DNA from: Methylotenera sp. G11
GTDB taxonomy: Bacteria; Pseudomonadota; Gammaproteobacteria; Burkholderiales; Methylophilaceae
Direction of reading: 5' to 3'
NCBI RefSeq assembly: GCF_000799735.1
Contig: NZ_JUHH01000001.1
Location: 62,001 to 126,000 of the forward strand
Length of the DNA stretch: 64,000 nt
In this document: in pieces, positions 1-64,000 of the stretch
Layout: the number at the start of each line of letters is the position of its first letter
How positions within the stretch are numbered: the stretch's first letter is position 1
Notes under the pieces: generated by a model
Database searches by the model: none
What the model was told of the DNA's origin: nothing
The model's input: the letters and a program-made list of their open reading frames with translations, nothing else
Program-made: the position numbers and the translations under genes

Positions 1-54
1 AAGGGTTAAGCAAGACCGGGTCGTTCGCAATGCGGGCTGCCGCTACAGCGTTAC

Positions 55-600
55 TTACCTTTCATCCTTCACCAATTGTGCATATTTTGCCCTTATTTTC
101 GCAGCCTTGGGGGCGGCTACTGCCATGCAGTATGGCTGGAACGGGTTGTTGGCAAAGTAATATTGGTGGTAATCCTCTGCCGGGTAAAATGTTTCTGCGC
201 CGTTTACCTGCGTCACGACCGGGTTCGGCCAGATCCCCTCGGCATTCAGCCGGTTGATCATGGCAACGGTCGCCGCCTTCTGCCCATCATCCTGGCAAAA
301 CACCGCAGAGCGGTATTGCGTACCGACATCATTGCCCTGGCGGTTTAACGTGGTGGGGTCGTGCGACACAAAGAATATTTCAAGCAGCGTTTCGAAATCG
401 ATGATGGATGCATCAAATGTAATCTGGATCGCTTCGGCATGACCGGTGTCGCCGTTACAGATCTGTTTGTAGCTCGGGTTGGCGGTGTGGCCGCCAATAT
501 AACCGGAGACCACTTTGCTGACACCTTTCAGCTGGCTGAAAACCGGTTCGGTGCACCAGAAACAGCCGCCTGCGAATACTGCAATTTGTTCGTTACTCAT
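55..600 (-). CDS. msrA: Peptide-methionine (S)-S-oxide reductase MsrA
   Basis: Cytoplasmic repair enzyme that reduces the S-epimer of methionine sulfoxide in proteins and free methionine, recycled by thioredoxin. The 181-residue protein carries the GGCFWCTE signature at residues 11-18, with catalytic Cys13 and Glu18. A C-terminal cysteine near residue 157 (PYC) could act as the resolving cysteine. Length fits a stand-alone MsrA with no fused MsrB domain. The start is an ATG at 600, and a purine-rich AGGG lies about 12 nt upstream. It is transcribed away from the polymerase gene that follows. Bases 1-54 beyond its stop codon show nothing I can assign. Confidence 0.95.
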   Translation of the reverse strand: MSNEQIAVFAGGCFWCTEPVFSQLKGVSKVVSGYIGGHTANPSYKQICNGDTGHAEAIQITFDASIIDFETLLEIFFVSHDPTTLNRQGNDVGTQYRSAVFCQDDGQKAATVAMINRLNAEGIWPNPVVTQVNGAETFYPAEDYHQYYFANNPFQPYCMAVAAPKAAKIRAKYAQLVKDER

Positions 601-705
601 TTTTTGGACCCTGCCTTGATTTGTGTATATCCTGATTTTAAATCCAACAATATTTAATTGTTTTACCTTAGTCAGTTCAATTCAGCAAAGATTACAATTT
701 TAAGT

Positions 706-1950
706 ATGAAATTAAATGCACTTTACGTCGACTTTAACTCCTACTTTGCTTCCGTGGAGCAGCAATTGGTTCCGGAGTTGCGCGGGAAACCGGTTGGTGT
801 GCTTGCCGTCATGGCAGAAACCACCTGCTGTATTGCCGCGAGTTACGAGGCCAAGGCATTCGGCGTCAGAACCGGAACGATCGTCAGCGATGCGCGCAAA
901 ATGTGCCCCGGCATCATTTTTGTAGAGGCGCGCCCGCCGGTTTATGTGCAATACCACCATCAGCTGGTTGAAATGGTCGAAAGCTGTGCGCATGTAGAAA
1001 AGGTGCTTTCAATCGACGAAATGGTATGCAAGCTGACCGGCAGCCAGCAATTGCCGGAAAATGCGCTGAAGCTGGCTGCAAAAATCAAACAGGCAATTGC
1101 CGCCAATGCGGGTGATTACATTAAATGTTCTATCGGTATCGCCCCCAATACTTTCCTGGCGAAAGTGGCTTCCAATATGCAGAAGCCGGATGGCTGCGTG
1201 CTGATTGAGCCACACGAGCTGCCGCAGCGTTTGTATGCGCTGAAATTACGCGACTTGAACGGCATAGGCAAGCAGATGGAAGCGCGCCTGAACCGTTATA
1301 AGATCACGACCGTTGAGCAGTTGTATGCAGCGAACCGCCAGCAACTGCAAACCGCGTGGGGTAGTGTCGAAGGTGAGCGCATGTATGACAAGCTGCGTGG
1401 AATTGAACCGCATTACGTCAAAAATGCACGCAGCAGCCTGGGACATTCCCATGTGCTGCCGCCTGAGCAGCGTAATGAAGCAGGTGTCAGGGCGGTGCTG
1501 CACCGCTTGCTGCAAAAGGCCTGCATGCGTATGCGCAGCTATGACTTATTAACCTCGCGCATCAGCGTGAAAATCAAGTTCCGGAATATGCCGAGCTGGC
1601 TCATGGAAAGTGCGCTTTCACCAACCGACAACACTTTGCAGCTGATCCATGCGCTTGAGCAGTTCTTGCAGCATTACCCCGAGACCCGGCATGAGCCTTA
1701 TGCAGTAGGCGTGTCTTTTTCAGGTTTGTTAACTGCTGATGAGGCTGCACGTGACCTGTTTCAGGTGACCCCGCTGGAAAACGTGCAGAAACTTAACAAG
1801 GCGATTGATACCTTGAATCTGAAGTTCGGTAAAAATACCATCTACTTTGGCGGCGCACATGAAGCCCTGAAAGATGCGCCGATGCGCATTGCATTCAATC
1901 ACATTCCGGATCTGGTCGTAGAGGGTGATGAGGCCGATGACAGCTCATGA
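706..1950 (+). CDS. Y-family DNA polymerase (ImpB/MucB/SamB, DinB-like)
   Basis: Probable low-fidelity translesion polymerase of 414 residues. The catalytic carboxylates are visible: Asp9 in YVDF, and Asp104-Glu105 in LSIDEM, at nearly the same spacing as Asp8/Asp103/Glu104 of DinB. An aromatic residue at the steric-gate position (Phe14) is present. The usual second Asp of the DMD motif is Asn11 here. A helix-hairpin-helix-like stretch (LNGIGKQMEARL) follows around residues 184-196. The little-finger domain differs from canonical DinB, so I leave the symbol blank. An in-frame extension begins at 658, but homology starts at the ATG at 706, which I use. It appears monocistronic. Confidence 0.85.
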   Translation: MKLNALYVDFNSYFASVEQQLVPELRGKPVGVLAVMAETTCCIAASYEAKAFGVRTGTIVSDARKMCPGIIFVEARPPVYVQYHHQLVEMVESCAHVEKVLSIDEMVCKLTGSQQLPENALKLAAKIKQAIAANAGDYIKCSIGIAPNTFLAKVASNMQKPDGCVLIEPHELPQRLYALKLRDLNGIGKQMEARLNRYKITTVEQLYAANRQQLQTAWGSVEGERMYDKLRGIEPHYVKNARSSLGHSHVLPPEQRNEAGVRAVLHRLLQKACMRMRSYDLLTSRISVKIKFRNMPSWLMESALSPTDNTLQLIHALEQFLQHYPETRHEPYAVGVSFSGLLTADEAARDLFQVTPLENVQKLNKAIDTLNLKFGKNTIYFGGAHEALKDAPMRIAFNHIPDLVVEGDEADDSS

Positions 1951-2115
1951 AAATCATGAGTTACAAATATTAACAACTCTTCTGTAAGCCATATCCAGTG
2001 AAGCACCGTTGAACGGCTACCTGCATGATTCACAAAGATGCAGAAACCGGATCGCCAGGTTTCATTTTAGGTGTGCAAATAGCTTGATAAAAACAGGCAA
2101 TAAAGGAGAAGTTAA

Positions 2116-2793
2116 ATGCGTAGTTTCGAGTTGAACGTTGTAAATGTCCTGCGAGTTTCCATGCTGGCGCCGGCTTGTGTGGCAGCTGCATTTGCAACGC
2201 CGGCACTGGCAGATGACCAGTATATGGACACAGCGCGGGTGCTTTCAGTGACGCCGCAGACAGAACGTGTGAATGTGCCGCGTGAGGAATGCCGCACAGA
2301 ATATCAGCAGCAGAGTTACAGCCGTGACAGCGACCATTCCATTGCCGGTGCCGTCATCGGCGGTGTTGCAGGTGGCCTGTTAGGCAGTACTGTTGGCCGC
2401 GGCAGTGGCCGTGTGGCAGCGGCAGCCGTGGGTGCCGGCGTAGGCGCCATCGCAGGTGACCGTATCGCCAATAATAGAAATAATGTTGTGACGACACGTA
2501 CGGTCCCGGTGCAATCCTGCTATCAGGTTGATAACTGGCAAACGGTGACTTCCGGTTATCTGGTGGCGTACGAATATAACGGCAGAACCTACAATACGGT
2601 TACCGCTGAGCATCCGGGTAGATATATTGATGTCAATGTTGCGGTTGCGCCCAATAGCCGGGTAGTGTCACAAGTGGGCTATCTTGAACCTGGGTATTAC
2701 GAAAAGCCGGGCAAACGTAAAGGTCATGGCAGAGATCGTGGCTGGGATGACAGGGATGACCGGGAGTACCGTGATGCGTACCGTTATTATTAG
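2116..2793 (+). CDS. Glycine-zipper 2TM-domain envelope protein
   Basis: Secreted or outer-membrane-associated protein of 225 residues. An N-terminal signal peptide ends near ATPALA-DD (about residue 33). Residues about 75-118 form an alternating Gly/Ala zipper (AGAVIGGVAGGLLGSTVG and a second GAGVGAIAG helix) typical of the Rickettsia 17-kDa antigen / YMGG-type family. The remainder is polar and tyrosine-rich, and the tail is dominated by Asp/Arg/Tyr. The start is supported by AAGGAG about 7 nt upstream. It is a single-gene unit followed by a strong terminator. Function of such proteins (envelope integrity, stress) is inferred from the family only. Confidence 0.8.
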   Translation: MRSFELNVVNVLRVSMLAPACVAAAFATPALADDQYMDTARVLSVTPQTERVNVPREECRTEYQQQSYSRDSDHSIAGAVIGGVAGGLLGSTVGRGSGRVAAAAVGAGVGAIAGDRIANNRNNVVTTRTVPVQSCYQVDNWQTVTSGYLVAYEYNGRTYNTVTAEHPGRYIDVNVAVAPNSRVVSQVGYLEPGYYEKPGKRKGHGRDRGWDDRDDREYRDAYRYY

Positions 2794-2826
2794 AATCATT
2801 TACATGTAGTTTGTGCCGTCAATATC

Positions 2827-2858
2827 CCCGGCAGCTTTAACAGGCTGCCGGGTTTTTT
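2827..2858 (+). terminator. Rho-independent terminator after the glycine-zipper gene
   Basis: A perfect 9-bp GC-rich stem (CCCGGCAGC / GCTGCCGGG) with an 8-nt loop is followed by six T residues. It ends the transcript of the preceding envelope-protein gene. Confidence 0.93.
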
Positions 2859-2931
2859 ATGGCTTTTCGCGTAGATTTGCCCCTGTTGCCGCGACTTACA
2901 AGTAAAATTGCAGCTAATCTAATTTCTGCAA

Positions 2932-3912
2932 ATGGACCCCGTGAAACTTACCGTAGATTGCGCTTTGGGCAATAGCCTGCTCGCCCTGGCTGGTGATAGT
3001 GCTTTGGCGCGCTTGCTATCAAAGGCAAGCGTCAGGCTGCTGGATTTGCCGCTGGAGGCGGTAATCTGCATGCAGCATGGGCTGGCAGCCGGGCCGGATT
3101 ATCCAATTGCGCCAATCGCGGCACATGCGGATGGCCTGGCTGTAGGGGATGCCTACTGGCTGCGCGCGGATCCGGTGCATCTGCTTTTGCAGCGCGACAG
3201 CTTCAGCCTGAGCGAACCTGTTCCCTTGCCGGTGACGCACGCACAGGCCGAGCTGATGATCGCCACCCTGAACCGCCATTTTAGTCGGGATGGCATGACG
3301 TTCTTCACCGGCAGGTCCGGCGCTTGGTATGTCCGCCTGGACAAGACTCCTCAGATACAGACCACCTTGCCTTGTGTTGTGCTGGACAGGAATGTCTATC
3401 CATTCATGCCGCAGGGTGCCGATGCCCCGGTCTGGATTTCATACCTGAATGAAATCCAGATGCTGCTGCATGACCACCCGGCTAACATGCAGCGTGAATC
3501 CGGGCACCAGGCGGTGATTAATAGCGTATGGTTTTCCGGCGGCGGTGTGATGCCGCAGCAGCCAGCCGGAAATGATGTTGATCGGTTTGTTGCAAGCAGC
3601 CCTTTCTACCATGGCCTCGCGCAGTGGTCCGGTGTGACGGTACAGCTTGTACCGCCACTAGCTGAACTGTTTCGGCACTCAGGCGATAGCCTGCATGTGC
3701 GGCTGGAGCTGCCGGGGCAGCATGTGTCCGATGATATGCACTTCGACGCGATATATGATGCGTTAAGAGCCGGAAAAATCAGGCAGCTGACATTAAACCT
3801 GGGTTGTTATGAGAAGACGCTGACGGTTACACTGCGGCCGGTCGATACCTGTAAATTCTGGCGCAGCCGTAAACCTGTCAGTACTTATTTTAAAGATGAC
3901 GGTTCAAAATGA
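2932..3912 (+). CDS. RpfE-like (COG4255) conserved protein upstream of recJ
   Basis: A 326-residue cytoplasmic protein resembling the RpfE / COG4255 family, often loosely annotated as phosphoglycerate mutase. Family members are found next to recJ in Xanthomonas and many betaproteobacteria. I see conserved-looking blocks (WLRADPVHL, TGRSGAWYV, LNEIQMLLHDHP, NSVWFSGGG) but no catalytic motif that proves enzyme activity. The stop overlaps the recJ start by ATGA, so the two genes are translationally coupled. A GTG at 2941 is an alternative start. Biochemical role unknown. Confidence 0.75.
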   Translation: MDPVKLTVDCALGNSLLALAGDSALARLLSKASVRLLDLPLEAVICMQHGLAAGPDYPIAPIAAHADGLAVGDAYWLRADPVHLLLQRDSFSLSEPVPLPVTHAQAELMIATLNRHFSRDGMTFFTGRSGAWYVRLDKTPQIQTTLPCVVLDRNVYPFMPQGADAPVWISYLNEIQMLLHDHPANMQRESGHQAVINSVWFSGGGVMPQQPAGNDVDRFVASSPFYHGLAQWSGVTVQLVPPLAELFRHSGDSLHVRLELPGQHVSDDMHFDAIYDALRAGKIRQLTLNLGCYEKTLTVTLRPVDTCKFWRSRKPVSTYFKDDGSK

Positions 3913-5639
3913 CAGTGATCAAACAGCGCCCCGTTTCGCAAATTGCCGCCGATTCTTTACAAAGTGCTGGCCTCACGCCGCTGATGTCACGCCTTTTTGC
4001 TGCGCGCGGCGTGGCGGATATCGCGCAGGTTTCCGTTAATTTAAGTGGTTTGCTGCCTCCGCATACGCTCACGAATAACCGCAGGATGGCTGGATTGCTG
4101 GCGGATGCGATCCAGGCCGGTAAAAAGCTGCTGGTGGTCGGCGATTACGATGCCGATGGCGCTACAGCAACCGCAGTTGCCGTTAAAGGCTTGCGTGCAT
4201 TCGGTGCGGATGTGGGCTTTCTGGTTCCGAACCGTTTTGAATACGGGTACGGCTTGACGCCGGAAATCGTAGCGCTTGCGGCCGCACGGAAACCGGATCT
4301 GATCATTACCGTAGACAACGGCATTGCCAGTGTTGATGGCGTGGCTGCTGCCAATGCGCTTGGCATGCAGGTGCTGATTACCGATCACCACCTGCCGGGG
4401 CTGGAAACGCCGCAGGCGGCCTGCATCATCAACCCGAATCAGCATGGATGCAGCTTTGCCAGCAAGAACCTGGCGGGTGTGGGCGTCATGTTTTATGGTT
4501 TGCTGGCCTTGCGTGCAGAATTTCGCGAGCGCGGTGTTTATGCGCAGCAAGCGGAGCCTAACCTGACGGAACTGCTTGACCTGGTGGCTTTGGGTACAGT
4601 GGCGGATCTGGTGAAGCTGGATGAGAATAACCGCATATTGGTAGAGCAGGGCCTGCGCAGGATCCGCGCCGGTGCGTGCTGTGACGGTATTGCGGCCTTG
4701 TTGCGGATCGCCGGTCGCGAGCCTGCAAGAGCCACGGCGCAGGATCTGGGCTTTTATGTGGGCCCCCGCCTGAATGCCGCAGGGCGCCTGGATGATATGA
4801 CGCTGGGGATTCAGTGTCTGCTTGCCGGCTCGGAGGCGGAGGCCGCGCAAATGGCGCAGCAGCTTCACAGCTTGAACCTGCAGCGGCGCAGCATCGAAGC
4901 CGATATGCAGGATGGTGCCAATGTTGCGCTGGATGAAATCGAGATGGAAAGCCAGTATTCCATCAGCATGTTCCAGCCGGATTGGCATCAGGGCGTCATC
5001 GGAATTTTAGCTTCACGCATCAAGGAGCAGTATCATCGGCCGGTCATTGCCTTTGCAGATGCCCAACAAACGATTGATGGGCATGGCCTGCTCAAAGGTT
5101 CCGGGCGCTCGATCCCCGGTTTGCATCTGCGTGATGCGCTTGATCTGTTAAGCAAGCATCAGCCGGACCTGATCCTGAAATTCGGCGGCCATGCCATGGC
5201 TGCCGGCTTAACGATAAAAAGCGATGATTTTGAACTGTTCAAGCATGGTTTTGAGGCGGTAGTCAGAAGCCTGATTACAGAAGCGGATCTGGAATCTGTG
5301 CTGGAAGTGGATGGTGGCCTGGCTGTGCAGGATATGACATTCCAGACTGCGCAGCTGTTGGAGAACCAGGTATGGGGGCAGGGTTTTGCACCGCCTTTGT
5401 TTTTTGGTGAGTTTGAAGTGCTTGCGCAGCGGGTACTTGCCGAAAAGCACTTGAAGCTGACGTTAAAGCCGTTATCCGGTCAGACGGTTCAGCATCATTC
5501 TGGCATGCAGGTGGATGCCATTTATTTTAACCGGACTGATGTGCCCGGTCATCGTATCCAGGCGGCTTATCAGCTGCAAACCAACAGTTATAATGGTGCG
5601 CAGAAGGTGCAGCTGAACCTGCGCTACGTCAGCGGGTAA
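3909..5639 (+). CDS. recJ: Single-stranded-DNA-specific 5'-3' exonuclease RecJ
   Basis: Exonuclease of the RecF recombination, mismatch and base-excision repair pathways. The DHH-family catalytic motifs are clear: DYDADG at residues 79-84 and TDHH at 158-161. The C-terminal DHHA1 domain carries the KFGGHAMAAG motif, and a final beta-rich DNA-binding (OB-like) region follows. At 576 residues it has the usual family length. It begins inside the last codons of the RpfE-like gene and is followed 23 nt later by the NAD(P)HX dehydratase gene on the same strand, suggesting one operon. Confidence 0.96.
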   Translation: MTVIKQRPVSQIAADSLQSAGLTPLMSRLFAARGVADIAQVSVNLSGLLPPHTLTNNRRMAGLLADAIQAGKKLLVVGDYDADGATATAVAVKGLRAFGADVGFLVPNRFEYGYGLTPEIVALAAARKPDLIITVDNGIASVDGVAAANALGMQVLITDHHLPGLETPQAACIINPNQHGCSFASKNLAGVGVMFYGLLALRAEFRERGVYAQQAEPNLTELLDLVALGTVADLVKLDENNRILVEQGLRRIRAGACCDGIAALLRIAGREPARATAQDLGFYVGPRLNAAGRLDDMTLGIQCLLAGSEAEAAQMAQQLHSLNLQRRSIEADMQDGANVALDEIEMESQYSISMFQPDWHQGVIGILASRIKEQYHRPVIAFADAQQTIDGHGLLKGSGRSIPGLHLRDALDLLSKHQPDLILKFGGHAMAAGLTIKSDDFELFKHGFEAVVRSLITEADLESVLEVDGGLAVQDMTFQTAQLLENQVWGQGFAPPLFFGEFEVLAQRVLAEKHLKLTLKPLSGQTVQHHSGMQVDAIYFNRTDVPGHRIQAAYQLQTNSYNGAQKVQLNLRYVSG

Positions 5640-5662
5640 TCAAAACGGGATTGGGGCATATT

Positions 5663-6541
5663 ATGGATAATCGCCAGGCTGATCAGCACTTGTTGGTGGA
5701 AAGCATGTTTTATCATACGCTGCCGCCGCGTCAACGCGATGCGCACAAAGGCAGCTGTGGCAGTGTTGCGGTTATCGGCGGCGATGAAAGCATGGTCGGC
5801 GCTGTGCTGCTGGCCGCGCGTGCCGCACTGTACAGCGGGGCGGGCCGGGTGTATGCCGCAATGCTCAGTAAACATGCACCGTCCGTAGATATGCTCCAGC
5901 CGGAAATCATGATGCGCAGCCCTGCGGCGCTGGCGCACCTCAAGCAGCTTGACTGTGTTGCAATCGGGCCAGGCCTTGGGCAGTCCGTTGCGGCGATTGA
6001 GTTGCTTATCTTGTGGCTGACCGAACCGGCCGGGCAAGATACACCCATGGTACTGGATGCCGATGCACTGAATCTGGTGGCTGAGCATGTGCACCTGGCC
6101 AAGCTGCTTAAGGGCAGGCGGGCGCAGACCGTGATTACGCCGCATGTGGCTGAGGCGGCGCGGCTGTTGGGAACCGAGGTTGAGTTCGTGCTGAATAACC
6201 GCATTGATACGGCTTTAAGGCTGGCCGAAGCTTTCAAGGTGACTTGTGTGCTTAAGGGTGCGGACAGCATCTGCGCACATCATGACGGCACTCTTTTTGT
6301 AAATAGCACCGGCAATCCGGCACTTGCCAGCGGCGGTACCGGCGATGTGCTGACCGGGCTTGTTGCCAGCCTGATTGCACAGGGCGTTGCACCGCTGGCT
6401 GCCGCAAAGCTGGGGGTTTTTGCACATGGGCTGGCGGCGGACAACCTGGTGGCAAAAGGTGTTGGCCCCAGAGGCGTGACTGCTTCGGAGGTGCTGCATG
6501 AAGTGCGCGATGTGCTCAATCGGCTAAGCCGGCATGGGTGA
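5663..6541 (+). CDS. nnrD: ADP-dependent NAD(P)H-hydrate dehydratase (NnrD domain only)
   Basis: Repairs hydrated NAD(P)H (NADHX/NADPHX) using ADP. The roughly 292-residue protein has the ribokinase-like CARKD domain: HKGSCGSVAVIGG near the N-terminus, GPGLG, VLDADALN, TPH, and the conserved GGTGDVLTG anion-hole/catalytic-Asp segment near residue 230. The NnrE epimerase domain that is often fused in front is absent. The reading frame opens at a TTG at 5651, but the ATG at 5663 follows a GGGG-type Shine-Dalgarno and is preferred. Its stop lies only 16 nt from the convergent pagP stop, so no separate terminator is visible. Confidence 0.92.
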   Translation: MDNRQADQHLLVESMFYHTLPPRQRDAHKGSCGSVAVIGGDESMVGAVLLAARAALYSGAGRVYAAMLSKHAPSVDMLQPEIMMRSPAALAHLKQLDCVAIGPGLGQSVAAIELLILWLTEPAGQDTPMVLDADALNLVAEHVHLAKLLKGRRAQTVITPHVAEAARLLGTEVEFVLNNRIDTALRLAEAFKVTCVLKGADSICAHHDGTLFVNSTGNPALASGGTGDVLTGLVASLIAQGVAPLAAAKLGVFAHGLAADNLVAKGVGPRGVTASEVLHEVRDVLNRLSRHG

Positions 6542-6557
6542 TGCAGTCACGGCGTAT

Positions 6558-7112
6558 TTATTTCAGCTGCCAGCGTAGCCATGTAAACAGGATATTGCCA
6601 TTGTCCCGGCCGCCGAAGATGTAAGCGGATTGCAGTGCCAACTGTTTGTATTCAATCGAAGCTACGGGAGCCAGTACGGGTAGTGGCAGGTAGTTGAAAT
6701 CTTTACGCAAGGTGAGTCCGGCCGTATAGCCGGCGCCCAACCGGAATTCATCAGTAGGTCGCCACATTTTCTGGAATGCGTAACCGGCTACCGGCTCCAT
6801 GTCGTTGTGCGAGTCGGCAAACGCCATCATATAAAGGCTGTGCCAGTCACCATCGCGGTCATACCTGTATTTGCCTATACCCAAGCCCCAGGGCTGTTCG
6901 TTGTAGCCGTCAATTTTTTCTGAGCTGTAGTAATGGCGGTTATGCCAGGTGCTGACTGGAACGAACAGTTCGTAATCGTCAGCTGCCCAGGTCTGGGATA
7001 GGGTATCTTTAATATAGCTATAAGTGCTGCCGGATTGGGGTTCGTCCGCATGCGAGAGAGGAGGCGGTAGCAGGAGAGCGACCAGTGCGGCCGATAGGTA
7101 AAATCGTTTCAT
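6558..7112 (-). CDS. pagP: Lipid A palmitoyltransferase PagP
   Basis: Outer-membrane beta-barrel enzyme that transfers palmitate from phospholipid to lipid A. A signal peptide ends near LSHA-DE (about residue 22). Counting from the ATG at 7112, His57, Asp100 and Ser101 (in TWHNRH and FADSHN) have the same relative spacing as the catalytic His33/Asp76/Ser77 of mature E. coli PagP. The protein ends in a barrel strand (NILFTWLRWQLK). The frame extends to a TTG at 7127, giving five extra residues, and neither start has a clear Shine-Dalgarno. Its presence shows a Gram-negative that modifies lipid A. Confidence 0.94.
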   Translation of the reverse strand: MKRFYLSAALVALLLPPPLSHADEPQSGSTYSYIKDTLSQTWAADDYELFVPVSTWHNRHYYSSEKIDGYNEQPWGLGIGKYRYDRDGDWHSLYMMAFADSHNDMEPVAGYAFQKMWRPTDEFRLGAGYTAGLTLRKDFNYLPLPVLAPVASIEYKQLALQSAYIFGGRDNGNILFTWLRWQLK

Positions 7113-7365
7113 GTTGGAATGCTGCAAATATTCATCATCGTTAATTTTAAACTATACAGGGTTTTCATTGGATGCCGGATCCATCTTAATGTAAATACGC
7201 TACAAATGTGAATCTCTGATTAGCTAACCGGACAAGATGCGCTACAATTACGCAATATTATAGTAAGGCTAATATTGCGGTGTTGCCTGCCCATTACAGC
7301 GCTCAGTACTCTGGCTGGAATTGGGGCTGAGGCTGTATTTGGATTTAAGAAAAATTAGGGATAGC

Positions 7366-8118
7366 ATGCATCGAAAACTAGTGGTTGCCAATTGGAAAAT
7401 GCATGGCAGCTTGGCTGCAAATCAGCAGTTGCTGGAAGGATATATTCAACGGTTAAAACCGTTGGAAAATGTTGATGTGGTCGTTTGTGTCCCTTACCCA
7501 TACCTTGGGCAGGCGCAGTCATTATTGCAGGGAACTTCCATTGCATGGGGTGCGCAGAATCTGAGCAAAGATCTGGCAGGGGCCTATACCGGTGAAGTTA
7601 GTGTTGCGATGCTGCAGGACTTTGGTGCAACTCATGTCATTGTGGGGCACTCTGAGCGGGCGACTGCTTATTGCGAATCTGATGAAAATATCGCGACAAA
7701 ATTCATGCAGGCCAAGTCGCATGCGCTTACGCCGATTCTGTGCGTGGGTGAAACGCTGATTGAACGCGAAGCCGGTGTGATGGAAATGGTTGTTGCCAAG
7801 CAGATCGACACCATTATCAGCATGTATGGCGCATCGATGTTTGCGGGTGCGGTAGTTGCGTATGAACCGATATGGGCAATCGGTACGGGTTTGGCAGCTA
7901 CACCCGAGCAGGCGCAGGCTATGCATGAGTTTATCCGGGGAAGAATCGCCGCCCACGATAAAGATGCTGCAAATAGCTTGAAAATCCTTTATGGGGGCAG
8001 CGTAAATTCCCAAAATGCGGTACAATTATTCGTTATGCAGGATATTAATGGCGGTTTGATCGGCAGGGGCTCGTTAAACGCTGAAGAATTTGAGGGAATA
8101 TGCCGCGCAGCGAACTGA
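7366..8118 (+). CDS. tpiA: Triosephosphate isomerase
   Basis: Interconverts dihydroxyacetone phosphate and glyceraldehyde 3-phosphate. The 250-residue TIM barrel shows all three catalytic landmarks: ANWKMHG (Lys11), VGHSERA (His near residue 93), and [11 protein letters not shown] (Glu near residue 165). The phosphate-binding LYGGSVN segment is near the end. The frame opens 45 nt earlier, but the family N-terminus begins at the ATG at 7366. It is followed by secG and tRNA-Leu, the common proteobacterial tpiA-secG-tRNA-Leu-nuo order. Confidence 0.97.
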
Positions 8119-8186
8119 TTTCAGCCTTGAGTTAAGGTGTTTCAGGTCTAAATTTTGATTGGGCTGGCTGGCGTTAAAGGTTAAAA

Positions 8187-8528
8187 ATGGAAAAATTGGT
8201 TTTAGTGATTCATGTGTTGGCTGCTATTGGTGTAATTGGCCTGGTGCTTTTACAGCATGGCAAGGGTGCGGATATGGGCGCATCCTTCGGTAGCGGTGCA
8301 TCTGGAAGTCTGTTTGGCGTATCCGGATCTTCTAACTTCATGAGCCGTGCAACTGCGGGTTTTGTTGTGGTGTTTTTTACCACAAGCCTGGCGCTTGCTT
8401 ATATGGCAAGCAATAAGGCTGGGCATGTGAGTGTGGTGAAATCGCATGCGGGTCAGGTGGTTGGTGCTGAAAAAGCGGTGCCTGCTGCCAAGCCTGAAGC
8501 GCCTGCTGCTGAGGTTGTGCCTAAGTAA
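8187..8528 (+). CDS. secG: Preprotein translocase subunit SecG
   Basis: Small inner-membrane subunit of the SecYEG translocon. The 113-residue protein has two predicted transmembrane segments (about residues 3-21 and 53-75). They are joined by the characteristic Gly/Ser-rich loop GKGADMGASFGSGASGSLFG. The C-terminal tail is Ala/Pro/Glu-rich and variable. It follows tpiA on the same strand with 68 nt between, and precedes tRNA-Leu by 28 nt. Confidence 0.95.
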   Translation: MEKLVLVIHVLAAIGVIGLVLLQHGKGADMGASFGSGASGSLFGVSGSSNFMSRATAGFVVVFFTTSLALAYMASNKAGHVSVVKSHAGQVVGAEKAVPAAKPEAPAAEVVPK

Positions 8529-8556
8529 TTGAAGTATTGGGCGTTTGCCCAAAAAT

Positions 8557-8641
8557 GCCGTCGTGGTGGAATTGGTAGACACGCTATCTTGAGGGGGTAG
8601 TGACGAAAGTCGTGAGAGTTCGAGTCTCTCCGTCGGCACCA
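8557..8641 (+). tRNA. tRNA-Leu(GAG)
   Basis: An 85-nt cloverleaf with encoded CCA, a long class II variable arm and the conserved TTCGAGT T-loop. The anticodon loop is TTGAGGG, giving anticodon GAG for CUC/CUU codons. The acceptor stem pairs GCCGUCG with CGUCGGC, which leaves an apparent U5-U68 mismatch. It lies between secG and nuoA, the usual position in this lineage. Confidence 0.95.
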
Positions 8642-8831
8642 GATGTTGGTAATGTTGTCGGTATGTATCGGCAATGTGTTGTTTGAGTGGTGGTTGGTTG
8701 TTTCTGGCAGTTTGGTTGTTTATGAAAAGTGTCTTTGTCATTAAAGTGTGATGAAGCCAAGTGAAAATGATGTTTTTACGTATTTGTAAATTTATTTATT
8801 GCGATAGTGTGATTCAGTCTGGGGTTTTCCG

Positions 8832-9188
8832 GTGCTAGAAAATTATTACCCGATATTGTTGTTTATTCTTGTTGGTCTGGGTGTGGGTGTCGGCCCGTTG
8901 GTTCTGTCGAGGCTGGTCTCTCCGAGCAAGCCTGATTCTCAAAAAAATTCTCCTTATGAGTGCGGCTTTGAAGCGTTTGAAGATGCGCGTATGAAATTCG
9001 ACGTGCGCTACTATCTGGTTGCCATTCTGTTTATTCTTTTCGATCTTGAAATTGCATTTTTATTCCCATGGGCTGTAGTGCTGCAGGAAATTGGCCTGTT
9101 TGGATTTGTTTCCATGATGATATTTTTGGGTGTGCTCGTGATTGGCTTTATCTATGAGTGGATGAAGGGTGCGCTGGAGTGGGATTGA
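8832..9188 (+). CDS. nuoA: NADH-quinone oxidoreductase subunit A
   Basis: First gene of the complex I operon; a membrane subunit of the proton-pumping arm near the quinone site. It has 118 residues and three predicted transmembrane helices. The family signature [15 protein letters not shown], containing the conserved Cys, lies at residues about 38-52, followed by the [11 protein letters not shown] segment. The start is a GTG at 8832 with GGGG-type purines upstream. A 125-nt gap separates it from nuoB. About 190 nt with no other feature separate tRNA-Leu from this gene and presumably hold the operon promoter. Confidence 0.96.
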
Positions 9189-9313
9189 TTTCTGGCTTTG
9201 GGGCAGGTGGCGAAAATCAAAACCTGCTCTGTCAGATTCAAACTGCTGTACCGGCTTGCGCTGCCTGGGCTTCACCTCCTTGTCCTTTTTGATTTTGAAA
9301 CGAAATTATTCGT

Positions 9314-9790
9314 ATGAGTATTGAAGGTATTTTAGAAAAAGGTTTTGTCACCACTACGCTGGATACGGTGATTAACTATACGCGTACCGGTTCCTTATGG
9401 CCGATGACCTTTGGCCTTGCCTGCTGTGCGGTTGAGATGATGCATGCGGGTGCGTCACGTTACGATCTGGATCGTTTTGGCATTGTGTTCCGTCCAAGTC
9501 CTCGGCAGTCTGATGTGATGATCGTGGCCGGCACCCTGGTCAACAAGATGGCACCGGCACTGCGGAAGGTGTATGACCAGATGGCTGAGCCGCGTTGGGT
9601 GATCTCGATGGGGTCGTGTGCGAACGGCGGCGGTTATTACCATTATTCATACGCTGTGGTGCGAGGCTGTGATCGCATAGTTCCTGTGGATGTATACGTG
9701 CCGGGCTGTCCGCCAACGGCAGAGGCGCTGCTCTATGGTATCGTGCAGTTGCAGAAGAAGATCAAACGTACCAGCACCATCGCCCGCTAG
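9314..9790 (+). CDS. nuoB: NADH-quinone oxidoreductase subunit B
   Basis: Peripheral-arm subunit that carries iron-sulfur cluster N2, the last electron carrier before quinone. The four ligand cysteines are visible: adjacent Cys37-Cys38, Cys102, and Cys132 in the PGCPPT motif. Length (158 residues) and the strongly conserved middle ([29 protein letters not shown]) are typical for proteobacterial NuoB. It is followed 25 nt later by nuoC. Confidence 0.97.
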
Positions 9791-9815
9791 AATTCAGATA
9801 CGAAATCAAGAGAAT

Positions 9816-10412
9816 ATGTCAGCTAAATTAGATCAGTTATCGGCCAGTTTGAAAGCTGTGCTGGGTGAAAAGATCACCAGGCAGGTAGTAGCGCTGGATG
9901 AGGTCACCATTGAGTGTAAATCGTCGGATTACCTGGAAGTCTGCCAGTTGCTGCGTGACGATGCCAGTTTGAAATTTGAGCAGTTGATTGATTTATGCGG
10001 TGTAGATTACCAGGAGTATGGCGATGGCAGTTACGATGGCTTGCGTTATGCGGTCGTCAACCATTTTCTCTCTGTGAGCTTGAACCAGCGCTTGCGTTTG
10101 CGCGTGTTTGCTGCAGATGAAGACTTTCCGATCCTGCCGACTTTGGTCGATCTGTGGCCTGTCGCCAACTGGTTCGAACGTGAAGCGTTCGACCTGTATG
10201 GCATCATGTTCGAAAACCATCCTGACCTGCGCCGTCTGCTTACAGACTATGGTTTTGTGGGTCATCCATTCCGTAAAGATTTCCCAATGATAGGTAACGT
10301 TGAAATGCGTTATGATCCAGAGCAGCAGCGTGTGATTTATCAGCCTGTTTCAATCGAACTTCGCAACAATGTCCCGAGAGTCATCCGCAGCGAAGGAGCG
10401 CACAATGGCTGA
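9816..10412 (+). CDS. nuoC: NADH-quinone oxidoreductase subunit C
   Basis: The 30-kDa-type subunit of the complex I peripheral arm, 198 residues, separate from nuoD (not fused as in enterobacteria). The family signature [16 protein letters not shown] is followed by [21 protein letters not shown]. The frame runs upstream into nuoB. The ATG at 9816, preceded by AAGAGAA, gives the conserved N-terminus. Its last eight bases overlap the start of nuoD, indicating translational coupling. Confidence 0.96.
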
Positions 10413-11658
10413 GATTCGTAATTACACGATGAACTTTGGCCCGCAGCACCCGGCTGCGCACGGCGTGCTGCGTCTGGTTCTGGAGCTGGATGGCGAGGTG
10501 ATCCAGCGTGCCGATCCGCATATCGGCCTGTTGCACCGCGGTACTGAAAAACTGGCTGAGAATCGCACTTATCTGCAGAGCGTGCCGTACATGGACAGGC
10601 TGGACTATGTTTCCATGATGTCCAACGAGCACGCTTATGTCATGGCCATCGAGAAAATGCTGGGTCTGGAAGTGCCGGTTCGCGCCCAATATATCCGCGT
10701 CATGTTTGATGAGATCACCCGTGTTCTGAATCACCTGCTGTGGCTGGGTGCGCACGCGCTGGATGTGGGTGCGATGACGGTTTTCCTGTATGCGTTCCGT
10801 GAACGTGAAGACCTGTTCGATGTATATGAGGCTGTGTCCGGCGCGCGTATGCACGCTGCTTACTATCGTCCAGGCGGCGTTTACCGCGATCTGCCTAATG
10901 TGATGCCGCAATATGAGGTGTCGCCGTTCCGTAATGCTAAAACCGTAAAAGCGCAGAATGAGAACCGCCAGGGTTCATTGCTCGATTTTATCGAAGATTT
11001 CACCAAGCGTTTCCCGGCCTATGTGGATGAGTATGAAACACTGCTGACAGATAACCGTATCTGGAAACAGCGTACCGTCGGTATCGGCGTGGTCACTCCT
11101 GAACGGGCGCTGGCGCTGGGGATGACTGGCCCGATGCTGCGTGGTTCCGGCATTGAGTGGGATCTGCGTAAAAAGCAGCCTTATGAAGTTTATGCTGATC
11201 TGGATTTTGATATTCCGGTCGGCGTGAATGGTGACTGTTACGATCGCTATCTGATCCGTGTTGAAGAAATGCGCCAATCGAATCGTATCATCAAGCAGTG
11301 CGTGGATTGGCTGCGCAAGAACCCAGGTCCTGTCATTACGGCTGACCATAAAGTTGCGCCGCCTGACCGTGAAGGTATGAAAACCAACATGGAAGACCTG
11401 ATTCATCATTTCAAACTGTTTACAGAGGGTTTTCATGTGCCTGCAGGTGAGGCTTATGCGGCTGTTGAGCACCCGAAAGGTGAGTTCGGTATTTACATGG
11501 TTTCAGATGGTGCCAATAAGCCTTATCGCCTGAAAATACGCGCACCTGGCTTCCCGCATCTGGCGGCGCTGGATGAGATGACCAGAGGTCACATGATTGC
11601 TGACTTGGTGGCTATCATCGGTACCCAGGATATTGTATTTGGCGAAATAGACCGATGA
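10405..11658 (+). CDS. nuoD: NADH-quinone oxidoreductase subunit D
   Basis: The 49-kDa-type subunit that forms the quinone-binding cavity with NuoB; 417 residues. Conserved landmarks are [14 protein letters not shown] near the N-terminus, [12 protein letters not shown], and the C-terminal [22 protein letters not shown]. The chosen ATG at 10405 has AAGGAG seven nucleotides upstream, inside nuoC. An ATG at 10369 would add 12 residues without family support. Seventy bases separate its stop from nuoE. Confidence 0.97.
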
Positions 11659-11728
11659 GATATTTTTTGTTCCGCTGTGTCGGCGTTAATCGGCGGTTTT
11701 AAAGAATTTAGATTTGAATAGACCATAA

Positions 11729-12217
11729 ATGTTAAGTCCAGAAGCTATTGAAAAAATTGATTACGAACTGACCAAATATCCGGCTGACCAGCGTCAGGCA
11801 GCGGTGATGAGCGCATTGCGCATCGTGCAGACCGAGCGTGGTTGGCTTTCAAAAGAGAGCATTACGGAAGTGGCGCAATATTTGGGCATGCCTGAGATTG
11901 CAGCAATGGAAGTGGCTACTTTCTACAATATGTATGACTTGAGTCCGGTAGGTCAGTATAAGGTCACCATCTGTACCAATATCTCCTGCATGCTGCGCGG
12001 ATCCGATGAGATCGTGAATCACTTGCAGACAAAGTTGGGTGTAGGCTTTAATGAAATCACCCCGGATGGAAAATTCTGCCTCAAAGAGGGGGAGTGCATG
12101 GGCTGCTGCGGCGGTGCGCCTTTGATGCATGTGAACAACACGCAGATGCATGAGTTTCTGACCACTGAAAAAGTGGATGCGATTTTAGAAGAATTAAATC
12201 AAAGGGGGCTGAAATAA
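11729..12217 (+). CDS. nuoE: NADH-quinone oxidoreductase subunit E
   Basis: A 24-kDa-type flavoprotein subunit holding the [2Fe-2S] cluster N1a. The four ligands are Cys82 and Cys87 (TICTNISC) and Cys123 and Cys127 (GECMGCC). It has 162 residues and a thioredoxin-like fold is expected. Its TAA stop shares one base with the ATG of nuoF (TAATG), a translational-coupling arrangement with the NADH-binding partner. Confidence 0.97.
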
Positions 12218-13533
12218 TGGTTACCTCTGCGAGACCAGTCGTAAAGACGGATCTGACAGGCCAAACGCTGGTTACCCTGCGTACGCTGACCGAAGAAAAT
12301 CCGGCGTCATTAGATACGTATCTTAAATTAGGTGGCTATGCGGCATTGAAGCGCATCGTTACTGAAAAGGTAAAAGCGACGGACATTATCACCGAAGTCA
12401 AAACTTCAGGTTTGCGTGGCCGTGGCGGGGCGGGTTTTCCTACCGGCCTTAAATGGAGCTTCATGCCGCGCTATTTCGACGGCGTGAAATACCTGGTGTG
12501 CAATACCGATGAAGGTGAGCCGGGTACGTTCAAAGATCGCGACATCATTCGCTACAACCCGCATCAGCTGATCGAAGGCATGGCGATCGCCGCCTACACA
12601 CTGGGTGCGCGCGTCGGTTACAACTACATACACGGTGAAATCTGGCAGGATTACGAAACGTTTGAAGCCGCTTTGCATGAGGCTCGGGCTGCCGGTTACC
12701 TGGGTGAGAACCTGTTCGGCACCAATTTCAGTTTTGACCTGTATGCAGTGCATGGTTACGGTGCCTATATCTGCGGCGAAGAAACCGCATTGATTGAGTC
12801 CATCGAGGGCAAAAAAGGCCAGCCACGCTTCAAACCGCCATTTCCCGCCAGCTACGGCGTTTTTGGCAAGCCGACCAATGTAAACAATACTGAAAGTTAC
12901 ACCAGTATTCCATGGATTATGCAGAATGGCGGACAGGCATTTGCGGATCTGGGTGTGGCGAACTCCGGCGGTACAAAATTGTTCTCGATTTCCGGACATA
13001 TCGAAAAGCCGGGCAATTATGAAGTCAAAATGGGTATGCCGTTCGCTGAACTGCTGGCAATGACCGGCGGTGTCTGGAAAGGGCGCAAATTAAAAGCGGT
13101 CATTCCAGGCGGTCCATCAACAGCCGTCGTGCCGGCATCAGTCATGCTGGAAACGACCATGGATTATGACGGATTGAGCAAAGCCAGGTCCAGTATCGGT
13201 GCCGGCTCCATGATCGTGATGGATGACAGCACATGCATGGTGAAAACCTTGCACCGCCTGTCTTATTTCTTCTATGAAGAGAGCTGCGGCCAGTGTACGC
13301 CATGCCGTGAAGGTACCGGCTGGGTGTATCGTGTGCTGGATCGTATTGTTAATGGTCAGGGCAAGATGGAAGACCTGGATCTGCTGACGGACATCAGCAA
13401 TAACATTTCAGGCCGCACCATTTGCGCCCTGGGTGAGGCGGCTGCTACGCCTGTATTAAGTTTTATCAAACATTTCCGTCCTGAATTCGAGTATTACATT
13501 CAGCACGGCAAGAGCATGGTTGACGGTAAATGA
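12217..13533 (+). CDS. nuoF: NADH-quinone oxidoreductase subunit F (NADH- and FMN-binding)
   Basis: A 51-kDa-type subunit that oxidises NADH and carries FMN and cluster N3. The glycine-rich [10 protein letters not shown] nucleotide motif is at residues 68-77. A second conserved segment is [13 protein letters not shown]. The [4Fe-4S] ligands Cys357, Cys360, Cys363 ([11 protein letters not shown]) and Cys403 are intact. The protein has 438 residues, normal for the family. It is coupled to nuoE by a one-base overlap. Confidence 0.97.
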
Positions 13534-13585
13534 CAAATCTATTTATTGCGTACATTGCATTAAATAAATTTTAGAGATTGATTAA

Positions 13586-16021
13586 ATGTTAAATATTGAA
13601 ATAGATGGCAAGTCAGTAGAAGTCGAACACGGCAGCACCATTATTGATGCTGCGGACAAAATCGGTGTTGCGATTCCGCGTTTCTGCTACCACCCGAAAC
13701 TTTCTGTGGCTGCCAACTGCCGCATGTGCCTGGTGCAGGTTGAGAAATTCAACAAGCCATTGCCAGCCTGCGCGACGCCAGTTGCAGATGGTATGAAGAT
13801 TTTTACGCGCTCAAAAGCTGCGATTGAAGCGCAGCAGAGCGTGATGGAGTTCCTGCTGATCAATCACCCGCTGGATTGCCCGATCTGTGACCAGGGCGGC
13901 GAGTGTGATTTGCAGGACATCGCCGTAGCCTATGGTGCCAGCGGCTCACGCTACACTGAAGAAAAACGCGTTGTGTTCAATAAGAATATCGGGCCTTTGG
14001 TGAGCACCGATATGACACGCTGCATTCAATGTACGCGTTGTGTACGCTTCCTCAAAGAGGTAGGCGGCATGCAGGAACTCGGTATGGTTGGCCGCGGCGA
14101 GCATGCTGAAATTACGGCATACGTTGATAAAAGCGTTAACTCAGAGCTGTCGGGAAACATTATTGACTTATGTCCGGTAGGCGCATTGACCAGCAAGCCA
14201 TTCCGCTACTCTGCCCGCAGTTGGGAGCTGACACGCCGTCCAAGCATCGCGCCGCATGACGGCCTGGGTTCGCATATTGAAGTGCAGGTTAAAGATAACA
14301 GAGTCATGCGTGTAGTTCCGCGTGAAAAAGAGAGCATCAATGAATGCTGGCTATCAGACCGCGATCGTTTCTCATACGAAGGCCTGAATAGTCCCGACCG
14401 CCTGAAGGCGCCAATGATCAAACACAATGGCGCATGGGTTGAAACAGACTGGAAAACCGCGCTGGAATTCGCCGCCGGCCAGCTGAAAGACATCACCAAT
14501 GAATTTGGCAGTGAGGCGTTGGGCGTTCTGGTTTCACCAAACAGCACTATGGAAGAAGGTTACCTGGTTAAAAAACTGGCGAATGGCTTAGGCTGCGGCA
14601 ACGTAGACTATCGTCTGCGCCAGACTGATTTCAGGCTGGACGGCAAGCGTCAGGGTACGCCCTGGATGGGCTGCAATATTCAGGAGATTGAAGACCTGGA
14701 CCGTATCCTGGTGATCGGTTCAAACCTGCGCAACGAGCACCCGTTGCTGGCGCAGCGTTTCCGTAAGGCCGTTGCCAATGGCGCCGAACTTTCAATCGTG
14801 AGCCCGCTGGATAATGACCCGCTGATGGATGTTGCGCATAAAGTGGTTGTGCGCCCGAATGACATGGTGAATGTGCTGGGGCAGATTCTGAAAGCGATGT
14901 CCGGTTTGCAGCGCCTGTCACTTTGCCTGCCGCCGTCACTGACTGCATTGCTGGAAGATATCAAGGTGCGTCCGAATACACAGGCGATCGCCGAAAGCCT
15001 GGCCGGCCATGGTAAAGATTATGACCTGGTGGCGCCAAGGGTGGGCCTGTTCCTGGGCAACATGGCATTGAGCGATCCGCGTTTTACCGAAATGTACAGC
15101 ATGATGGAAGCGATTGGCGGTATTTCTGGCGCCAAAGGCGGCATCTTGCCGGCAGCCGCAAACAGTACCGGTATGCACCTGATGGGCGTCATGCCATCAA
15201 GCACCGGCATGCATGCACGTGCCATGCTGGAAGTGCCGCGCAAAGCGTACCTGCTGCTGAATGTGGAGCCGGAGCTGGATTGCCAGCATGCTGCACTGGC
15301 AAAAGCGGCGATGGAAAAAGCTGAATGCGTGATTGCGTTGACTGCGTTTAAATCAGAAGCGCTGGAACATGCAGACATCCTGCTGCCGATAGCGCCGTTT
15401 ACGGAAACATCTGGAACCTTCATGAGCATGGAAGGCCGTGTGCAGAGCTTTGCCGCTGCCGTCAGGCCGCTGGGCGAATGCCGCCCAGCCTGGAAAGTGC
15501 TGCGTGTGCTTGCCAATACACTGGGCTTACAAGGTTTTGACTATGAGTCAAGCGAACAGGTCAAAGACGCCGTGTTTGCCGGCGAGAAGCCTTCATCGGT
15601 GGTATGGCGCAGCCTGAACAACAACCTGAAGGAACTGGTGGAAATTCAGGTCAATATCAAAAAAGAAGGCCTGCAGCGTATCGGTGAAGTGCCGCAATAT
15701 GAGTCTGATCCTATCGTGCGCCGTTCTGCACCATTGCAGAAAACAAAATACAATATCACGCCGATGGCACGCATGTGTGCCGCACAGTTGGCAGCGTTAG
15801 GCCTGACCGAAGGTGAAAAGGTGCTCGTGAAACAGGATAACGGCAGTGCAGTGCTTACCGTACGCCTGGATAACCATGTAGCGATGGGGTGCGTACGCGT
15901 TGCTGCTGCGCATGAAGATACCGTTGGCCTGGGTGACCTGATGGGGGATATCACAGTTGAAAGACTCCCGTCATCACAAGTGCAGGCCGATAAAACAACA
16001 TTGACAGAAGAGCGTGCCTAA
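13586..16021 (+). CDS. nuoG: NADH-quinone oxidoreductase subunit G
   Basis: The 75-kDa-type subunit of 811 residues. It has an N-terminal ferredoxin-like [2Fe-2S] domain (FCYHP, NCRMC, ACATPV). The His-Cys3 and Cys4 cluster motifs follow ([28 protein letters not shown]), and a long molybdopterin-oxidoreductase-like domain makes up the rest. The C-terminal part is degenerate as in all complex I homologues, with no cofactor expected. The stop shares one base with nuoH (TAATG). Confidence 0.96.
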
Positions 16022-17049
16022 TGGAATGGTTGGCAAATCTATTCGGTAGTTACTGGCCTGGTGTGGAACTCACGGGCTGGACTTTGATTAAAATCGTGGC
16101 GATTGTCGCACCGCTGATGGGTGCCGTTGCTTACCTGACCTTGGCCGAGCGTAAAGTCATCGGCTATATGCAGGTACGTATCGGGCCTAATCGTGTGGGG
16201 TATTTTGGTTTGCTGCAGCCGCTGGCTGACGGTATCAAGCTGCTGTTCAAGGAAGTGGTATTGCCTACGGCAGCCAATAAAGGGCTGTTCCTGCTGGGAC
16301 CGGTACTGGCGATCGCACCGGCTTTTGCAGCGTGGGCAGTGGTGCCGTTCGACATGAACATGGTACTTGCCGATATCGATGCAGGCTTACTGTATATCCT
16401 GGCGATGACTTCTGTTGCCGTTTACGGCGTGATTATTGCGGGTTGGGCTTCCAACTCCAAGTATGCGTTCCTCGGTGCCATGCGTTCGGCAGCGCAGATC
16501 GTTTCTTATGAAATTGCCATGGGTTTTGCGCTGGTGGGCGTGCTGATGTGTGCAAACAGCCTGAATCTCGGCAAGATTGTCATGGGTCAGTCCGGCGGTT
16601 TGCTGCATTGGTATTTCCTGCCATTGTTCCCGCTGTTTGTCGTGTATTTCATCAGTGCGGTGGCTGAGACCAACCGTGCCCCGTTTGACGTTGCCGAAGG
16701 CGAGTCCGAGATCGTTGCGGGTTTCCACGTTGAGTATTCAGGCATGGCGTTCGCGGTGTTCTTCCTGGCTGAGTATGCCAACATGATCCTGGTTTCCATG
16801 CTGGCGGCGCTGATGTTCCTTGGCGGCTGGCTGTCACCGGTGTCATTCATTCCGGACAGCTTCCTATGGCTGCTGGCGAAAGTCGGTTTCCTGCTATTCC
16901 TGTTCCTGTGGTTCAGGGCTACATTCCCGCGCTACCGTTATGACCAGATCATGCGCCTGGGCTGGAAAGTATTTATCCCCATTACGATCGTCTGGATTGT
17001 ATTTGTAGGCGGTATGATGCAAACCCCTTGGGCACACCTGTTTCACTAG
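16021..17049 (+). CDS. nuoH: NADH-quinone oxidoreductase subunit H
   Basis: Membrane subunit that lines the quinone entry site and connects the two arms; 342 residues with about eight transmembrane helices. Conserved blocks include [20 protein letters not shown] near residues 42-61 and [20 protein letters not shown] in the middle. The last helix ends in [15 protein letters not shown]. It is coupled to nuoG through a one-base overlap and followed by a 47-nt gap before nuoI. Confidence 0.97.
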
Positions 17050-17096
17050 GCTCCGCGAGGCAGGCGTAACGATTAGGCTTTGATGATTAGAAAAAC

Positions 17097-17588
17097 ATGA
17101 TTAAATCAATTAAACAGACACTTGGCAGCTTGATGCTGTGGGAACTGCTGAAAGGCATGGCACTCACGGGACGCTACTTTTTTGCACCAAAAATCACGGT
17201 GCAATATCCGGAAGAAAGCACGCCGCAGTCAAACCGTTTCCGCGGTTTGCATGCGCTGCGTCGATATCCCAACGGCGAAGAGCGTTGCATCGCATGTAAA
17301 TTATGCGAAGCCGTTTGCCCGGCCATGGCAATCACGATCGAATCCGAACAGCGTGAAGACAACACACGTCGCACCACGCGCTATGACATCGATTTGACCA
17401 AATGCATTTTCTGCGGCATGTGCGAAGAGTCATGCCCAGTAGACTCCATTGTCGAGACCCGCGTATTCGATTATCACGGTGAACAGCGCGGCGACCTGAT
17501 CTATACCAAGGAAATGCTGCTGGCAGTTGGTGATAAGCATGAAAAACAGATTGCGGCTGACCGCGCGCAAGATAAACAATTTAGATAG
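17097..17588 (+). CDS. nuoI: NADH-quinone oxidoreductase subunit I
   Basis: A 23-kDa-type subunit that relays electrons through clusters N6a and N6b. Two ferredoxin motifs are intact: Cys64/67/70/74 ([11 protein letters not shown]) and Cys103/106/109/113 ([11 protein letters not shown]). It has 163 residues. The 87-nt gap to nuoJ contains two near copies of a TTTTCATTTTTC-like pyrimidine run and a GGAG Shine-Dalgarno. Confidence 0.97.
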
Positions 17589-17675
17589 AAAGGCAGTGAA
17601 GTGTGAACTAGAGAATATGAAATGCCGATGTGTACAGGGTTTCATTTTTCAATTTTCATTTTTCACGGAGTTTAG

Positions 17676-18329
17676 ATGACATTTTTTGGCTTACCTTTTC
17701 AAGACATAGTGTTTTATACACTAGCCGCCATTTTGCTATATGCCGGCCTGCGTGTAATCACCACTCGCAACCCTGTGTATGCAGCGCTGTACCTGGTGCT
17801 GGCGTTCTTTACGGCAGCCGGTATCTGGCTGCTGCTGCAGGCTGAGTTCCTGGCTATCGTGCTGGTGCTGGTCTATGTAGGTGCCGTGATGGTGCTGTTC
17901 CTGTTCGTAGTGATGATGCTGGACATTAACCTGGACAGGTTGCGTGAAGGTTTCTGGAGCGCATTGCCGGTTGCGTTGCCGGTTGGCGGCCTGATGGCTG
18001 TTGAAATGGTGATGATCGTAGGCGTGCGCAATTTTGGCGTGGATAAAGTGGCTGCACCGGCGCCGCATCCTGCTGATTACAGCAATACAGCAGAGCTTGG
18101 CCGTGTGCTGTACACGGATTACCTGCTGCCATTTGAGTTGGCGTCTGTCGTGCTGCTGGTTGCTATCGTTGCCGCAATCGCACTGACGCTACGTGACCGT
18201 AAAGACAGCAAGTCAATGGATCCTGCGAAACAGGTACTGGTTAAAAAGGCAGATCGTATGCGTATTGTGAAAATGCAGGCTGAAGTGACAAAAGCAGCGG
18301 CAACAGAGAATGCTGAGGAGGCTAAATAA
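17676..18329 (+). CDS. nuoJ: NADH-quinone oxidoreductase subunit J
   Basis: Membrane-arm subunit with about five transmembrane helices, 217 residues. The conserved third-helix region [24 protein letters not shown] is visible in residues about 55-80. A charged, lysine-rich cytoplasmic tail (about 35 residues) extends past the last helix. The stop overlaps the start of nuoK by one base (TAATG). Confidence 0.95.
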
Positions 18330-18634
18330 TGGTCGGGTTGTCTCATTACCTGGTGTTGGGATCGCTGTTGTTTGCAATCAGCGTGATCGGCATTTTTCTT
18401 AACCGTAAGAACGTGATTATCCTGTTGATGGCAATTGAGTTGATGCTGCTTGCGGTCAACCTGAATTTCGTTGCTTTCTCGCATTACCTGAATGATGTTG
18501 CAGGCCAGGTTTTTGTGTTTTTCATATTAACCGTAGCGGCGGCTGAGTCTGCTATCGGTTTGGCGATTCTGGTGGTGCTGTTCAGGAACTTGCGCACTAT
18601 TAATGTTGACGACCTAGACTCATTAAAAGGCTAG
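18329..18634 (+). CDS. nuoK: NADH-quinone oxidoreductase subunit K
   Basis: Smallest membrane subunit of the proton-pumping arm (MrpC-like), 101 residues with three transmembrane helices. Two conserved membrane glutamates used in proton transfer are visible in [12 protein letters not shown] and [11 protein letters not shown]. It starts at an ATG overlapping the nuoJ stop and precedes nuoL by 27 nt. Confidence 0.97.
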
Positions 18635-18661
18635 ATAGTTTGAAAGGCTATGTAAATTAGT

Positions 18662-20689
18662 ATGACCATGCAACAAATTTATCTCGCAATTCCACTGCTG
18701 CCATTGGCGGCGGCTATCATCATCGGCCTGTTCGGCAAGCAGTTGCCGCGTGCCGCCGCACATATCGTGACGATCGCCGGTGTGGCGGTTTCCTTCGCGC
18801 TTTCTCTTTATGTGCTGAAAGATGCACTGGTCAGCGCGCCGTACAACGGAACCGTTTACTCATGGCTTAAGAGCGGTAATTTTTCTTTCGAAATCGGTTT
18901 CCTGATTGACCGCCTGTCAGCAATGATGATGGTGGTGGTCACCTTCGTGTCATTAATGGTGCATATCTACACCATCGGCTATATGCATGAAGACAAAGGC
19001 TATGCGCGCTTCTTCAGCTATATCTCATTGTTTACGTTCTCCATGCTGATGCTGGTCATGAGCAACAACTTCATGCAGCTGTTCTTCGGCTGGGAAGCAG
19101 TGGGGCTGGTGTCATATCTGCTGATTGGTTTCTGGTACACACGCCCGACGGCTATCTATGCAAACCTTAAGGCTTTCCTGGTGAACCGTGTAGGTGACTT
19201 CGGTTTCCTGCTCGGTATCGGCCTGGTGCTGTTCTATTTCGGCAGCCTGGATTACGCGGCTGTGTTCTTCGTTGCACCGCAGATGGCTGACATCAAGATC
19301 AACCTGATCGGCAACGCTTCATGGTCATTGATGACCGTGACCTGCATCCTGCTCTTTATCGGAGCAATGGGTAAATCTGCACAAGTGCCCCTGCATGTAT
19401 GGCTGCCAGACTCCATGGAAGGCCCGACCCCGATTTCAGCGCTGATCCATGCCGCAACGATGGTAACGGCCGGCATATTCATGGTGGCACGTATGTCACC
19501 GCTGTTCGAGCTATCGACCACGGCACTGTCGTTCGTGCTGGTCATCGGCAGCATCACTGCATTGTTCATGGGCTTCCTGGGTGTTATCCAGAACGACATC
19601 AAACGTGTAGTTGCATATTCGACTTTATCTCAATTAGGTTACATGACGGTAGCGTTAGGCGCTTCAGCTTATTCAGTGGCGATTTTCCACCTGATGACGC
19701 ACGCGTTCTTTAAAGCGCTGTTGTTCCTCGGCGCCGGTGCAGTCATCATGGGCATGCATCACGATCAGGATATCCGCAACATGGGTAACCTGAAAAAGTA
19801 CATGCCTGTCACCTGGATCACTTCCCTGATTGGCTCATTGGCATTGATTGGAACCCCGTTCTTTGCCGGTTTCTACTCTAAAGACAGCATTATTGAAGCC
19901 GCTAAATTCTCTACCATTCCAGGCAGCGGTTTTGCTTACTTTGCTGTGCTGGCCGGTGTGTTTGTCACGGCGTTTTACAGCTTCCGCATGTATTTCCTGG
20001 TGTTTCATGGCAAGGAGAAATGGCGAGAAGTGAAGCATGACGCACATCATGATGATGCGCATGACGATCATGACCACCACCACGGCTTAAGCCCAAGCGA
20101 TGATCCACACGAGCCGGGCTGGGTCGTCAAGCTGCCGCTGATCCTGCTGGCGATACCTTCATTGCTGATCGGTTATGTTGCAATCGAGCCTATGCTGTAT
20201 GGCGACTTCTTTAAAGGCGTGATTTTCGTGAACGCTGAAGCGCATCCTGCAATGCACGAACTGACGCACCATTGGCATCATATATTCCATTCGGCTGCAG
20301 GCATGGCGATTCACGGCTTTATGACATTGCCGTTTGCATTGGCGGCTTCCGGTGTTTTCGTGGCATGGTTCTTCTACATGAAGCGCCCGGATATTCCGGC
20401 CGCGATCCAGAAACGTTTTGCCTTGATCAATACCATACTTGAGAACAAATACGGTTTTGACAGCTTCAATGACCGGGTCTTTGCGGCAGGCTCACGTTTT
20501 ATCGGTGGTAAACTGTGGCAGATCGGTGACGTAAAACTGATCGATGGTGCAATGGTTAACGGCACAGCCAATTTGATCGGCAAGTTATCTACCGTTGTGC
20601 GTAAACTGCAGACCGGTTTGATTTACCACTATGCATTCGCCATGATCATCGGCGTATTTTTAATGATCACGTTTTTCTCTAAAGTGTAA
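18662..20689 (+). CDS. nuoL: NADH-quinone oxidoreductase subunit L
   Basis: Distal antiporter-like proton-pumping subunit with the long lateral helix; 675 residues. The conserved GWEAVGLVSYLLIGFW (key Glu), GKSAQVPLHVWLPDSMEGPTPISALIHAATMVTAG (key Lys) and FHLMTHAFFKALLFLGAG segments are all present. A His/Asp-rich loop lies at about residues 455-487 (nt 20032-20118), between transmembrane helices. Only 3 nt separate its stop from nuoM. Confidence 0.97.
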   Translation: MTMQQIYLAIPLLPLAAAIIIGLFGKQLPRAAAHIVTIAGVAVSFALSLYVLKDALVSAPYNGTVYSWLKSGNFSFEIGFLIDRLSAMMMVVVTFVSLMVHIYTIGYMHEDKGYARFFSYISLFTFSMLMLVMSNNFMQLFFGWEAVGLVSYLLIGFWYTRPTAIYANLKAFLVNRVGDFGFLLGIGLVLFYFGSLDYAAVFFVAPQMADIKINLIGNASWSLMTVTCILLFIGAMGKSAQVPLHVWLPDSMEGPTPISALIHAATMVTAGIFMVARMSPLFELSTTALSFVLVIGSITALFMGFLGVIQNDIKRVVAYSTLSQLGYMTVALGASAYSVAIFHLMTHAFFKALLFLGAGAVIMGMHHDQDIRNMGNLKKYMPVTWITSLIGSLALIGTPFFAGFYSKDSIIEAAKFSTIPGSGFAYFAVLAGVFVTAFYSFRMYFLVFHGKEKWREVKHDAHHDDAHDDHDHHHGLSPSDDPHEPGWVVKLPLILLAIPSLLIGYVAIEPMLYGDFFKGVIFVNAEAHPAMHELTHHWHHIFHSAAGMAIHGFMTLPFALAASGVFVAWFFYMKRPDIPAAIQKRFALINTILENKYGFDSFNDRVFAAGSRFIGGKLWQIGDVKLIDGAMVNGTANLIGKLSTVVRKLQTGLIYHYAFAMIIGVFLMITFFSKV

Positions 20690-20692
20690 AAA

Positions 20693-22192
20693 ATGCTTGA
20701 ATACTTTTTGCAACATATCTTAAGTTTCTCTATCTGGCTGCCTATCGCCTTCGGTGTGGCTGTGCTGTTTACGGCTGATGATAATAAACCTTGTGTCACC
20801 AGATGGCTGGCATTAGCCGGTAGTCTTGCCAGCTTCCTGGTAACGATTCCGTTATATACGCATTTCAATTTTGCAGATGGCGGCTTTCAGTTCCAGGAGC
20901 GTTTCCTGTGGATCGCATCATTCAACATCCATTACCATCTGGGCGCCGATGGCTTGGCGGTACCCCTGATCCTGCTGACCAGCTTTACTACATTGATCGT
21001 GGTGCTGTCAGCGTGGGAAGTGATTGAGAAACGCGTTGCACAGTATATGGCATCATTCCTGATCATGAGTGGCCTCATGATCGGCGTGTTCAGTGCGCTA
21101 GATGCGATTTTCTACTATGTGTTCTGGGAAGCGATGCTGATTCCGATGTTCCTGGTGATCGGTATCTGGGGTGGACCGAACCGCGTCTACGCTACGGTCA
21201 AGTTCTTCCTGTATACCTTGCTCGGCTCACTGCTGATGCTGGTGGCATTCATCTATATGTATCACCAGACCGGCAGTTTCGCGATTACCGACTACTATGA
21301 GATGCCGATGCCGCTCAATGTGCAGATCCTAGTGTTCTTGGCATTCTTTGCAGCATTTGCGGTGAAGATTCCGATGTGGCCGGTGCATACCTGGCTGCCG
21401 GATGCGCACGTAGAAGCGCCTACCGGCGGTTCCGTCGTGTTGGCGGCAATTGCCCTGAAACTGGGCGGTTACAGCTTCCTGCGCTTTGCAATGCCGATCG
21501 CACCTGATGCGTCCCATTATTTATCAGGCTTTATGATCGCATTGTCACTGATAGCAATCGTTTACATTGCATTGGTGGCACTGGTGCAGAAAGACATGAA
21601 AAAGCTGATTGCCTATTCATCCATTTCGCACATGGGTTTTGTGACCTTGGGTTTCTTTATTTTCAATAACCTGGGTCTTGAAGGCGCAATCGTGCAGATG
21701 ATTTCACACGGCTTCATTTCTGCGGCAATGTTCCTGTGCGTCGGCGTACTGTACGACCGCGTGCATAGCCGCCAGATCGATGCCTACGGCGGTGTTGCCA
21801 ACACCATGCCTGCATTCGCAGCGTTTGCGGTGCTGTTCGCAATGGCAAACAGCGGCTTGCCGGGAACTTCAGGCTTTGTAGGTGAGTTCATGGTGATACT
21901 GGGTTCCATCCAGGAGAATTTCTGGTACGCATTCCTGGCATCATTTACGCTGATCTTCGGTGCGGCCTATACCTTGTGGATGGTTAAGCGCGTGTTCTAC
22001 GGCGAAGTCGCCAATGAAAATGTAGCTGCACTCAAAGACCTGAATAAACGGGAGTTCCTGATCCTGGCGATTCTGGCTACGCTGGTATTGGCATTGGGTA
22101 TCTATCCTGAGCCTTTAACCAATGTCACAAACGCTACCGTTGACCAACTTCTTTCACACTTATCTCACAGCAAGCTGCCGACAGGCTTTTAA
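20693..22192 (+). CDS. nuoM: NADH-quinone oxidoreductase subunit M
   Basis: Antiporter-like proton-pumping subunit of the membrane arm, 499 residues and about fourteen transmembrane helices. Key family residues appear in FWEAMLIPMFLVIGIWGG (Glu), KIPMWPVHTWLPDAHVEAPTGGS (Lys) and AYSSISHMGFV. The gene is tightly packed between nuoL (3 nt) and nuoN (3 nt), consistent with a single transcript. Confidence 0.97.
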   Translation: MLEYFLQHILSFSIWLPIAFGVAVLFTADDNKPCVTRWLALAGSLASFLVTIPLYTHFNFADGGFQFQERFLWIASFNIHYHLGADGLAVPLILLTSFTTLIVVLSAWEVIEKRVAQYMASFLIMSGLMIGVFSALDAIFYYVFWEAMLIPMFLVIGIWGGPNRVYATVKFFLYTLLGSLLMLVAFIYMYHQTGSFAITDYYEMPMPLNVQILVFLAFFAAFAVKIPMWPVHTWLPDAHVEAPTGGSVVLAAIALKLGGYSFLRFAMPIAPDASHYLSGFMIALSLIAIVYIALVALVQKDMKKLIAYSSISHMGFVTLGFFIFNNLGLEGAIVQMISHGFISAAMFLCVGVLYDRVHSRQIDAYGGVANTMPAFAAFAVLFAMANSGLPGTSGFVGEFMVILGSIQENFWYAFLASFTLIFGAAYTLWMVKRVFYGEVANENVAALKDLNKREFLILAILATLVLALGIYPEPLTNVTNATVDQLLSHLSHSKLPTGF

Positions 22193-22195
22193 TTC

Positions 22196-23644
22196 ATGGA
22201 AAATATTCGTTACGATCTTATAACCGCCTTACCTGAAATGGTTCTTTTGGGTATGGCGATGCTTGTTTTAATCGCTGATCTGTTCTTAAAACAATCTAAC
22301 CGCATTGCTATTTATGGTTTGTCGCAGCTTGCATTGCTGATGGCTGCCTATATTACGTTCACAACCCATTCACCTGGCGCTGGCTATGCATTCACCGGCA
22401 CATTCGTAGATGATTCGATGTCCGATGTGCTGAAACTCATGATCTATCTGGGTACATCGCTGATTTTTGTCTACAGCAGGCAGTATCTGCAGCAGCGCGA
22501 TATGTTCCGCGGCGAGTTCTATGCGCTGACGCTGTTCTCGGTCGTCGGCATGATGATCATGGTGTCTGGCCAGAATATGCTCACGCTATATGTCGGCTTG
22601 GAGCTGCTGTCATTAAGCCTGTATGCACTGGTGGCGATGGATCGTGATAATGCCCGTGCCACAGAAGCTGCGATGAAGTACTTTGTGCTGGGCGCACTGG
22701 CATCAGGCATGCTGCTGTACGGCATGAGCATGATTTACGGCATGACCGGCAGCCTGAACCTTGCAGACATCCATAATGCGTTGATGGCAACAGAGAAAAC
22801 GCATTCGGTATTGATCCTGGGCCTGGTGTTCATTGTGGCTGGTCTGGCATTCAAGCTGGGCGCCGTGCCGTTCCAGATGTGGGTTCCTGATGTGTATGAA
22901 GGCTCGCCAACTGCGATCACCATGCTGATCAGTTCCGTGCCGAAACTTGCTGCATTTGCATTTGTCATCAGGCTGCTGGCACAGGGCCTGCAGACCATGG
23001 CGGTTGACTGGCAGCAGATGCTGCTGGTCATGGCGGTGCTGTCCATTATTATCGGTAACGTGACTGCGATTGCACAAACCAACCTGAAACGCATGCTGGC
23101 TTACTCTACCATTTCGCATATCGGCTTTGTATTGTTTGGCCTGATGAGTGCGAGTATCAACGGCTTTGCATCCGCGCTGTTTTATATTGCAAGTTATGTG
23201 CTGATGTCACTGGCTGGCTTCGGCATCATCCTCCTGCTGTCACGCAAGGGCTTTGAAGCTGACAAACTAGATGACCTTAAAGGCTTGAACCAGCGCAGTC
23301 CATGGACCGCGTTCCTGATGCTGATCGTGATGTTCAGTATGGCCGGCGTGCCGCCTACCTTGGGTTTCTATGCCAAGTTTGCCGTGTTGCAGGCTGCGCT
23401 GCAGGCCGGTTTCCTGTGGCTGGTCGTGTTTGCAGTGTTAATGGCAGTGATTGGTGCCTTCTACTATCTGCGTGTGATCAAGCTCATGTACTTTGACGAG
23501 CCGGTGGATCATCACCCGATTCAGGTACCTGCCGACATGCGCGTAGCCTTAAGCGTAAACGCTTTTGCGCTGCTGTTCATCGGCTTGATGCCGCAGGGCC
23601 TGATGAGCTTGTGTGGCTATGCTATTGTCAGAAGCCTGAGCTGA
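22196..23644 (+). CDS. nuoN: NADH-quinone oxidoreductase subunit N
   Basis: Last antiporter-like subunit of complex I, 482 residues. The conserved YVGLELLSLSLYALVA (Glu), FKLGAVPFQMWVPDVYEGSPTA (Lys) and KRMLAYSTISHIGFVLFGL blocks are present. It closes a complete set of fourteen nuo genes in the standard order. A stem-loop lies about 70 nt downstream, before the DUF2818 gene. Confidence 0.97.
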   Translation: MENIRYDLITALPEMVLLGMAMLVLIADLFLKQSNRIAIYGLSQLALLMAAYITFTTHSPGAGYAFTGTFVDDSMSDVLKLMIYLGTSLIFVYSRQYLQQRDMFRGEFYALTLFSVVGMMIMVSGQNMLTLYVGLELLSLSLYALVAMDRDNARATEAAMKYFVLGALASGMLLYGMSMIYGMTGSLNLADIHNALMATEKTHSVLILGLVFIVAGLAFKLGAVPFQMWVPDVYEGSPTAITMLISSVPKLAAFAFVIRLLAQGLQTMAVDWQQMLLVMAVLSIIIGNVTAIAQTNLKRMLAYSTISHIGFVLFGLMSASINGFASALFYIASYVLMSLAGFGIILLLSRKGFEADKLDDLKGLNQRSPWTAFLMLIVMFSMAGVPPTLGFYAKFAVLQAALQAGFLWLVVFAVLMAVIGAFYYLRVIKLMYFDEPVDHHPIQVPADMRVALSVNAFALLFIGLMPQGLMSLCGYAIVRSLS

Positions 23645-23715
23645 TCCCTGCTTTTTAATCAATGATTATCCGGTATGCACGCCCGCAAAGGCTGTGCATA
23701 TCAAAGTGCAGGCAG

Positions 23716-23750
23716 CCCGGTTTTGCGTCATAGCGCGATACAAAACCGGG
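23716..23750 (+). terminator. Stem-loop downstream of nuoN, possible terminator or processing site
   Basis: A perfect 10-bp inverted repeat (CCCGGTTTTG / CAAAACCGGG) with a 15-nt loop sits between nuoN and the DUF2818 gene. No T-run follows, so intrinsic termination is uncertain. It may stabilise the 3' end of the nuo mRNA or cause partial termination. Confidence 0.45.
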
Positions 23751-23832
23751 AGCCTGTACGTGATACAACGAGGTTGCGGTTACCGTATAAGCTGGTAATG
23801 TGGCTGAAGAATTTGTTTTTAGAGGTGACTGA

Positions 23833-24144
23833 ATGACTAACTGGGCAATATTAGGGCTGATATTCTTTGCTGCGAACTTACCCTGGTTTTCGGATAAGCT
23901 GTTTTATGTCGTGCCGCTGAATCGTTCTGCCAAGCCGGGATTCAGTAAAAATATCGCGTGGTGCCTGCTTGAACTCAGTATCCTGTATTTTCTGACCGGT
24001 GCCTTCATGCGTTACGCCGAGCATGCTACTTTGGGTCAGGTTGCGCCTCAGGGCTGGGAGTTCTACGCAGTGACTGCCTGCCTGTTCCTCGTGTTTGCTT
24101 TTCCCGGTTTCGTTTACAAAGTGCTGTGGAAAAGAACAAACTAG
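23833..24144 (+). CDS. DUF2818 family membrane protein
   Basis: A 103-residue inner-membrane protein with three hydrophobic segments (about residues 5-20, 42-60 and 78-98). The family is found almost exclusively behind nuoN in betaproteobacteria, so a role linked to complex I assembly or stability is plausible. No biochemical function is known to me. AGAGGTGA lies just upstream of the ATG. The order nuoN-DUF2818 is one of the reasons I place the organism among betaproteobacteria. Confidence 0.85.
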   Translation: MTNWAILGLIFFAANLPWFSDKLFYVVPLNRSAKPGFSKNIAWCLLELSILYFLTGAFMRYAEHATLGQVAPQGWEFYAVTACLFLVFAFPGFVYKVLWKRTN

Positions 24145-24172
24145 GAAAGCTCCGGTAAAAAGTTGTATTTTT

Positions 24173-24240
24173 GATATTTTTTAAAATATCATTAAACCAT
24201 CACGCTTTAATTCCCTCTTTTGATCGCTAGTGCGATCAAA
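24173..24240. other. Two perfect palindromes in the DUF2818-ypfJ intergenic region
   Basis: GATATTTT-TT-AAAATATC lies at 24173-24190, and TTTGATCGC-TAGT-GCGATCAAA at 24219-24240. Neither has a classical terminator tail. They are candidate operator or transcript-end structures in the 197-nt gap before the metallopeptidase gene. Confidence 0.4.
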
Positions 24241-24341
24241 CCGCTGCCAAGTTATTTGCATATTTCCATCTTTTATTCAAGAATGCCTACTGTGCCGGTT
24301 AAGTCCGGCTTCTGATATTTCATACTGTTGCGGGGCTTAAA

Positions 24342-25196
24342 ATGCGCTTAGATGATGAACGTGAAAGTAACAACGTAGAAGACAGGCGAGGCGGGGGTGG
24401 CCTGCCGGTCGGCGGTAAAGGCATCGGCATTGGTACCATTGCGCTTGTTTTGCTTGCGATGTATTTCGGGGTTGATCCTTCCACCGTGCTGAACCTCACT
24501 CAAGGCCTGGGGCAGCAGGCACCTGTAGAGGCGCGGCCTATTCCGGCAGATGACCCTATGGCCGTATTTGTCGCCAAAGTTCTGGCAAGCACGGAGGACA
24601 CATGGGGTGCCATATTCCAGAATGCAGGGCATGCGTATCCAGCGCCAAAACTGGTTTTATTCACTGGTCAAACGCCTACGGCCTGTGGCTCAGGCCAGGC
24701 TGCGATGGGGCCGTTTTATTGTCCTGCCGACCGGAAAGTCTATATCGACCTGGGTTTTTACCAGGAGATGAAGACACGTTTTAAAGCCCCTGGTGATTTT
24801 GCGCAGGCCTATGTGATTGCGCATGAGGTCGGTCATCATATACAAAACCTGATGGGTACTTCAGATAAAGTGCAGCAGGCAAAACAGAACGCCCGTTCTG
24901 AAGCGCAGGCGAACCAGTATTCCGTAAGGCTGGAGCTGCAGGCCGACTGTTATGCCGGGGTATGGGCAAATCATGCCGATGGCACTAACCGTATCCTGGA
25001 GCAGGGCGATGTTGAAGAAGCAATGACAGCCGCTGCCGCAATCGGTGATGATGCATTGCAGAAACAGGCGCAAGGGTATGCGGTCCCCGATAGCTTTACC
25101 CATGGTACATCGCAGCAGCGCATGCACTGGTTTAACCTGGGCTTGAGCTCAGGTGATATCAGGCAGTGCGATACATTCAGGGCTGCGTCACTTTAG
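24342..25196 (+). CDS. ypfJ: Neutral zinc metallopeptidase, YpfJ family
   Basis: A 284-residue protein of the YpfJ / KPN_02809 family. The N-terminus is charged and Gly-rich (RGGGGLPVGGKG), followed by one transmembrane helix at about residues 28-47. The rest should be periplasmic. The zinc-binding HEVGHH motif lies near residue 165 within VIAHEVGHHIQNLMG, and a downstream ELQADCYAG motif supplies the usual third ligand. Length matches E. coli YpfJ. Substrate unknown. Confidence 0.9.
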   Translation: MRLDDERESNNVEDRRGGGGLPVGGKGIGIGTIALVLLAMYFGVDPSTVLNLTQGLGQQAPVEARPIPADDPMAVFVAKVLASTEDTWGAIFQNAGHAYPAPKLVLFTGQTPTACGSGQAAMGPFYCPADRKVYIDLGFYQEMKTRFKAPGDFAQAYVIAHEVGHHIQNLMGTSDKVQQAKQNARSEAQANQYSVRLELQADCYAGVWANHADGTNRILEQGDVEEAMTAAAAIGDDALQKQAQGYAVPDSFTHGTSQQRMHWFNLGLSSGDIRQCDTFRAASL

Positions 25197-25204
25197 GATT
25201 TCTG

Positions 25205-25750
25205 ATGGATCTGACCGAACACTGTTTAAGTTCAGAAGTATTGGCGCAGGGCGATATGCTTACGGTCAGGCGTGACAGCGTACGTTTGCCTGACGGCAAC
25301 GTCAGCCGCCGTGAGTATGTGGTGCATCCCGGCGCGGTTGTCATCGTGCCTTTGCTGCCTGGCGGCAACGTAGTGCTGGAGCGCCAGTTCAGGTATCCCT
25401 TGCATCAGGTATTTATTGAATTGCCGGCCGGTAAGATCGACCCGGATGAAGATGTTTTAAGCACCGGACAACGCGAACTGCTGGAAGAAACCGGCTATAC
25501 AGCGCAAAATTGGGTCAAGCTTGGCATACAGCATCCCTGCATCGGTTATTCCAATGAAGTGATCCATATTTATCTTGCAGAAAACCTTACGGCGGGCGCC
25601 CATCAGCGCGATGAAGATGAAATGCTGGAAGTGTTTGATCTGAAAATGGAAGATTGCCTGACTATGATACAGCGCGGAGAGATTACCGATAGCAAAACGA
25701 TAGTCGCGTTGTTCATGGCGTGGCAGTATCTGCAGCAAGATGGCAGGTAG
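25205..25750 (+). CDS. NUDIX hydrolase, probable ADP-ribose pyrophosphatase
   Basis: Hydrolase of nucleoside-diphosphate derivatives, 181 residues. The NUDIX box is complete: G-x5-E-x7-REL-x-EE-x-GY, read from GKIDPDED through RELLEETGY at residues about 78-100. Its general shape resembles ADP-ribose pyrophosphatases (GGNVVLERQFRYPL before the box, IELPAGK at it). The frame opens at 25166, inside the peptidase gene. The ATG at 25205, nine bases after the upstream stop, gives the family-like N-terminus. It precedes the SDR gene by 3 nt. Confidence 0.88.
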   Translation: MDLTEHCLSSEVLAQGDMLTVRRDSVRLPDGNVSRREYVVHPGAVVIVPLLPGGNVVLERQFRYPLHQVFIELPAGKIDPDEDVLSTGQRELLEETGYTAQNWVKLGIQHPCIGYSNEVIHIYLAENLTAGAHQRDEDEMLEVFDLKMEDCLTMIQRGEITDSKTIVALFMAWQYLQQDGR

Positions 25751-25753
25751 CAC

Positions 25754-26623
25754 ATGATGGAAAGCACGTTGACAAAAGTATTAATTGTCGGGCTGGGTGA
25801 CCTTGGCGCCGAAACCGCCAGGCGGCTGGCACAGTCCGGTATCCAGGTTGTCGGGCTCAGGCGCACTGTTGCAGCAGCCATGGAACAATCCGCAAATGAC
25901 GGCACAGGGATGATCGCGGCAGATGTCACGCAGCCTTCAACTCTGACCGGGCTGGAATCGCTTTGCCCCGACATGATTGTTTATTGCGTCGCGGCTGGCG
26001 GACAGACCGATGCCGAATATAAGGCTGCCTACGTGGATGGCTTACGTAATGTGCTGGCAACCCAGGTGAATAACAGCCGTTTAAAACATGTGTTTTTTGT
26101 TTCCAGCAGCCGGGTGTATGGTCAGGATAGCCAGGCATTGCTGGATGAGAACACGCCTGCGCTGCCGGCAGATTTTGGCGGTCAGCGCCTGCTGGAAGCG
26201 GAACATTTGCTGCAGGCACTGCCCTGCGGTACAACTGTTTTGCGTTTATCCGGCATATATGGCCCCGGCCGGCTGCGCATGCTGAACCTTGCAAAATCGC
26301 CCGGCCACTGGCCTAAGCAGAATACCTGGAGTAATCGAATACACAGGGATGACGCGGCGGCATTCATTGCATTCCTGATCCATCAGGTTCTGGCAGGCAG
26401 CACGGTTCAAAGCTGCTATATCGTGACCGATTCCAGGCCGGTGCCGCAGTACGAGGTTCTGAGCTGGCTGGCTGCACAGCTGCAGATGCCTAAGCCAGCG
26501 CAATTGCCCGCGAGCGCCGGCAAGCGGCTGAGCAACAGCAATATGCTGGCAACCGGGTTCAAGTTGCAGTATGCTGATTATGAGGCGGGTTACCGCACGT
26601 TGCTGCCGCCGATTCCGGATTGA
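25754..26623 (+). CDS. NAD-dependent epimerase/dehydratase-like SDR protein (YeeZ-like)
   Basis: Extended short-chain dehydrogenase of 289 residues. The Rossmann motif is GLGDLGAETA (residues about 13-22) rather than the usual GxxGxxG, which suggests the YeeZ/SDR_a subgroup. FFVSSSRVYGQ supplies a Ser and a Tyr, though not the classical YxxxK. The sugar substrate, if any, is unknown. Tight spacing with the NUDIX gene upstream (3 nt) and mltB downstream (stop/start overlap TGATG) indicates an operon. Confidence 0.78.
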   Translation: MMESTLTKVLIVGLGDLGAETARRLAQSGIQVVGLRRTVAAAMEQSANDGTGMIAADVTQPSTLTGLESLCPDMIVYCVAAGGQTDAEYKAAYVDGLRNVLATQVNNSRLKHVFFVSSSRVYGQDSQALLDENTPALPADFGGQRLLEAEHLLQALPCGTTVLRLSGIYGPGRLRMLNLAKSPGHWPKQNTWSNRIHRDDAAAFIAFLIHQVLAGSTVQSCYIVTDSRPVPQYEVLSWLAAQLQMPKPAQLPASAGKRLSNSNMLATGFKLQYADYEAGYRTLLPPIPD

Positions 26624-28020
26624 TGTTTATGAAACACATGAACAGCCGACTATCCAAACTGGCATCAGTGCTGGCTTTGGCGCTGGCATCCTTTGCTTCA
26701 TGCGCACAGGATGGATTTTCAGGTTTTCTGGAAGATTTACGCATAGAGGCCATGGTCTCCGGTATTTCTGATGAAACCGCCAATAATGCAGTCAGCCATA
26801 TCGAATTCCTCCCCGATGTGATTGCCCTTGATCGCTCACAGCCCGAATTTATCAGCCCATTCCTGGATTATTACCAGAAACGGGTCAATGCCGCCAAGGT
26901 GCAGAGAGGCCGACAGTTACTGTTGGAGCATGAGGCGATGTTTAACCGGATCGAAGCTCAGTATGGTGTATCTAAATATACGCTGGCGGCATTCTGGGGC
27001 ATGGAAACGCAGTACGGCCGCAATCAGGGTAAGCTCGATATCCTGTCGTCACTGGCGACCCTGGCCTATGACGGGCGGCGCACCGAGTTCTTCCGTGGTC
27101 AGTTGCTGGATGCAATGCGCATGATTGACATCGGGCATGTTGCGCCTGGCGCCCTGACTGGTTCATGGGCAGGGGCTTTTGGCAACATGCAGTTCATGCC
27201 GACCACATTCATGATGTATGCCGTAGATGGTGATAGTGACAACTTGATCGATGTTGTGGATTCATTGCCGGATGCAATTGCGTCGGCAGCCAATTACCTA
27301 TCCCAGGTGGGCTGGCATAGTGACGAACCGGCGATGCTGGAAGTGCAGTTGCCGACCGGCTTTGACTGGGGGAGTGCGCAATTGTCAGTCAGGAAGCCGG
27401 TGGCTGAGTGGTCCCGGCTCGGTGTGCGAGCCTTGCATGTTGATGCAGGGGCGCCTGGTTTTGGTTCAGGGGCGGCAGTGGGGCAAGAGGTGTCCAATAA
27501 AAAAACGAGATTAAATCCGGAAAACATTAAAAAACCTGCCACTCATAAAACGGACAAATCTAAAACGCAGAGGCCTGCACAGCCGGAGCAGCAGAATGTT
27601 TCGGTCGGCACGGTAAGCCTGGATGTTTTAGGGCTGCAGGTAAAAGGGCCGGCAGCCATCCTGTTGCCGCAGGGTTACCGTGGCCCCGCCTTCATGGTGT
27701 TTGATAATTTTGATGTAATCATGGATTGGAACCGATCCGTAAACTATGCGCTTTCTGTCGCACAATTGGCAGAACAGCTACGGCATGAGTCAAGAATCGT
27801 AGGTGGAAAATTCGCAGAGGAGGGCGCACTCAGTTTTCAGGAAATGCTGGATCTGCAAACCATGCTCAACACGCGCGGCTTTGATGCAGGTGAACCAGAC
27901 GGCTTGCCTGGCCTGATGACGCAGGAGGCCATCCGCAAGTACCAGGTGGCCAACCAGTTGCCGGCGGATGGCTATGCCAGCCGCAGCCTGTATCAAAGGC
28001 TCTACGCCGAGCAGCAGTGA
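26623..28020 (+). CDS. mltB: Membrane-bound lytic murein transglycosylase B with PG-binding domain
   Basis: Cleaves the MurNAc-GlcNAc bond of peptidoglycan with 1,6-anhydro-MurNAc formation. About 465 residues: N-terminal signal (LALALASFASC, a possible lipobox with Cys27), then an SLT_2 catalytic domain with the proposed catalytic Glu128 in FWGMETQYG. GAFGNMQFMPTTFM is another family block. A linker rich in Lys/Thr/Pro at about residues 290-325 and a C-terminal PG_binding_1 domain (LDLQTMLNTRGFDAGEPDGLPG) follow. The ATG at 26623 overlaps the preceding stop; the ATGs at 26629 and 26638 are alternatives. Confidence 0.92.
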   Translation: MFMKHMNSRLSKLASVLALALASFASCAQDGFSGFLEDLRIEAMVSGISDETANNAVSHIEFLPDVIALDRSQPEFISPFLDYYQKRVNAAKVQRGRQLLLEHEAMFNRIEAQYGVSKYTLAAFWGMETQYGRNQGKLDILSSLATLAYDGRRTEFFRGQLLDAMRMIDIGHVAPGALTGSWAGAFGNMQFMPTTFMMYAVDGDSDNLIDVVDSLPDAIASAANYLSQVGWHSDEPAMLEVQLPTGFDWGSAQLSVRKPVAEWSRLGVRALHVDAGAPGFGSGAAVGQEVSNKKTRLNPENIKKPATHKTDKSKTQRPAQPEQQNVSVGTVSLDVLGLQVKGPAAILLPQGYRGPAFMVFDNFDVIMDWNRSVNYALSVAQLAEQLRHESRIVGGKFAEEGALSFQEMLDLQTMLNTRGFDAGEPDGLPGLMTQEAIRKYQVANQLPADGYASRSLYQRLYAEQQ

Positions 28021-28050
28021 TGCCTGCCTGGCGGATCAATCAGCCTTGCG

Positions 28051-28698
28051 CTACTGCTGCGGCCTTGACAGAAACCAGCCGGTCAGGCTGATTCTTTCTT
28101 TGTAGGTTGGCATCACTTCGTGATAGAACGTATCGGATAGGAAAATGACCGCCCTGCCGGCCAGCGGGGAGATCAGGATTGATTTGTATTTGTCGGATTC
28201 ATCAGTCTCATTCAGGTAGAGCTTTAACTGGCCGCCATCCTGCATGTGCCAGCCCTGGTTCAGGTAAACGATGCAGCTGATCTTGCGCTGCGGTTTTTGC
28301 GGGTTGTGGCCGGCGAAGCAATCCAGGTGTTTTTTGTAGAACCCGCCTTCGGGATAAACAGCCAGATGGCTTTCCAGCCCGAACAAGCCTAAATAAAGAT
28401 GCCGGTTTAATTCAAGCCTCAGGTTTTCCATCTGCCCGAAATAACTGCGCTGTGCTTCTGTAGCATCGCCTTCATCCAGCCAGTAAATGCTGTCGCCGCG
28501 AATTTCCTTATTGACGTTCAGGTGCTCACGGCCGATACCGGCCTCCTGCATGACCTGAGTGTGTTTAAGCCTTTGTGCTTCATTGGCCAGTGCGTTAACG
28601 GTAGCTTCCGGCAGGAAGTCATTAATGACACAGAAGCCATGCTCGGCGATGTGGTCAACCAGTTCTTCGAAATTTGTACTTTGTGTGGAAATGCGCAT
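28051..28698 (-). CDS. 2OG-Fe(II) oxygenase family protein (SM-20/prolyl-hydroxylase-like)
   Basis: A 215-residue double-stranded beta-helix dioxygenase. The facial triad His124-x-Asp126 (KKHLDCF) and His193 (FYHEV) is present, with Arg202 as the likely 2-oxoglutarate carboxylate ligand. Segments such as YKKHLDCFAG and ISCIVYLNQGW match bacterial SM-20-type hydroxylases. Substrate unknown; related enzymes hydroxylate protein prolines or other residues. It converges on mltB and is divergent from tRNA-Val. Confidence 0.85.
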   Translation of the reverse strand: MRISTQSTNFEELVDHIAEHGFCVINDFLPEATVNALANEAQRLKHTQVMQEAGIGREHLNVNKEIRGDSIYWLDEGDATEAQRSYFGQMENLRLELNRHLYLGLFGLESHLAVYPEGGFYKKHLDCFAGHNPQKPQRKISCIVYLNQGWHMQDGGQLKLYLNETDESDKYKSILISPLAGRAVIFLSDTFYHEVMPTYKERISLTGWFLSRPQQ

Positions 28699-28805
28699 AT
28701 AAATAATATTATATGTGATAGTCAGTTTGCGTGCGGAGCAACAATAGGCTAAAATCGCGTTCTGTTTGAAATCGCAGGTTCAAAAGAACTGTGTTTTGAA
28801 GCAAG

Positions 28806-28882
28806 AGGCGGTTAGCTCAGTTGGTTAGAGCGCTTGGTCGACATCCAAGAGGTCAGCAGTTCGAATCTGCTACTGCCTACCA
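28806..28882 (+). tRNA. tRNA-Val(GAC)
   Basis: A 77-nt cloverleaf with encoded CCA. The acceptor stem AGGCGGU pairs with ACUGCCU (one G-U pair). The anticodon stem is CUUGG/CCAAG and the loop reads TCGACAT, placing GAC at 34-36. Position 33 is therefore C rather than the near-universal U. The T-loop TTCGAAT is normal. It precedes thrS, as in many proteobacteria. Confidence 0.93.
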
Positions 28883-28926
28883 GAATTTTAAGTTTAATAT
28901 AATTATTCAAGTTCAATATTTAAGCC

Positions 28927-28960
28927 AAAGCCGTTCATTTAAACGGCTTTAATTGTTTTT
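28927..28960 (+). terminator. Hairpin between tRNA-Val and thrS (terminator or attenuator)
   Basis: A perfect 9-bp stem (AAAGCCGTT / AACGGCTTT) with a 6-nt loop is followed by AATTGTTTTT. It ends about 14 nt before the thrS start codon. It may terminate the tRNA transcript or attenuate thrS expression. Confidence 0.6.
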
Positions 28961-28973
28961 ACGGGATACAGTT

Positions 28974-30881
28974 ATGCCTATCATACGCTTGCCAGATGGC
29001 TCACAACGTCAATTCGATGCGCCGGTGACGGTTGCCGATGTTGCCATGAATATTGGTGCAGGCCTGGCTAAAGCAGCGCTGGCTGGCAAGGTGAATGACA
29101 AGATCGTTGATACCAGCTTTCTGATTGAAGCCGATTGCGATTTGGCGATTATCACCGATAAAAACCCGGAAGGACTGGACGTTATCCGCCATTCAACAGC
29201 GCACTTGCTGGCTTATGCCGTAAAAGAGCTGTTTCCTGATGCACAAGTAACGATAGGCCCTGTGATTGAAAACGGGTTTTATTATGATTTCTCCTACAAG
29301 CGTCCGTTTACCCCAGAAGATTTAATTGCCATTGAAAAGAAAATGGCGGAGCTGGCGAAGAAAGACGAGCTTGTAACGCGCAAAGTAATGCCGCGTGATG
29401 AGGCGATTGCCTATTTCACAAGCATCGGTGAAGCCTATAAGGCAGAGCTGATTGCATCTATCCCGGCTGGCGAAGATGTCTCGCTGTACACCGAAGGTAA
29501 CTTTACCGACTTGTGCCGCGGCCCACATGTGCCGAACACAGGAAAATTAAAAGCTTTCAAACTGATGAAATTGGCCGGTGCGTACTGGCGCGGTGACAGC
29601 AGTAACGAAATGCTGCAGCGCGTTTATGGCACTGCGTGGCGCAATAAAGAAGAGCTGGATGCGTACCTGTTTCAGCTGGAAGAAGCCGAAAAGCGTGACC
29701 ATCGCAAGCTGGGCAAGCAGCTGGATTATTTCCACATGCAGGATGACGCACCGGGCATGGTGTTCTGGCATCCGCGCGGCTGGAGTATCTGGCAGGAAGT
29801 TGAGCAGTATATGCGCCAGATGTTCCGTGATTACGATTATCAGGAAGTGCGCACCCCAACCGTCATGGATAAAACCCTGTGGGAGAAATCCGGGCACTGG
29901 CAGAACTATCGTGACAATATGTTCGTGACCGCATCAGAGAGCCGTGACTATGCGGTGAAGCCGATGAACTGTCCTGGCCATGTGCAGATTTTCAATAACA
30001 GCCTGCACAGCTACCGTGACTTGCCTTTGCGTCTGGCTGAGTTTGGCTCATGCCACCGCAACGAGCCATCCGGTTCGCTGCATGGCCTGATGCGCGTGCG
30101 CGGCTTTACGCAGGATGATGCGCACATTTTCTGCACCGAGGAGCAGATTGAAGCGGAAGTGGCTGATTTTATCCAGATGCTGTACAAGGTGTATGGCAAC
30201 TTTGGCTTTAATGACGTGTTGGTGAAATTATCTACCCGTCCGGAAAAACGCGTGGGCGCTGATGAAACCTGGGATAAAGCTGAAGCGGCGCTGGCAAATG
30301 CGTTGAACCAGAATAACCTCGCTTTTGACCTGCAGCCGGGTGAAGGTGCATTCTATGGTCCGAAAATCGAATTTACATTAAAAGACAGCCTGGGACGTTT
30401 GTGGCAGTGCGGCACGATACAGCTGGATTTCAACTTGCCGGAACGCCTTGGCGCCGAATATGTGGCAGAAGACAACTCGCGCCAGCGTCCGGTGATGCTG
30501 CACCGTGCGATTGTTGGCTCCATGGAGCGTTTCATCGGTATCCTGATCGAGCATTATGCCGGGGCGATGCCGTTGTGGCTGGCACCGGTGCAGGTGATGG
30601 TGTTGAATATTTCTGAAAGCCAGGCGGACTATGTGCGCCAAGTGGTTGAAACTTTGAAGAAAAGTGGCATCCGATGCGAATTTGACTTGAGAAATGAAAA
30701 GATTACCTATAAAATACGCGAACATAGCATGCAAAAAATGCCTTATCTGCTTGTTGCGGGTGAGCGCGAAATGCAAGCCGGACATTTGGCCGTGCGTACC
30801 AGAAAAGGTGAAGACCTTGGATCTATGCCGATAGATGCCTTGATTGAGCGTCTGAAAGCAGAGATAGGATCTAAGGTTTAA
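28974..30881 (+). CDS. thrS: Threonyl-tRNA synthetase
   Basis: Charges tRNA-Thr and edits misacylated serine. The 635-residue class II synthetase has an N-terminal TGS domain ([13 protein letters not shown]) and the editing domain with HSTAHLLA (Zn/editing histidines). The catalytic core carries motif 2 ([22 protein letters not shown]) and the C-terminal anticodon-binding domain. Motif MNCPGH holds a zinc-ligand Cys. The frame opens seven codons earlier; the ATG at 28974 matches the family. infC follows, as in E. coli. Confidence 0.97.
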
Positions 30882-30944
30882 CTGTTGGTGCACGGCTTAA
30901 CTATTTGAGCGTCATCACTCGTGATTTAATTTGGAGAATTTGAT

Positions 30945-31469
30945 ATAGCACAGGATAAAGAAACCCGGATCAATGGCGACATTACAGCGCCACAAGTCCG
31001 ATTGGTGGGTATGGAGGGTGAGCCCTTAGGTATTGTGTCTTTGGCTGAAGCGTTTGCGAAAGCTGAAGAGGCAGATATTGATCTTGTAGAGATTGCACCG
31101 AATGCGGCTCCGCCTGTGTGCAGGTTGATGGATTACGGCAAGTTCAAATATGCCGAAAGTAAAAGACAACACGAAGTTAAGCTCAAGCAGAAACAGGTTG
31201 TTGTTAAAGAGATTAAATTCCGTCCGGGTACAGATGATGGTGATTACGCGATTAAAGTGCGTAACATCATTCGCTTTATCCAAGATGGAGATAAAGCAAA
31301 AATCACGCTCCGTTTCAGAGGCCGCGAAATTACCCACCAAGAGTTCGGTATGGCGCTGTTGAAACGTGTTGAAGCGGATTTAAAAGAATATGCAATGGTT
31401 GAGCAGTATCCTAAAATGGAAGGTCGCCAGATGGTGATGGTTTTAGGGCCAATCAAAAAAGCAAAATAA
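30945..31469 (+). CDS. infC: Translation initiation factor IF-3, apparent ATA start codon
   Basis: Binds the 30S subunit and enforces start-codon and initiator-tRNA selection. An in-frame ATG or TTG search would begin only at about 31002, but reading upstream gives the family N-terminus ([12 protein letters not shown], then [13 protein letters not shown]). The codon before it is ATA at 30945, with GGAG at 30933-30936, eight nucleotides away. No ATG, GTG or TTG in frame gives that N-terminus. The product is 174 residues, close to E. coli IF-3 (180). A rare start codon is the hallmark of infC because IF-3 represses its own translation by rejecting such codons. Confidence 0.93.
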
Positions 31470-31478
31470 TTTAGTTTG

Positions 31479-31552
31479 TTGCTGAATTATTGAAAGAAGT
31501 AGTCAGCAAAACTGATAAGCAACACTAACTTGCTTCGCAAGAAAGTGTTGCT
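31479..31552 (+). promoter_or_regulatory. Structured leader between infC and rpmI (candidate L20 operator)
   Basis: Two hairpins occupy the 151-nt spacer. The first pairs TTGCTGA (31479) with TCAGCAA (31503). The second is a 9-bp perfect stem AGCAACACT (31518-31526) with AGTGTTGCT (31544-31552), enclosing a nested CTTGC-TTC-GCAAG hairpin. No T-run follows, so it is not a simple terminator. In E. coli, ribosomal protein L20 represses rpmI-rplT through structure in this same location; the role here is by analogy. Confidence 0.5.
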
Positions 31553-31620
31553 AATAACCCTGGGTGATACGGCTAAAAGGCATGCCTAAGCACTCTTAAC
31601 CTAAGTTCAAGGAGAACAAA

Positions 31621-31818
31621 ATGCCAAAGATGAAAACCAAGAGTGGCGCCAAAAAGCGCTTCAAATTCTTGGGTAATGGTAAAGTGAAGCGTACACACTC
31701 TCACTTGCGCCATATCCTGACTAAAAAGACCACCAAGCAAAAGCGTAAATTACGCGGCACGGCGATCATTTCTTCAACTGATGTCAAGCGCGTCCGCGCT
31801 ATGATGCCAACACAATAG
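31621..31818 (+). CDS. rpmI: 50S ribosomal protein L35
   Basis: A 65-residue, very basic large-subunit protein. It shows the family opening [14 protein letters not shown] and the [20 protein letters not shown] core. AAGGAG stands nine nucleotides upstream of the ATG. Ten bases separate it from rplT. Confidence 0.98.
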
Positions 31819-31827
31819 GAGTAGAAC

Positions 31828-32187
31828 ATGCCTAGAGTAAAACGTGGTGTCATCGCTCGCGCTAGACACAAAAAAGTATTAAAAGCTGCCAAAGGCTACC
31901 GTGGTCGCCGTAAAAACGTTTACCGCGTTGCCAAACAGGCGGTAATGAAAGCTGGTCAATATGCTTACCGTGACCGTCGCCAGAAAAAACGTCAATTCCG
32001 CACCTTGTGGATTGCGCGTATCAACGCGGCTGCACGTGAGTGTGGTTTGACTTACAGCCGATTCATGAATGGTTTGAAAAAATCATCAGTGGAAGTGGAT
32101 CGTAAGGTATTGGCTGACGTTGCTGTGTTTGATAAAGCTGCTTTCGCTAAATTCGTAGAATTGGCAAAAGCTGGTTTAGCTGCATAA
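31828..32187 (+). CDS. rplT: 50S ribosomal protein L20
   Basis: Assembly-initiating large-subunit protein of 119 residues and, in known systems, autogenous repressor of the rpmI-rplT operon. The basic N-terminal arm ([22 protein letters not shown]) and globular domain ([21 protein letters not shown]) are typical. A strong terminator follows 43 nt after the stop. Confidence 0.98.
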
Positions 32188-32230
32188 CTTGTCAAGCTGA
32201 AAATTTCACACTTAGCAATAAGTTTGAGTA

Positions 32231-32258
32231 AAAAAAGAGGCTTCGGCCTCTTTTTTTT
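32231..32258 (+). terminator. Rho-independent terminator after rplT
   Basis: A short GC stem (GAGGC-TTCG-GCCTC) with a stable UUCG tetraloop is flanked by an A-run and followed by eight T residues. The A/T arms extend the stem and could make it bidirectional. It separates the thrS-infC-rpmI-rplT unit from pheST. Confidence 0.95.
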
Positions 32259-32352
32259 GCGGTAAAATTCAACTTTTGATTTTGTGCGCAAAATCAAAGC
32301 ATTATGAAGTTAATCTGGTGGTTTTTTGGTATCTTCACCAGTCGATTGATAA

Positions 32353-33372
<1,020 letters not shown>

Positions 33373-33389
33373 TTTAAATCTTTTAATTA

Positions 33390-33465
33390 GCCACTGATAA
33401 ACACAGATACACACAGATTTAAAAAAATCAGGTTTTATCCGTGTGTGTCTGTGTTCATCTGAGGC
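33390..33465. repeat. Long imperfect inverted repeat between pheS and pheT
   Basis: Two 29-nt arms (33390-33418 and 33437-33465) match as an inverted repeat at about 24 positions, around an 18-nt A/T-rich loop. The arms are rich in ACACAGA/TCTGTGT. This resembles the dispersed ACACAGAT-type palindromic intergenic elements seen in many genomes. Whether it terminates, stabilises mRNA, or is a selfish repeat cannot be told from one copy. Confidence 0.65.
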
Positions 33466-33516
33466 AAAAATATTTTTTTCGCAAGTGCGTTTATCACTAT
33501 AAGGCATTAAAGCATT

Positions 33517-35871
33517 ATGCAATTTTCAGAAAACTGGTTACGAAGTTTAGTTGACACCAATTTAGATAGCGAGGCACTGAGCCACGCTTTAACCATGGCC
33601 GGGCTGGAAGTGGAAGAGATGCAGCCGGTCGCTGCGTCTTTCAGCAAGGTTGTTGTTGCCAGAATTGTTTCCGCCGAAAAACATCCTGATGCTGACCGTT
33701 TGCAGGTGTGCAAAGTGGATGTGGGTTTGGCTGAACCTTTGCAGATTGTCTGCGGCGCTGCCAATGCCCGTGCCGGTTTGCTGGCGCCATGCGCAATGGT
33801 AGGTGCTGAGTTGCCGGGTTTTTCAATCAAGCAAGCCAAAGTGCGTGGTGTTGAGTCATTCGGCATGATGTGCTCATCCAAAGAGCTGGGCCTTACCGCT
33901 GAAGCGACAGGCTTGCTGGAGCTTGATAGTGATGCTGTTGTCGGACAGGATATTCGCGAGCATCTGGATTTGAACGATCATCTGTTTACACTGAAACTGA
34001 CCCCTAATCGCAGCGACTGCCTGAGCATTACCGGTATTGCCCGTGATGTAGGTGCTATTACTGGTGCTGCAACACGGTTTGAAGCAATCAGCCCGGTTGC
34101 CGTTGCGTTGCCGCAAACTAAAAATGTGACTGTAGCCGAACAGGCAGCCTGTCCGCGCTATGCTGGCCGTTTGGTAGCTGGCATCAACGCCAAAGCTGCA
34201 ACGCCGGCCTGGATGGTGAAACGCCTGGAGCGCAGCGGCTTGCGCAGCATCAGCGCGGTTGTTGATATTACCAACTATGTGCTGTTGGCCTTGGGGCAAC
34301 CTATGCATGCGTTTGATGCAGCCAAGCTCAATGGCGACATCAATGTGCGTTTTGCAAAAACAGGCGAGCCGCTGGAGTTGTTGAATGACGCAACAATTGA
34401 ACTGAAAGCTGATGACCTGGTGATTGCAGATGCCCAAGGTGCTGTTGCCCTGGCAGGGATCATGGGCGGCAAGCCTACATCCGTGAGTGACGAAACTGTA
34501 GATGTATTTCTGGAGAGCGCATTCTTTGTGCCGTCCGTGATTGCGGGCAAGGCGCGTCGGCTAGGATTAAGCACGGATTCATCCTATCGTTTTGAGCGTG
34601 GGGTTGATTTTGGCAACACACGCAATGCGCTTGAGTATGCCACAGCGTTGATCCTGCAGATTTGCGGCGGCAGTGCCGGTGCGGTCACTGAAGTGCTTGG
34701 CGCATTGCCGGTACGTCAGGCTGTGCAGTTAAGAATGCCTCGACTGGTTTCTGTATTGGGTATTCCTTTCGCGCAGGAAAAAGTCGCTCAGTTACTGAGC
34801 CAGCTTGGTTTTGCGTATACTGTGGCTGGTGATGTTTTTACCGTGACGCCGCCTAGCTATCGCTTTGACATTACGATCGAAGAAGACCTGATTGAAGAAG
34901 TGGCGCGTTTGCATGGCTATGACCACATTCCTGCAACAGCGCCGGTTGCCGCATTGAGCATGCTGGCTGCGCCTGAGCGCCAACTGCACCTGAACCAGGT
35001 GCGTGATACGCTGGTTGCAGCAGGCTATCAGGAAGTGGTGACTTACAGCTTTGTGGATGAAAGCTGGGAACGTGACCTGTTAGGCAACCATACGCCAATC
35101 AAGCTTAAAAACCCGATTGCCAGCAATTTAAGCGTCATGCGCACCAGTTTATGGGGCGGCCTGCTGGATACGCTGGGCTATAACCTGAACCGCAAGCAGG
35201 ATCGTGCGTACCTGTTTGAAATCGGCGCAGTGTTCCATCAGGCTGATGGCGCATACCAGGAGACCGCCCGTATTTCCGGCCTGGCTTATGGCAGTGCAAA
35301 ACCTGAGCAATGGGCTGTCGGTAACACTGAGGTTGATTTCTTTGATGTAAAAGCCAATGTCAGCGCTTTGGTTGGTCAGGAATGCAGTTATGAAAAGGCC
35401 GAACACAGTGCCCTGCACCCAGGCCAGACAGCACGCATTCTGCTGAACGGTAAAGCAATCGGCTGGCTGGGTAAACTGCATCCGAAATGGCAGCAGCATT
35501 ATGATCTGCCTAAAAGCGCGTACCTGTTCGAACTGGATGCGAACGCTGCGCTGAACCGTCAGTTGCCGGCTTATCAGGAAGTGTCAAAACTGTTGCCGAT
35601 TCGTCGGGATGTTGCGATTGTGCTGGATGAAACGATTGCAGCGGAAGCCGTATTAAGCACGATCAGGAAAGCCAATATTCCGCTGCTTCTGGATGTTGCA
35701 CTGTTCGATTTGTACCAGGGTAAAGGTATCGCTGATAACAAAAAAAGCCTTGCATTATCAGTACTTATGCACGATACTCAAAAAACTCTGACAGATAGCG
35801 ATGCCGATACAGTCATTACTAATTTGCTCCAGTTATTGCAGAATAATTTTGATGCGGCACTCAGAAACTAA
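33517..35871 (+). CDS. pheT: Phenylalanyl-tRNA synthetase beta subunit
   Basis: Large PheRS subunit of 784 residues, responsible for tRNA-Phe recognition and editing of mischarged tyrosine. Domains visible in order: N-terminal EMAP/OB-like tRNA-binding fold (VVVARIVSAEKHPDADRLQVCKVDVG), B3/B4 editing region (LTPNRSDCLSITGIARDVGA), B5 domain (PSYRFDITIEEDLIEEVARLHGYDHIP), and C-terminal anticodon-binding FDX-ACB domain (SKLLPIRRDVAIVLDE). It is followed by ihfA, the usual order. Confidence 0.97.
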   Translation: MQFSENWLRSLVDTNLDSEALSHALTMAGLEVEEMQPVAASFSKVVVARIVSAEKHPDADRLQVCKVDVGLAEPLQIVCGAANARAGLLAPCAMVGAELPGFSIKQAKVRGVESFGMMCSSKELGLTAEATGLLELDSDAVVGQDIREHLDLNDHLFTLKLTPNRSDCLSITGIARDVGAITGAATRFEAISPVAVALPQTKNVTVAEQAACPRYAGRLVAGINAKAATPAWMVKRLERSGLRSISAVVDITNYVLLALGQPMHAFDAAKLNGDINVRFAKTGEPLELLNDATIELKADDLVIADAQGAVALAGIMGGKPTSVSDETVDVFLESAFFVPSVIAGKARRLGLSTDSSYRFERGVDFGNTRNALEYATALILQICGGSAGAVTEVLGALPVRQAVQLRMPRLVSVLGIPFAQEKVAQLLSQLGFAYTVAGDVFTVTPPSYRFDITIEEDLIEEVARLHGYDHIPATAPVAALSMLAAPERQLHLNQVRDTLVAAGYQEVVTYSFVDESWERDLLGNHTPIKLKNPIASNLSVMRTSLWGGLLDTLGYNLNRKQDRAYLFEIGAVFHQADGAYQETARISGLAYGSAKPEQWAVGNTEVDFFDVKANVSALVGQECSYEKAEHSALHPGQTARILLNGKAIGWLGKLHPKWQQHYDLPKSAYLFELDANAALNRQLPAYQEVSKLLPIRRDVAIVLDETIAAEAVLSTIRKANIPLLLDVALFDLYQGKGIADNKKSLALSVLMHDTQKTLTDSDADTVITNLLQLLQNNFDAALRN

Positions 35872-35948
35872 ATAAAAAGACACCAGAAACCAAAAAAATA
35901 TCCTGTTGTCAGGGTTGTTTGAATTTCACTTGAAGTTTGCCGCTGCGA

Positions 35949-35967
35949 AAAGTTTGCTGCAAACTTT
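35949..35967. promoter_or_regulatory. Perfect 19-bp palindrome upstream of ihfA
   Basis: AAAGTTTGC-T-GCAAACTTT is a perfect palindrome 59 nt before the ihfA start codon. A further AAGTTTGC half-site lies about 20 nt upstream. With a 1-nt centre it fits an operator better than an RNA hairpin. No regulator can be named. Confidence 0.4.
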
Positions 35968-36025
35968 ATCAATGAATATTTAAATATAAAAAAATCGTTA
36001 TTGCTTTGAAAAATGGGAGTGTAGT

Positions 36026-36319
36026 ATGACTTTAACAAAAGCTGAACTTGCTGATTTATTGTATGAGCAAGTTGGGTTAAATAAACGTGAAGCCAAGGAT
36101 ATGGTTGAAGCGTTTTTCGAAGAAGTGCGCATCGCGTTAGAAGCAGGGGATAGTGTTAAATTATCAGGTTTTGGTAATTTTGAATTACGCAAAAAATCCG
36201 AACGACCAGGCCGTAATCCAAAAACCGGTGAGGAAATACCAATTACGGCACGTCGCGTAGTGACTTTCCACGCCAGCCAGAAGTTAAAAAGCAAAGTTGA
36301 CGCAAACTTTGCCAGTTAA
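36026..36319 (+). CDS. ihfA: Integration host factor subunit alpha
   Basis: DNA-bending nucleoid protein; with IHF-beta it assists sigma-54 promoters, recombination and replication. The 97-residue protein has the HU/IHF fold. The beta-arm carries [24 protein letters not shown], including the Arg-Pro-Gly-Arg-Asn-Pro tip that intercalates DNA. It follows pheT, as in most proteobacteria. It may matter locally because five sigma-54 promoters lie downstream in this window. Confidence 0.96.
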
Positions 36320-36415
36320 AGTGTCCGTGTACTGAAATCGTTGTTGAATATTAGTTTTTAAAGCATTTTGATGTTCTCCTAATTTATTTCGTAAGCAAGT
36401 GAGAAAGTCGCAAGT

Positions 36416-36883
36416 ATGATCGAGCAATCCGCCAAGCTACAATTGCCGCCTATCCCAGCAAAACGTTACTTTACCATCGGTGAAGTCAGTGAGCTGTGCG
36501 GTGTCAAGCCTCACGTGCTGAGGTATTGGGAGCAGGAGTTCACACAGCTCAAGCCGGTGAAGCGCCGCGGGAATCGCCGTTACTACCAGCATCATGAAGT
36601 GCTGCTGATCCGTCGTATCCGTGAGCTGCTGTATGAGCAAGGGTTCACGATCAGCGGCGCACGCCATCGCCTTGATGATGGCGATTTCAAAGAGAGCGAC
36701 CTGCACTTGCATTCAGAGACATCTGCCAATGGCAAAGATGCAGCCGGCCTGTCGACTCAGCCTGATTTGGCGTTGCGGCCAGTGGGTGCGGAGCAGGGTC
36801 ATTTTGATTTTGCATCCGTTAAGGCAGAATTGCGTTCAATTTTAAACCTGCTGCGTACAGGGGCAGATCTGCGCACGTCTTGA
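36416..36883 (+). CDS. MerR-family transcriptional regulator downstream of ihfA
   Basis: A 155-residue regulator with an N-terminal MerR winged helix-turn-helix: YFTIGEVSELCGVKPHVLRYWEQEF, then RRYYQHHEVLLIRRIRELLYEQGFTISGARHRL. The C-terminus is short and lacks the metal-binding cysteines of MerR/CueR types. It is the conserved gene that follows ihfA in many beta- and gammaproteobacteria. Its ligand is unknown. Confidence 0.88.
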   Translation: MIEQSAKLQLPPIPAKRYFTIGEVSELCGVKPHVLRYWEQEFTQLKPVKRRGNRRYYQHHEVLLIRRIRELLYEQGFTISGARHRLDDGDFKESDLHLHSETSANGKDAAGLSTQPDLALRPVGAEQGHFDFASVKAELRSILNLLRTGADLRTS

Positions 36884-36973
36884 GCGTTTCAGTATTTATT
36901 TCTTGCTGCGGATTCATGAGAACTGCGCTTTACGCTATAATGCCGCCTGTTGCATGAAAATGTAACAACGGTT

Positions 36974-37050
36974 CGGGGCGTAGCGCAGCCTGGTAGCGTA
37001 CTTGCATGGGGTGCAAGGGGTCGTGTGTTCGAATCACACCGTCCCGACCA
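36974..37050 (+). tRNA. tRNA-Pro(GGG)
   Basis: A 77-nt cloverleaf with encoded CCA. The acceptor stem is CGGGGCG/CGUCCCG with the C1-G72 pair typical of bacterial tRNA-Pro. The anticodon loop ATGGGGT gives GGG, reading CCC/CCU. A terminator hairpin follows at once, then an integrase fragment on the opposite strand, so this tRNA is a likely integration site. Confidence 0.95.
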
Positions 37051-37057
37051 AGTAAAC

Positions 37058-37086
37058 AAGCCATTCTAAATGAGTGGCTTTTTTTA
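37058..37086 (+). terminator. Terminator of tRNA-Pro
   Basis: A 9-bp stem (AAGCCATTC / GAGTGGCTT with one G-U pair) and a 5-nt loop are followed by a T-run interrupted by one A. It directly follows the tRNA and abuts the convergent integrase remnant. Confidence 0.85.
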
Positions 37087-37087
37087 T

Positions 37088-37627
37088 TTAGCCTAAACGT
37101 AGCTGATTCGTAACTTCCTCTTTTACACCGCTTCTAATAATTCCAGAAACGTTCTCAACATGCTCTGATAAATGACTGGGTGATAAATGTGCGTACTTCT
37201 GCACCATGTCCATATCAGCCCAGCCGCCTAGTTCTTTTAACACATATATCGGCGTGCCGTTTTGCACATGCCAGCTTGCCCATGTATGACGTAAGTCAGG
37301 CCATCTAAAATCTACAATCTGTGCACGTCTTAAAGCAGCCTGCCAAGCCTTTGTATTAACTTGTGTAATAGGCTTGCCTCTGAACGTAAAAACATGTGTA
37401 GGATGTTTAAAACGTTCTTTACGCAGCACTTCTAATGCTTCTGTAGACAAAGGTACAGGAATAGCTCGTTTACCTTTGGCTTGGTCAGCATGAATCCATG
37501 CGCGCCTATCTTGCAAATTAACCTGCGACCACAACTGTGAAAAATATATACCGGAAATTAAATATTTCATCCCGTGCTGAAGCCGCGCTCTCGGCGCAGC
37601 GCATGGGATTGATTTGAATGCCGTCAC
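37088..37627 (-). pseudogene. Remnant of a tyrosine-recombinase (phage-type) integrase
   Basis: Only the C-terminal catalytic part survives. Homology to P4/lambda-type integrases is recognisable from about WSQVNLQDRRAWIHADQAKG onward. It includes the beta-strand region (KRAIPVPLS), DLRHTWASW and the LGGWADMDMVQKYAHLSP segment with the nucleophile Tyr. The N-terminal DNA-binding domain and first catalytic Arg are missing. The residue two before DLR, normally His in FRWHDLRHT, is Pro. The first ~30 residues of the open frame do not look like integrase. It points towards the adjacent tRNA-Pro 3' end, as integrated islands do. Very likely inactive. Confidence 0.82.
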
Positions 37628-37766
37628 TCATCAGGCCGGAGTGGACAATCGGATAGTTGATGGCGATCTGTATTTTTACGTTATGGTTATAAACATATAA
37701 AATATAATTATTAAAAGTTATAAGCAACCCATTATATTATCGTGCCAAATTCAATTGGAGCACTTT

Positions 37767-38888
37767 ATGGGACATATCGCATTTAATGATTATGGTGAGG
37801 CAGAATATAAAGCATTAAGCGGCCCTTCCGTTATCACATTCAAGAATCCAAGCCAGGTAAGCTTATCCATAAGGGCAAGCGCCCTAGTTTTTGAGGATGC
37901 TGAATCACGTAAGCTGCTTTCTTTGATTGAACGCGTTGCCCCCAGTGACGTGACTGCTTTCATCATGGGAGAAACGGGAACCGGTAAAGAGTTGGTCGCA
38001 CGGCATTTGCATGCGCTAAGCCCCAGAAGGTACGGGCCATTTGCAGCCATCAATTGCGGCGCATTCTCGGAGTCTTTGGTCGAAAGTGAATTGTTTGGAC
38101 ATGAGAAAGGTTCTTTTACCGGTGCGATTGCCAGTAAACAAGGATGGTTTGAAAGTGCAAACGGCGGCACATTGTTTCTGGATGAAATCGGTGATCTTCC
38201 CTTGTCGACGCAGGTCAAATTATTGCGTGTGATCCAGCAGCGTGAGATCGTGCGTGTTGGTTCCAGAAAGGCGATACCCATTGATGTAAGGCTGGTGGCC
38301 GCAACCAATGTGAACCTGGAAGATGCGGTCAAAGCCGGGCGCTTTAGGGAGGACTTGTACTATCGGATCAATGTCGTGCCTATTCAGATCGCGCCGTTGC
38401 GCAATCGGCCTGGCGACATTCTGCCGCTAGCAGAGCATTTTTTATCCATCTATAAAAGCAGGCTGCAAACCAGGCAGCCTGCATTATCAGCTGAAACCAT
38501 ACAGTTGCTGCACCAGTATCCATGGCCGGGCAACATACGCGAGCTGGAAAACGTGATTCACCGGGCACTGCTGGTCAGTGATGGCATCGAACTGCGCCCG
38601 CGTGACCTGAACTTGCCGTCAATACAGCTGGGTTCAGGCACATCTTCAGCCGGTGCTGTGCACGAAGCAGGATCCCATTCGGTAAACCAGCAAACATGCA
38701 CATTGGATAAAGCCCTGGCTGAAATGATTCAGCATGAGCCTGAGAAACTGTATGAGACCGTTAACCGTAAATTAGTGCTCGGCGCTTACGCATATTGCAG
38801 GGAGAACCAGGTGCAGACAGCCAGGGTGCTTGGCATCAGCAGAAATATATTACGCACGCTCCTTAAGCAGTTCGGCGTGATTCAATAA
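37767..38888 (+). CDS. sfnR: Sigma-54-dependent activator, SfnR-like
   Basis: Enhancer-binding protein of 373 residues that should open sigma-54 promoters. It has only a short N-terminal stretch (about 45 residues, no receiver, PAS or GAF domain). The AAA+ domain follows: Walker A GETGTGKE at 78-85, the sigma-54-contacting GSFTGA loop at 125-130, Walker B LFLDE at 136-140, and arginine-finger region FREDLYYRINV. A C-terminal Fis-type HTH reads QTARVLGISRNILRTLLKQFG. This architecture matches SfnR, which activates sulfone/sulfonate genes in pseudomonads. The ATG at 37767 has TTGGAG upstream. Five candidate -24/-12 promoters lie in the following 13 kb. Confidence 0.85.
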   Translation: MGHIAFNDYGEAEYKALSGPSVITFKNPSQVSLSIRASALVFEDAESRKLLSLIERVAPSDVTAFIMGETGTGKELVARHLHALSPRRYGPFAAINCGAFSESLVESELFGHEKGSFTGAIASKQGWFESANGGTLFLDEIGDLPLSTQVKLLRVIQQREIVRVGSRKAIPIDVRLVAATNVNLEDAVKAGRFREDLYYRINVVPIQIAPLRNRPGDILPLAEHFLSIYKSRLQTRQPALSAETIQLLHQYPWPGNIRELENVIHRALLVSDGIELRPRDLNLPSIQLGSGTSSAGAVHEAGSHSVNQQTCTLDKALAEMIQHEPEKLYETVNRKLVLGAYAYCRENQVQTARVLGISRNILRTLLKQFGVIQ

Positions 38889-38916
38889 TCTGGAAATACC
38901 CTTTGTTAGCTTTGCA

Positions 38917-38954
38917 ACACCTCTGCTTCCAAATGAGCAGAGGTGTTTTTTTTT
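38917..38954 (+). terminator. Rho-independent terminator after the sfnR-like gene
   Basis: A perfect 11-bp stem (ACACCTCTGCT / AGCAGAGGTGT) with an 8-nt loop runs into nine T residues. It isolates the activator gene from the msuE promoter. Confidence 0.95.
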
Positions 38955-38965
38955 AGCTAAGAATT

Positions 38966-38988
38966 CAGCAGAAACCTACTGTTTCAGT
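38966..38988 (+). promoter_or_regulatory. Candidate upstream activator site for msuE
   Basis: CAGCAGAAAC-CTACT-GTTTCAG carries a GAAAC/GTTTC inverted repeat, 12-35 bp before the -24 element. The 10-mer CTACTGTTTC recurs exactly upstream of the TonB-receptor gene (from 46957). It is a plausible binding site for the SfnR-like activator, though close to the promoter. Confidence 0.35.
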
Positions 38989-38999
38989 CATTTTATCCG

Positions 39000-39013
39000 G
39001 GCACGGATCGTGC
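39000..39013 (+). promoter_or_regulatory. Sigma-54 (-24/-12) promoter of msuE
   Basis: GG at 39000-39001 and GC at 39012-39013 with exactly ten bases between (GGCACGGATCGTGC), against the consensus TGGCACG-N4-TTGC. The GC is 69 nt before the msuE ATG. Confidence 0.75.
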
Positions 39014-39081
39014 TAACCCTATTGATGGATAGCATGGCTATGTTTAACTTAATGACGCATTATTTGCATAAGGATTAAAAA

Positions 39082-39630
39082 ATGAAAATCGTTGGTATAT
39101 CAGGAAATATCAGTGCGCCTTCCCGCACCAGGGCTTTGGTTGAGAATATAACGCAGCAAGCTGCGCAGAAAGCGCACACCAAACCCACGCTGATCGATAT
39201 TGCCCAGTTTGCAGCTGAGCTTGGCAGCACGGTGAGTTATGAAAACTTCCCGCAGGTACTGTCGGATGCCTATCAGGCGATTGAAGCCGCTGATCTGATT
39301 GTCATTGGCACTCCAGTATACAAAGCCTCATATACCGGGCTGTTAAAACACTTCTTTGACTTGCTGGATCCTAAAAAGCTGACTGGCAAGGTTGCGATCC
39401 TGGCTGCCACTGGCGGTACAGACCAGCATGCGCTGGTGCTGGAGTATCAGCTAAGGCCACTGGCCAGTTTCTTTGGTGTGGCAACGGCGCCCACCGCAAT
39501 ATATGCACGTGATAATGAGTTCATAGATTACCGGCTGAATAGCGATGCCATAGAAAGCAGGATCGATACTGCGGTTAATCAGGCGTTTAATTTATTGGAT
39601 CACAAGGCCGCACAGGCACTCGCAGCTTAA
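39082..39630 (+). CDS. msuE: NAD(P)H-dependent FMN reductase, MsuE/SsuE-like
   Basis: Supplies FMNH2 to two-component flavin monooxygenases. The 182-residue flavodoxin-like protein has the phosphate-binding GISGNISAPSRTRALVE loop at residues 5-21, IGTPVYKASYTGLLKHFFDLLD, and LAATGGTDQHAL. It resembles MsuE/SfnE reductases encoded with methanesulfonate and sulfone monooxygenases. It is transcribed alone, from a -24/-12 promoter. Its likely partners are the two SsuD-like monooxygenases encoded at 51.2-53.4 kb. Confidence 0.88.
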   Translation: MKIVGISGNISAPSRTRALVENITQQAAQKAHTKPTLIDIAQFAAELGSTVSYENFPQVLSDAYQAIEAADLIVIGTPVYKASYTGLLKHFFDLLDPKKLTGKVAILAATGGTDQHALVLEYQLRPLASFFGVATAPTAIYARDNEFIDYRLNSDAIESRIDTAVNQAFNLLDHKAAQALAA

Positions 39631-39649
39631 CGGTTGTAGCGGTTGATGT

Positions 39650-39684
39650 AAAAAAGCCCATGCATTCCCCGCATGGGCTTTTTA
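39650..39684. terminator. Bidirectional terminator between msuE and exbD
   Basis: AAAAAGCCCATGC and GCATGGGCTTTTT form a perfect 13-bp stem with a 7-nt loop, with A/T runs on both sides. It serves the convergent msuE and exbD transcripts. Confidence 0.95.
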
Positions 39685-39703
39685 TTGGTTCATTGCGGCT
39701 GTT

Positions 39704-40111
39704 TTAATTGGATTGCGTTATTACCGCAAGCTTGGTGATGCCGGACCGTTCAATCGCAGCCATTACTTTGGCTACGGACCCGTATTTAACGGACTCGTCT
39801 GAACTCAGGTGGTATACCAGCTCAGGGTTGGCGTCGTGTCTCGATTTCAGTTCCGGTTCAAGTGCTGCAAGTGTCACGGCCTGTTTGTCGATGTAAACAT
39901 TGCCTTCAGCATTTACGCTGATCGTCACCGGTTTACCTGGATCGGGTTCTTTGGTCGCCGCGGTCTTGGGCAGGTTCACGTGGATCGCATTATTCAGCAG
40001 CGGCGCCGTGACGATAAACACCACCAGCAGCACCAGCATGACATCCACCAAGGGCGTCACGTTGATCTCGCTCAGAACGTCATCGCCATCACTTTGAGAT
40101 GAGAAAGCCAT
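39704..40111 (-). CDS. exbD: Biopolymer transport protein ExbD
   Basis: Proton-channel partner of ExbB that energises TonB. The 135-residue protein has one N-terminal membrane helix (residues about 18-36), whose DVMLVLLVVFIV segment carries the essential Asp, and a periplasmic domain. The start ATG shares one base with the exbB stop (TAATG). It is the last gene of the ssuB-tonB-exbB-exbD operon. Confidence 0.94.
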   Translation of the reverse strand: MAFSSQSDGDDVLSEINVTPLVDVMLVLLVVFIVTAPLLNNAIHVNLPKTAATKEPDPGKPVTISVNAEGNVYIDKQAVTLAALEPELKSRHDANPELVYHLSSDESVKYGSVAKVMAAIERSGITKLAVITQSN

Positions 40112-40833
40112 TATGCTATCGCTCCTTTCAGGCTATGCACCACCGATTTTTCAGTTGAAGCGGCAACCGCTTCAACATTCTTCCTGAACGTTGCTTTACG
40201 TGACAATGTGATAAAGTCTTCAGCAAAGTCATCCAGGTTGTTGCTGCTGGTTTTTAGCCTGCGCAGGAAAAAGTTATAGGCCAGCACCGCCGGTACAGCC
40301 ACAGCGATACCGACCGCAGTGGCAATCAGCGCTTCACCGATCGGCCCGGCAACCACGTCAAGGCTGGCAGAACCGGTCTTGCTGATTTCAGTCAGTGCAT
40401 GCATGATGCCCCAGACGGTGCCGAACAGACCCACAAAAGGTGCCGTGCTGCCGATGCTGGCAAGCACGACCAATCCGCTCTCACGTGTGACGCGCTCTTT
40501 TTGTATCTGCTGACGCAGCGCACGTTCCAGCACTTCCTGCCTGTCACCGAAATGCTGTAAATCATTGGCTGAGTTTGAATCGATATCCTTCAGCGCGTTA
40601 AAACCTACCGTGGCCACCCTGAACGCCGGGCCATTGTGGCTTTCCAGGCTCGCTGCGGATTTAAAATCAGGCGCGCTCCAGAACGCGGCGCGGAACCTGA
40701 CGTTCTGTTTACGTATCAGCCATACCTGCAATGATTTGGCGAGTATCAGTGTCCAGGTGATGACCGATCCTGCGATCAGCGTGAAAAGCACGCCCTGAAC
40801 CACGATTGATGTAGAAGAAGAAAAATTAAACAT
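40111..40833 (-). CDS. exbB: Biopolymer transport protein ExbB (MotA/TolQ/ExbB family)
   Basis: Inner-membrane proton-channel subunit of the TonB system, 240 residues with three transmembrane helices. The family core GLVVLASIGSTAPFVGLFGTVWGIMHAL and PIGEALIATAVGIAVAVPAVLAYNFF is present. The start has AAAGGTGA upstream. It lies 13 nt from tonB and overlaps exbD. Confidence 0.94.
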   Translation of the reverse strand: MFNFSSSTSIVVQGVLFTLIAGSVITWTLILAKSLQVWLIRKQNVRFRAAFWSAPDFKSAASLESHNGPAFRVATVGFNALKDIDSNSANDLQHFGDRQEVLERALRQQIQKERVTRESGLVVLASIGSTAPFVGLFGTVWGIMHALTEISKTGSASLDVVAGPIGEALIATAVGIAVAVPAVLAYNFFLRRLKTSSNNLDDFAEDFITLSRKATFRKNVEAVAASTEKSVVHSLKGAIA

Positions 40834-40846
40834 TGTTATATCACCT

Positions 40847-41665
40847 TTATTTAGCTAGTTTGAATTCAATAGGGACAGTCGCCCAGCCATCGATGGCAGT
40901 GCTGCCACGTTTGGAAGGAATGAATGTCCAGTTTCTGACGGCAGTAAGTGCTGATTCATCCAGGGTTTTGCGGCCACTGGATTGTTTTATTTCCACTTTG
41001 TCTGGCTTACCGCTTGCCAGCACGTGAACGCGCAGCAATACTTTTCCTTCCCAACCCTGGCGTTGCGCGAATGCAGGATAGTCCGGGGACGGGTTGTTTA
41101 AATACGCCGCGTTGCCGATTGCCTCGGTAACGGGCTCTTCTGCCTTCACAGCTTGCGGAGCCTCAGGCACCGGTGCGGCAGCAACCACAGGTGCGCTACT
41201 GACCGGAGCCTCACGGTTCTCAGGCACGGTAATGGCGGCGGGTGCTGCATTCTCCTGCGCGGCGGCAGTACGCAGGGCAGGCGCCGGTTTGGCCACGGGC
41301 GGCGGCGCCTGTTTGATCACTTTAGGCGGTGGCGGCGGTGGTGGTTTCGGCGGTTCAACTACCTCGGGCGGCTGGGGTTTGATAAACTCAATTTCGACTT
41401 TGTTGACCTTAGGCTGCGGAACGGTTGTTGATTCCGGGTAGTTCAGGTATGCAAGCACCGCAGCACCATGCAGTAAAACGGTCAGGCCAGCCAAAGCCCA
41501 GGTGCTGCGGCCGGCAGGAATTGCGTGACCAGCCTCTTTGTCAGGATGCAGATCGCCTGGTGCCGCTGTCCGTCTTGCCGCAGCTTCAGGCTTATTTGAA
41601 GTCGCCACGGCGCTGTTTTCATCAAGCTCATAAAATGTCGCTGTAGCGTTTGTGAATGTTGCCAT
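40847..41665 (-). CDS. tonB: TonB energy-transducing protein
   Basis: Links the ExbBD proton channel to outer-membrane receptors. The 272-residue protein has an unusually long polar cytoplasmic N-terminus (about 52 residues), one membrane helix ([19 protein letters not shown]) and a periplasmic Pro-rich spacer ([21 protein letters not shown]). The folded C-terminal domain ends [13 protein letters not shown] and contains the [19 protein letters not shown] block. AGGAGAG precedes the ATG. A dedicated TonB next to an ABC ATPase suggests service to the receptor encoded at 47.2 kb. Confidence 0.93.
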
Positions 41666-41704
41666 GCTATCTCTCCTGCCAAATGCGTTTATTTACAGAT
41701 CGCA

Positions 41705-42598
41705 TCACTCAACCTCGACGATTGCAAAATCAGCCATGACATCAGCCTTGATGCTCTGGAATAAAAAAGATGACCTGTCGCGTGGCCGGGCCAGCGGCAC
41801 CGGAACGATACGCCGGATGCGGCCAGGATGGGATTCCATGACCACGATACGGTCGCCGAGAAACACAGCCTCCTCAACATCGTGCGTTACCAGGATAGTA
41901 GTCAGGCCTTCATGTTCCCACAGGCGCTGCAGTTCCTGCTGCAATTTGAGGCGGGTAAGTGCGTCCAGTGCACCGAAAGGCTCATCCAGCAACAATAGTT
42001 TCGGCTTCAGAACAAGGGCTCTGGCAATCGCGACCCGCTGTGACATGCCGCCTGATATCTGGTGCGGATAGGCTTTTTCGAATCCATTCAGGCCTACCGT
42101 GCTGATCTGTTTTGCCACGCGCAGCTTGCGCTCTTCCCTGGAGACGTCGGTTGCAGTGAAAGCCAGTGCAATATTTTCTTCAACCGTGAGCCAGGGGAAT
42201 AAGCGGTGTTCCTGAAATACTATGCCCCGGCTTAGATCGGTGCCGGTAATGGCCTGACCCTGATAAATGATGGATCCGGTATAGCTGGTATCCAGCCCTG
42301 CTATCAGCCTGAGCAGTGTGGATTTGCCGCATCCGCTGGCACCGACGATGGAAAGGAACTCGCCAGGCTTGATTTCCAGGTGAATACCATTCAGGACATT
42401 CAAAGACACATCATGCAGCTGATAGCTCTTGCTGACATCTTGAATGAGCAAAGAAGCATCATTAATTTCCTGATGGCTCCCTTCGATGCCAGAACCTTCA
42501 GCGTTACTGGCTCCTGAATGGTAATTTGCCGCTATCTGAACCCTCGCTGAAGGCGCCGCTCTTTTGTCGAGGCTGATAGCTACGTTATATGTTGTCAT
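41705..42598 (-). CDS. ssuB: Sulfonate/nitrate-type ABC transporter ATP-binding protein (SsuB-like)
   Basis: Energy-coupling ATPase of an aliphatic-sulfonate-type importer, 297 residues. Walker [11 protein letters not shown]-loop [11 protein letters not shown], signature ISGGMSQR, Walker [13 protein letters not shown] and the H-loop THDVEEAV are intact. The protein carries an N-terminal polar extension of about 50 residues before the ABC core. The ATG at 42598 is preferred; an in-frame extension runs to 42658. It is divergent from the operon encoding the permeases and binding protein, and heads the ssuB-tonB-exbBD transcript. Confidence 0.9.
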
Positions 42599-42654
42599 GC
42601 CTTTGATTCTCCATACCGATAAACAATAGCCATAAATGGCGATAAACCTATACA

Positions 42655-42668
42655 GCAATCGCTATGCC
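42655..42668 (-). promoter_or_regulatory. Sigma-54 (-24/-12) promoter of ssuB-tonB-exbBD
   Basis: On the minus strand the site reads TGGCATA-N4-TTGCT, with GG (42668-42667) and GC (42656-42655) separated by ten bases; the TTGC -12 box is exact. It is 57 nt before the ssuB ATG. Confidence 0.68.
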
Positions 42669-42734
42669 AATATATTTTTATCATTTAAATCATATGGTTA
42701 ACATTTTTTGACATGGGGTCGCGGGCTTGGTTTG

Positions 42735-42754
42735 CTGTTTAAGCAGCAGTTGTT
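42735..42754 (+). promoter_or_regulatory. Candidate upstream activator site shared with the TonB-receptor promoter
   Basis: CTGTTTAAGCAGCAGTTGTT here and CTGTTT(CT)AAGCA(A)GCAGTTGTT at 46959-46982 differ only by two small insertions. Both lie 100-160 bp upstream of a -24/-12 promoter, as expected for an enhancer-binding-protein site. Confidence 0.45.
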
Positions 42755-42911
42755 AAAAACATGCTGTTGAATTAGCAGCATGTCGAATCTGCTGCCTGTA
42801 CAGCAGGGCTGCTGCCCTTTGCGCATATCCGCTGTATTTTATCCAGCAGCTGGCAATCGTCTTTCAATCTATTTTTTTATAAGTTGTTGATTTTTATTTA
42901 TTTATTTTTAT

Positions 42912-42925
42912 GGCACGAAGTGTGC
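42912..42925 (+). promoter_or_regulatory. Sigma-54 (-24/-12) promoter of the dszB-like/ssuA/ssuC operon
   Basis: TGGCACG-AAGT-GTGCT has the exact -24 heptamer and GG-N10-GC spacing. The GC is 69 nt before the start codon at 42994, the same as for msuE. Confidence 0.8.
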
Positions 42926-42993
42926 TCATGCCTATATGTAAATAAATACAACATCAGGCACGGGCCTGCATTTATATAACTTAGGAGAGATTC

Positions 42994-44049
42994 ATGAGTA
43001 AAGTCTTAGATACGCTTTGGTATACACGCTGCCCTGTGCCGACAGGATTGGGGATCGCCGTGCAGAAAGGCTGGCTGGAAGAGAGCTTCCGCGCAAAAGC
43101 CACAACCATCAGATCACTGCGCGAATCCGCCGATCAATCAGTGCGTGAATCGCATTTTGATCATACGCTGGCCAATTCAGTCAGGCATGGTGGCAATATC
43201 CCTGCGATATGGGCACGTTCAGCTGGCCGTGAAACCAAAGTGATCGGTCTCTCATGGGCAGACGAAACGCAGCTGATCCTGACACTGCCCGGTTCAGGAA
43301 TACGTCATGTCAAGGATCTGAAAGGGCGTAAATTCGGTTTGCCGAAATGGGTGAATGTGCAGATTGATTTTGTGCGTGCCCAGGCATTGCGCGGTCTCGA
43401 AAACGCGCTCAGTCTGGAAGGTCTGGCCGTGAGTGATGTTGAGCTCGTGGACTATGTGATTGATAGCGGCTACAGCGATGCGCCGGCCAAAAAAAGCGAA
43501 GATGGCAGCTATATCTTCGGCAGCCAGTCAGGCAGCCGTAATGACGAGCTGATTGGCCTGCTGCGCGGCGAAGTCGATGCGATCTTCCTGAAAGGCGCCA
43601 GTGCCGCGGCGCTGGCATATCAATTTAACCTGGTTACGGTCATTGATACCGGTGTGCATCCTGATCCGCTGATACGTGCCAATAATGGTACGCCGCGCAC
43701 GCTCACGGTTGATGCCAGCCTGATTGAGAACCACTTTGATGCTGCGGAGCGCATTGTCGAACAGGTGCTGCGTGCCGAAGACTGGGCACATGAACATCCT
43801 GATGAAACAAGGCGTTTCCTCGCCAAAGAGACCAACAGCAGCGAGTATTGGGTAAGCGTTGCTTATGGGCAGGATGCACATCTGCGTCTGCGTACGGATT
43901 TTGCCCGGGAATCTGTAGATGGACTACAGGATTTCGTGAACTTCCTGCATCGCTGGCAATTTATTCCCAAGCGATTCGATGTGAATGACTGGATCGATAC
44001 CCGGCCTTTTGACGCAGTGATCCGCAAGCGCCTGATCAGTGCTGCCTGA
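42994..44049 (+). CDS. DszB-like desulfinase candidate (SsuA-fold, cytoplasmic), copy 1
   Basis: A 351-residue protein with the periplasmic-binding-protein fold of the SsuA/Thi5/DszB superfamily but no signal peptide, so it should be cytoplasmic. It resembles DszB, the 2'-hydroxybiphenyl-2-sulfinate desulfinase: LWYTRCPVPT aligns with the segment around catalytic Cys27 (Cys13 here). HFDHTLANSVRHGGNIP aligns with the His60/Arg70 segment (His54 and Arg64, same ten-residue spacing). The inferred role is C-S cleavage of a sulfinate to release sulfite. It is first in an operon with ssuA and two permeases, with TAGGAG upstream. An alternative is a non-enzymatic substrate-binding protein. Substrate unknown. 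Confidence 0.7.
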   Translation: MSKVLDTLWYTRCPVPTGLGIAVQKGWLEESFRAKATTIRSLRESADQSVRESHFDHTLANSVRHGGNIPAIWARSAGRETKVIGLSWADETQLILTLPGSGIRHVKDLKGRKFGLPKWVNVQIDFVRAQALRGLENALSLEGLAVSDVELVDYVIDSGYSDAPAKKSEDGSYIFGSQSGSRNDELIGLLRGEVDAIFLKGASAAALAYQFNLVTVIDTGVHPDPLIRANNGTPRTLTVDASLIENHFDAAERIVEQVLRAEDWAHEHPDETRRFLAKETNSSEYWVSVAYGQDAHLRLRTDFARESVDGLQDFVNFLHRWQFIPKRFDVNDWIDTRPFDAVIRKRLISAA

Positions 44050-44104
44050 TTGCATAAGGCCTGCTTCCGTCAGGCCTTATCTTGTTTTTGAATGTGAGAA
44101 TAGA

Positions 44105-45199
44105 ATGATTTTTAATATTAAAAAAAATATATCTTTGGCAGGTTTATTCCTGCTGGCCATTTCTTTTGTGTTTGGATTGCTGTCAGATGCGCAGGCGGCT
44201 GATAGCGCCAGGGAGGTCAGGATCGCTACCGTTGCCTATAATGTGAACGGTAAAATCGGTTTGAATGGAAGCGCTGCAATTGTAGAAAAGCAGGGCTGGT
44301 TAAGGGATGAACTCGCCAAACAGGGGGTAAAACTGACCTGGGTTCCCGTCACGGCACAATCCGTGGGGGTTACGATTAACGAGGCATTCGCCAATAAGAG
44401 CATCGATTTCGCCGGTTACGGCGACCTGCCATCGGTGATCCTGAATGCAGGCGGGGTAGAGACCCGTATTGTGGTGCCAGGCGGACGCGGCAATAATGTA
44501 TACCTGCTTGTATCCCCGAACTCCACTGCAAAAAGCCTGGCTGACCTGAAAGGAAAACGCATCGCCCTGCATCGCGGCCGTCCGTGGGAAATCACATTTG
44601 CCCGCTATGTCGAGTCGAATGGATTGAAGTTCTCTGATTTCAAGATATCCAACCTTAACCCGGGTGCCGGTGCCGCGGCGCTGGCTGCCGGTAATGTGGA
44701 TGCTTTTGTGACGCTCAGTGATGCCTTCCAGCTGGAAGATAAAAAGATCGGAAAGATCATATGGTCAACCAAATCTTCTACTCAGGATTGGAAAATGCGC
44801 GCCGAGTTATGGGGAGCCAGGGACTTCATCGCCAGCAACCCTGCCATTACACAGGTGGTGGCCACTGCTTATGTGAAAGCTGCCCATTGGACATCGCAGC
44901 AGGCTAATTTTAATGAATATCTCAAAATAGCCAACCAGAACGGTCAGTCTGAAGACGTTTTCAGGCGTGAATATGCCGATGACTCTACGACATGGCAGTC
45001 ACGCTGGAGCCCGCTGTTCGATGATCTGGTTCTAGACCATTATGCAAACGCGGCGCAATACAGCCGCAAAGCCAATCTGATCCGCAAGGATCTGAACGTC
45101 AGCCAGCTGTTTGAGCCACGGTTTTTAAACGCAGCACTCAAAACACTCAAGCTCGAAGGCTACTGGCAGCCGAGAAAAACCGCCGGTAAAGTTTCCTGA
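44105..45199 (+). CDS. ssuA: Sulfonate-type ABC transporter substrate-binding protein (SsuA-like)
   Basis: Periplasmic binding protein of 364 residues for an alkane/aryl-sulfonate importer. A clear signal peptide (LAGLFLLAISFVFGLLSDAQA) ends before about residue 32. The mature protein shows the NMT1/SsuA pattern: EVRIATVAYN, IDFAGYGDLPSVILNAGG, SLADLKGKRIALHRGRPWEI, LAAGNVDAFVTLSDAF. The frame begins upstream at 44039, but the ATG at 44105 starts the signal peptide. It lies 55 nt after the DszB-like gene and 3 nt before the first permease. Confidence 0.88.
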   Translation: MIFNIKKNISLAGLFLLAISFVFGLLSDAQAADSAREVRIATVAYNVNGKIGLNGSAAIVEKQGWLRDELAKQGVKLTWVPVTAQSVGVTINEAFANKSIDFAGYGDLPSVILNAGGVETRIVVPGGRGNNVYLLVSPNSTAKSLADLKGKRIALHRGRPWEITFARYVESNGLKFSDFKISNLNPGAGAAALAAGNVDAFVTLSDAFQLEDKKIGKIIWSTKSSTQDWKMRAELWGARDFIASNPAITQVVATAYVKAAHWTSQQANFNEYLKIANQNGQSEDVFRREYADDSTTWQSRWSPLFDDLVLDHYANAAQYSRKANLIRKDLNVSQLFEPRFLNAALKTLKLEGYWQPRKTAGKVS

Positions 45200-45202
45200 T
45201 GA

Positions 45203-45991
45203 ATGGGGTTGGTCATGATTGATTTACGCGTTCCGGCTAATCGTTTCCGCACGCATGCGCTGTATTTTATATCGCCGCTGCTATTACTGCTTATCTGGGC
45301 ATGGGTATGCCGTGCCGGCATATTCCCGGAACAGATTCTGGTATCGCCGGCCGGCGTTCTTGAAACCGGCCACGAACTCTGGGCCAACGGAGAACTGCCT
45401 GCACACTTGCATGATAGCCTGTTGCGGTTAAGCTGGGGTTTTGCTATCGGTGCTTTCCTGGGCCTGCTGTTTGGCGTATTGATGGGCTTGTTCAAATCAG
45501 TGGATAGCTTCTTTGCGCCATCGTTCAATGCGATACGCCAGGTACCAACCATTGCTTTTATCCCGATGCTGATCATGATTTTTGGTGTGGAAGAGACATT
45601 CAAGATCGTGGTCGTGGCAAAAGCTGCGTTCTTCCCTGTCACGCTGGCAACTTATGATGCAGTCAAGGGTATTCCGCGGACATATTTTGAGGTGTCCAGG
45701 GTATATCAGCTGCCAACATGGCATTTGATTACGCGTATTGTATTGCCGGCAACGACGCCACCGGTGCTGACAGGGTTCCGTTTGGCTTTAGGCCGTTCAT
45801 GGATGGTGCTGGTGGCAGCCGAACTGATCGCTGCCGATAGCGGCATCGGGCAGATGATGGAAATGGGCAGGCAAATGTTCCGAATCGACATCGTGCTGGT
45901 GGGCGTGCTCGTCACCGGTTTGATAGGTTTCCTGCTAGACCGCGGCTTGCGTTCTGTTGAAGCACACCTTGGGAAGTGGAAATACAGGTAA
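45203..45991 (+). CDS. ssuC: Sulfonate-type ABC transporter permease (SsuC-like), copy 1
   Basis: Inner-membrane permease of 262 residues with about six transmembrane helices. The BPD_transp_1 EAA-like cytoplasmic loop reads TYDAVKGIPRTYFEVSRVYQLPTWHLITRIVLPATTPPVLTG. The frame starts at the ATG at 45203; a second ATG at 45215 has better Shine-Dalgarno spacing. It overlaps in part the non-preferred extension of the second permease gene. Confidence 0.88.
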   Translation: MGLVMIDLRVPANRFRTHALYFISPLLLLLIWAWVCRAGIFPEQILVSPAGVLETGHELWANGELPAHLHDSLLRLSWGFAIGAFLGLLFGVLMGLFKSVDSFFAPSFNAIRQVPTIAFIPMLIMIFGVEETFKIVVVAKAAFFPVTLATYDAVKGIPRTYFEVSRVYQLPTWHLITRIVLPATTPPVLTGFRLALGRSWMVLVAAELIAADSGIGQMMEMGRQMFRIDIVLVGVLVTGLIGFLLDRGLRSVEAHLGKWKYR

Positions 45992-46052
45992 TGGCTACTC
46001 TTATCAATTCAATCTTTTTTCTGGAAGTGCCAGAATTGTCAGGGACAACACG

Positions 46053-46832
46053 ATGAAAAAAATAAAACAGTTCACATCCAGGCTGTCGCAGGTAAACGGG
46101 CTCTGGCTGCCGATAGCCGTGGCTTTAATCTGGGAAATCATGTCGCGCCAGGGAGATGCTTACGCTTATACGTTTGTATCCTTGTCGCAGATCGCGATTG
46201 GTTTTTCGGAGCTGGTCACAAGCGGCGAGCTGCTGGTCAACCTGGCGGCGACATTGCAGACTACGGTTATCGGGTTATTGATCGGAGGCATTACAGGCTT
46301 GCTGGTTGGCGGCCTCATGGCTGTTTCACCCACCGCCGATAAATTGATCGGGCCGCTATACCACACCCTGCGGCAAGTGCCGTTATTGGGGTTGATTCCT
46401 TTGATCGCACTCTGGTTCGGTAATGGCCTGTCTTCAAAAATCCTGATTGTTAGCCTGGCTGCGTTCTACCCGGTAGTGCTGAATACTTATGAAGGCATGC
46501 GCGGTGTGGAAAAGAAATTGATAGAAGTGTCTTCCGTACTTAAGTTAAACCGCCTGCAGCTGTTCCTGAAGGTTCTGCTGCCGGCAGCGATGCCATCCAT
46601 CCTGACCGGGGTTTCCCAGGCCTTGGCTTTTGCCTGGATTTCCACGGTGGGGACTGAACTGCTGTTTTCTACCGGGCCAGGTCTTGGCGGCTTGATGCAG
46701 ATCGCACAGGAAGCCTCCAGGATGGACATCGTCATTATCGGGGTTGCCAGTATCGGCTTGACGGGATTGCTGATGAACGCGGGCCTGTCTCGCCTGAGTC
46801 AATATCTGCTGCGCTGGCGCAGCGTCAGATAA
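46053..46832 (+). CDS. Sulfonate-type ABC transporter permease (SsuC-like), copy 2
   Basis: Second permease, 259 residues, about six membrane helices. Its EAA-like loop is NTYEGMRGVEKKLIEVSSVLKLNRLQLFLKVLLPAAMPSILTG. It is clearly different from copy 1, so a heterodimeric channel with one ATPase (SsuB) is possible. The frame extends to 45957, but the ATG at 46053 with AGGGA upstream gives a normal N-terminus. It is the last gene of the operon, with a terminator 25 nt after the stop. Confidence 0.87.
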   Translation: MKKIKQFTSRLSQVNGLWLPIAVALIWEIMSRQGDAYAYTFVSLSQIAIGFSELVTSGELLVNLAATLQTTVIGLLIGGITGLLVGGLMAVSPTADKLIGPLYHTLRQVPLLGLIPLIALWFGNGLSSKILIVSLAAFYPVVLNTYEGMRGVEKKLIEVSSVLKLNRLQLFLKVLLPAAMPSILTGVSQALAFAWISTVGTELLFSTGPGLGGLMQIAQEASRMDIVIIGVASIGLTGLLMNAGLSRLSQYLLRWRSVR

Positions 46833-46856
46833 GCACAATTGATCTACAGGCAATTG

Positions 46857-46892
46857 AATGCGGTGCATTGGAAAATGCGCCGCATTTTTTTA
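46857..46892 (+). terminator. Terminator of the dszB-like/ssuA/ssuC operon
   Basis: AATGCGG pairs with CCGCATT around a 16-nt loop that can pair further (GCATT/AATGC). A run of seven T follows. Confidence 0.8.
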
Positions 46893-46958
46893 TACGCCTC
46901 AGCCAGGCAATCTTTACGCCAGCCAGGCAATCAATGCATCGACGCGCCTATGACGCTA

Positions 46959-46982
46959 CTGTTTCTAAGCAAGCAGTTGTTC
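46959..46982 (+). promoter_or_regulatory. Candidate upstream activator site for the TonB receptor
   Basis: CTGTTT-CT-AAGCAA-GCAGTTGTT, nearly the same as the site at 42735-42754. It also contains CTGTTTC, shared with the msuE upstream site. It ends about 99 bp before the -24 element. Confidence 0.45.
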
Positions 46983-47080
46983 AATACCCTGTTGCCAGCA
47001 CAACACAAGCCAAAACCAAAAAATGCGTTTATGGTTTTTTTAATCAATTAAATCAATTGGTTATTATTTTGATTGCCACT

Positions 47081-47094
47081 GGCACAGATTCTGC
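47081..47094 (+). promoter_or_regulatory. Sigma-54 (-24/-12) promoter of the TonB-dependent receptor gene
   Basis: CTGGCACA-GATT-CTGCA: GG-N10-GC is exact and the -24 half is TGGCACA. The GC is 68 nt before the ATG at 47162. Confidence 0.78.
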
Positions 47095-47161
47095 AATATC
47101 TCTCTTGTTGATGCGCATGCAAGCGCAAGGCAGATTTTATTAACAGTAAAGAGAGTATTCA

Positions 47162-49567
47162 ATGAGAAGTGAAGCAATCAATCACGCTTACCAGCGTCAC
47201 GGTAAATTTAAATTAAAGCCATTGGTCAAGCATGTATCCATTGCACTGGCAATCGGGTCCGGTGTTGTTTTAAACGGTGGCTATGCCTATGCAGAAGAAG
47301 CTGCGCCAATTCAGGCGCAAGACAAATCCTCAATAGATGACAAAACAAAGTTAGATGACAAAACAAAAGCAGAAGGCACGGCTTTGCCTTCTGTCACGGT
47401 GACGTCACAGAAGCGTGAAGAAAGCGTACAGGAAGTCAAGACTGCGATTACCGCGCTGAATGGCAAGGATCTTTTAGACCAGGGGGTAGGGCGCTCTGCA
47501 AGTGAAGTGCTGAACTATGTACCTAACGCTTCTGCCGGCACGCAGCTGCACGGTCGCCCACGCTGGTGGATCCGCGGTGTTGGCGCTGGACAGCAGCAGT
47601 TCGACCTTGCGAGCCCGGTCGGATTCTATCTGGATGAAGTGTATATCAGCAATGCCACGGCGACAGGGTTTCCTTTGTTTGACCTGGAGCGTGTTGAAGT
47701 ACTGCGCGGTCCGCAAGGGACGCTGTGGGGCAAGAACACGACCGGCGGCGCCGTGAGTGTCGTTTCAAAAAAACCGTCATTCAACGCCGATGCCAAAGAT
47801 AATTATGTGAAGGTTGATTATGGCAGCTATAACGATAGGATCGTGCAAGGCGGGGTAGGCGGTGTGATTCTGGATGAACGCCTGGCAGGACGCGTTTCTT
47901 TCTATCAGCAGGATCAGGATGGGCGCCTTAAAAATGACTTTACCGGCGGTAAAGATGGCGGCCTGAGTGAAGGGGCGATTCGCGGCCAGTTGTCAGCCAT
48001 CCTGACACCGAACCTGGAAGCGCTCCTGAATGTGCATTACCGTAAATATGAGACTGATGGTGCCATCACCACTACCAAAAGCTATGCGCCGAACGGCGTG
48101 GTGCGTAATGGCTATGCGCCGAATACCGATATCAAGCATGTCAGCACGAATGCGCCGGATTCAAGTGACTCAACCCAGAACGGCATCAACCTGAACCTGA
48201 AATGGCAGCTTGGCCGCTATGCATTGACTTCCATTACCGCCTATGAAGATTTTGAAACCAATATCCTGACCGATAATGACTACACGCCATTAGAGATTTC
48301 CAGGTCACATACCGATGGCAAGAGCAGGCAGTTCACGCAGGAAATCAGGCTGGCTTCACCCAGGGAAGACCGCTGGAACTGGTTGGCCGGCGCACATTAT
48401 TTCAATGAAAACATTGATTTCACCACGCAGGGCGCCAAGCTGCCGTCCGCTTCAGTGCCGGGTCTGGCAGGCGCTCCGCCTGGCGCGACTTACAATAGCT
48501 CAGACCTCAATCATAAGGCTGAGAGTTTTGCATTGTTCGGCAGTAATACCTATAACTTTACCGACCAGCTGAATGCGACATTGGGCTTGCGATGGACGCG
48601 CGAGACCAAAAAATATGACCTGGACAGGAAAGCCTCAACAGGCGCGGGGACATGGAGCAACCTGTCGCAGTGGTGGGATACTTACACCGGCGCGTATGCG
48701 GCAGCAGGCCCGTTGGGTTCCGGTACATTCAGCAGCAGTGATTCCAAGACCTGGAATGCGTTTACCTATGACATCACGCCTGAATACAAGATCACGCCGC
48801 ATGACCGCGTGTATGCAAAATATTCGCATGGCGTGAAGTCCGGTGGTTTTAATACTGCCGCCACCAGCCTTGCAGCGGTGAATACGGTGAAACCTGAGCA
48901 GTTAAATGCGTATGAGATCGGCTACAAGTCAGAATGGCTGGGAGGCCGGGTTAACTTCAATGCCAGCCTGTTCCATTACGATTACCAGGATGTGCAGGTG
49001 AACGTGGTCGGGTATAACGCCAATGCCGGCGCCACCGTTTCTTATCTGCAGAATGCCAAGAAGGCGACTGTGAATGGCGCGGAGTTCGAAATCGAAGCGC
49101 TGCCTGTCGAGAACCTGCATGTGAATGCAAGCCTGGGCCTGCTGGATACCGAATATGATGAGCTGAATGTGCTTAACGGCGGTGCCGATTTGAAAGGACG
49201 TTCCCTGGTGCGTTCTCCGCATGTCACAGCCCAGATCGCGGCTGATTACACGATCCCTGTGCAGTACGGAAAAATCATTGTCGCGGCAGATGCACGTTAT
49301 CAGGGTAAACAGTATTACTTTGTTGACCCGCAGTCTGAAGCGCGTGAGCACTTGAATCAGGATGGTTACACACTCGCAAATGCAAGGCTTTCGTTCGCCA
49401 CCCATAACGACAAGTATGTCTTTACAGGTTATGTGAATAATCTTTTCGATAAAGAATACAAGAACCATTCACTGCCGGCATTCAATCCGGGATTGGGTGT
49501 CAATGGCGACAGCGTCTACTGGGCAGCACCAAGAACGGTAGGCGTTTCCGTAACGACCCGCTGGTAA
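47162..49567 (+). CDS. TonB-dependent outer-membrane receptor
   Basis: A 801-residue receptor with a long signal region (cleavage probably near GGYAYA-EE, residue 45). A short DDKTK repeat follows, then a TonB-box-like segment (SVTVTSQK) and a plug domain (VRGPQGTLWGKNTTGGAVSVVSKKP). The 22-strand barrel ends in the required aromatic residue (VTTRW). The plug motifs are those of general TonB receptors, not specific siderophore or B12 types. Given its -24/-12 promoter and neighbours, the likely ligand is an organosulfur compound; this is inference from context. Confidence 0.9.
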   Translation: MRSEAINHAYQRHGKFKLKPLVKHVSIALAIGSGVVLNGGYAYAEEAAPIQAQDKSSIDDKTKLDDKTKAEGTALPSVTVTSQKREESVQEVKTAITALNGKDLLDQGVGRSASEVLNYVPNASAGTQLHGRPRWWIRGVGAGQQQFDLASPVGFYLDEVYISNATATGFPLFDLERVEVLRGPQGTLWGKNTTGGAVSVVSKKPSFNADAKDNYVKVDYGSYNDRIVQGGVGGVILDERLAGRVSFYQQDQDGRLKNDFTGGKDGGLSEGAIRGQLSAILTPNLEALLNVHYRKYETDGAITTTKSYAPNGVVRNGYAPNTDIKHVSTNAPDSSDSTQNGINLNLKWQLGRYALTSITAYEDFETNILTDNDYTPLEISRSHTDGKSRQFTQEIRLASPREDRWNWLAGAHYFNENIDFTTQGAKLPSASVPGLAGAPPGATYNSSDLNHKAESFALFGSNTYNFTDQLNATLGLRWTRETKKYDLDRKASTGAGTWSNLSQWWDTYTGAYAAAGPLGSGTFSSSDSKTWNAFTYDITPEYKITPHDRVYAKYSHGVKSGGFNTAATSLAAVNTVKPEQLNAYEIGYKSEWLGGRVNFNASLFHYDYQDVQVNVVGYNANAGATVSYLQNAKKATVNGAEFEIEALPVENLHVNASLGLLDTEYDELNVLNGGADLKGRSLVRSPHVTAQIAADYTIPVQYGKIIVAADARYQGKQYYFVDPQSEAREHLNQDGYTLANARLSFATHNDKYVFTGYVNNLFDKEYKNHSLPAFNPGLGVNGDSVYWAAPRTVGVSVTTRW

Positions 49568-49591
49568 CGCGTTATCACGTAGTTGGTTCCG

Positions 49592-49631
49592 ATGACGCCA
49601 GATTTCCGCACGGTGATCTGGCGTCATTTTT
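49592..49631 (+). terminator. Terminator after the TonB-dependent receptor gene
   Basis: A perfect 12-bp stem (ATGACGCCAGAT / ATCTGGCGTCAT) with a 12-nt loop and a short T-run. Confidence 0.9.
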
Positions 49632-49710
49632 ATCGGCAAACCGACCCATCTCCGTTGCATCAGCACGAAGCACCATCATTTATCCAATTAGAATTTGAAA
49701 GCGCATCAAC

Positions 49711-50916
49711 ATGAGTCAGTCGAATACGCTCAATACACAGCCACGATTATTGGCGACCAACCATTTTACATTTGCATTTGTAGGCCTTGCCTTGATGAGC
49801 GGCATCACCATCGGTATGAACAAGATACTGGTGACGCTGCTGGCATTGCACCTGAATGCGGAGTCCTGGCAGATCGGGCTGCTGATCGGTGCGGAAAGCC
49901 TGTCCATGATGCTGATGTCGCTGCCGGCAGGTATTTACATCAGCCGTTTCAGCGCCCGCTGGGTATATGGCATCTCCAGCCTGGGCGCGATGGCGCTCTA
50001 CCCATTGATCGGATACTCCAGTTCCTGGTATCTGGCAGCGCTGTTTTTATTCATTGCGGGCATCTGTATCCCATTCCGCGTGGTTGCCATGAACACGTCA
50101 TGGCTGGAGCGCCTGCCGGAGGTCGGTACCAGCCGCGGAGGCTGGTACCGGGGCACGCTGATGCTGGGCATAGGCCTGGTTGGGCCGCTGCTGGGCAATC
50201 TGGCTTCCAGCCATTTCGGGGTGCATGGCAGCTACTGGATCACCAGCATCCTGTTTGCGGTGATGGCGTTCTACGGCTTTTCCATTCTCTCGCATACACG
50301 CAGCATGGATGACGCCAGAAGTGTCAGCGGCGGCGTAAAAGACATGCTGCGCTACCTGACAGACCCGATGGTGCGCCAGGTATGCATCTATGATGGCCTG
50401 GGCGGCATGGTGCGCGGTTTCTTTGGCACCTTCATCATCATCATTGCCGTCAGGCAGTTCAACTGGAGCGCACAGCAGGGGATTACGCTCATGGTGGTGG
50501 AAGGGGCGACTTTTGTTGCCGTACTGCTGCTGCTTGGCCATTTTGTGGCGAAACTGGGCGAGAAAACCACTTATAACTTGAGCCATGGCAGTTTGATCAC
50601 TGGCCTGCTGTTCCTGGGCTTGAGCAGCAGCGTTATCGGCCTGTTGATTGGCGCTGTGCTGCAGGCGATCGGGCAGGCGCTTAACCATCTGGTCAATATT
50701 TCGCGGCTGGCGCATTCCGGCAAGAACATGGGGCATGTTTCCGGATTGTTCACCATGGTAGGCATGGCTGGCGGCTTTGCCGGTGCAACCCTGGGCGGCT
50801 TTCTCAGCAAAGGGTTTGTGCTGCAGGATATATTCCTGCTCTGGATTCCGGTCTGGCTGGCGGTATGTCCGGGTTTCAGGGCATTCATAAAGAACATCTT
50901 CAAAAAAACGGCATAG
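49711..50916 (+). CDS. Major facilitator superfamily transporter
   Basis: A 401-residue inner-membrane protein with about twelve hydrophobic helices and the N-domain pattern of MFS permeases (RFSARWVYGISSLGAMALYPLIGYSS). Substrate cannot be read from sequence. Its place between the receptor and the monooxygenase operon suggests export of a desulfurised product or import of a sulfur source. No -24/-12 promoter is visible in front of it, and the Shine-Dalgarno is weak (GAAAG). It may be reached by read-through or have its own sigma-70 promoter. Confidence 0.85.
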   Translation: MSQSNTLNTQPRLLATNHFTFAFVGLALMSGITIGMNKILVTLLALHLNAESWQIGLLIGAESLSMMLMSLPAGIYISRFSARWVYGISSLGAMALYPLIGYSSSWYLAALFLFIAGICIPFRVVAMNTSWLERLPEVGTSRGGWYRGTLMLGIGLVGPLLGNLASSHFGVHGSYWITSILFAVMAFYGFSILSHTRSMDDARSVSGGVKDMLRYLTDPMVRQVCIYDGLGGMVRGFFGTFIIIIAVRQFNWSAQQGITLMVVEGATFVAVLLLLGHFVAKLGEKTTYNLSHGSLITGLLFLGLSSSVIGLLIGAVLQAIGQALNHLVNISRLAHSGKNMGHVSGLFTMVGMAGGFAGATLGGFLSKGFVLQDIFLLWIPVWLAVCPGFRAFIKNIFKKTA

Positions 50917-50943
50917 CTGTCATTTCAGTGTTTTGTCCATGTT

Positions 50944-50987
50944 CTGCAAAATCAACAGTGCTGCTTCCGGCTTTGTTGATTTTGCAG
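50944..50987. promoter_or_regulatory. 14-bp perfect inverted repeat upstream of the monooxygenase operon
   Basis: CTGCAAAATCAACA (50944-50957) and TGTTGATTTTGCAG (50974-50987) flank a 16-nt centre. The arms resemble CTGTTGAATTAGCAG at 42763-42777 in the ssu divergent region. No T-run follows, so an enhancer site for the sigma-54 activator is more likely than a terminator. It ends 98 bp before the -24 element. Confidence 0.5.
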
Positions 50988-51084
50988 CAGAAATTCACCC
51001 TATCTCTCATTCACAGTTCATTCGTATTTAAAAATACCTATATCAATCATATGGATATGGTTATTTTGATTGATGCCTGATATT

Positions 51085-51098
51085 GGCATGCATCCTGC
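51085..51098 (+). promoter_or_regulatory. Sigma-54 (-24/-12) promoter of the monooxygenase/dszB-like operon
   Basis: TTGGCATG-CATC-CTGCA: GG (51085-51086), ten bases, GC (51097-51098). The GC is 68 nt before the ATG at 51166, as for the TonB receptor. Confidence 0.78.
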
Positions 51099-51165
51099 AA
51101 TTTTAAGTGCATTGTCGCTATATTTTTGTAGCTAACGGATTCAGATTAACTTAAGGAGCCAATGC

Positions 51166-52239
51166 ATGACGACTGAATTTTTATGGCAATTACCGACCAG
51201 CGGTGATGGCCGCTATGGGAACAGTAAAAAAGAACGCCGCGGTGAACGCAGTTCAGCCCGCCACCCTTATTCGGAAGGGGTGACTGACCCGCGCGGTCTG
51301 AATTTTAACTATTTTGATTACCTGCACCAGGTAGCCCGTGCTGCCGAGCTTGCCGGCTTTGAAGGAATCCGTATCCCTGAAGACATCAATGGCGATGAGC
51401 CTTGGATCGTTGCCGGCTATGTTGCGCGCGGCAGCAGGCATTTAAAGCTGTTGACCGAGTTTGACGCTTCGCGCGGCTCTTCGGTATATGCCGCAAAGAA
51501 CACCGTAAGTTACCAGCGCTTCACTGATGGCCGGTTTGCATGGCAGATCAGCGCTGGCGGCAATGCGCAGCATCGCCGCTCATTGGGCGATTTTGCCGCA
51601 GATGATGAAATCATCCCGCGTATCGAGGAGTTCGTGACAGTTGCCCGCGGCGTGCTGACGCAGGCTCCTTACACCTTCAAAGGTAAATATTTCGAGGTGT
51701 TGAATGGCGGCTTCCAGGGTGCGCTGGCTAACCATAAAGTACCGCCGGTATATCTATCCGGCAATAGCAGCGAAGCATTGGCACTTTCTGCAAGAAGCGC
51801 TGATGTACATATTTTTGACGCTGCAGGTGTGGATGAGATCAGGCAACAGGTCGATGGATTAACTACGCTTGCCAGGCAGCATGGACGCAAGCTCGGTTTT
51901 GGCCTGCGTATCGATATCGTTGCGCGTGAAACGGAGCAGGAGGCCATTTCTGACGCACATAGGTTCCGTGAGCAGTCAGCTAACAAAAACGGCAGCCATG
52001 CCCAGCTTGCAGGCAGGCATCTATGGGCAGGGCTTTCAGCAGACATTACCGGCGCCAGCGCTACCCTGGTAGGCAGTTATGCGCAGGTCACGCAGGCGCT
52101 GGTTGATTACGCATCAGCCGGCATCACGAGCTTTCTGCTTTCATCGGTTCCCCATTTTGAAGAGGCCTGCCGCCTGGGGGAATACGTATTGCCTGCTGTT
52201 CGCGCTCAAATCGCACGTGACCAACGCCGTGCGGCTTAA
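51166..52239 (+). CDS. SsuD-like LLM flavin-dependent monooxygenase, copy 1 (diverged active site)
   Basis: Luciferase-like TIM-barrel flavoprotein of 357 residues, related to FMNH2-dependent alkanesulfonate monooxygenase. FLWQLPTSGDG replaces the FLPTHGDG of SsuD, so the position of His11 is Ser12. Aligning by eye, the SsuD residues Cys54, His228, Arg297 and Tyr331 are Gly, Asp, absent and Val here. The fold signature near the end (VPHFEEACRLGEYVLP) is kept. It should need MsuE-supplied FMNH2 if active. A paired role with copy 2 is possible. AAGGAG precedes the ATG. Confidence 0.82.
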   Translation: MTTEFLWQLPTSGDGRYGNSKKERRGERSSARHPYSEGVTDPRGLNFNYFDYLHQVARAAELAGFEGIRIPEDINGDEPWIVAGYVARGSRHLKLLTEFDASRGSSVYAAKNTVSYQRFTDGRFAWQISAGGNAQHRRSLGDFAADDEIIPRIEEFVTVARGVLTQAPYTFKGKYFEVLNGGFQGALANHKVPPVYLSGNSSEALALSARSADVHIFDAAGVDEIRQQVDGLTTLARQHGRKLGFGLRIDIVARETEQEAISDAHRFREQSANKNGSHAQLAGRHLWAGLSADITGASATLVGSYAQVTQALVDYASAGITSFLLSSVPHFEEACRLGEYVLPAVRAQIARDQRRAA

Positions 52240-52258
52240 TTAACTAAAGGAATATTTT

Positions 52259-53419
52259 ATGACTATTGATGTTTTTTGGCGTATCCCGACTCACGGGGAA
52301 CCCAGTTCACACCGCAACCGTACTCCGCATCGCGGCGACTGGTTCCCGGGTGACGATTCCAAGGCTGAGTCCGGCAGCGTGGGCAAAGGAAGCAACGGTG
52401 CGAACTACATAGATTACATTGCCGAGATCGCACATGCTGCAGAGATTTCAGGTTTCCAGGGCGGGCTGATCCCATCGTTCCCGATGACGGATGAACCGTG
52501 GGTGATTTCTTCATTGCTGGCACGTGAGACCTCTACTTTCCGTTTCATGATCCCATTCCAGCCTGGCTTCCTGAACCCGGTCGTGGCTGCGAGAATGACC
52601 GCGAGCCTGCAGCGTGCGACCGGCGGCCGCGCCTTGTATAACATCATTACCGGTGGTGGTGGCCCGGCACAGTTATGGTGGGGTGATTCCGCATCGCATG
52701 ATGACCGCTATGGCCGCACAACCGAGTTTCTGGATGTATTGAAAGGTGTCTGGAACGGCGGCCCGTTCTCGTATCAGGGCAAGTTCTATCAGGTGGAAGA
52801 TGCCGGTCTGGCCGATCCCTTATCCAAAGAAGAATATCCTGAGATCTATTTTTCAGGTTCATCCGATGCAGCGCTCGCTTCCGCCTCCAGGCATGCGGAT
52901 TATTACCTGACCTGGCTGGAGCCGTTTGACCAGCTGCGCGAGAAATTCGACCGCGTGAAGACGCGTACGCAAATCCTGGGCCGCAAGATCAAATGCGCCA
53001 TTCGCGTAGACATTATTGCACGCCCGACAGAGGAGGAGGCCTGGGCCGAGATTGAAAAAGGCTTTAACAGCCTGAGCCGCGAGGCTTTGGATAAGTTCCA
53101 GAATCCGGACGGCAGCGATTCCGTAGGCGCTGCACGCCAGCGCGGCAACCGCCCGACCACGATCAACAGCTATAAAGACCTGATTATCGAGCCCAATGTC
53201 TGGTCTGGCTTCAGCTTGCTGCGCGGCGGACAGACTAACGGTATTGTCGGCAGTTACGAGCAGGTGGCGGAACGGCTTGACGAGCTGGTGGCCTTAGGCG
53301 CTGACGCATTCATTCTGGCCAGCACCCCGCATCTGGAAGAAGCGTATCGTGTCGGTGAAGAAGTGCTGCCGCTGCTGCGCGGTAAAACCGATACTGCAAT
53401 CCTGCGTGCGGTGGGTTAA
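52259..53419 (+). CDS. SsuD-like LLM flavin-dependent monooxygenase, copy 2
   Basis: Second SsuD-family protein, 386 residues. FWRIPTHGE keeps the His11 equivalent (His12), and the LLRGG loop keeps the Arg297 equivalent. TPHLEEAYRVGEEVLP keeps the His333 equivalent but has Thr for Tyr331. Thr stands at the Cys54 position and Asp at the His228 position. It therefore probably oxidises a substrate other than simple alkanesulfonates, for instance a sulfone or an aromatic sulfur compound. AAAGGA precedes the start, 19 nt after copy 1. The DszB-like gene follows after 5 nt. Confidence 0.85.
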   Translation: MTIDVFWRIPTHGEPSSHRNRTPHRGDWFPGDDSKAESGSVGKGSNGANYIDYIAEIAHAAEISGFQGGLIPSFPMTDEPWVISSLLARETSTFRFMIPFQPGFLNPVVAARMTASLQRATGGRALYNIITGGGGPAQLWWGDSASHDDRYGRTTEFLDVLKGVWNGGPFSYQGKFYQVEDAGLADPLSKEEYPEIYFSGSSDAALASASRHADYYLTWLEPFDQLREKFDRVKTRTQILGRKIKCAIRVDIIARPTEEEAWAEIEKGFNSLSREALDKFQNPDGSDSVGAARQRGNRPTTINSYKDLIIEPNVWSGFSLLRGGQTNGIVGSYEQVAERLDELVALGADAFILASTPHLEEAYRVGEEVLPLLRGKTDTAILRAVG

Positions 53420-53424
53420 TCGAT

Positions 53425-54501
53425 ATGGCAAACCAATTATCGTCATCTCAGGCTGATGCATCAGCGCTGAAGGAAATCTGGTTTACCCGCTGCCCGGTAC
53501 CCACGGCAACCGGCCTGGCATATAAACTGGGGTGGCTGCAGGATGAGTTCGCAGGCGATGGCATATCGGTGGCAACCATACAGGACGCACCGAAAGCACT
53601 GGCGCGCCATCATTACGACCATGAAATCAGCAGCCTGATCCGCGAGGGCGGCAGCCTACTGGCGCTTGCGGCAAAAGCGCAGGGGGCGAGGACAAAGCTC
53701 ATCGGCCTGACATGGATAGATGAATGGCAGGTGATCCTGGTGCGGCCTGGTTCCGGCATCAGCAAACCGGCTGACTTGAAAGGCCTGCGCGTGGCCTTAC
53801 CCGCTTATGTAGCGCGTGAAATTCCTGCCCATGTCCGCGGCAGCAGCATTGCCCGCGGCATGAGCCTGCAAGGCATCAAGGGTGCGCTGGCACATGACGG
53901 CCTGACGCTGGATGACGTGAACTTTGTCGAGGTGGGTTCCGGCCAGGAGACCGGGGCTGGCTTGGGCAACCTGTGGGAAGGGCTGGAATATCTGGCGCGC
54001 GGCGAAGTGGATGCGGTTTATGTCAAAGGCGCCTCTGCGGTAGATGCAGCCAAGCGCTACGGTGCAGTGGTGGGTATCGACATCGATCACTTTACCGACC
54101 GCAGGTACCGCGTCAATAACGGCACGCCGAGGCCTATCACCGTGCATGAAGATTTCATTGAAAACCACTTTGATCTTTTAGTGCGGTTTCTGGCGCAGAC
54201 CTTGCGTGCCGCAGATTGGGCGGCGTCTGATCTGGCAGGCGTGCATGCCATATTGAAAAGTGAGACGCGCTCCGGTGATGAGGGTGTCGCCACCGCATAC
54301 CGCAACGGGTTTCATCATTCATTGCAGCCGACCCTATCCGGAGAGTTGCTGGATCTATTCAGGATACAGAAGAATTTCACACTGCTGCATGGGGTGTTGG
54401 ACCGTGATTTTGATCTGGATGCATGGATCGATCCACGTCCATTGGCTGCTGCCCGGCAGTGGCTGGATGCACATGATCAAACGCAGGTAAAAGCTGCGTG
54501 A
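53425..54501 (+). CDS. DszB-like desulfinase candidate, copy 2
   Basis: A 358-residue cytoplasmic protein (no signal peptide) related to copy 1 at 43.0 kb and to DszB. The Cys motif is IWFTRCPVPT (Cys23). The His/Arg motif is HHYDHEISSLIREGG, with His63 and Arg73 spaced as His60/Arg70 of DszB. A shared downstream block reads ARGEVDAVYVKGASA. Directly behind two flavin monooxygenases, it would complete an oxygenation-then-desulfination route that ends in sulfite, analogous to DszC/A then DszB. Activity is inferred; a non-catalytic binding role cannot be excluded. Confidence 0.72.
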   Translation: MANQLSSSQADASALKEIWFTRCPVPTATGLAYKLGWLQDEFAGDGISVATIQDAPKALARHHYDHEISSLIREGGSLLALAAKAQGARTKLIGLTWIDEWQVILVRPGSGISKPADLKGLRVALPAYVAREIPAHVRGSSIARGMSLQGIKGALAHDGLTLDDVNFVEVGSGQETGAGLGNLWEGLEYLARGEVDAVYVKGASAVDAAKRYGAVVGIDIDHFTDRRYRVNNGTPRPITVHEDFIENHFDLLVRFLAQTLRAADWAASDLAGVHAILKSETRSGDEGVATAYRNGFHHSLQPTLSGELLDLFRIQKNFTLLHGVLDRDFDLDAWIDPRPLAAARQWLDAHDQTQVKAA

Positions 54502-54534
54502 TTTTTTATTTATTCATATTCAAGGAGTTTTAAA

Positions 54535-55251
54535 ATGGGAAAGATTGATACCGAATTAGCCGCCGATGTAACGGCATTTGCACAGAACGTAGCGCGCGAG
54601 GCGGCTCATGCCTTTAAGGTGCTGCGTGAGACGGATACGACAACGGCCTACGGCACAGTAGGTTTTACCGTGCGCGTTCCGGGGCATGAGAAACTGGTGG
54701 TGGTGAACGATCCCGGCCCATGGGATAGAGGTGCTGAAATCACGCCGGCAATCATCGGCTTTGACGGTACTGTCTATGCCGGGCACCACACTGGCGGCAA
54801 GCGCTATAACAAACTGTTCATCGAGCGTCCTGAAGTCAGCATCATTTCACATGTCCACACCCTGTACCTGGCGGCGTGGGGGCAAACGCACCGTACTTTC
54901 CCTATCAATTATGTTGCGCTGAACCGTCACCACCTCGTGCGTGAACTCCCGGTCTACATCAACCGCCTGCAACCGGAAGTGGATTTTATCGTCGAAAAAG
55001 TAAATGAGAACCCGCACAATTTTGCCATCGTGGAAGCCAACGGCGGCGGCACCGTCTGGGGCAAGGCCGGTATCCGCGAGCTGACGGATACCATCATCCT
55101 GCTTGAAGAGGCGGCACGCTTGCAGCTGCTGGCTGAGGCTGTAGGCGGCTCACGTAATTATGGCGCCGGTGCACTGCGGCAGAACTGGAAGATGACGGGT
55201 CTGTTCGATGAAGCCAAGACCCTTGGTTTGCTGCCGATCACGGATATTTAA
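54535..55251 (+). CDS. Class II aldolase/adducin-like protein in the organosulfur operon
   Basis: A 238-residue protein with the class II aldolase/adducin fold. The metal-binding HVH pair appears in SIISHVHTLYLAAWG (residues about 102-116). The acid Glu that normally precedes this segment in fuculose-phosphate-type aldolases is not evident; GGKRYNK occupies the place. ANGGGTVWGKAG follows in the region of the third ligand, which I cannot identify with certainty. It is last in the monooxygenase operon, 33 nt after the DszB-like gene, with AAGGAG upstream. It may process the carbon skeleton after desulfurisation. Function unknown. Confidence 0.7.
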   Translation: MGKIDTELAADVTAFAQNVAREAAHAFKVLRETDTTTAYGTVGFTVRVPGHEKLVVVNDPGPWDRGAEITPAIIGFDGTVYAGHHTGGKRYNKLFIERPEVSIISHVHTLYLAAWGQTHRTFPINYVALNRHHLVRELPVYINRLQPEVDFIVEKVNENPHNFAIVEANGGGTVWGKAGIRELTDTIILLEEAARLQLLAEAVGGSRNYGAGALRQNWKMTGLFDEAKTLGLLPITDI

Positions 55252-55264
55252 TCCCTGCTGAATG

Positions 55265-55311
55265 GCCTCCCGGCGATTCAGGTGATTTCAATCGCCTGAT
55301 TGCCGGGAGGC
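55265..55311. terminator. Large hairpin after the organosulfur operon
   Basis: Arms of about 22 nt with one bulge and two G-U pairs, opening GCCTCCCGGC and closing GCCGGGAGGC, with a 2-nt loop. No T-run follows, so termination may be partial or Rho-dependent. It lies 13 nt after the aldolase-like stop; the next ~215 nt before cysI show no clear promoter. Confidence 0.6.
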
Positions 55312-55527
55312 AACTTCTTGATTTGCATGCCCGTGCCCGCCTTCGGGGGCTTGATCTGCCATCATAGAGTGGTTCAAAACCGTCTGGTAAACGCGTGGTG
55401 GTTCCTTCCCATCTGTTATGCTTTTTTTTAGCGCAACTGTCTCTGTTGTAAAAACCGGCAAATCTATATCTTGATCACTGTTAAAACAACCCGGCATTTC
55501 AGTCAGCCGGAAATTTAAGGTGATGGC

Positions 55528-57327
55528 ATGTATATCTATGATGAAATTGACCAGAGGCTGGTAGAGCAGCGCGTTGCGCAATTCAGGGGGCAGACGCAGC
55601 GGTTCCTGAAAGGCCAGCTGACAGAGGAGGAGTTCCGCGTTCTGCGGTTGCAGAATGGCCTGTATATCCAGCGCCATGCGCCTATGCTGCGGGTTGCCAT
55701 TCCCTATGGCATGTTAACTTCAAAACAGCTGCGGACACTGGCTTATGTCGCCCGCCGCTGGGATAAGGGTTATGGCCATTTGACCACCAGGCAGAATATC
55801 CAGTTTAACTGGCTGCGGCTGGAAGATGCCCCCGATGTGCTGGCCAAGCTTGCAACGGTGCAGATGCATGCGATCCAGACCAGCGGGAATTGCATCCGCA
55901 ATACCACCACGGATCACTTCGCCGGCGTTGCTGCTGATGAACTCATCAATCCCCTGGTCTGGTGCGAAATCATCCGCCAATGGTCGATGCTGCATCCTGA
56001 ATTCGCATTCCTGCCCCGTAAATTCAAAATCGCAGTGAGCGGATCCATGACCGACCGGGCTGCCGTCGGCGTACATGATATCGGCCTGCAGGCTGTAGAG
56101 CGCAATGGAATATTCGGTTTCAGGGTTTTCGTAGGCGGCGGTTTAGGCAGGACGCCGATCGTAGGCAAACTCATCAAACCTTTTGTGGAGTGGCAGGATT
56201 TGTTGACCTACCTGCAAGCCACGCTGCGGGTGTACAACCTGCATGGAAGGCGCGATAACAAATACAAGGCGCGCATCAAGATACTGGTGAAAGACCTGAC
56301 GCCGGAAGTGTTCGCGCATGAAGTCGATGCGCAATGGCAGCTGATCAAAGGCGGCCCGGATACCGTAAGCGAAGCGTTTGTAACAAGCATCGCAGGCAAA
56401 TTCAGGTGGCCGGAATACGACCTGGATACTGAAATCAGCGAGACATTCTATTTCAGCCAGTTATCAGCCGACGCGAAATTCAATCGCTGGTCGCGCACCA
56501 ACGTCCATCCCCATAAAGTGTCCGGATATGCATCGGTCACCATTTCATTAAAGGCAACCGGTGCGCCTCCCGGTGACATTAGCGCAGACCAGATGGATGC
56601 GGTAGCCGACCTGGCTGAGAAGTATGGTTTCGGTGAGCTGCGCATCTCCCACGAGCAGAACATCATCATGCCGGATGTCAGGAAAAGCGATCTTTACATG
56701 CTGTGGCAGGAGTTGCAGCTGCTGAGCCTGGCTACGCCGAATATCGGATTCATTACCGATATCATTGCCTGCCCGGGCGGGGATTACTGCAGCCTGGCGA
56801 ATGCGGTCACGCTGCCGATTGCAGAAGCCATACAAAGCAGGTTTTCCGATCTTGATTATATCTACGATATTGGCGAGCTGGACCTCAATCTGTCCGGCTG
56901 CATGAATTCCTGCGGCCACCACCATATCGGGCATATCGGCATACTGGGTGTCGATAAAGCCGGGGAGGAGTGGTACCAGATCACGATAGGCGGCAGGCAA
57001 AGCGGGGCGCTGGACAATCACCTCGGTCATGGCCTGGCTCATCGCGCCCGGGCTGATGCAGGCGCTGGCGGTTCAGGAACTGACAGCGCTGGAGCCAATG
57101 GCGCCGGCGCTGCAATCGGGCGGGTGATTGGGCCTTCATTTGCCCGTGAACAGATACCGGATGTGATCTCCCGCCTGATAAACACCTATCTGAGGCTGCG
57201 CGACAGTGAAGAGGAGCGGTTTGTCGATGCGGTGCATAGGCTTGGAATCGAGCCATTCAAGAAAGATGTCTATGCCGATCCTTTATTTTCCAAATCTTTG
57301 ACTTTATCGAAAGAGACCCATGTTTGA
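55528..57327 (+). CDS. cysI: Sulfite (nitrite/sulfite) reductase hemoprotein, CysI-type
   Basis: Siroheme/[4Fe-4S] reductase that converts sulfite to sulfide. The cluster ligands are Cys415, Cys421 (CPGGDYC) and Cys458, Cys462 (SGCMNSC). Siroheme-pocket arginines lie in LTTRQNIQFN and SGNCIRNTTTDH. The 599-residue protein carries an insertion of about 36 residues (492-527), rich in Gly/Ala/His, between TIGGRQ and IGRVIGPSF, where relatives have a short turn. It overlaps the DUF934 gene by 8 nt. In this context it can use the sulfite released by the DszB-like proteins, though cysI is normally a housekeeping gene. Confidence 0.92.
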   Translation: MYIYDEIDQRLVEQRVAQFRGQTQRFLKGQLTEEEFRVLRLQNGLYIQRHAPMLRVAIPYGMLTSKQLRTLAYVARRWDKGYGHLTTRQNIQFNWLRLEDAPDVLAKLATVQMHAIQTSGNCIRNTTTDHFAGVAADELINPLVWCEIIRQWSMLHPEFAFLPRKFKIAVSGSMTDRAAVGVHDIGLQAVERNGIFGFRVFVGGGLGRTPIVGKLIKPFVEWQDLLTYLQATLRVYNLHGRRDNKYKARIKILVKDLTPEVFAHEVDAQWQLIKGGPDTVSEAFVTSIAGKFRWPEYDLDTEISETFYFSQLSADAKFNRWSRTNVHPHKVSGYASVTISLKATGAPPGDISADQMDAVADLAEKYGFGELRISHEQNIIMPDVRKSDLYMLWQELQLLSLATPNIGFITDIIACPGGDYCSLANAVTLPIAEAIQSRFSDLDYIYDIGELDLNLSGCMNSCGHHHIGHIGILGVDKAGEEWYQITIGGRQSGALDNHLGHGLAHRARADAGAGGSGTDSAGANGAGAAIGRVIGPSFAREQIPDVISRLINTYLRLRDSEEERFVDAVHRLGIEPFKKDVYADPLFSKSLTLSKETHV

Positions 57328-57880
57328 GGTGACCCCAAGGCTGCTGCGTAACGGCCAAATTGAGTTGAATGAAGCGCTTTTGTTCGATGCAGGCGCTGAA
57401 ACGAACGGTTCTGAAATCAATGGTTTTTCAGGCATCCCGCCTGACCAGAAGCATTGGATGATGCGACTGGATGCCTGGCTGGAAAAGCGTGAGCTCTTAT
57501 TAAACCGCAGATTTCCGGTCGGCATATTCATTTCGTCCGACACGGATCTGGCCGCTACATTAGGTAAGCAGGGCGCTCTGCTGCAAACCGGGCTGTTTCA
57601 AACCGCGGATGTCGCATTTATTGCGATTGATTTCCCAAGTTATACCGATGGCCGTGGTTATTCCTTAGCCCAGCTGATTAAAAGCATTTACGGCTGGCAC
57701 GGAGAATTGAGGGCGGTCGGCGACGTCATGATAGACACGGTCTTTTATATGGCAAGGTGCGGCTTTGACAGCTTCCTGATTAAAGAAGGGCATGATCCCC
57801 AGCTGGCATTGGAAGCGCTGGGTACTTTTACCGAGCCGTATCAGAAGTCCTATCAGTTGCCGGGCGTGCCCCTCAGTTAA
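57320..57880 (+). CDS. DUF934 family protein next to cysI
   Basis: A 186-residue cytoplasmic protein of the DUF934/COG3749 family. The conserved core FPSYTDGRGYSLAQLIKSIYGWHGELRAVGDVMIDT, then MARCGFDSF, is present. Family members sit almost always behind cysI in betaproteobacteria and are thought to assist sulfite reduction or siroheme-protein function. No biochemical role is established to my knowledge. Its start lies inside the cysI 3' end. Confidence 0.88.
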   Translation: MFEVTPRLLRNGQIELNEALLFDAGAETNGSEINGFSGIPPDQKHWMMRLDAWLEKRELLLNRRFPVGIFISSDTDLAATLGKQGALLQTGLFQTADVAFIAIDFPSYTDGRGYSLAQLIKSIYGWHGELRAVGDVMIDTVFYMARCGFDSFLIKEGHDPQLALEALGTFTEPYQKSYQLPGVPLS

Positions 57881-57948
57881 ACGCATCGGTCACGGCCAGA
57901 CCCAGGGGTGTGGGTTTGAATAATGCAATCATCAAGTAAGGAAACAGC

Positions 57949-59382
57949 ATGACAACAGCTAGCAAGCCATCAAGGAAAGTGATTCCAATCGCAAGCGATC
58001 ATTCGGCAGATAAGTTGAGGCCAACCTATGAAGCGCAGCACAAGATATATCCACGCAATATATCCGGCATCTTCAAGAACTGGCGCTGGATCATGATCTG
58101 GGTTACGCAGATCGTGTTCTACGGCACGCCCTGGCTGATGTGGAATGACAGGCAGGCGATGCTGCTCGACGTCAGCACGCATCGTTTTTACATTTTTGGT
58201 CTGGTGCTATACCCTCAGGATCTGATATACCTTGTCATTATCCTGATTATCTCTGCACTGGCATTGTTCCTTTTTACGGCGGTTGCCGGGCGATTATGGT
58301 GCGGTTTTTCGTGCCCGCAATCCGTGTATACCGAAATATTCTTATGGATGGAACGCAAGATTGAAGGGGACCGCGCTGCCCGCATGCGCCTGGACAGTAT
58401 GCCCTTCGGTTTCAGGAAGTTTTATAAGAAATTCCTGAAACACGCCGCCTGGATCGGTTTTTCAATGGCGACCGGGTTTACTTTCCTTGGCTACTTTTCG
58501 CCGGTGCGGGATCTGCTGGATAACATCATCCAGTATCGATTAAGCCCATGGGAAACATTCTGGATCTGTTTTTATGGCTTTGCCACTTACGGCAATGCCG
58601 GTTTCCTGCGTGAACAGGTCTGCAGGCACATGTGTCCATACGCCCGCTTCCAGAGCGCCATGTTTGACAATGACACCCTCATCGTGACTTATGACCAGGC
58701 GCGCGGCGAGCCACGCAGTGGCCGTTCGCGCAGCGTGGATGCGAAAAAGGAAGGCCTGGGTGACTGTATCGATTGCAGCTTCTGCGTGCAGGTATGCCCG
58801 GTTGGGATCGATATCAGGAATGGCCTGCAGTATGAGTGCATCAGCTGCGGCCTCTGTGTTGACGCATGCAACAGCATCATGGACAAGATGCAATACCCAC
58901 GAGGCTTGATTAGGTTTTCGACCCAGAATGGCGTTGAGAAACATTGGTCACAGCGTGAGATCATCAGGAAAATATTACGTCCGCGCGTACTGATCTATAG
59001 CGGACTGTTAATCCTGCTGTCTTTAGGGCTGGTATTCTCCCTGTCGATACGCCCGGCGTTCAAGGTCGATGTCAACCGTGACCGTGGCGTCATGTCACGC
59101 ATGGCTCCCGGAGGCATGGTGGAAAACGTATATCAGATACAATTGACCAATGTGACGGAAAGCCAGCACGCTTACAGGGTATCGGTGCATGGCCTGCAGG
59201 GCGTCTCGATCGCTTCAGAAACCGAGTTTACCGTCAATCCGGCAAGTGAAAGACTGGTCGCCGTGCGCTTGCAGATTGCCGACGGGTCAATCCGCAGAGG
59301 CACGCATCCCATTATGTTTGACGTTGAATCCGTTAACTCTAAAGAGCATGTGAAGCAGAAATCCAGTTTTTACATGCCCTGA
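57949..59382 (+). CDS. ccoG: Cytochrome c oxidase accessory protein CcoG (FixG/RdxA family)
   Basis: Membrane-bound polyferredoxin needed for cbb3 oxidase maturation (copper handling); 477 residues. About five transmembrane helices, motifs CGFSCPQSVYTEIFLWMERKIEG and EQVCRHMCPYARFQSAMFD, and two [4Fe-4S] motifs (CIDCSFCVQVCP; CISCGLCVDAC). A C-terminal periplasmic Ig-like domain follows the last helix. It usually neighbours ccoNOPQ, which is absent from this window. Separation from cysI-DUF934 is 68 nt on the same strand. Confidence 0.94.
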   Translation: MTTASKPSRKVIPIASDHSADKLRPTYEAQHKIYPRNISGIFKNWRWIMIWVTQIVFYGTPWLMWNDRQAMLLDVSTHRFYIFGLVLYPQDLIYLVIILIISALALFLFTAVAGRLWCGFSCPQSVYTEIFLWMERKIEGDRAARMRLDSMPFGFRKFYKKFLKHAAWIGFSMATGFTFLGYFSPVRDLLDNIIQYRLSPWETFWICFYGFATYGNAGFLREQVCRHMCPYARFQSAMFDNDTLIVTYDQARGEPRSGRSRSVDAKKEGLGDCIDCSFCVQVCPVGIDIRNGLQYECISCGLCVDACNSIMDKMQYPRGLIRFSTQNGVEKHWSQREIIRKILRPRVLIYSGLLILLSLGLVFSLSIRPAFKVDVNRDRGVMSRMAPGGMVENVYQIQLTNVTESQHAYRVSVHGLQGVSIASETEFTVNPASERLVAVRLQIADGSIRRGTHPIMFDVESVNSKEHVKQKSSFYMP

Positions 59383-59516
59383 TGATTAAACGGTGCGTCA
59401 ACCCCGGCTTCCCAAGACGGTAAAGCGCCAGGTCTGGCCTGGCCGCAGTTTTCCGGAGTTGACTTCAATGGCAGTAGCGTGTCTACTAGTGTACGAGTGT
59501 AAAAAAAGAACTTCTG

Positions 59517-60512
59517 ATGACACCTGTAAATCCACCGCTACTTTCGGTCATTGTCTGCGTTTATAACGAGGCACTGGTATTGCAGCAATTCTTCGCGCGC
59601 TTGCTGCCGGTTGTTGAAGCGGTCGCGCAGGGGGATTATGAGCTGGTCTGTGTCGATGATGGCAGCACGGACGACTCGTTATCCATATTGATGCAGATGG
59701 CGGAAGCCAACCCCAGGCTGCGCGTGGTCGAGCTGTCGCGCAATTTCGGCAAGGAGGCCGCGCTGACTGCCGGCATTGAATATGCCACCGGCCAGGCGGT
59801 CATCCCGATCGATGCAGATTTGCAGGATCCGCCGGAGCTGATCCATGCGTTGGTCGCACAATGGCAGAAAGGCGCGGATGTAGTGCTCGCCCGGCGCAGC
59901 AACCGGGATTCCGATTCATTGTTAAAACGCCAGAGTTCACAGTGGTTTTACCGTCTTTATAACAAATTATCCAATACGCATTTGCCGGACAACGTCGGTG
60001 ATTTTCGCTTGATGGACCGCATGGTGGTAGATGCGGTGCGTGCATTGCCGGAGCGCCAGCGATTCATGAAAGGTATTTTTGCCTGGGTTGGATTCAAGAC
60101 CGTGACTGTAGACTACACGCGTGCGCCGCGGGTAGGGGGTAAAACCAAATTTACAGGATGGCGGCTTTGGAATTTCGCGCTGGAGGGGATCACCAGTTTT
60201 ACCACAGTGCCTTTAAGGGTCTGGACTTATATCGGCCTGATCGGTGCCGGCCTGTCTGCCGCCTATGCCTGTTTTATCATCCTGCGCACACTGATTTCGG
60301 GGGTCGACGTGCCTGGCTACGCTTCACTGCTGGTCGCGGTTCTGTTCATGGGCAGCATGCAGCTCGTGAGCGTCGGATTGATCGGTGAATATATCGGGCG
60401 CCTTTATGTCGAGGCCAAGCAGCGGCCGATTTTCATCGTTCGCCGTACGGTAGGCTTTGATCCCGCCGTGGGCGGGAGTGATGCCCACGAAGCGCGTCAT
60501 GGCGCAGCATGA
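59517..60512 (+). CDS. Family 2 glycosyltransferase with two C-terminal membrane helices
   Basis: Polyprenyl-phosphate sugar transferase-like (DPM1/GtrB-type) protein of 331 residues. The GT-A domain has the nucleotide motif CVDDGSTDDS, then IDADLQDPPELI (the metal-binding DAD) and VLARRSNRDSDS. Two transmembrane helices occupy about residues 235-285. Such enzymes charge undecaprenyl phosphate with a hexose for surface-glycan modification. Start is the ATG at 59517. Its stop overlaps the following methyltransferase gene by ATGA. Confidence 0.88.
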   Translation: MTPVNPPLLSVIVCVYNEALVLQQFFARLLPVVEAVAQGDYELVCVDDGSTDDSLSILMQMAEANPRLRVVELSRNFGKEAALTAGIEYATGQAVIPIDADLQDPPELIHALVAQWQKGADVVLARRSNRDSDSLLKRQSSQWFYRLYNKLSNTHLPDNVGDFRLMDRMVVDAVRALPERQRFMKGIFAWVGFKTVTVDYTRAPRVGGKTKFTGWRLWNFALEGITSFTTVPLRVWTYIGLIGAGLSAAYACFIILRTLISGVDVPGYASLLVAVLFMGSMQLVSVGLIGEYIGRLYVEAKQRPIFIVRRTVGFDPAVGGSDAHEARHGAA

Positions 60513-61240
60513 ATCCTGAAGTCTACCTGCAGATGGAGTCAGTGGAACGTGAGCACTGGTGGTTCCAGGGCAGGCGGGCGATCATTTCACATGTGATCGG
60601 CAAGATGGATCTGCCGCAGAACCCTGCGATCCTGGAAGCCGGGTGCGGTACTGGCGGTAACCTCGCAATACTTTCTCAATTAGGCGCCACCTGCGCATTC
60701 GAGATGAATGATGCCGCATTGGATATCGCGCTCAAGAACGCATGCGGCGCAGAAATCCACCGTGGGCAGCTGCCCGATGCCGTGCCGTTCCAAGGGCGGC
60801 AGTTTGACCTGATCTGCATGTTCGATGTGCTGGAACACATCGCGGATGATGTGCTGGCTGTCGAGGCGCTGTCGCACCGGCTGGCGCCGGATGGCTATCT
60901 TTTTGTGACGGTGCCTGCGCTGCCCATGCTGTGGAGTGAGCATGACGTCAAGCTCCATCATCACCGGCGCTATGCGCGCGGGCAGCTGATGCGGGTGATG
61001 GAGCAGGCCGGGCTGGCGGTGTCATGGGTTTCATATTTTAATTTCTCTTTGCTGCCGGTTGCGGTAGCCAGTCGTTTATATGCAAAGATACGCGGCATCC
61101 GGCCTACCGGTGATGAATTGCCGCCCGCATTCGTAAACCGTGTGTTTGCCGGCATGCTTTCCATGGAAAGACATATGCTTTTCCCGGGGCGCCTGCCGAT
61201 AGGCCTGTCGCTTGCTGCAGTGGTACGCCACCGGCGGTGA
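60509..61240 (+). CDS. Class I SAM-dependent methyltransferase
   Basis: A 243-residue methyltransferase. Motif I is LEAGCGTGGNL (residues about 44-54). FDLICMFDVLEHIADD (about 93-108) is typical of the UbiE/Methyltransf_11 group. It opens with an unusual Trp-rich stretch, EHWWFQGRR, seen in methyltransferases encoded with polyprenyl-phosphate glycosyltransferases. Its four-base overlap with the glycosyltransferase gene suggests a common surface-glycan or lipid task. Substrate unknown. Confidence 0.85.
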   Translation: MNPEVYLQMESVEREHWWFQGRRAIISHVIGKMDLPQNPAILEAGCGTGGNLAILSQLGATCAFEMNDAALDIALKNACGAEIHRGQLPDAVPFQGRQFDLICMFDVLEHIADDVLAVEALSHRLAPDGYLFVTVPALPMLWSEHDVKLHHHRRYARGQLMRVMEQAGLAVSWVSYFNFSLLPVAVASRLYAKIRGIRPTGDELPPAFVNRVFAGMLSMERHMLFPGRLPIGLSLAAVVRHRR

Positions 61241-61309
61241 TAAGGGCTGCGGTTGCATTGGTTCACAGCCCGGCTGCCTGTCCTGGTGCCGTCATTTTTA
61301 TAAATCAAT

Positions 61310-61362
61310 GATGAACAGTTGTTGAGTTCATCAACATCATTTATATTGTCTTCAATGATGTT
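61310..61362 (+). promoter_or_regulatory. Tandem hairpins in the pgm 5' region
   Basis: GATGAAC/GTTCATC (61310-61332, 7-bp stem) is followed at once by AACATCATT/AATGATGTT (61333-61362, 9-bp stem). The second ends 16 nt before the pgm start codon. No T-run. They could modulate translation or reflect operator DNA. Confidence 0.4.
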
Positions 61363-61369
61363 GACATGA

Positions 61370-63031
<1,662 letters not shown>

Positions 63032-63101
63032 AGCGTTTGCAAGTGATTTGAATGGGGGCTGGCGATCAGGCAACCCCATTCAAACCATGGAACTGTTCCG
63101 C

Positions 63102-63578
63102 TTATTCGTAGACCTGGCTGATGGTCATCTCGCCTTTGTACAGCCGGACATCCATTCTCCCCAGAAACGACATGCCGAGCAGCACATCGCCATCCAGGCC
63201 GGGAGCGATCATTGCCGCAACATTGTTGGCACTCACCCCGCCAATCTTTACTGACTCCAGGCGTACCATGTAAGCTATGCTCTCACCATTGGCGGTAGTG
63301 GTGCGCACGGCGTTGATGCTTCTGAGCTTGAGCCGGTCTGCGACTTTCTGTGATATCGCTACCCCGGTGGCGCCCGTGTCAACCAGCACATTTACTTTTT
63401 CGCCGTTGATGAGCGCTTCGCTGCGGTAATGCCCATCCGGGCCGCGCTTCAGCACGACCGAATCAGCATTGCCCAGGCGGCTGAGTTTGTTCGGGTTCTG
63501 TATGTTATCGGCAAAGTAATAGATCAACGCCGCCAAGCTTAGCCACACGATTAACGAGATGAATGTATTCTTGGTCAT
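63102..63578 (-). CDS. Retropepsin-like clan AA aspartic protease (TIGR02281-type)
   Basis: A 158-residue protein with one N-terminal membrane anchor (residues about 7-24) and a single retropepsin-like domain. The catalytic motif VDTGATGVAIS has one Asp, so it must dimerise. The conserved hydrophobic-Gly motif LLGMSFLGRM lies near the C-terminus. Related bacterial proteins are periplasmic, with largely unknown substrates. It is convergent with pgm; 70 nt lie between the two stops. Confidence 0.88.
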   Translation of the reverse strand: MTKNTFISLIVWLSLAALIYYFADNIQNPNKLSRLGNADSVVLKRGPDGHYRSEALINGEKVNVLVDTGATGVAISQKVADRLKLRSINAVRTTTANGESIAYMVRLESVKIGGVSANNVAAMIAPGLDGDVLLGMSFLGRMDVRLYKGEMTISQVYE

Positions 63579-63611
63579 GGGTGTGAACGTGCTAAGGGCG
63601 GGTTGGGCGCA

Positions 63612-63974
63612 TCAGGCCCTGAATGCCCACCAGACAATGGCGAAGTAGGTGAGATGGTGCAGCAGCTGGTCTAAACCCAGTAAAAACCAGAACCATTCGC
63701 TGTTGTCGGCATTCAGTTTGAATTTTTTATTGATGTTCATCTTTGCCCAGTCGATATGGTAGTGAACCGCGAGGTCAGCCAGCGCCAGCACCCATGCATC
63801 GTTCACCTGCAATACACTCAGCACGAGATAGGTGCCGGCGCCATGGATCGCGGCGTGCGTCAGGCCGCCCAGGTGCCCATAGCTGGCTTTGTTCTGGTAC
63901 ATCCACGGATGCGCCTGCAACGGGAAGTCACAGATAAAGTGTTTGATGAACAGCCATAACAGGGTTTCAAACAT
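63612..63974 (-). CDS. DUF3307 family membrane protein
   Basis: A 120-residue polytopic membrane protein. The family-like opening FETLLWLFIKHFICDFPLQ is followed by HAAIHGAGTYLVL, and LAVHYHIDWAKM and WFLLGLDQLLHHLTYFAIVWW near the end supply conserved histidines. Function unknown. It may be co-transcribed with the protease gene (33 nt between). The last 26 bases of the window hold nothing assignable. Confidence 0.8.
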   Translation of the reverse strand: MFETLLWLFIKHFICDFPLQAHPWMYQNKASYGHLGGLTHAAIHGAGTYLVLSVLQVNDAWVLALADLAVHYHIDWAKMNINKKFKLNADNSEWFWFLLGLDQLLHHLTYFAIVWWAFRA

Positions 63975-64000
63975 GCGGGTGCTTATGCTGCTTCGTCAAT

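Follow-up and report, generated by a model that had tools for sequence, protein, structure and literature searches.

Comparison with described systems

DszB is a petroleum-desulfurizing enzyme. Bacterial luciferase (LuxA/LuxB) is an adjacent pair of related TIM-barrel proteins, with a mobile loop shortened in one of them. One published account (PMC12168087) describes DszB as the enzyme that is slow in desulfurizing fossil fuels.

The 64-kb stretch of DNA analysed here (the window) belongs to a 2.5-Mb genome of the methylotroph family Methylophilaceae and contains a 17.5-kb gene set which, on balance, is probably a horizontally acquired, sigma-54-controlled sulfur-scavenging island with a LuxAB-like monooxygenase and DszB-type desulfinases. 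An SsuABC-type importer, a probable MsuE-type reductase, an SsuD-related monooxygenase (LLM2), and an SfnR-like regulator are shared with ssuEADCB and msuEDC, whereas a pair of DszB-like proteins, a second monooxygenase (LLM1), a TonB receptor with TonB-ExbBD, and an aldolase-fold protein are found in the island only. In contrast to msuEDC, which includes an MsuC-type enzyme (PF08028), the host genome has none; a search of the whole genome with PF08028, which is also the DszC-type domain, gave nothing at E ≤ 1e-5. Compared with the Dsz (4S) system, the island has sigma-54-type promoters, SsuD-type monooxygenases in place of the DszA/DszC-type, and two DszB copies, to which Pseudomonas relatives add Ser paralogues. 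LLM1 and LLM2 are like LuxA and LuxB in being neighbouring related proteins, one with a short loop, but they are SsuD-related and stand in a sulfur setting.

A plasmid of Sphingobium sp. TomTYG65 (AP027331.1), on which a gene is called soxB, shares the regulator, SsuABC, aldolase-fold, and TonB receptor genes, and has counterparts of LLM2 (64%) adjoining LLM1 (35%) and of DszB1 (69%). Unlike the island, the Sphingobium cluster contains three genes of the DszB family as well as a third ssuD-type gene, a nitroreductase gene, and an ABC exporter gene pair. A search limited to open-licence full-text literature found no account of the cluster or of Gram-negative DszB homologues.

Extent and boundaries of the island

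The island extends from 37755 to 55251 according to the mechanical ORFs (37767 to 55251 in the first reading) and contains 16 genes, including TonB, ExbB, and ExbD. All are intact ORFs, and every gene named in the original prediction was recovered with the expected family match: PF00158 (3.1e-70), FMN_red (PF03358, 8.5e-32), ABC_tran, NMT1/SsuA_fam, two BPD_transp_1, Plug and TonB barrel, MFS_1, two Bac_luciferase, Aldolase_II, ExbD, MotA_ExbB, and TonB_C.

At the left edge, ARAGORN identified a tRNA-Pro (GGG) gene (36974..37050, + strand), which is a probable integration target. It is followed by a tyrosine-integrase remnant consisting of the C-terminal catalytic half only (37088..37627, − strand; PF00589, E 7e-19); an N-terminal half was not found in frame, and PADLOC returned no match for the remnant. 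Since no repeat of at least 14 bases of the tRNA-Pro 3' half, as expected of attR, was present anywhere in the 64-kb window, the right boundary was defined by comparison with relatives. In two relatives without the cluster (G060 and G112), a homologue of the window gene at 61379 lies approximately 2.4 kb past tRNA-Pro. The synteny search proposed with the original prediction recovered the gene set elsewhere: Methylotenera oryzisoli (L004) has an identical order for 15 genes, all that its 21-kb locus reaches, and a member of the same genus (G069) has all 16 in the same order at a different genomic site (103.7–121.1 kb). The arrangement is thus not due to chance, and the gene set, as read from these comparisons, appears as a transferable unit beside tRNA-Pro.

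A sulfite-reductase-type gene (cysI) at 55528 adjoins the island but lies outside the shared unit. Membership of cysI/DUF934/ccoG (55528–59382) in the system was ruled out, because the unit is intact elsewhere in G060 and G112, where the cluster is absent; it is also contradicted by G069, in which the cysI relative is located at 1.58 Mb, distant from the cluster. Another cysI-type gene of the host genome is found together with two PAPS-reductase-family genes at 382.8–386.9 kb.

Regulator, promoters, and enhancer-like dyads

The first gene (37755..38888, + strand, ATG at 37767) encodes a sigma-54 activator with an AAA+ domain from residue 45 and no sensor domain, and its relatives occur at sulfur loci. 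Its best plasmid match, at 56% identity, was the sigma-54 regulator of a Pseudomonas aeruginosa msu (msuE-ssuD) locus, which bears out its earlier designation as SfnR-like. The gene for sigma-54, rpoN, was found in the host genome.

Sigma-54-like (−24/−12-like) sites were located upstream of five transcription units: msuE (38999..39014, + strand), where the site is kept in 7 of 8 relatives, L004 being the miss; ssuB-tonB-exbB-exbD (42654..42669, − strand; shared with L004, L005, and L085); dszB1 (42911..42926, + strand; one mismatch, shared with L004 and L005); the TonB receptor gene (47080..47095, + strand; present for 34 of 56 receptor homologues); and the LLM1-LLM2-dszB2-ald operon (51084..51099, + strand; present for 6 of 12 LLM1 genes, a count that includes L084 and L086). 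These promoters hold 5 of the 10 strict sites in the window. Across relatives, for genes where 200 or more upstream bases were available, sites also preceded ald (35/62), dszB2 (31/47), and LLM2 (43/77), against 46/780 in the opposite-strand control (47/786 before duplicate removal). They were infrequent before dszB1-type (32/147), ssuB-type (5/125), regulator (1/23), and MFS genes (0/36). Consensus totals over the whole window did not exceed chance (14 vs. 12.4, 143 vs. 155.7, and 10 vs. 9.6), so the case for sigma-54 rests on position, orientation, and conservation. A sigma-70 scan of the window likewise gave no excess (16 vs. 18.4 expected).

Between the divergent ssuB and dszB1 promoters, three enhancer-like dyads, TGCTG-N6/9-CAGCA, occupy 42733..42805 (starts 42733, 42762, and 42790). 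The window contains no others (Markov mean, 0.62; maximum, 3 in 100). In relatives, a TGCTG-N3/6/9-CAGCA dyad was present upstream in 81 of 139 promoters, the 139 being what near-duplicate removal left of 213 upstream stretches, all preselected for a sigma-54-like site. The dyad was not found in L005, nor in L123, the sole P. aeruginosa msu locus examined, with which the enhancer is thus not shared. Judged by these elements, the gene set is a predicted regulon.

DszB-like proteins

DszB1 (42994..44049, + strand) and DszB2 (53425..54501, + strand) matched DszB in single-sequence searches (E 7.7e-10 and 4.1e-8, respectively). In an alignment covering residues 17–334 of DszB, Cys27/His60/Arg70/Gly73 correspond to Cys13/His54/Arg64/Gly67 of DszB1 and Cys23/His63/Arg73/Gly76 of DszB2, so that the Cys/His/Arg set, for which an alignment check had been proposed, is kept in both, together with the glycine. 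As in DszB and unlike SsuA, their N termini are not signal-peptide-like. A length filter dropped 6 of 197 family sequences; once L084 and L086, which are the same DNA as L004 and L005, had been removed in a recount, the family comprised 191 relatives (192 rows including DszB, previously 194). In contrast to the shared catalytic set, Gln65, Trp155, and Leu226, which we take to be the aryl-binding pocket residues of DszB, are replaced in both copies and occur in 7, 0, and 0 of the 191 relatives, respectively, which weakens the original suggestion of a possibly aromatic substrate. From the aligned residues, we infer that DszB1 and DszB2 may catalyze desulfination.

Monooxygenases and FMN reductase

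LLM1 (51166..52239, + strand) and LLM2 (52259..53419, + strand; MsuD 7jv3, E 1.1e-68) were the sole matches to PF00296 at E ≤ 1e-10 in the whole genome, both nearest to SsuD/MsuD; a DszA-type (NtaA/DmoA) enzyme was not found at this threshold. As the only two luciferase-type monooxygenases of the genome sit in the cluster, the system is self-contained, as first proposed. Both SsuD-like enzymes of the original prediction are present, but they are unequal. LLM1 scored 180 bits against SsuD, lacks most site residues, and has a short lid: the lid segment is 28–54 residues long in 12 LLM1 relatives vs. 79 in MsuD (7 of 91 LLM sequences were dropped by a length filter). LLM1 adjoins a close LLM2 in 12 of 12 loci and in three of three further genomes (L116–L118). 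On this pattern, LLM1 is probably a non-catalytic, LuxB-like structural partner, and LLM2 the probable catalytic subunit.

The FMN reductase gene (39082..39630, + strand) scored 209.7 bits against TIGR03566, slightly under the cut-off of 212.5, and the product is probably of the MsuE type, as first read.

Uptake genes and aldolase-fold protein

On the − strand, exbD (39704..40111; PF02472), exbB (40111..40833; PF01618), tonB (40847..41665; PF03544), and the ssuB-like ABC ATPase gene (41705..42658; PF00005, 6.4e-35) are clustered. The + strand encodes an SsuA-like periplasmic binding protein (44039..45199; 3uif, E 7.6e-105), two SsuC-like permeases (45203..45991 and 46047..46832; PF00528), a TonB-dependent receptor (47162..49567; PF00593, PF07715), and an MFS transporter (49711..50916; PF07690), with a relative of the last in 33 of 71 loci. 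The mechanical ORFs of ssuB and ssuA are likely over-extended, with starts judged by eye at 42598 (−) and 44105 (+). By hydropathy, the SsuA-like protein has a signal-peptide-like N terminus, and it lacks the Cys/His/Arg set of DszB.

The aldolase-fold gene, ald, is located at 54535..55251 (+ strand). In class II aldolases, the third metal histidine stands in NHG. The protein retains HxH but has NGG at the third position, and the histidine is missing in 61 of 61 sequences (a length filter dropped 2 of 62). Its assignment as class II aldolase-like therefore stands for the family score (PF00596, 7.2e-9; 36.2 bits, cut-off 22.2) but not for the third metal ligand. A single-sequence search among solved structures gave no real match, and the family profile gave weak matches to class II aldolase folds.

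Proposed pathway and alternative explanations

In the proposed pathway, the TonB receptor with its own TonB-ExbB-ExbD, the SsuABC-type importer, and the MFS transporter would serve uptake. MsuE would supply FMNH2 to the LuxAB-like pair, with LLM2 as catalyst and LLM1 as lid-less partner, and the pair would oxidize a sulfonate or sulfone taken up by the cell, giving a sulfinate. DszB1 and DszB2 would be cytoplasmic desulfinases on an SsuA-type fold, in which Cys13/Cys23 would attack the sulfinate while Arg64/Arg73 and the following glycines would hold it. The sulfite released would pass to the cell's sulfite reductase, and the aldolase-fold protein would probably process the carbon product. The presence of two DszB copies points to two different sulfinates or to two classes of substrate. 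The original description of the pathway as complete was not supported, as completeness can at most be inferred.

It is unlikely that the DszB-like proteins are instead cytoplasmic proteins handling or binding sulfinates or sulfonates, or other sulfur-ester hydrolases, with sulfite produced by the flavin monooxygenase alone, as by SsuD. Such a role would fit the family pattern, in which Arg70, Gly72, and Gly73 are invariant (191/191) but the nucleophile position varies (Cys 138, Ser 45, Arg 5, and Gly 3), and in which the Ser paralogue directly follows the Cys copy in 40 of 43 cases; both window copies are also hit by SsuA_fam, a model for binding proteins, but at 85.5 and 55.2 bits, under its cut-off of 163.5. 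However, the tree groups around the window copies contain Cys and His only (32 and 21 sequences, including the two duplicates; supports low, 0.71 and 0.22), and the family profile matched DszB (E 3.9e-35) far better than SsuA (6.3e-6).

An ordinary alkanesulfonate (ssu/msu) system, with SsuD chemistry in LLM2 and the remaining genes accessory, also appears rather improbable. While LLM2 is nearest to MsuD/SsuD, keeps His10, Asn104, Trp195, Arg225, and Arg296 of MsuD, and is accompanied by SsuABC and MsuE-type genes, it differs at Thr49 (Ser), Ala75 (Pro), Arg77 (Gln), His227 (Asp), and Ser299 (Gln), the last two changes being common to 12 of 12 close relatives. LLM2 (279 bits), like LLM1, is far below the SsuD equivalog cut-off of 518, and neither combines that score with the sulfonate-site residues. 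Moreover, no gene for DszB, an aldolase, or a TonB receptor stands beside the P. aeruginosa msu locus, and 68 of 71 loci have at least two DszB-family genes. Least credible, and very improbable, is a system that imports and oxidizes one particular larger natural product containing sulfur, with specificity set by the TonB receptor and sulfur release secondary. The receptor gene is clustered with the TonB-ExbB-ExbD set, has homologues in 57 of 71 loci, some of them distant, and encodes a protein whose sole match among solved structures at E ≤ 1e-10 is the pesticin receptor (7.5e-18); yet none of the 16 genes is metal-handling, and both the regulator and the reductase belong to types associated with sulfur starvation. 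We retain the sulfur-scavenging island with DszB-type desulfinases as the preferred reading.

Occurrence in other genomes

DszB-family relatives are widespread among other Gram-negative bacteria (153 loci), often with Ser-for-Cys paralogues. The contig scan retained 80 of the 153 loci, and 71 of the 80 were used for co-occurrence; the counts ignore kinship, many loci being from Pseudomonas, and those for the TonB receptor and ABC ATPase take in distant homologues from approximately 28% identity. DszB-family genes are coupled to flavin monooxygenase genes: in 37 of 48 cases, an LLM2 homologue (35–60%) sits immediately upstream of a DszB1-type gene, and in 6 of 12 a close LLM2 (≥70%) sits immediately upstream of DszB2. 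In the window, no monooxygenase gene adjoins dszB1.

We tentatively raise the possibility, which is rather doubtful, of an organosulfur pathway, widespread among Gram-negative bacteria and with its own sigma-54 enhancer regulon, whose heterodimeric, LuxAB-like monooxygenase of the SsuD type would supply a sulfinate for cleavage by DszB-like desulfinases. In that case, the 4S thiophene pathway of actinobacteria would be an offshoot of an older, natural-substrate pathway, and the tandem paralogues with Ser for Cys would be either natural partners or a second chemistry on that fold. If true, a large pool of DszB relatives in other bacteria, in a sulfur-type regulon, would bear on the natural role and origin of desulfinases and would yield new biocatalysts as well as, for methylotrophs, a sulfur source that can be tested. 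Direct tests of the pathway would be possible thanks to the enhancer motif and the compactness of the system, whose 2.5-Mb genome has no luciferase-type monooxygenase outside the pair.

The lack of a DszC-type enzyme, also part of the original prediction, holds genome-wide for PF08028 but is limited to this version of the system, as other DszB loci have acyl-CoA-dehydrogenase-family neighbours. In Sinorhizobium, such a gene is followed by the DszB homologue, and 2.8 kb downstream lies an NtaA/DmoA gene, giving a 4S-like set; in Paracoccus the DszB homologue follows one as well; both homologues retain Cys, His, and Arg. One Pseudomonas locus also has an acyl-CoA-dehydrogenase-family gene beside its DszB homologue.

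Gene content and proposed pathway

The 16-gene cluster (37755-55251) lies within a window that spans positions 62001-126000 of a 2.545-Mb single-contig genome. Every gene named in the original prediction was found to be an intact open reading frame matching its family, as determined by ORF calling and family profile searches. Genes for the SfnR-like sigma-54 activator (REG) and MsuE come first, followed by four minus-strand genes (exbD, exbB, tonB, and ssuB), then by dszB1-ssuA-ssuC-ssuC, the TonB receptor gene, and the MFS transporter gene. The closing group comprises two luciferase-like monooxygenase genes (LLM1 and LLM2), dszB2, and a class II aldolase-like gene (ald), with gaps of 19 bases (LLM1/LLM2), 5 bases (LLM2/dszB2), and 33 bases (dszB2/ald).

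At the level of sequence, the analysis established which genes are present, which residues they retain, where promoter-like sites lie, and that the cluster was transferred. The components, together with how they are paired and regulated, agree with a putative route in which the transport genes would take up the substrate, flavin-dependent oxidation would yield a sulfinate, and desulfination of the latter would give sulfite. As had been proposed, the logic is 4S-like and the enzymes are different: the cluster would work like the actinobacterial 4S route or the msu route, and by the features tested it belongs to neither. The expected lack of a DszC-type enzyme was borne out, since PF08028, the DszC-type C-terminal domain, had no match at E <= 1e-5 in the whole genome; TauD also had none at this threshold. 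No publication describing the cluster was found in searches of an open-licence full-text library.

DszB-like proteins

DszB1 and DszB2 share 39% identity, and the closest named relative of DszB1 was from Methylotenera oryzisoli (89%), which suggests that the host is a methylotroph of the Methylophilaceae. The best solved match of both was the desulfinase DszB (2de2; phmmer E 7.7e-10 and 4.1e-8, respectively), and a profile built from 34 relatives matched DszB with E 3.9e-35 vs SsuA with E 6.3e-6. Alignment recovered the predicted Cys27/His60/Arg70 set of DszB in both proteins, as Cys13/His54/Arg64 in DszB1 and Cys23/His63/Arg73 in DszB2, and Gly73 was matched by Gly67 and Gly76, respectively. 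This set was absent from the aligned cluster SsuA, which has a signal-peptide-like N terminus; hydropathy revealed no such N terminus in DszB1 or DszB2. Gln65, Trp155, and Leu226, aryl-pocket residues of DszB, were substituted in the alignment of both copies, and therefore the substrate need not be aromatic.

Among 191 relatives, counted after removal of two duplicate records, Arg70, Gly72, and Gly73 (DszB numbering) were invariant (191/191); 180 had His60 and 138 had Cys27, other residues at the latter position being Ser (45), Arg (5), and Gly (3). In named loci, 40 of 43 Ser-for-Cys paralogues were encoded directly behind a Cys copy; as aligned, these paralogues are natural counterparts of a Cys27Ser variant. 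Tandem Ser-for-Cys paralogues occurred in Pseudomonas loci, e.g., L029 (11128) and L035 (11090). In L022 (5664), L032 (4191), L046 (6320), L047 (6310), and L059 (5626), a paralogue of the DszB fold in which Arg replaces the Cys adjoined the cluster, and four of these five also had Tyr in place of the His.

Monooxygenases and aldolase-like protein

The two predicted SsuD-like monooxygenases proved unequal: LLM2 was closest to MsuD (E 1.1e-68), and LLM1 had lost most site residues. LLM2 retains His10, Asn104, Trp195, Arg225, and Arg296 (MsuD numbering), whose roles are described in passages of PMC8234197. In LLM2 and 12/12 close relatives, His227 was replaced by Asp and Ser299 by Gln; LLM2 further departs from MsuD at Thr49, Ala75, and Arg77. 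LLM1 lacked His10, Thr49, Arg77, Asn104, and Trp195, and the window copy also Arg296. The stretch running from Arg225 up to the LVG motif measured 79 residues in MsuD; LLM2 and its 12 close relatives had 81-82 there, the window LLM1 had 54, and 12 relatives of LLM1 had 28-54.

In named loci, LLM1 directly adjoined a close LLM2 in 12/12 cases and vice versa in 12/12, and the pair was also present in L116, L117, and L118, from three more genomes with a close LLM2. On a Sphingobium plasmid, a 64% LLM2 homologue adjoins a 35% LLM1 homologue; L119, with an LLM2 homologue of only 47%, has an adjacent DszB1 relative and no LLM1. LLM1 and LLM2 of the window are the sole luciferase-type monooxygenases in the whole genome at E <= 1e-10. 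The mobile loop of LuxA is only partly present in LuxB, and the short segment of LLM1 parallels this shortened LuxB loop; the analogy suggests that LLM1 and LLM2 may form a heterodimer with LLM2 as the catalyst.

The class II aldolase-like assignment of the ald product stood at the family level (PF00596, 36.2 bits vs a cut-off of 22.2), but the third metal histidine was replaced: the protein and its relatives retained HxH in 61/61 and carried NGG in place of NHG in 61/61, the His of NHG presumably being that ligand. Its profile matched class II aldolase folds and the NovR decarboxylase weakly (best E 1.4e-4).

Distribution in other genomes

Counting the host genome, DszB-family genes (E <= 1e-30) were found in 18 of 150 genomes of the family and a close LLM2 (E <= 1e-100) in 5 of 300 genomes of the order. 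A DszB1 relative was encoded at 153 loci of the GTDB collection. The 80 retained loci belonged to Pseudomonas, Janthinobacterium, Massilia, Duganella, sphingomonads, methylotrophs, and others, and the 71 with enough sequence were used for co-occurrence counts: at least two DszB-family genes were present in 68, an aldolase-like gene in 57, a TonB-receptor homologue in 57, an SsuD-type LLM (>=35%) in 51, and the regulator in 20. A mid-similarity LLM gene immediately preceded the DszB1 gene in 37/48.

DszB relatives at E <= 1e-30 were also found in 82 plasmid records. Alphaproteobacterial plasmids from Sinorhizobium (L121, 8750-15135) and Paracoccus (L122, 7782-10038) each carry an acyl-CoA-dehydrogenase-family gene immediately ahead of a DszB homologue. 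The Sinorhizobium plasmid also has an NtaA/DmoA monooxygenase gene 2.8 kb further along, which makes the set 4S-like. Both homologues retain Cys, His, and Arg. In Sphingobium TomTYG65, a DszB-relative gene is annotated as soxB, an older name for dszB. A fused membrane-ATPase ABC gene pair lies near DszB genes in sphingomonad (L120, 15086-18725; exporter type by Pfam) and Pseudomonas (L035, 4590-8454) loci; the window cluster has no such pair.

Regulation

REG is 56% identical to a sigma-54 regulator whose gene lies, on a P. aeruginosa plasmid, upstream of genes for MsuE, SsuD, and an acyl-CoA dehydrogenase, which supported its SfnR-like identity. A domain search found no sensor domain ahead of the AAA+ domain of REG, and rpoN was found in the genome. 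Strict sigma-54-like sites numbered 10 in 64 kb vs a Markov expectation of 9.6; five of them precede msuE, ssuB, dszB1, the TonB receptor gene, and LLM1 in the correct orientation, with about 0.17 expected in these promoter stretches (~1.16 kb), which were picked after an initial scan. Across relatives, sites stood ahead of msuE (7/8), ald (35/62), dszB2 (31/47), the TonB receptor gene (34/56), LLM2-type genes (43/77), and LLM1 (6/12), with 46/780 in the opposite-strand control. Fewer were found ahead of dszB1-type (32/147), ssuB-type (5/125), REG (1/23), and MFS (0/36) genes, many of which are operon-internal.

Upstream of sigma-54-like sites, a TGCTG-N3/6/9-CAGCA dyad was present in 81 of 139 non-redundant stretches; spacings N3, N6, and N9 occurred in 45, 59, and 21 of the 139, vs 71, 45, and 16 of 2680 random stretches from the same loci. 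The only three dyads in the window (42733, 42762, and 42790; Markov mean 0.62, maximum 3 in 100) all fall in the stretch that separates the ssuB promoter from the divergent dszB1 promoter. Dyads also stood ahead of dszB1 in L085, the locus of the same-genus genome G069, and in L004 (M. oryzisoli); L005 had none. In the one P. aeruginosa msu locus that was examined, a sigma-54-like site was present and the dyad was not; the putative cluster regulon therefore seems to be a sister of the SfnR/msu regulon and not identical to it.

Genomic context and boundaries

The cluster is placed after tRNA-Pro and an integrase remnant. In the cluster-free G060 and G112, of the same genus, this tRNA is followed about 2.4 kb on by the gene that here stands 24 kb downstream. 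A search for the same gene set, as the original prediction had proposed, recovered all 16 genes in unchanged order in G069 at ~103.7-121.1 kb. No other protein of the window matched within 7 kb on either side, and the pheT-tRNA-Pro region of G069 lies at 1.73 Mb, away from its cluster. Judging from sequence comparison, the cluster has been transferred. Comparison with G069, G060, and G112 therefore delimited 37755-55251 as the shared unit, and the adjoining cysI was excluded as a cluster member.

At 55528-59382, this cysI-type gene, the second for a sulfite/nitrite reductase in the genome (59% to the one at 385 kb), stands with a DUF934 gene and ccoG, a trio also found together in G060 and G112. 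Further, a small retropepsin-like (gag-asp family) aspartyl protease ORF was identified at 63102-63578 on the minus strand.
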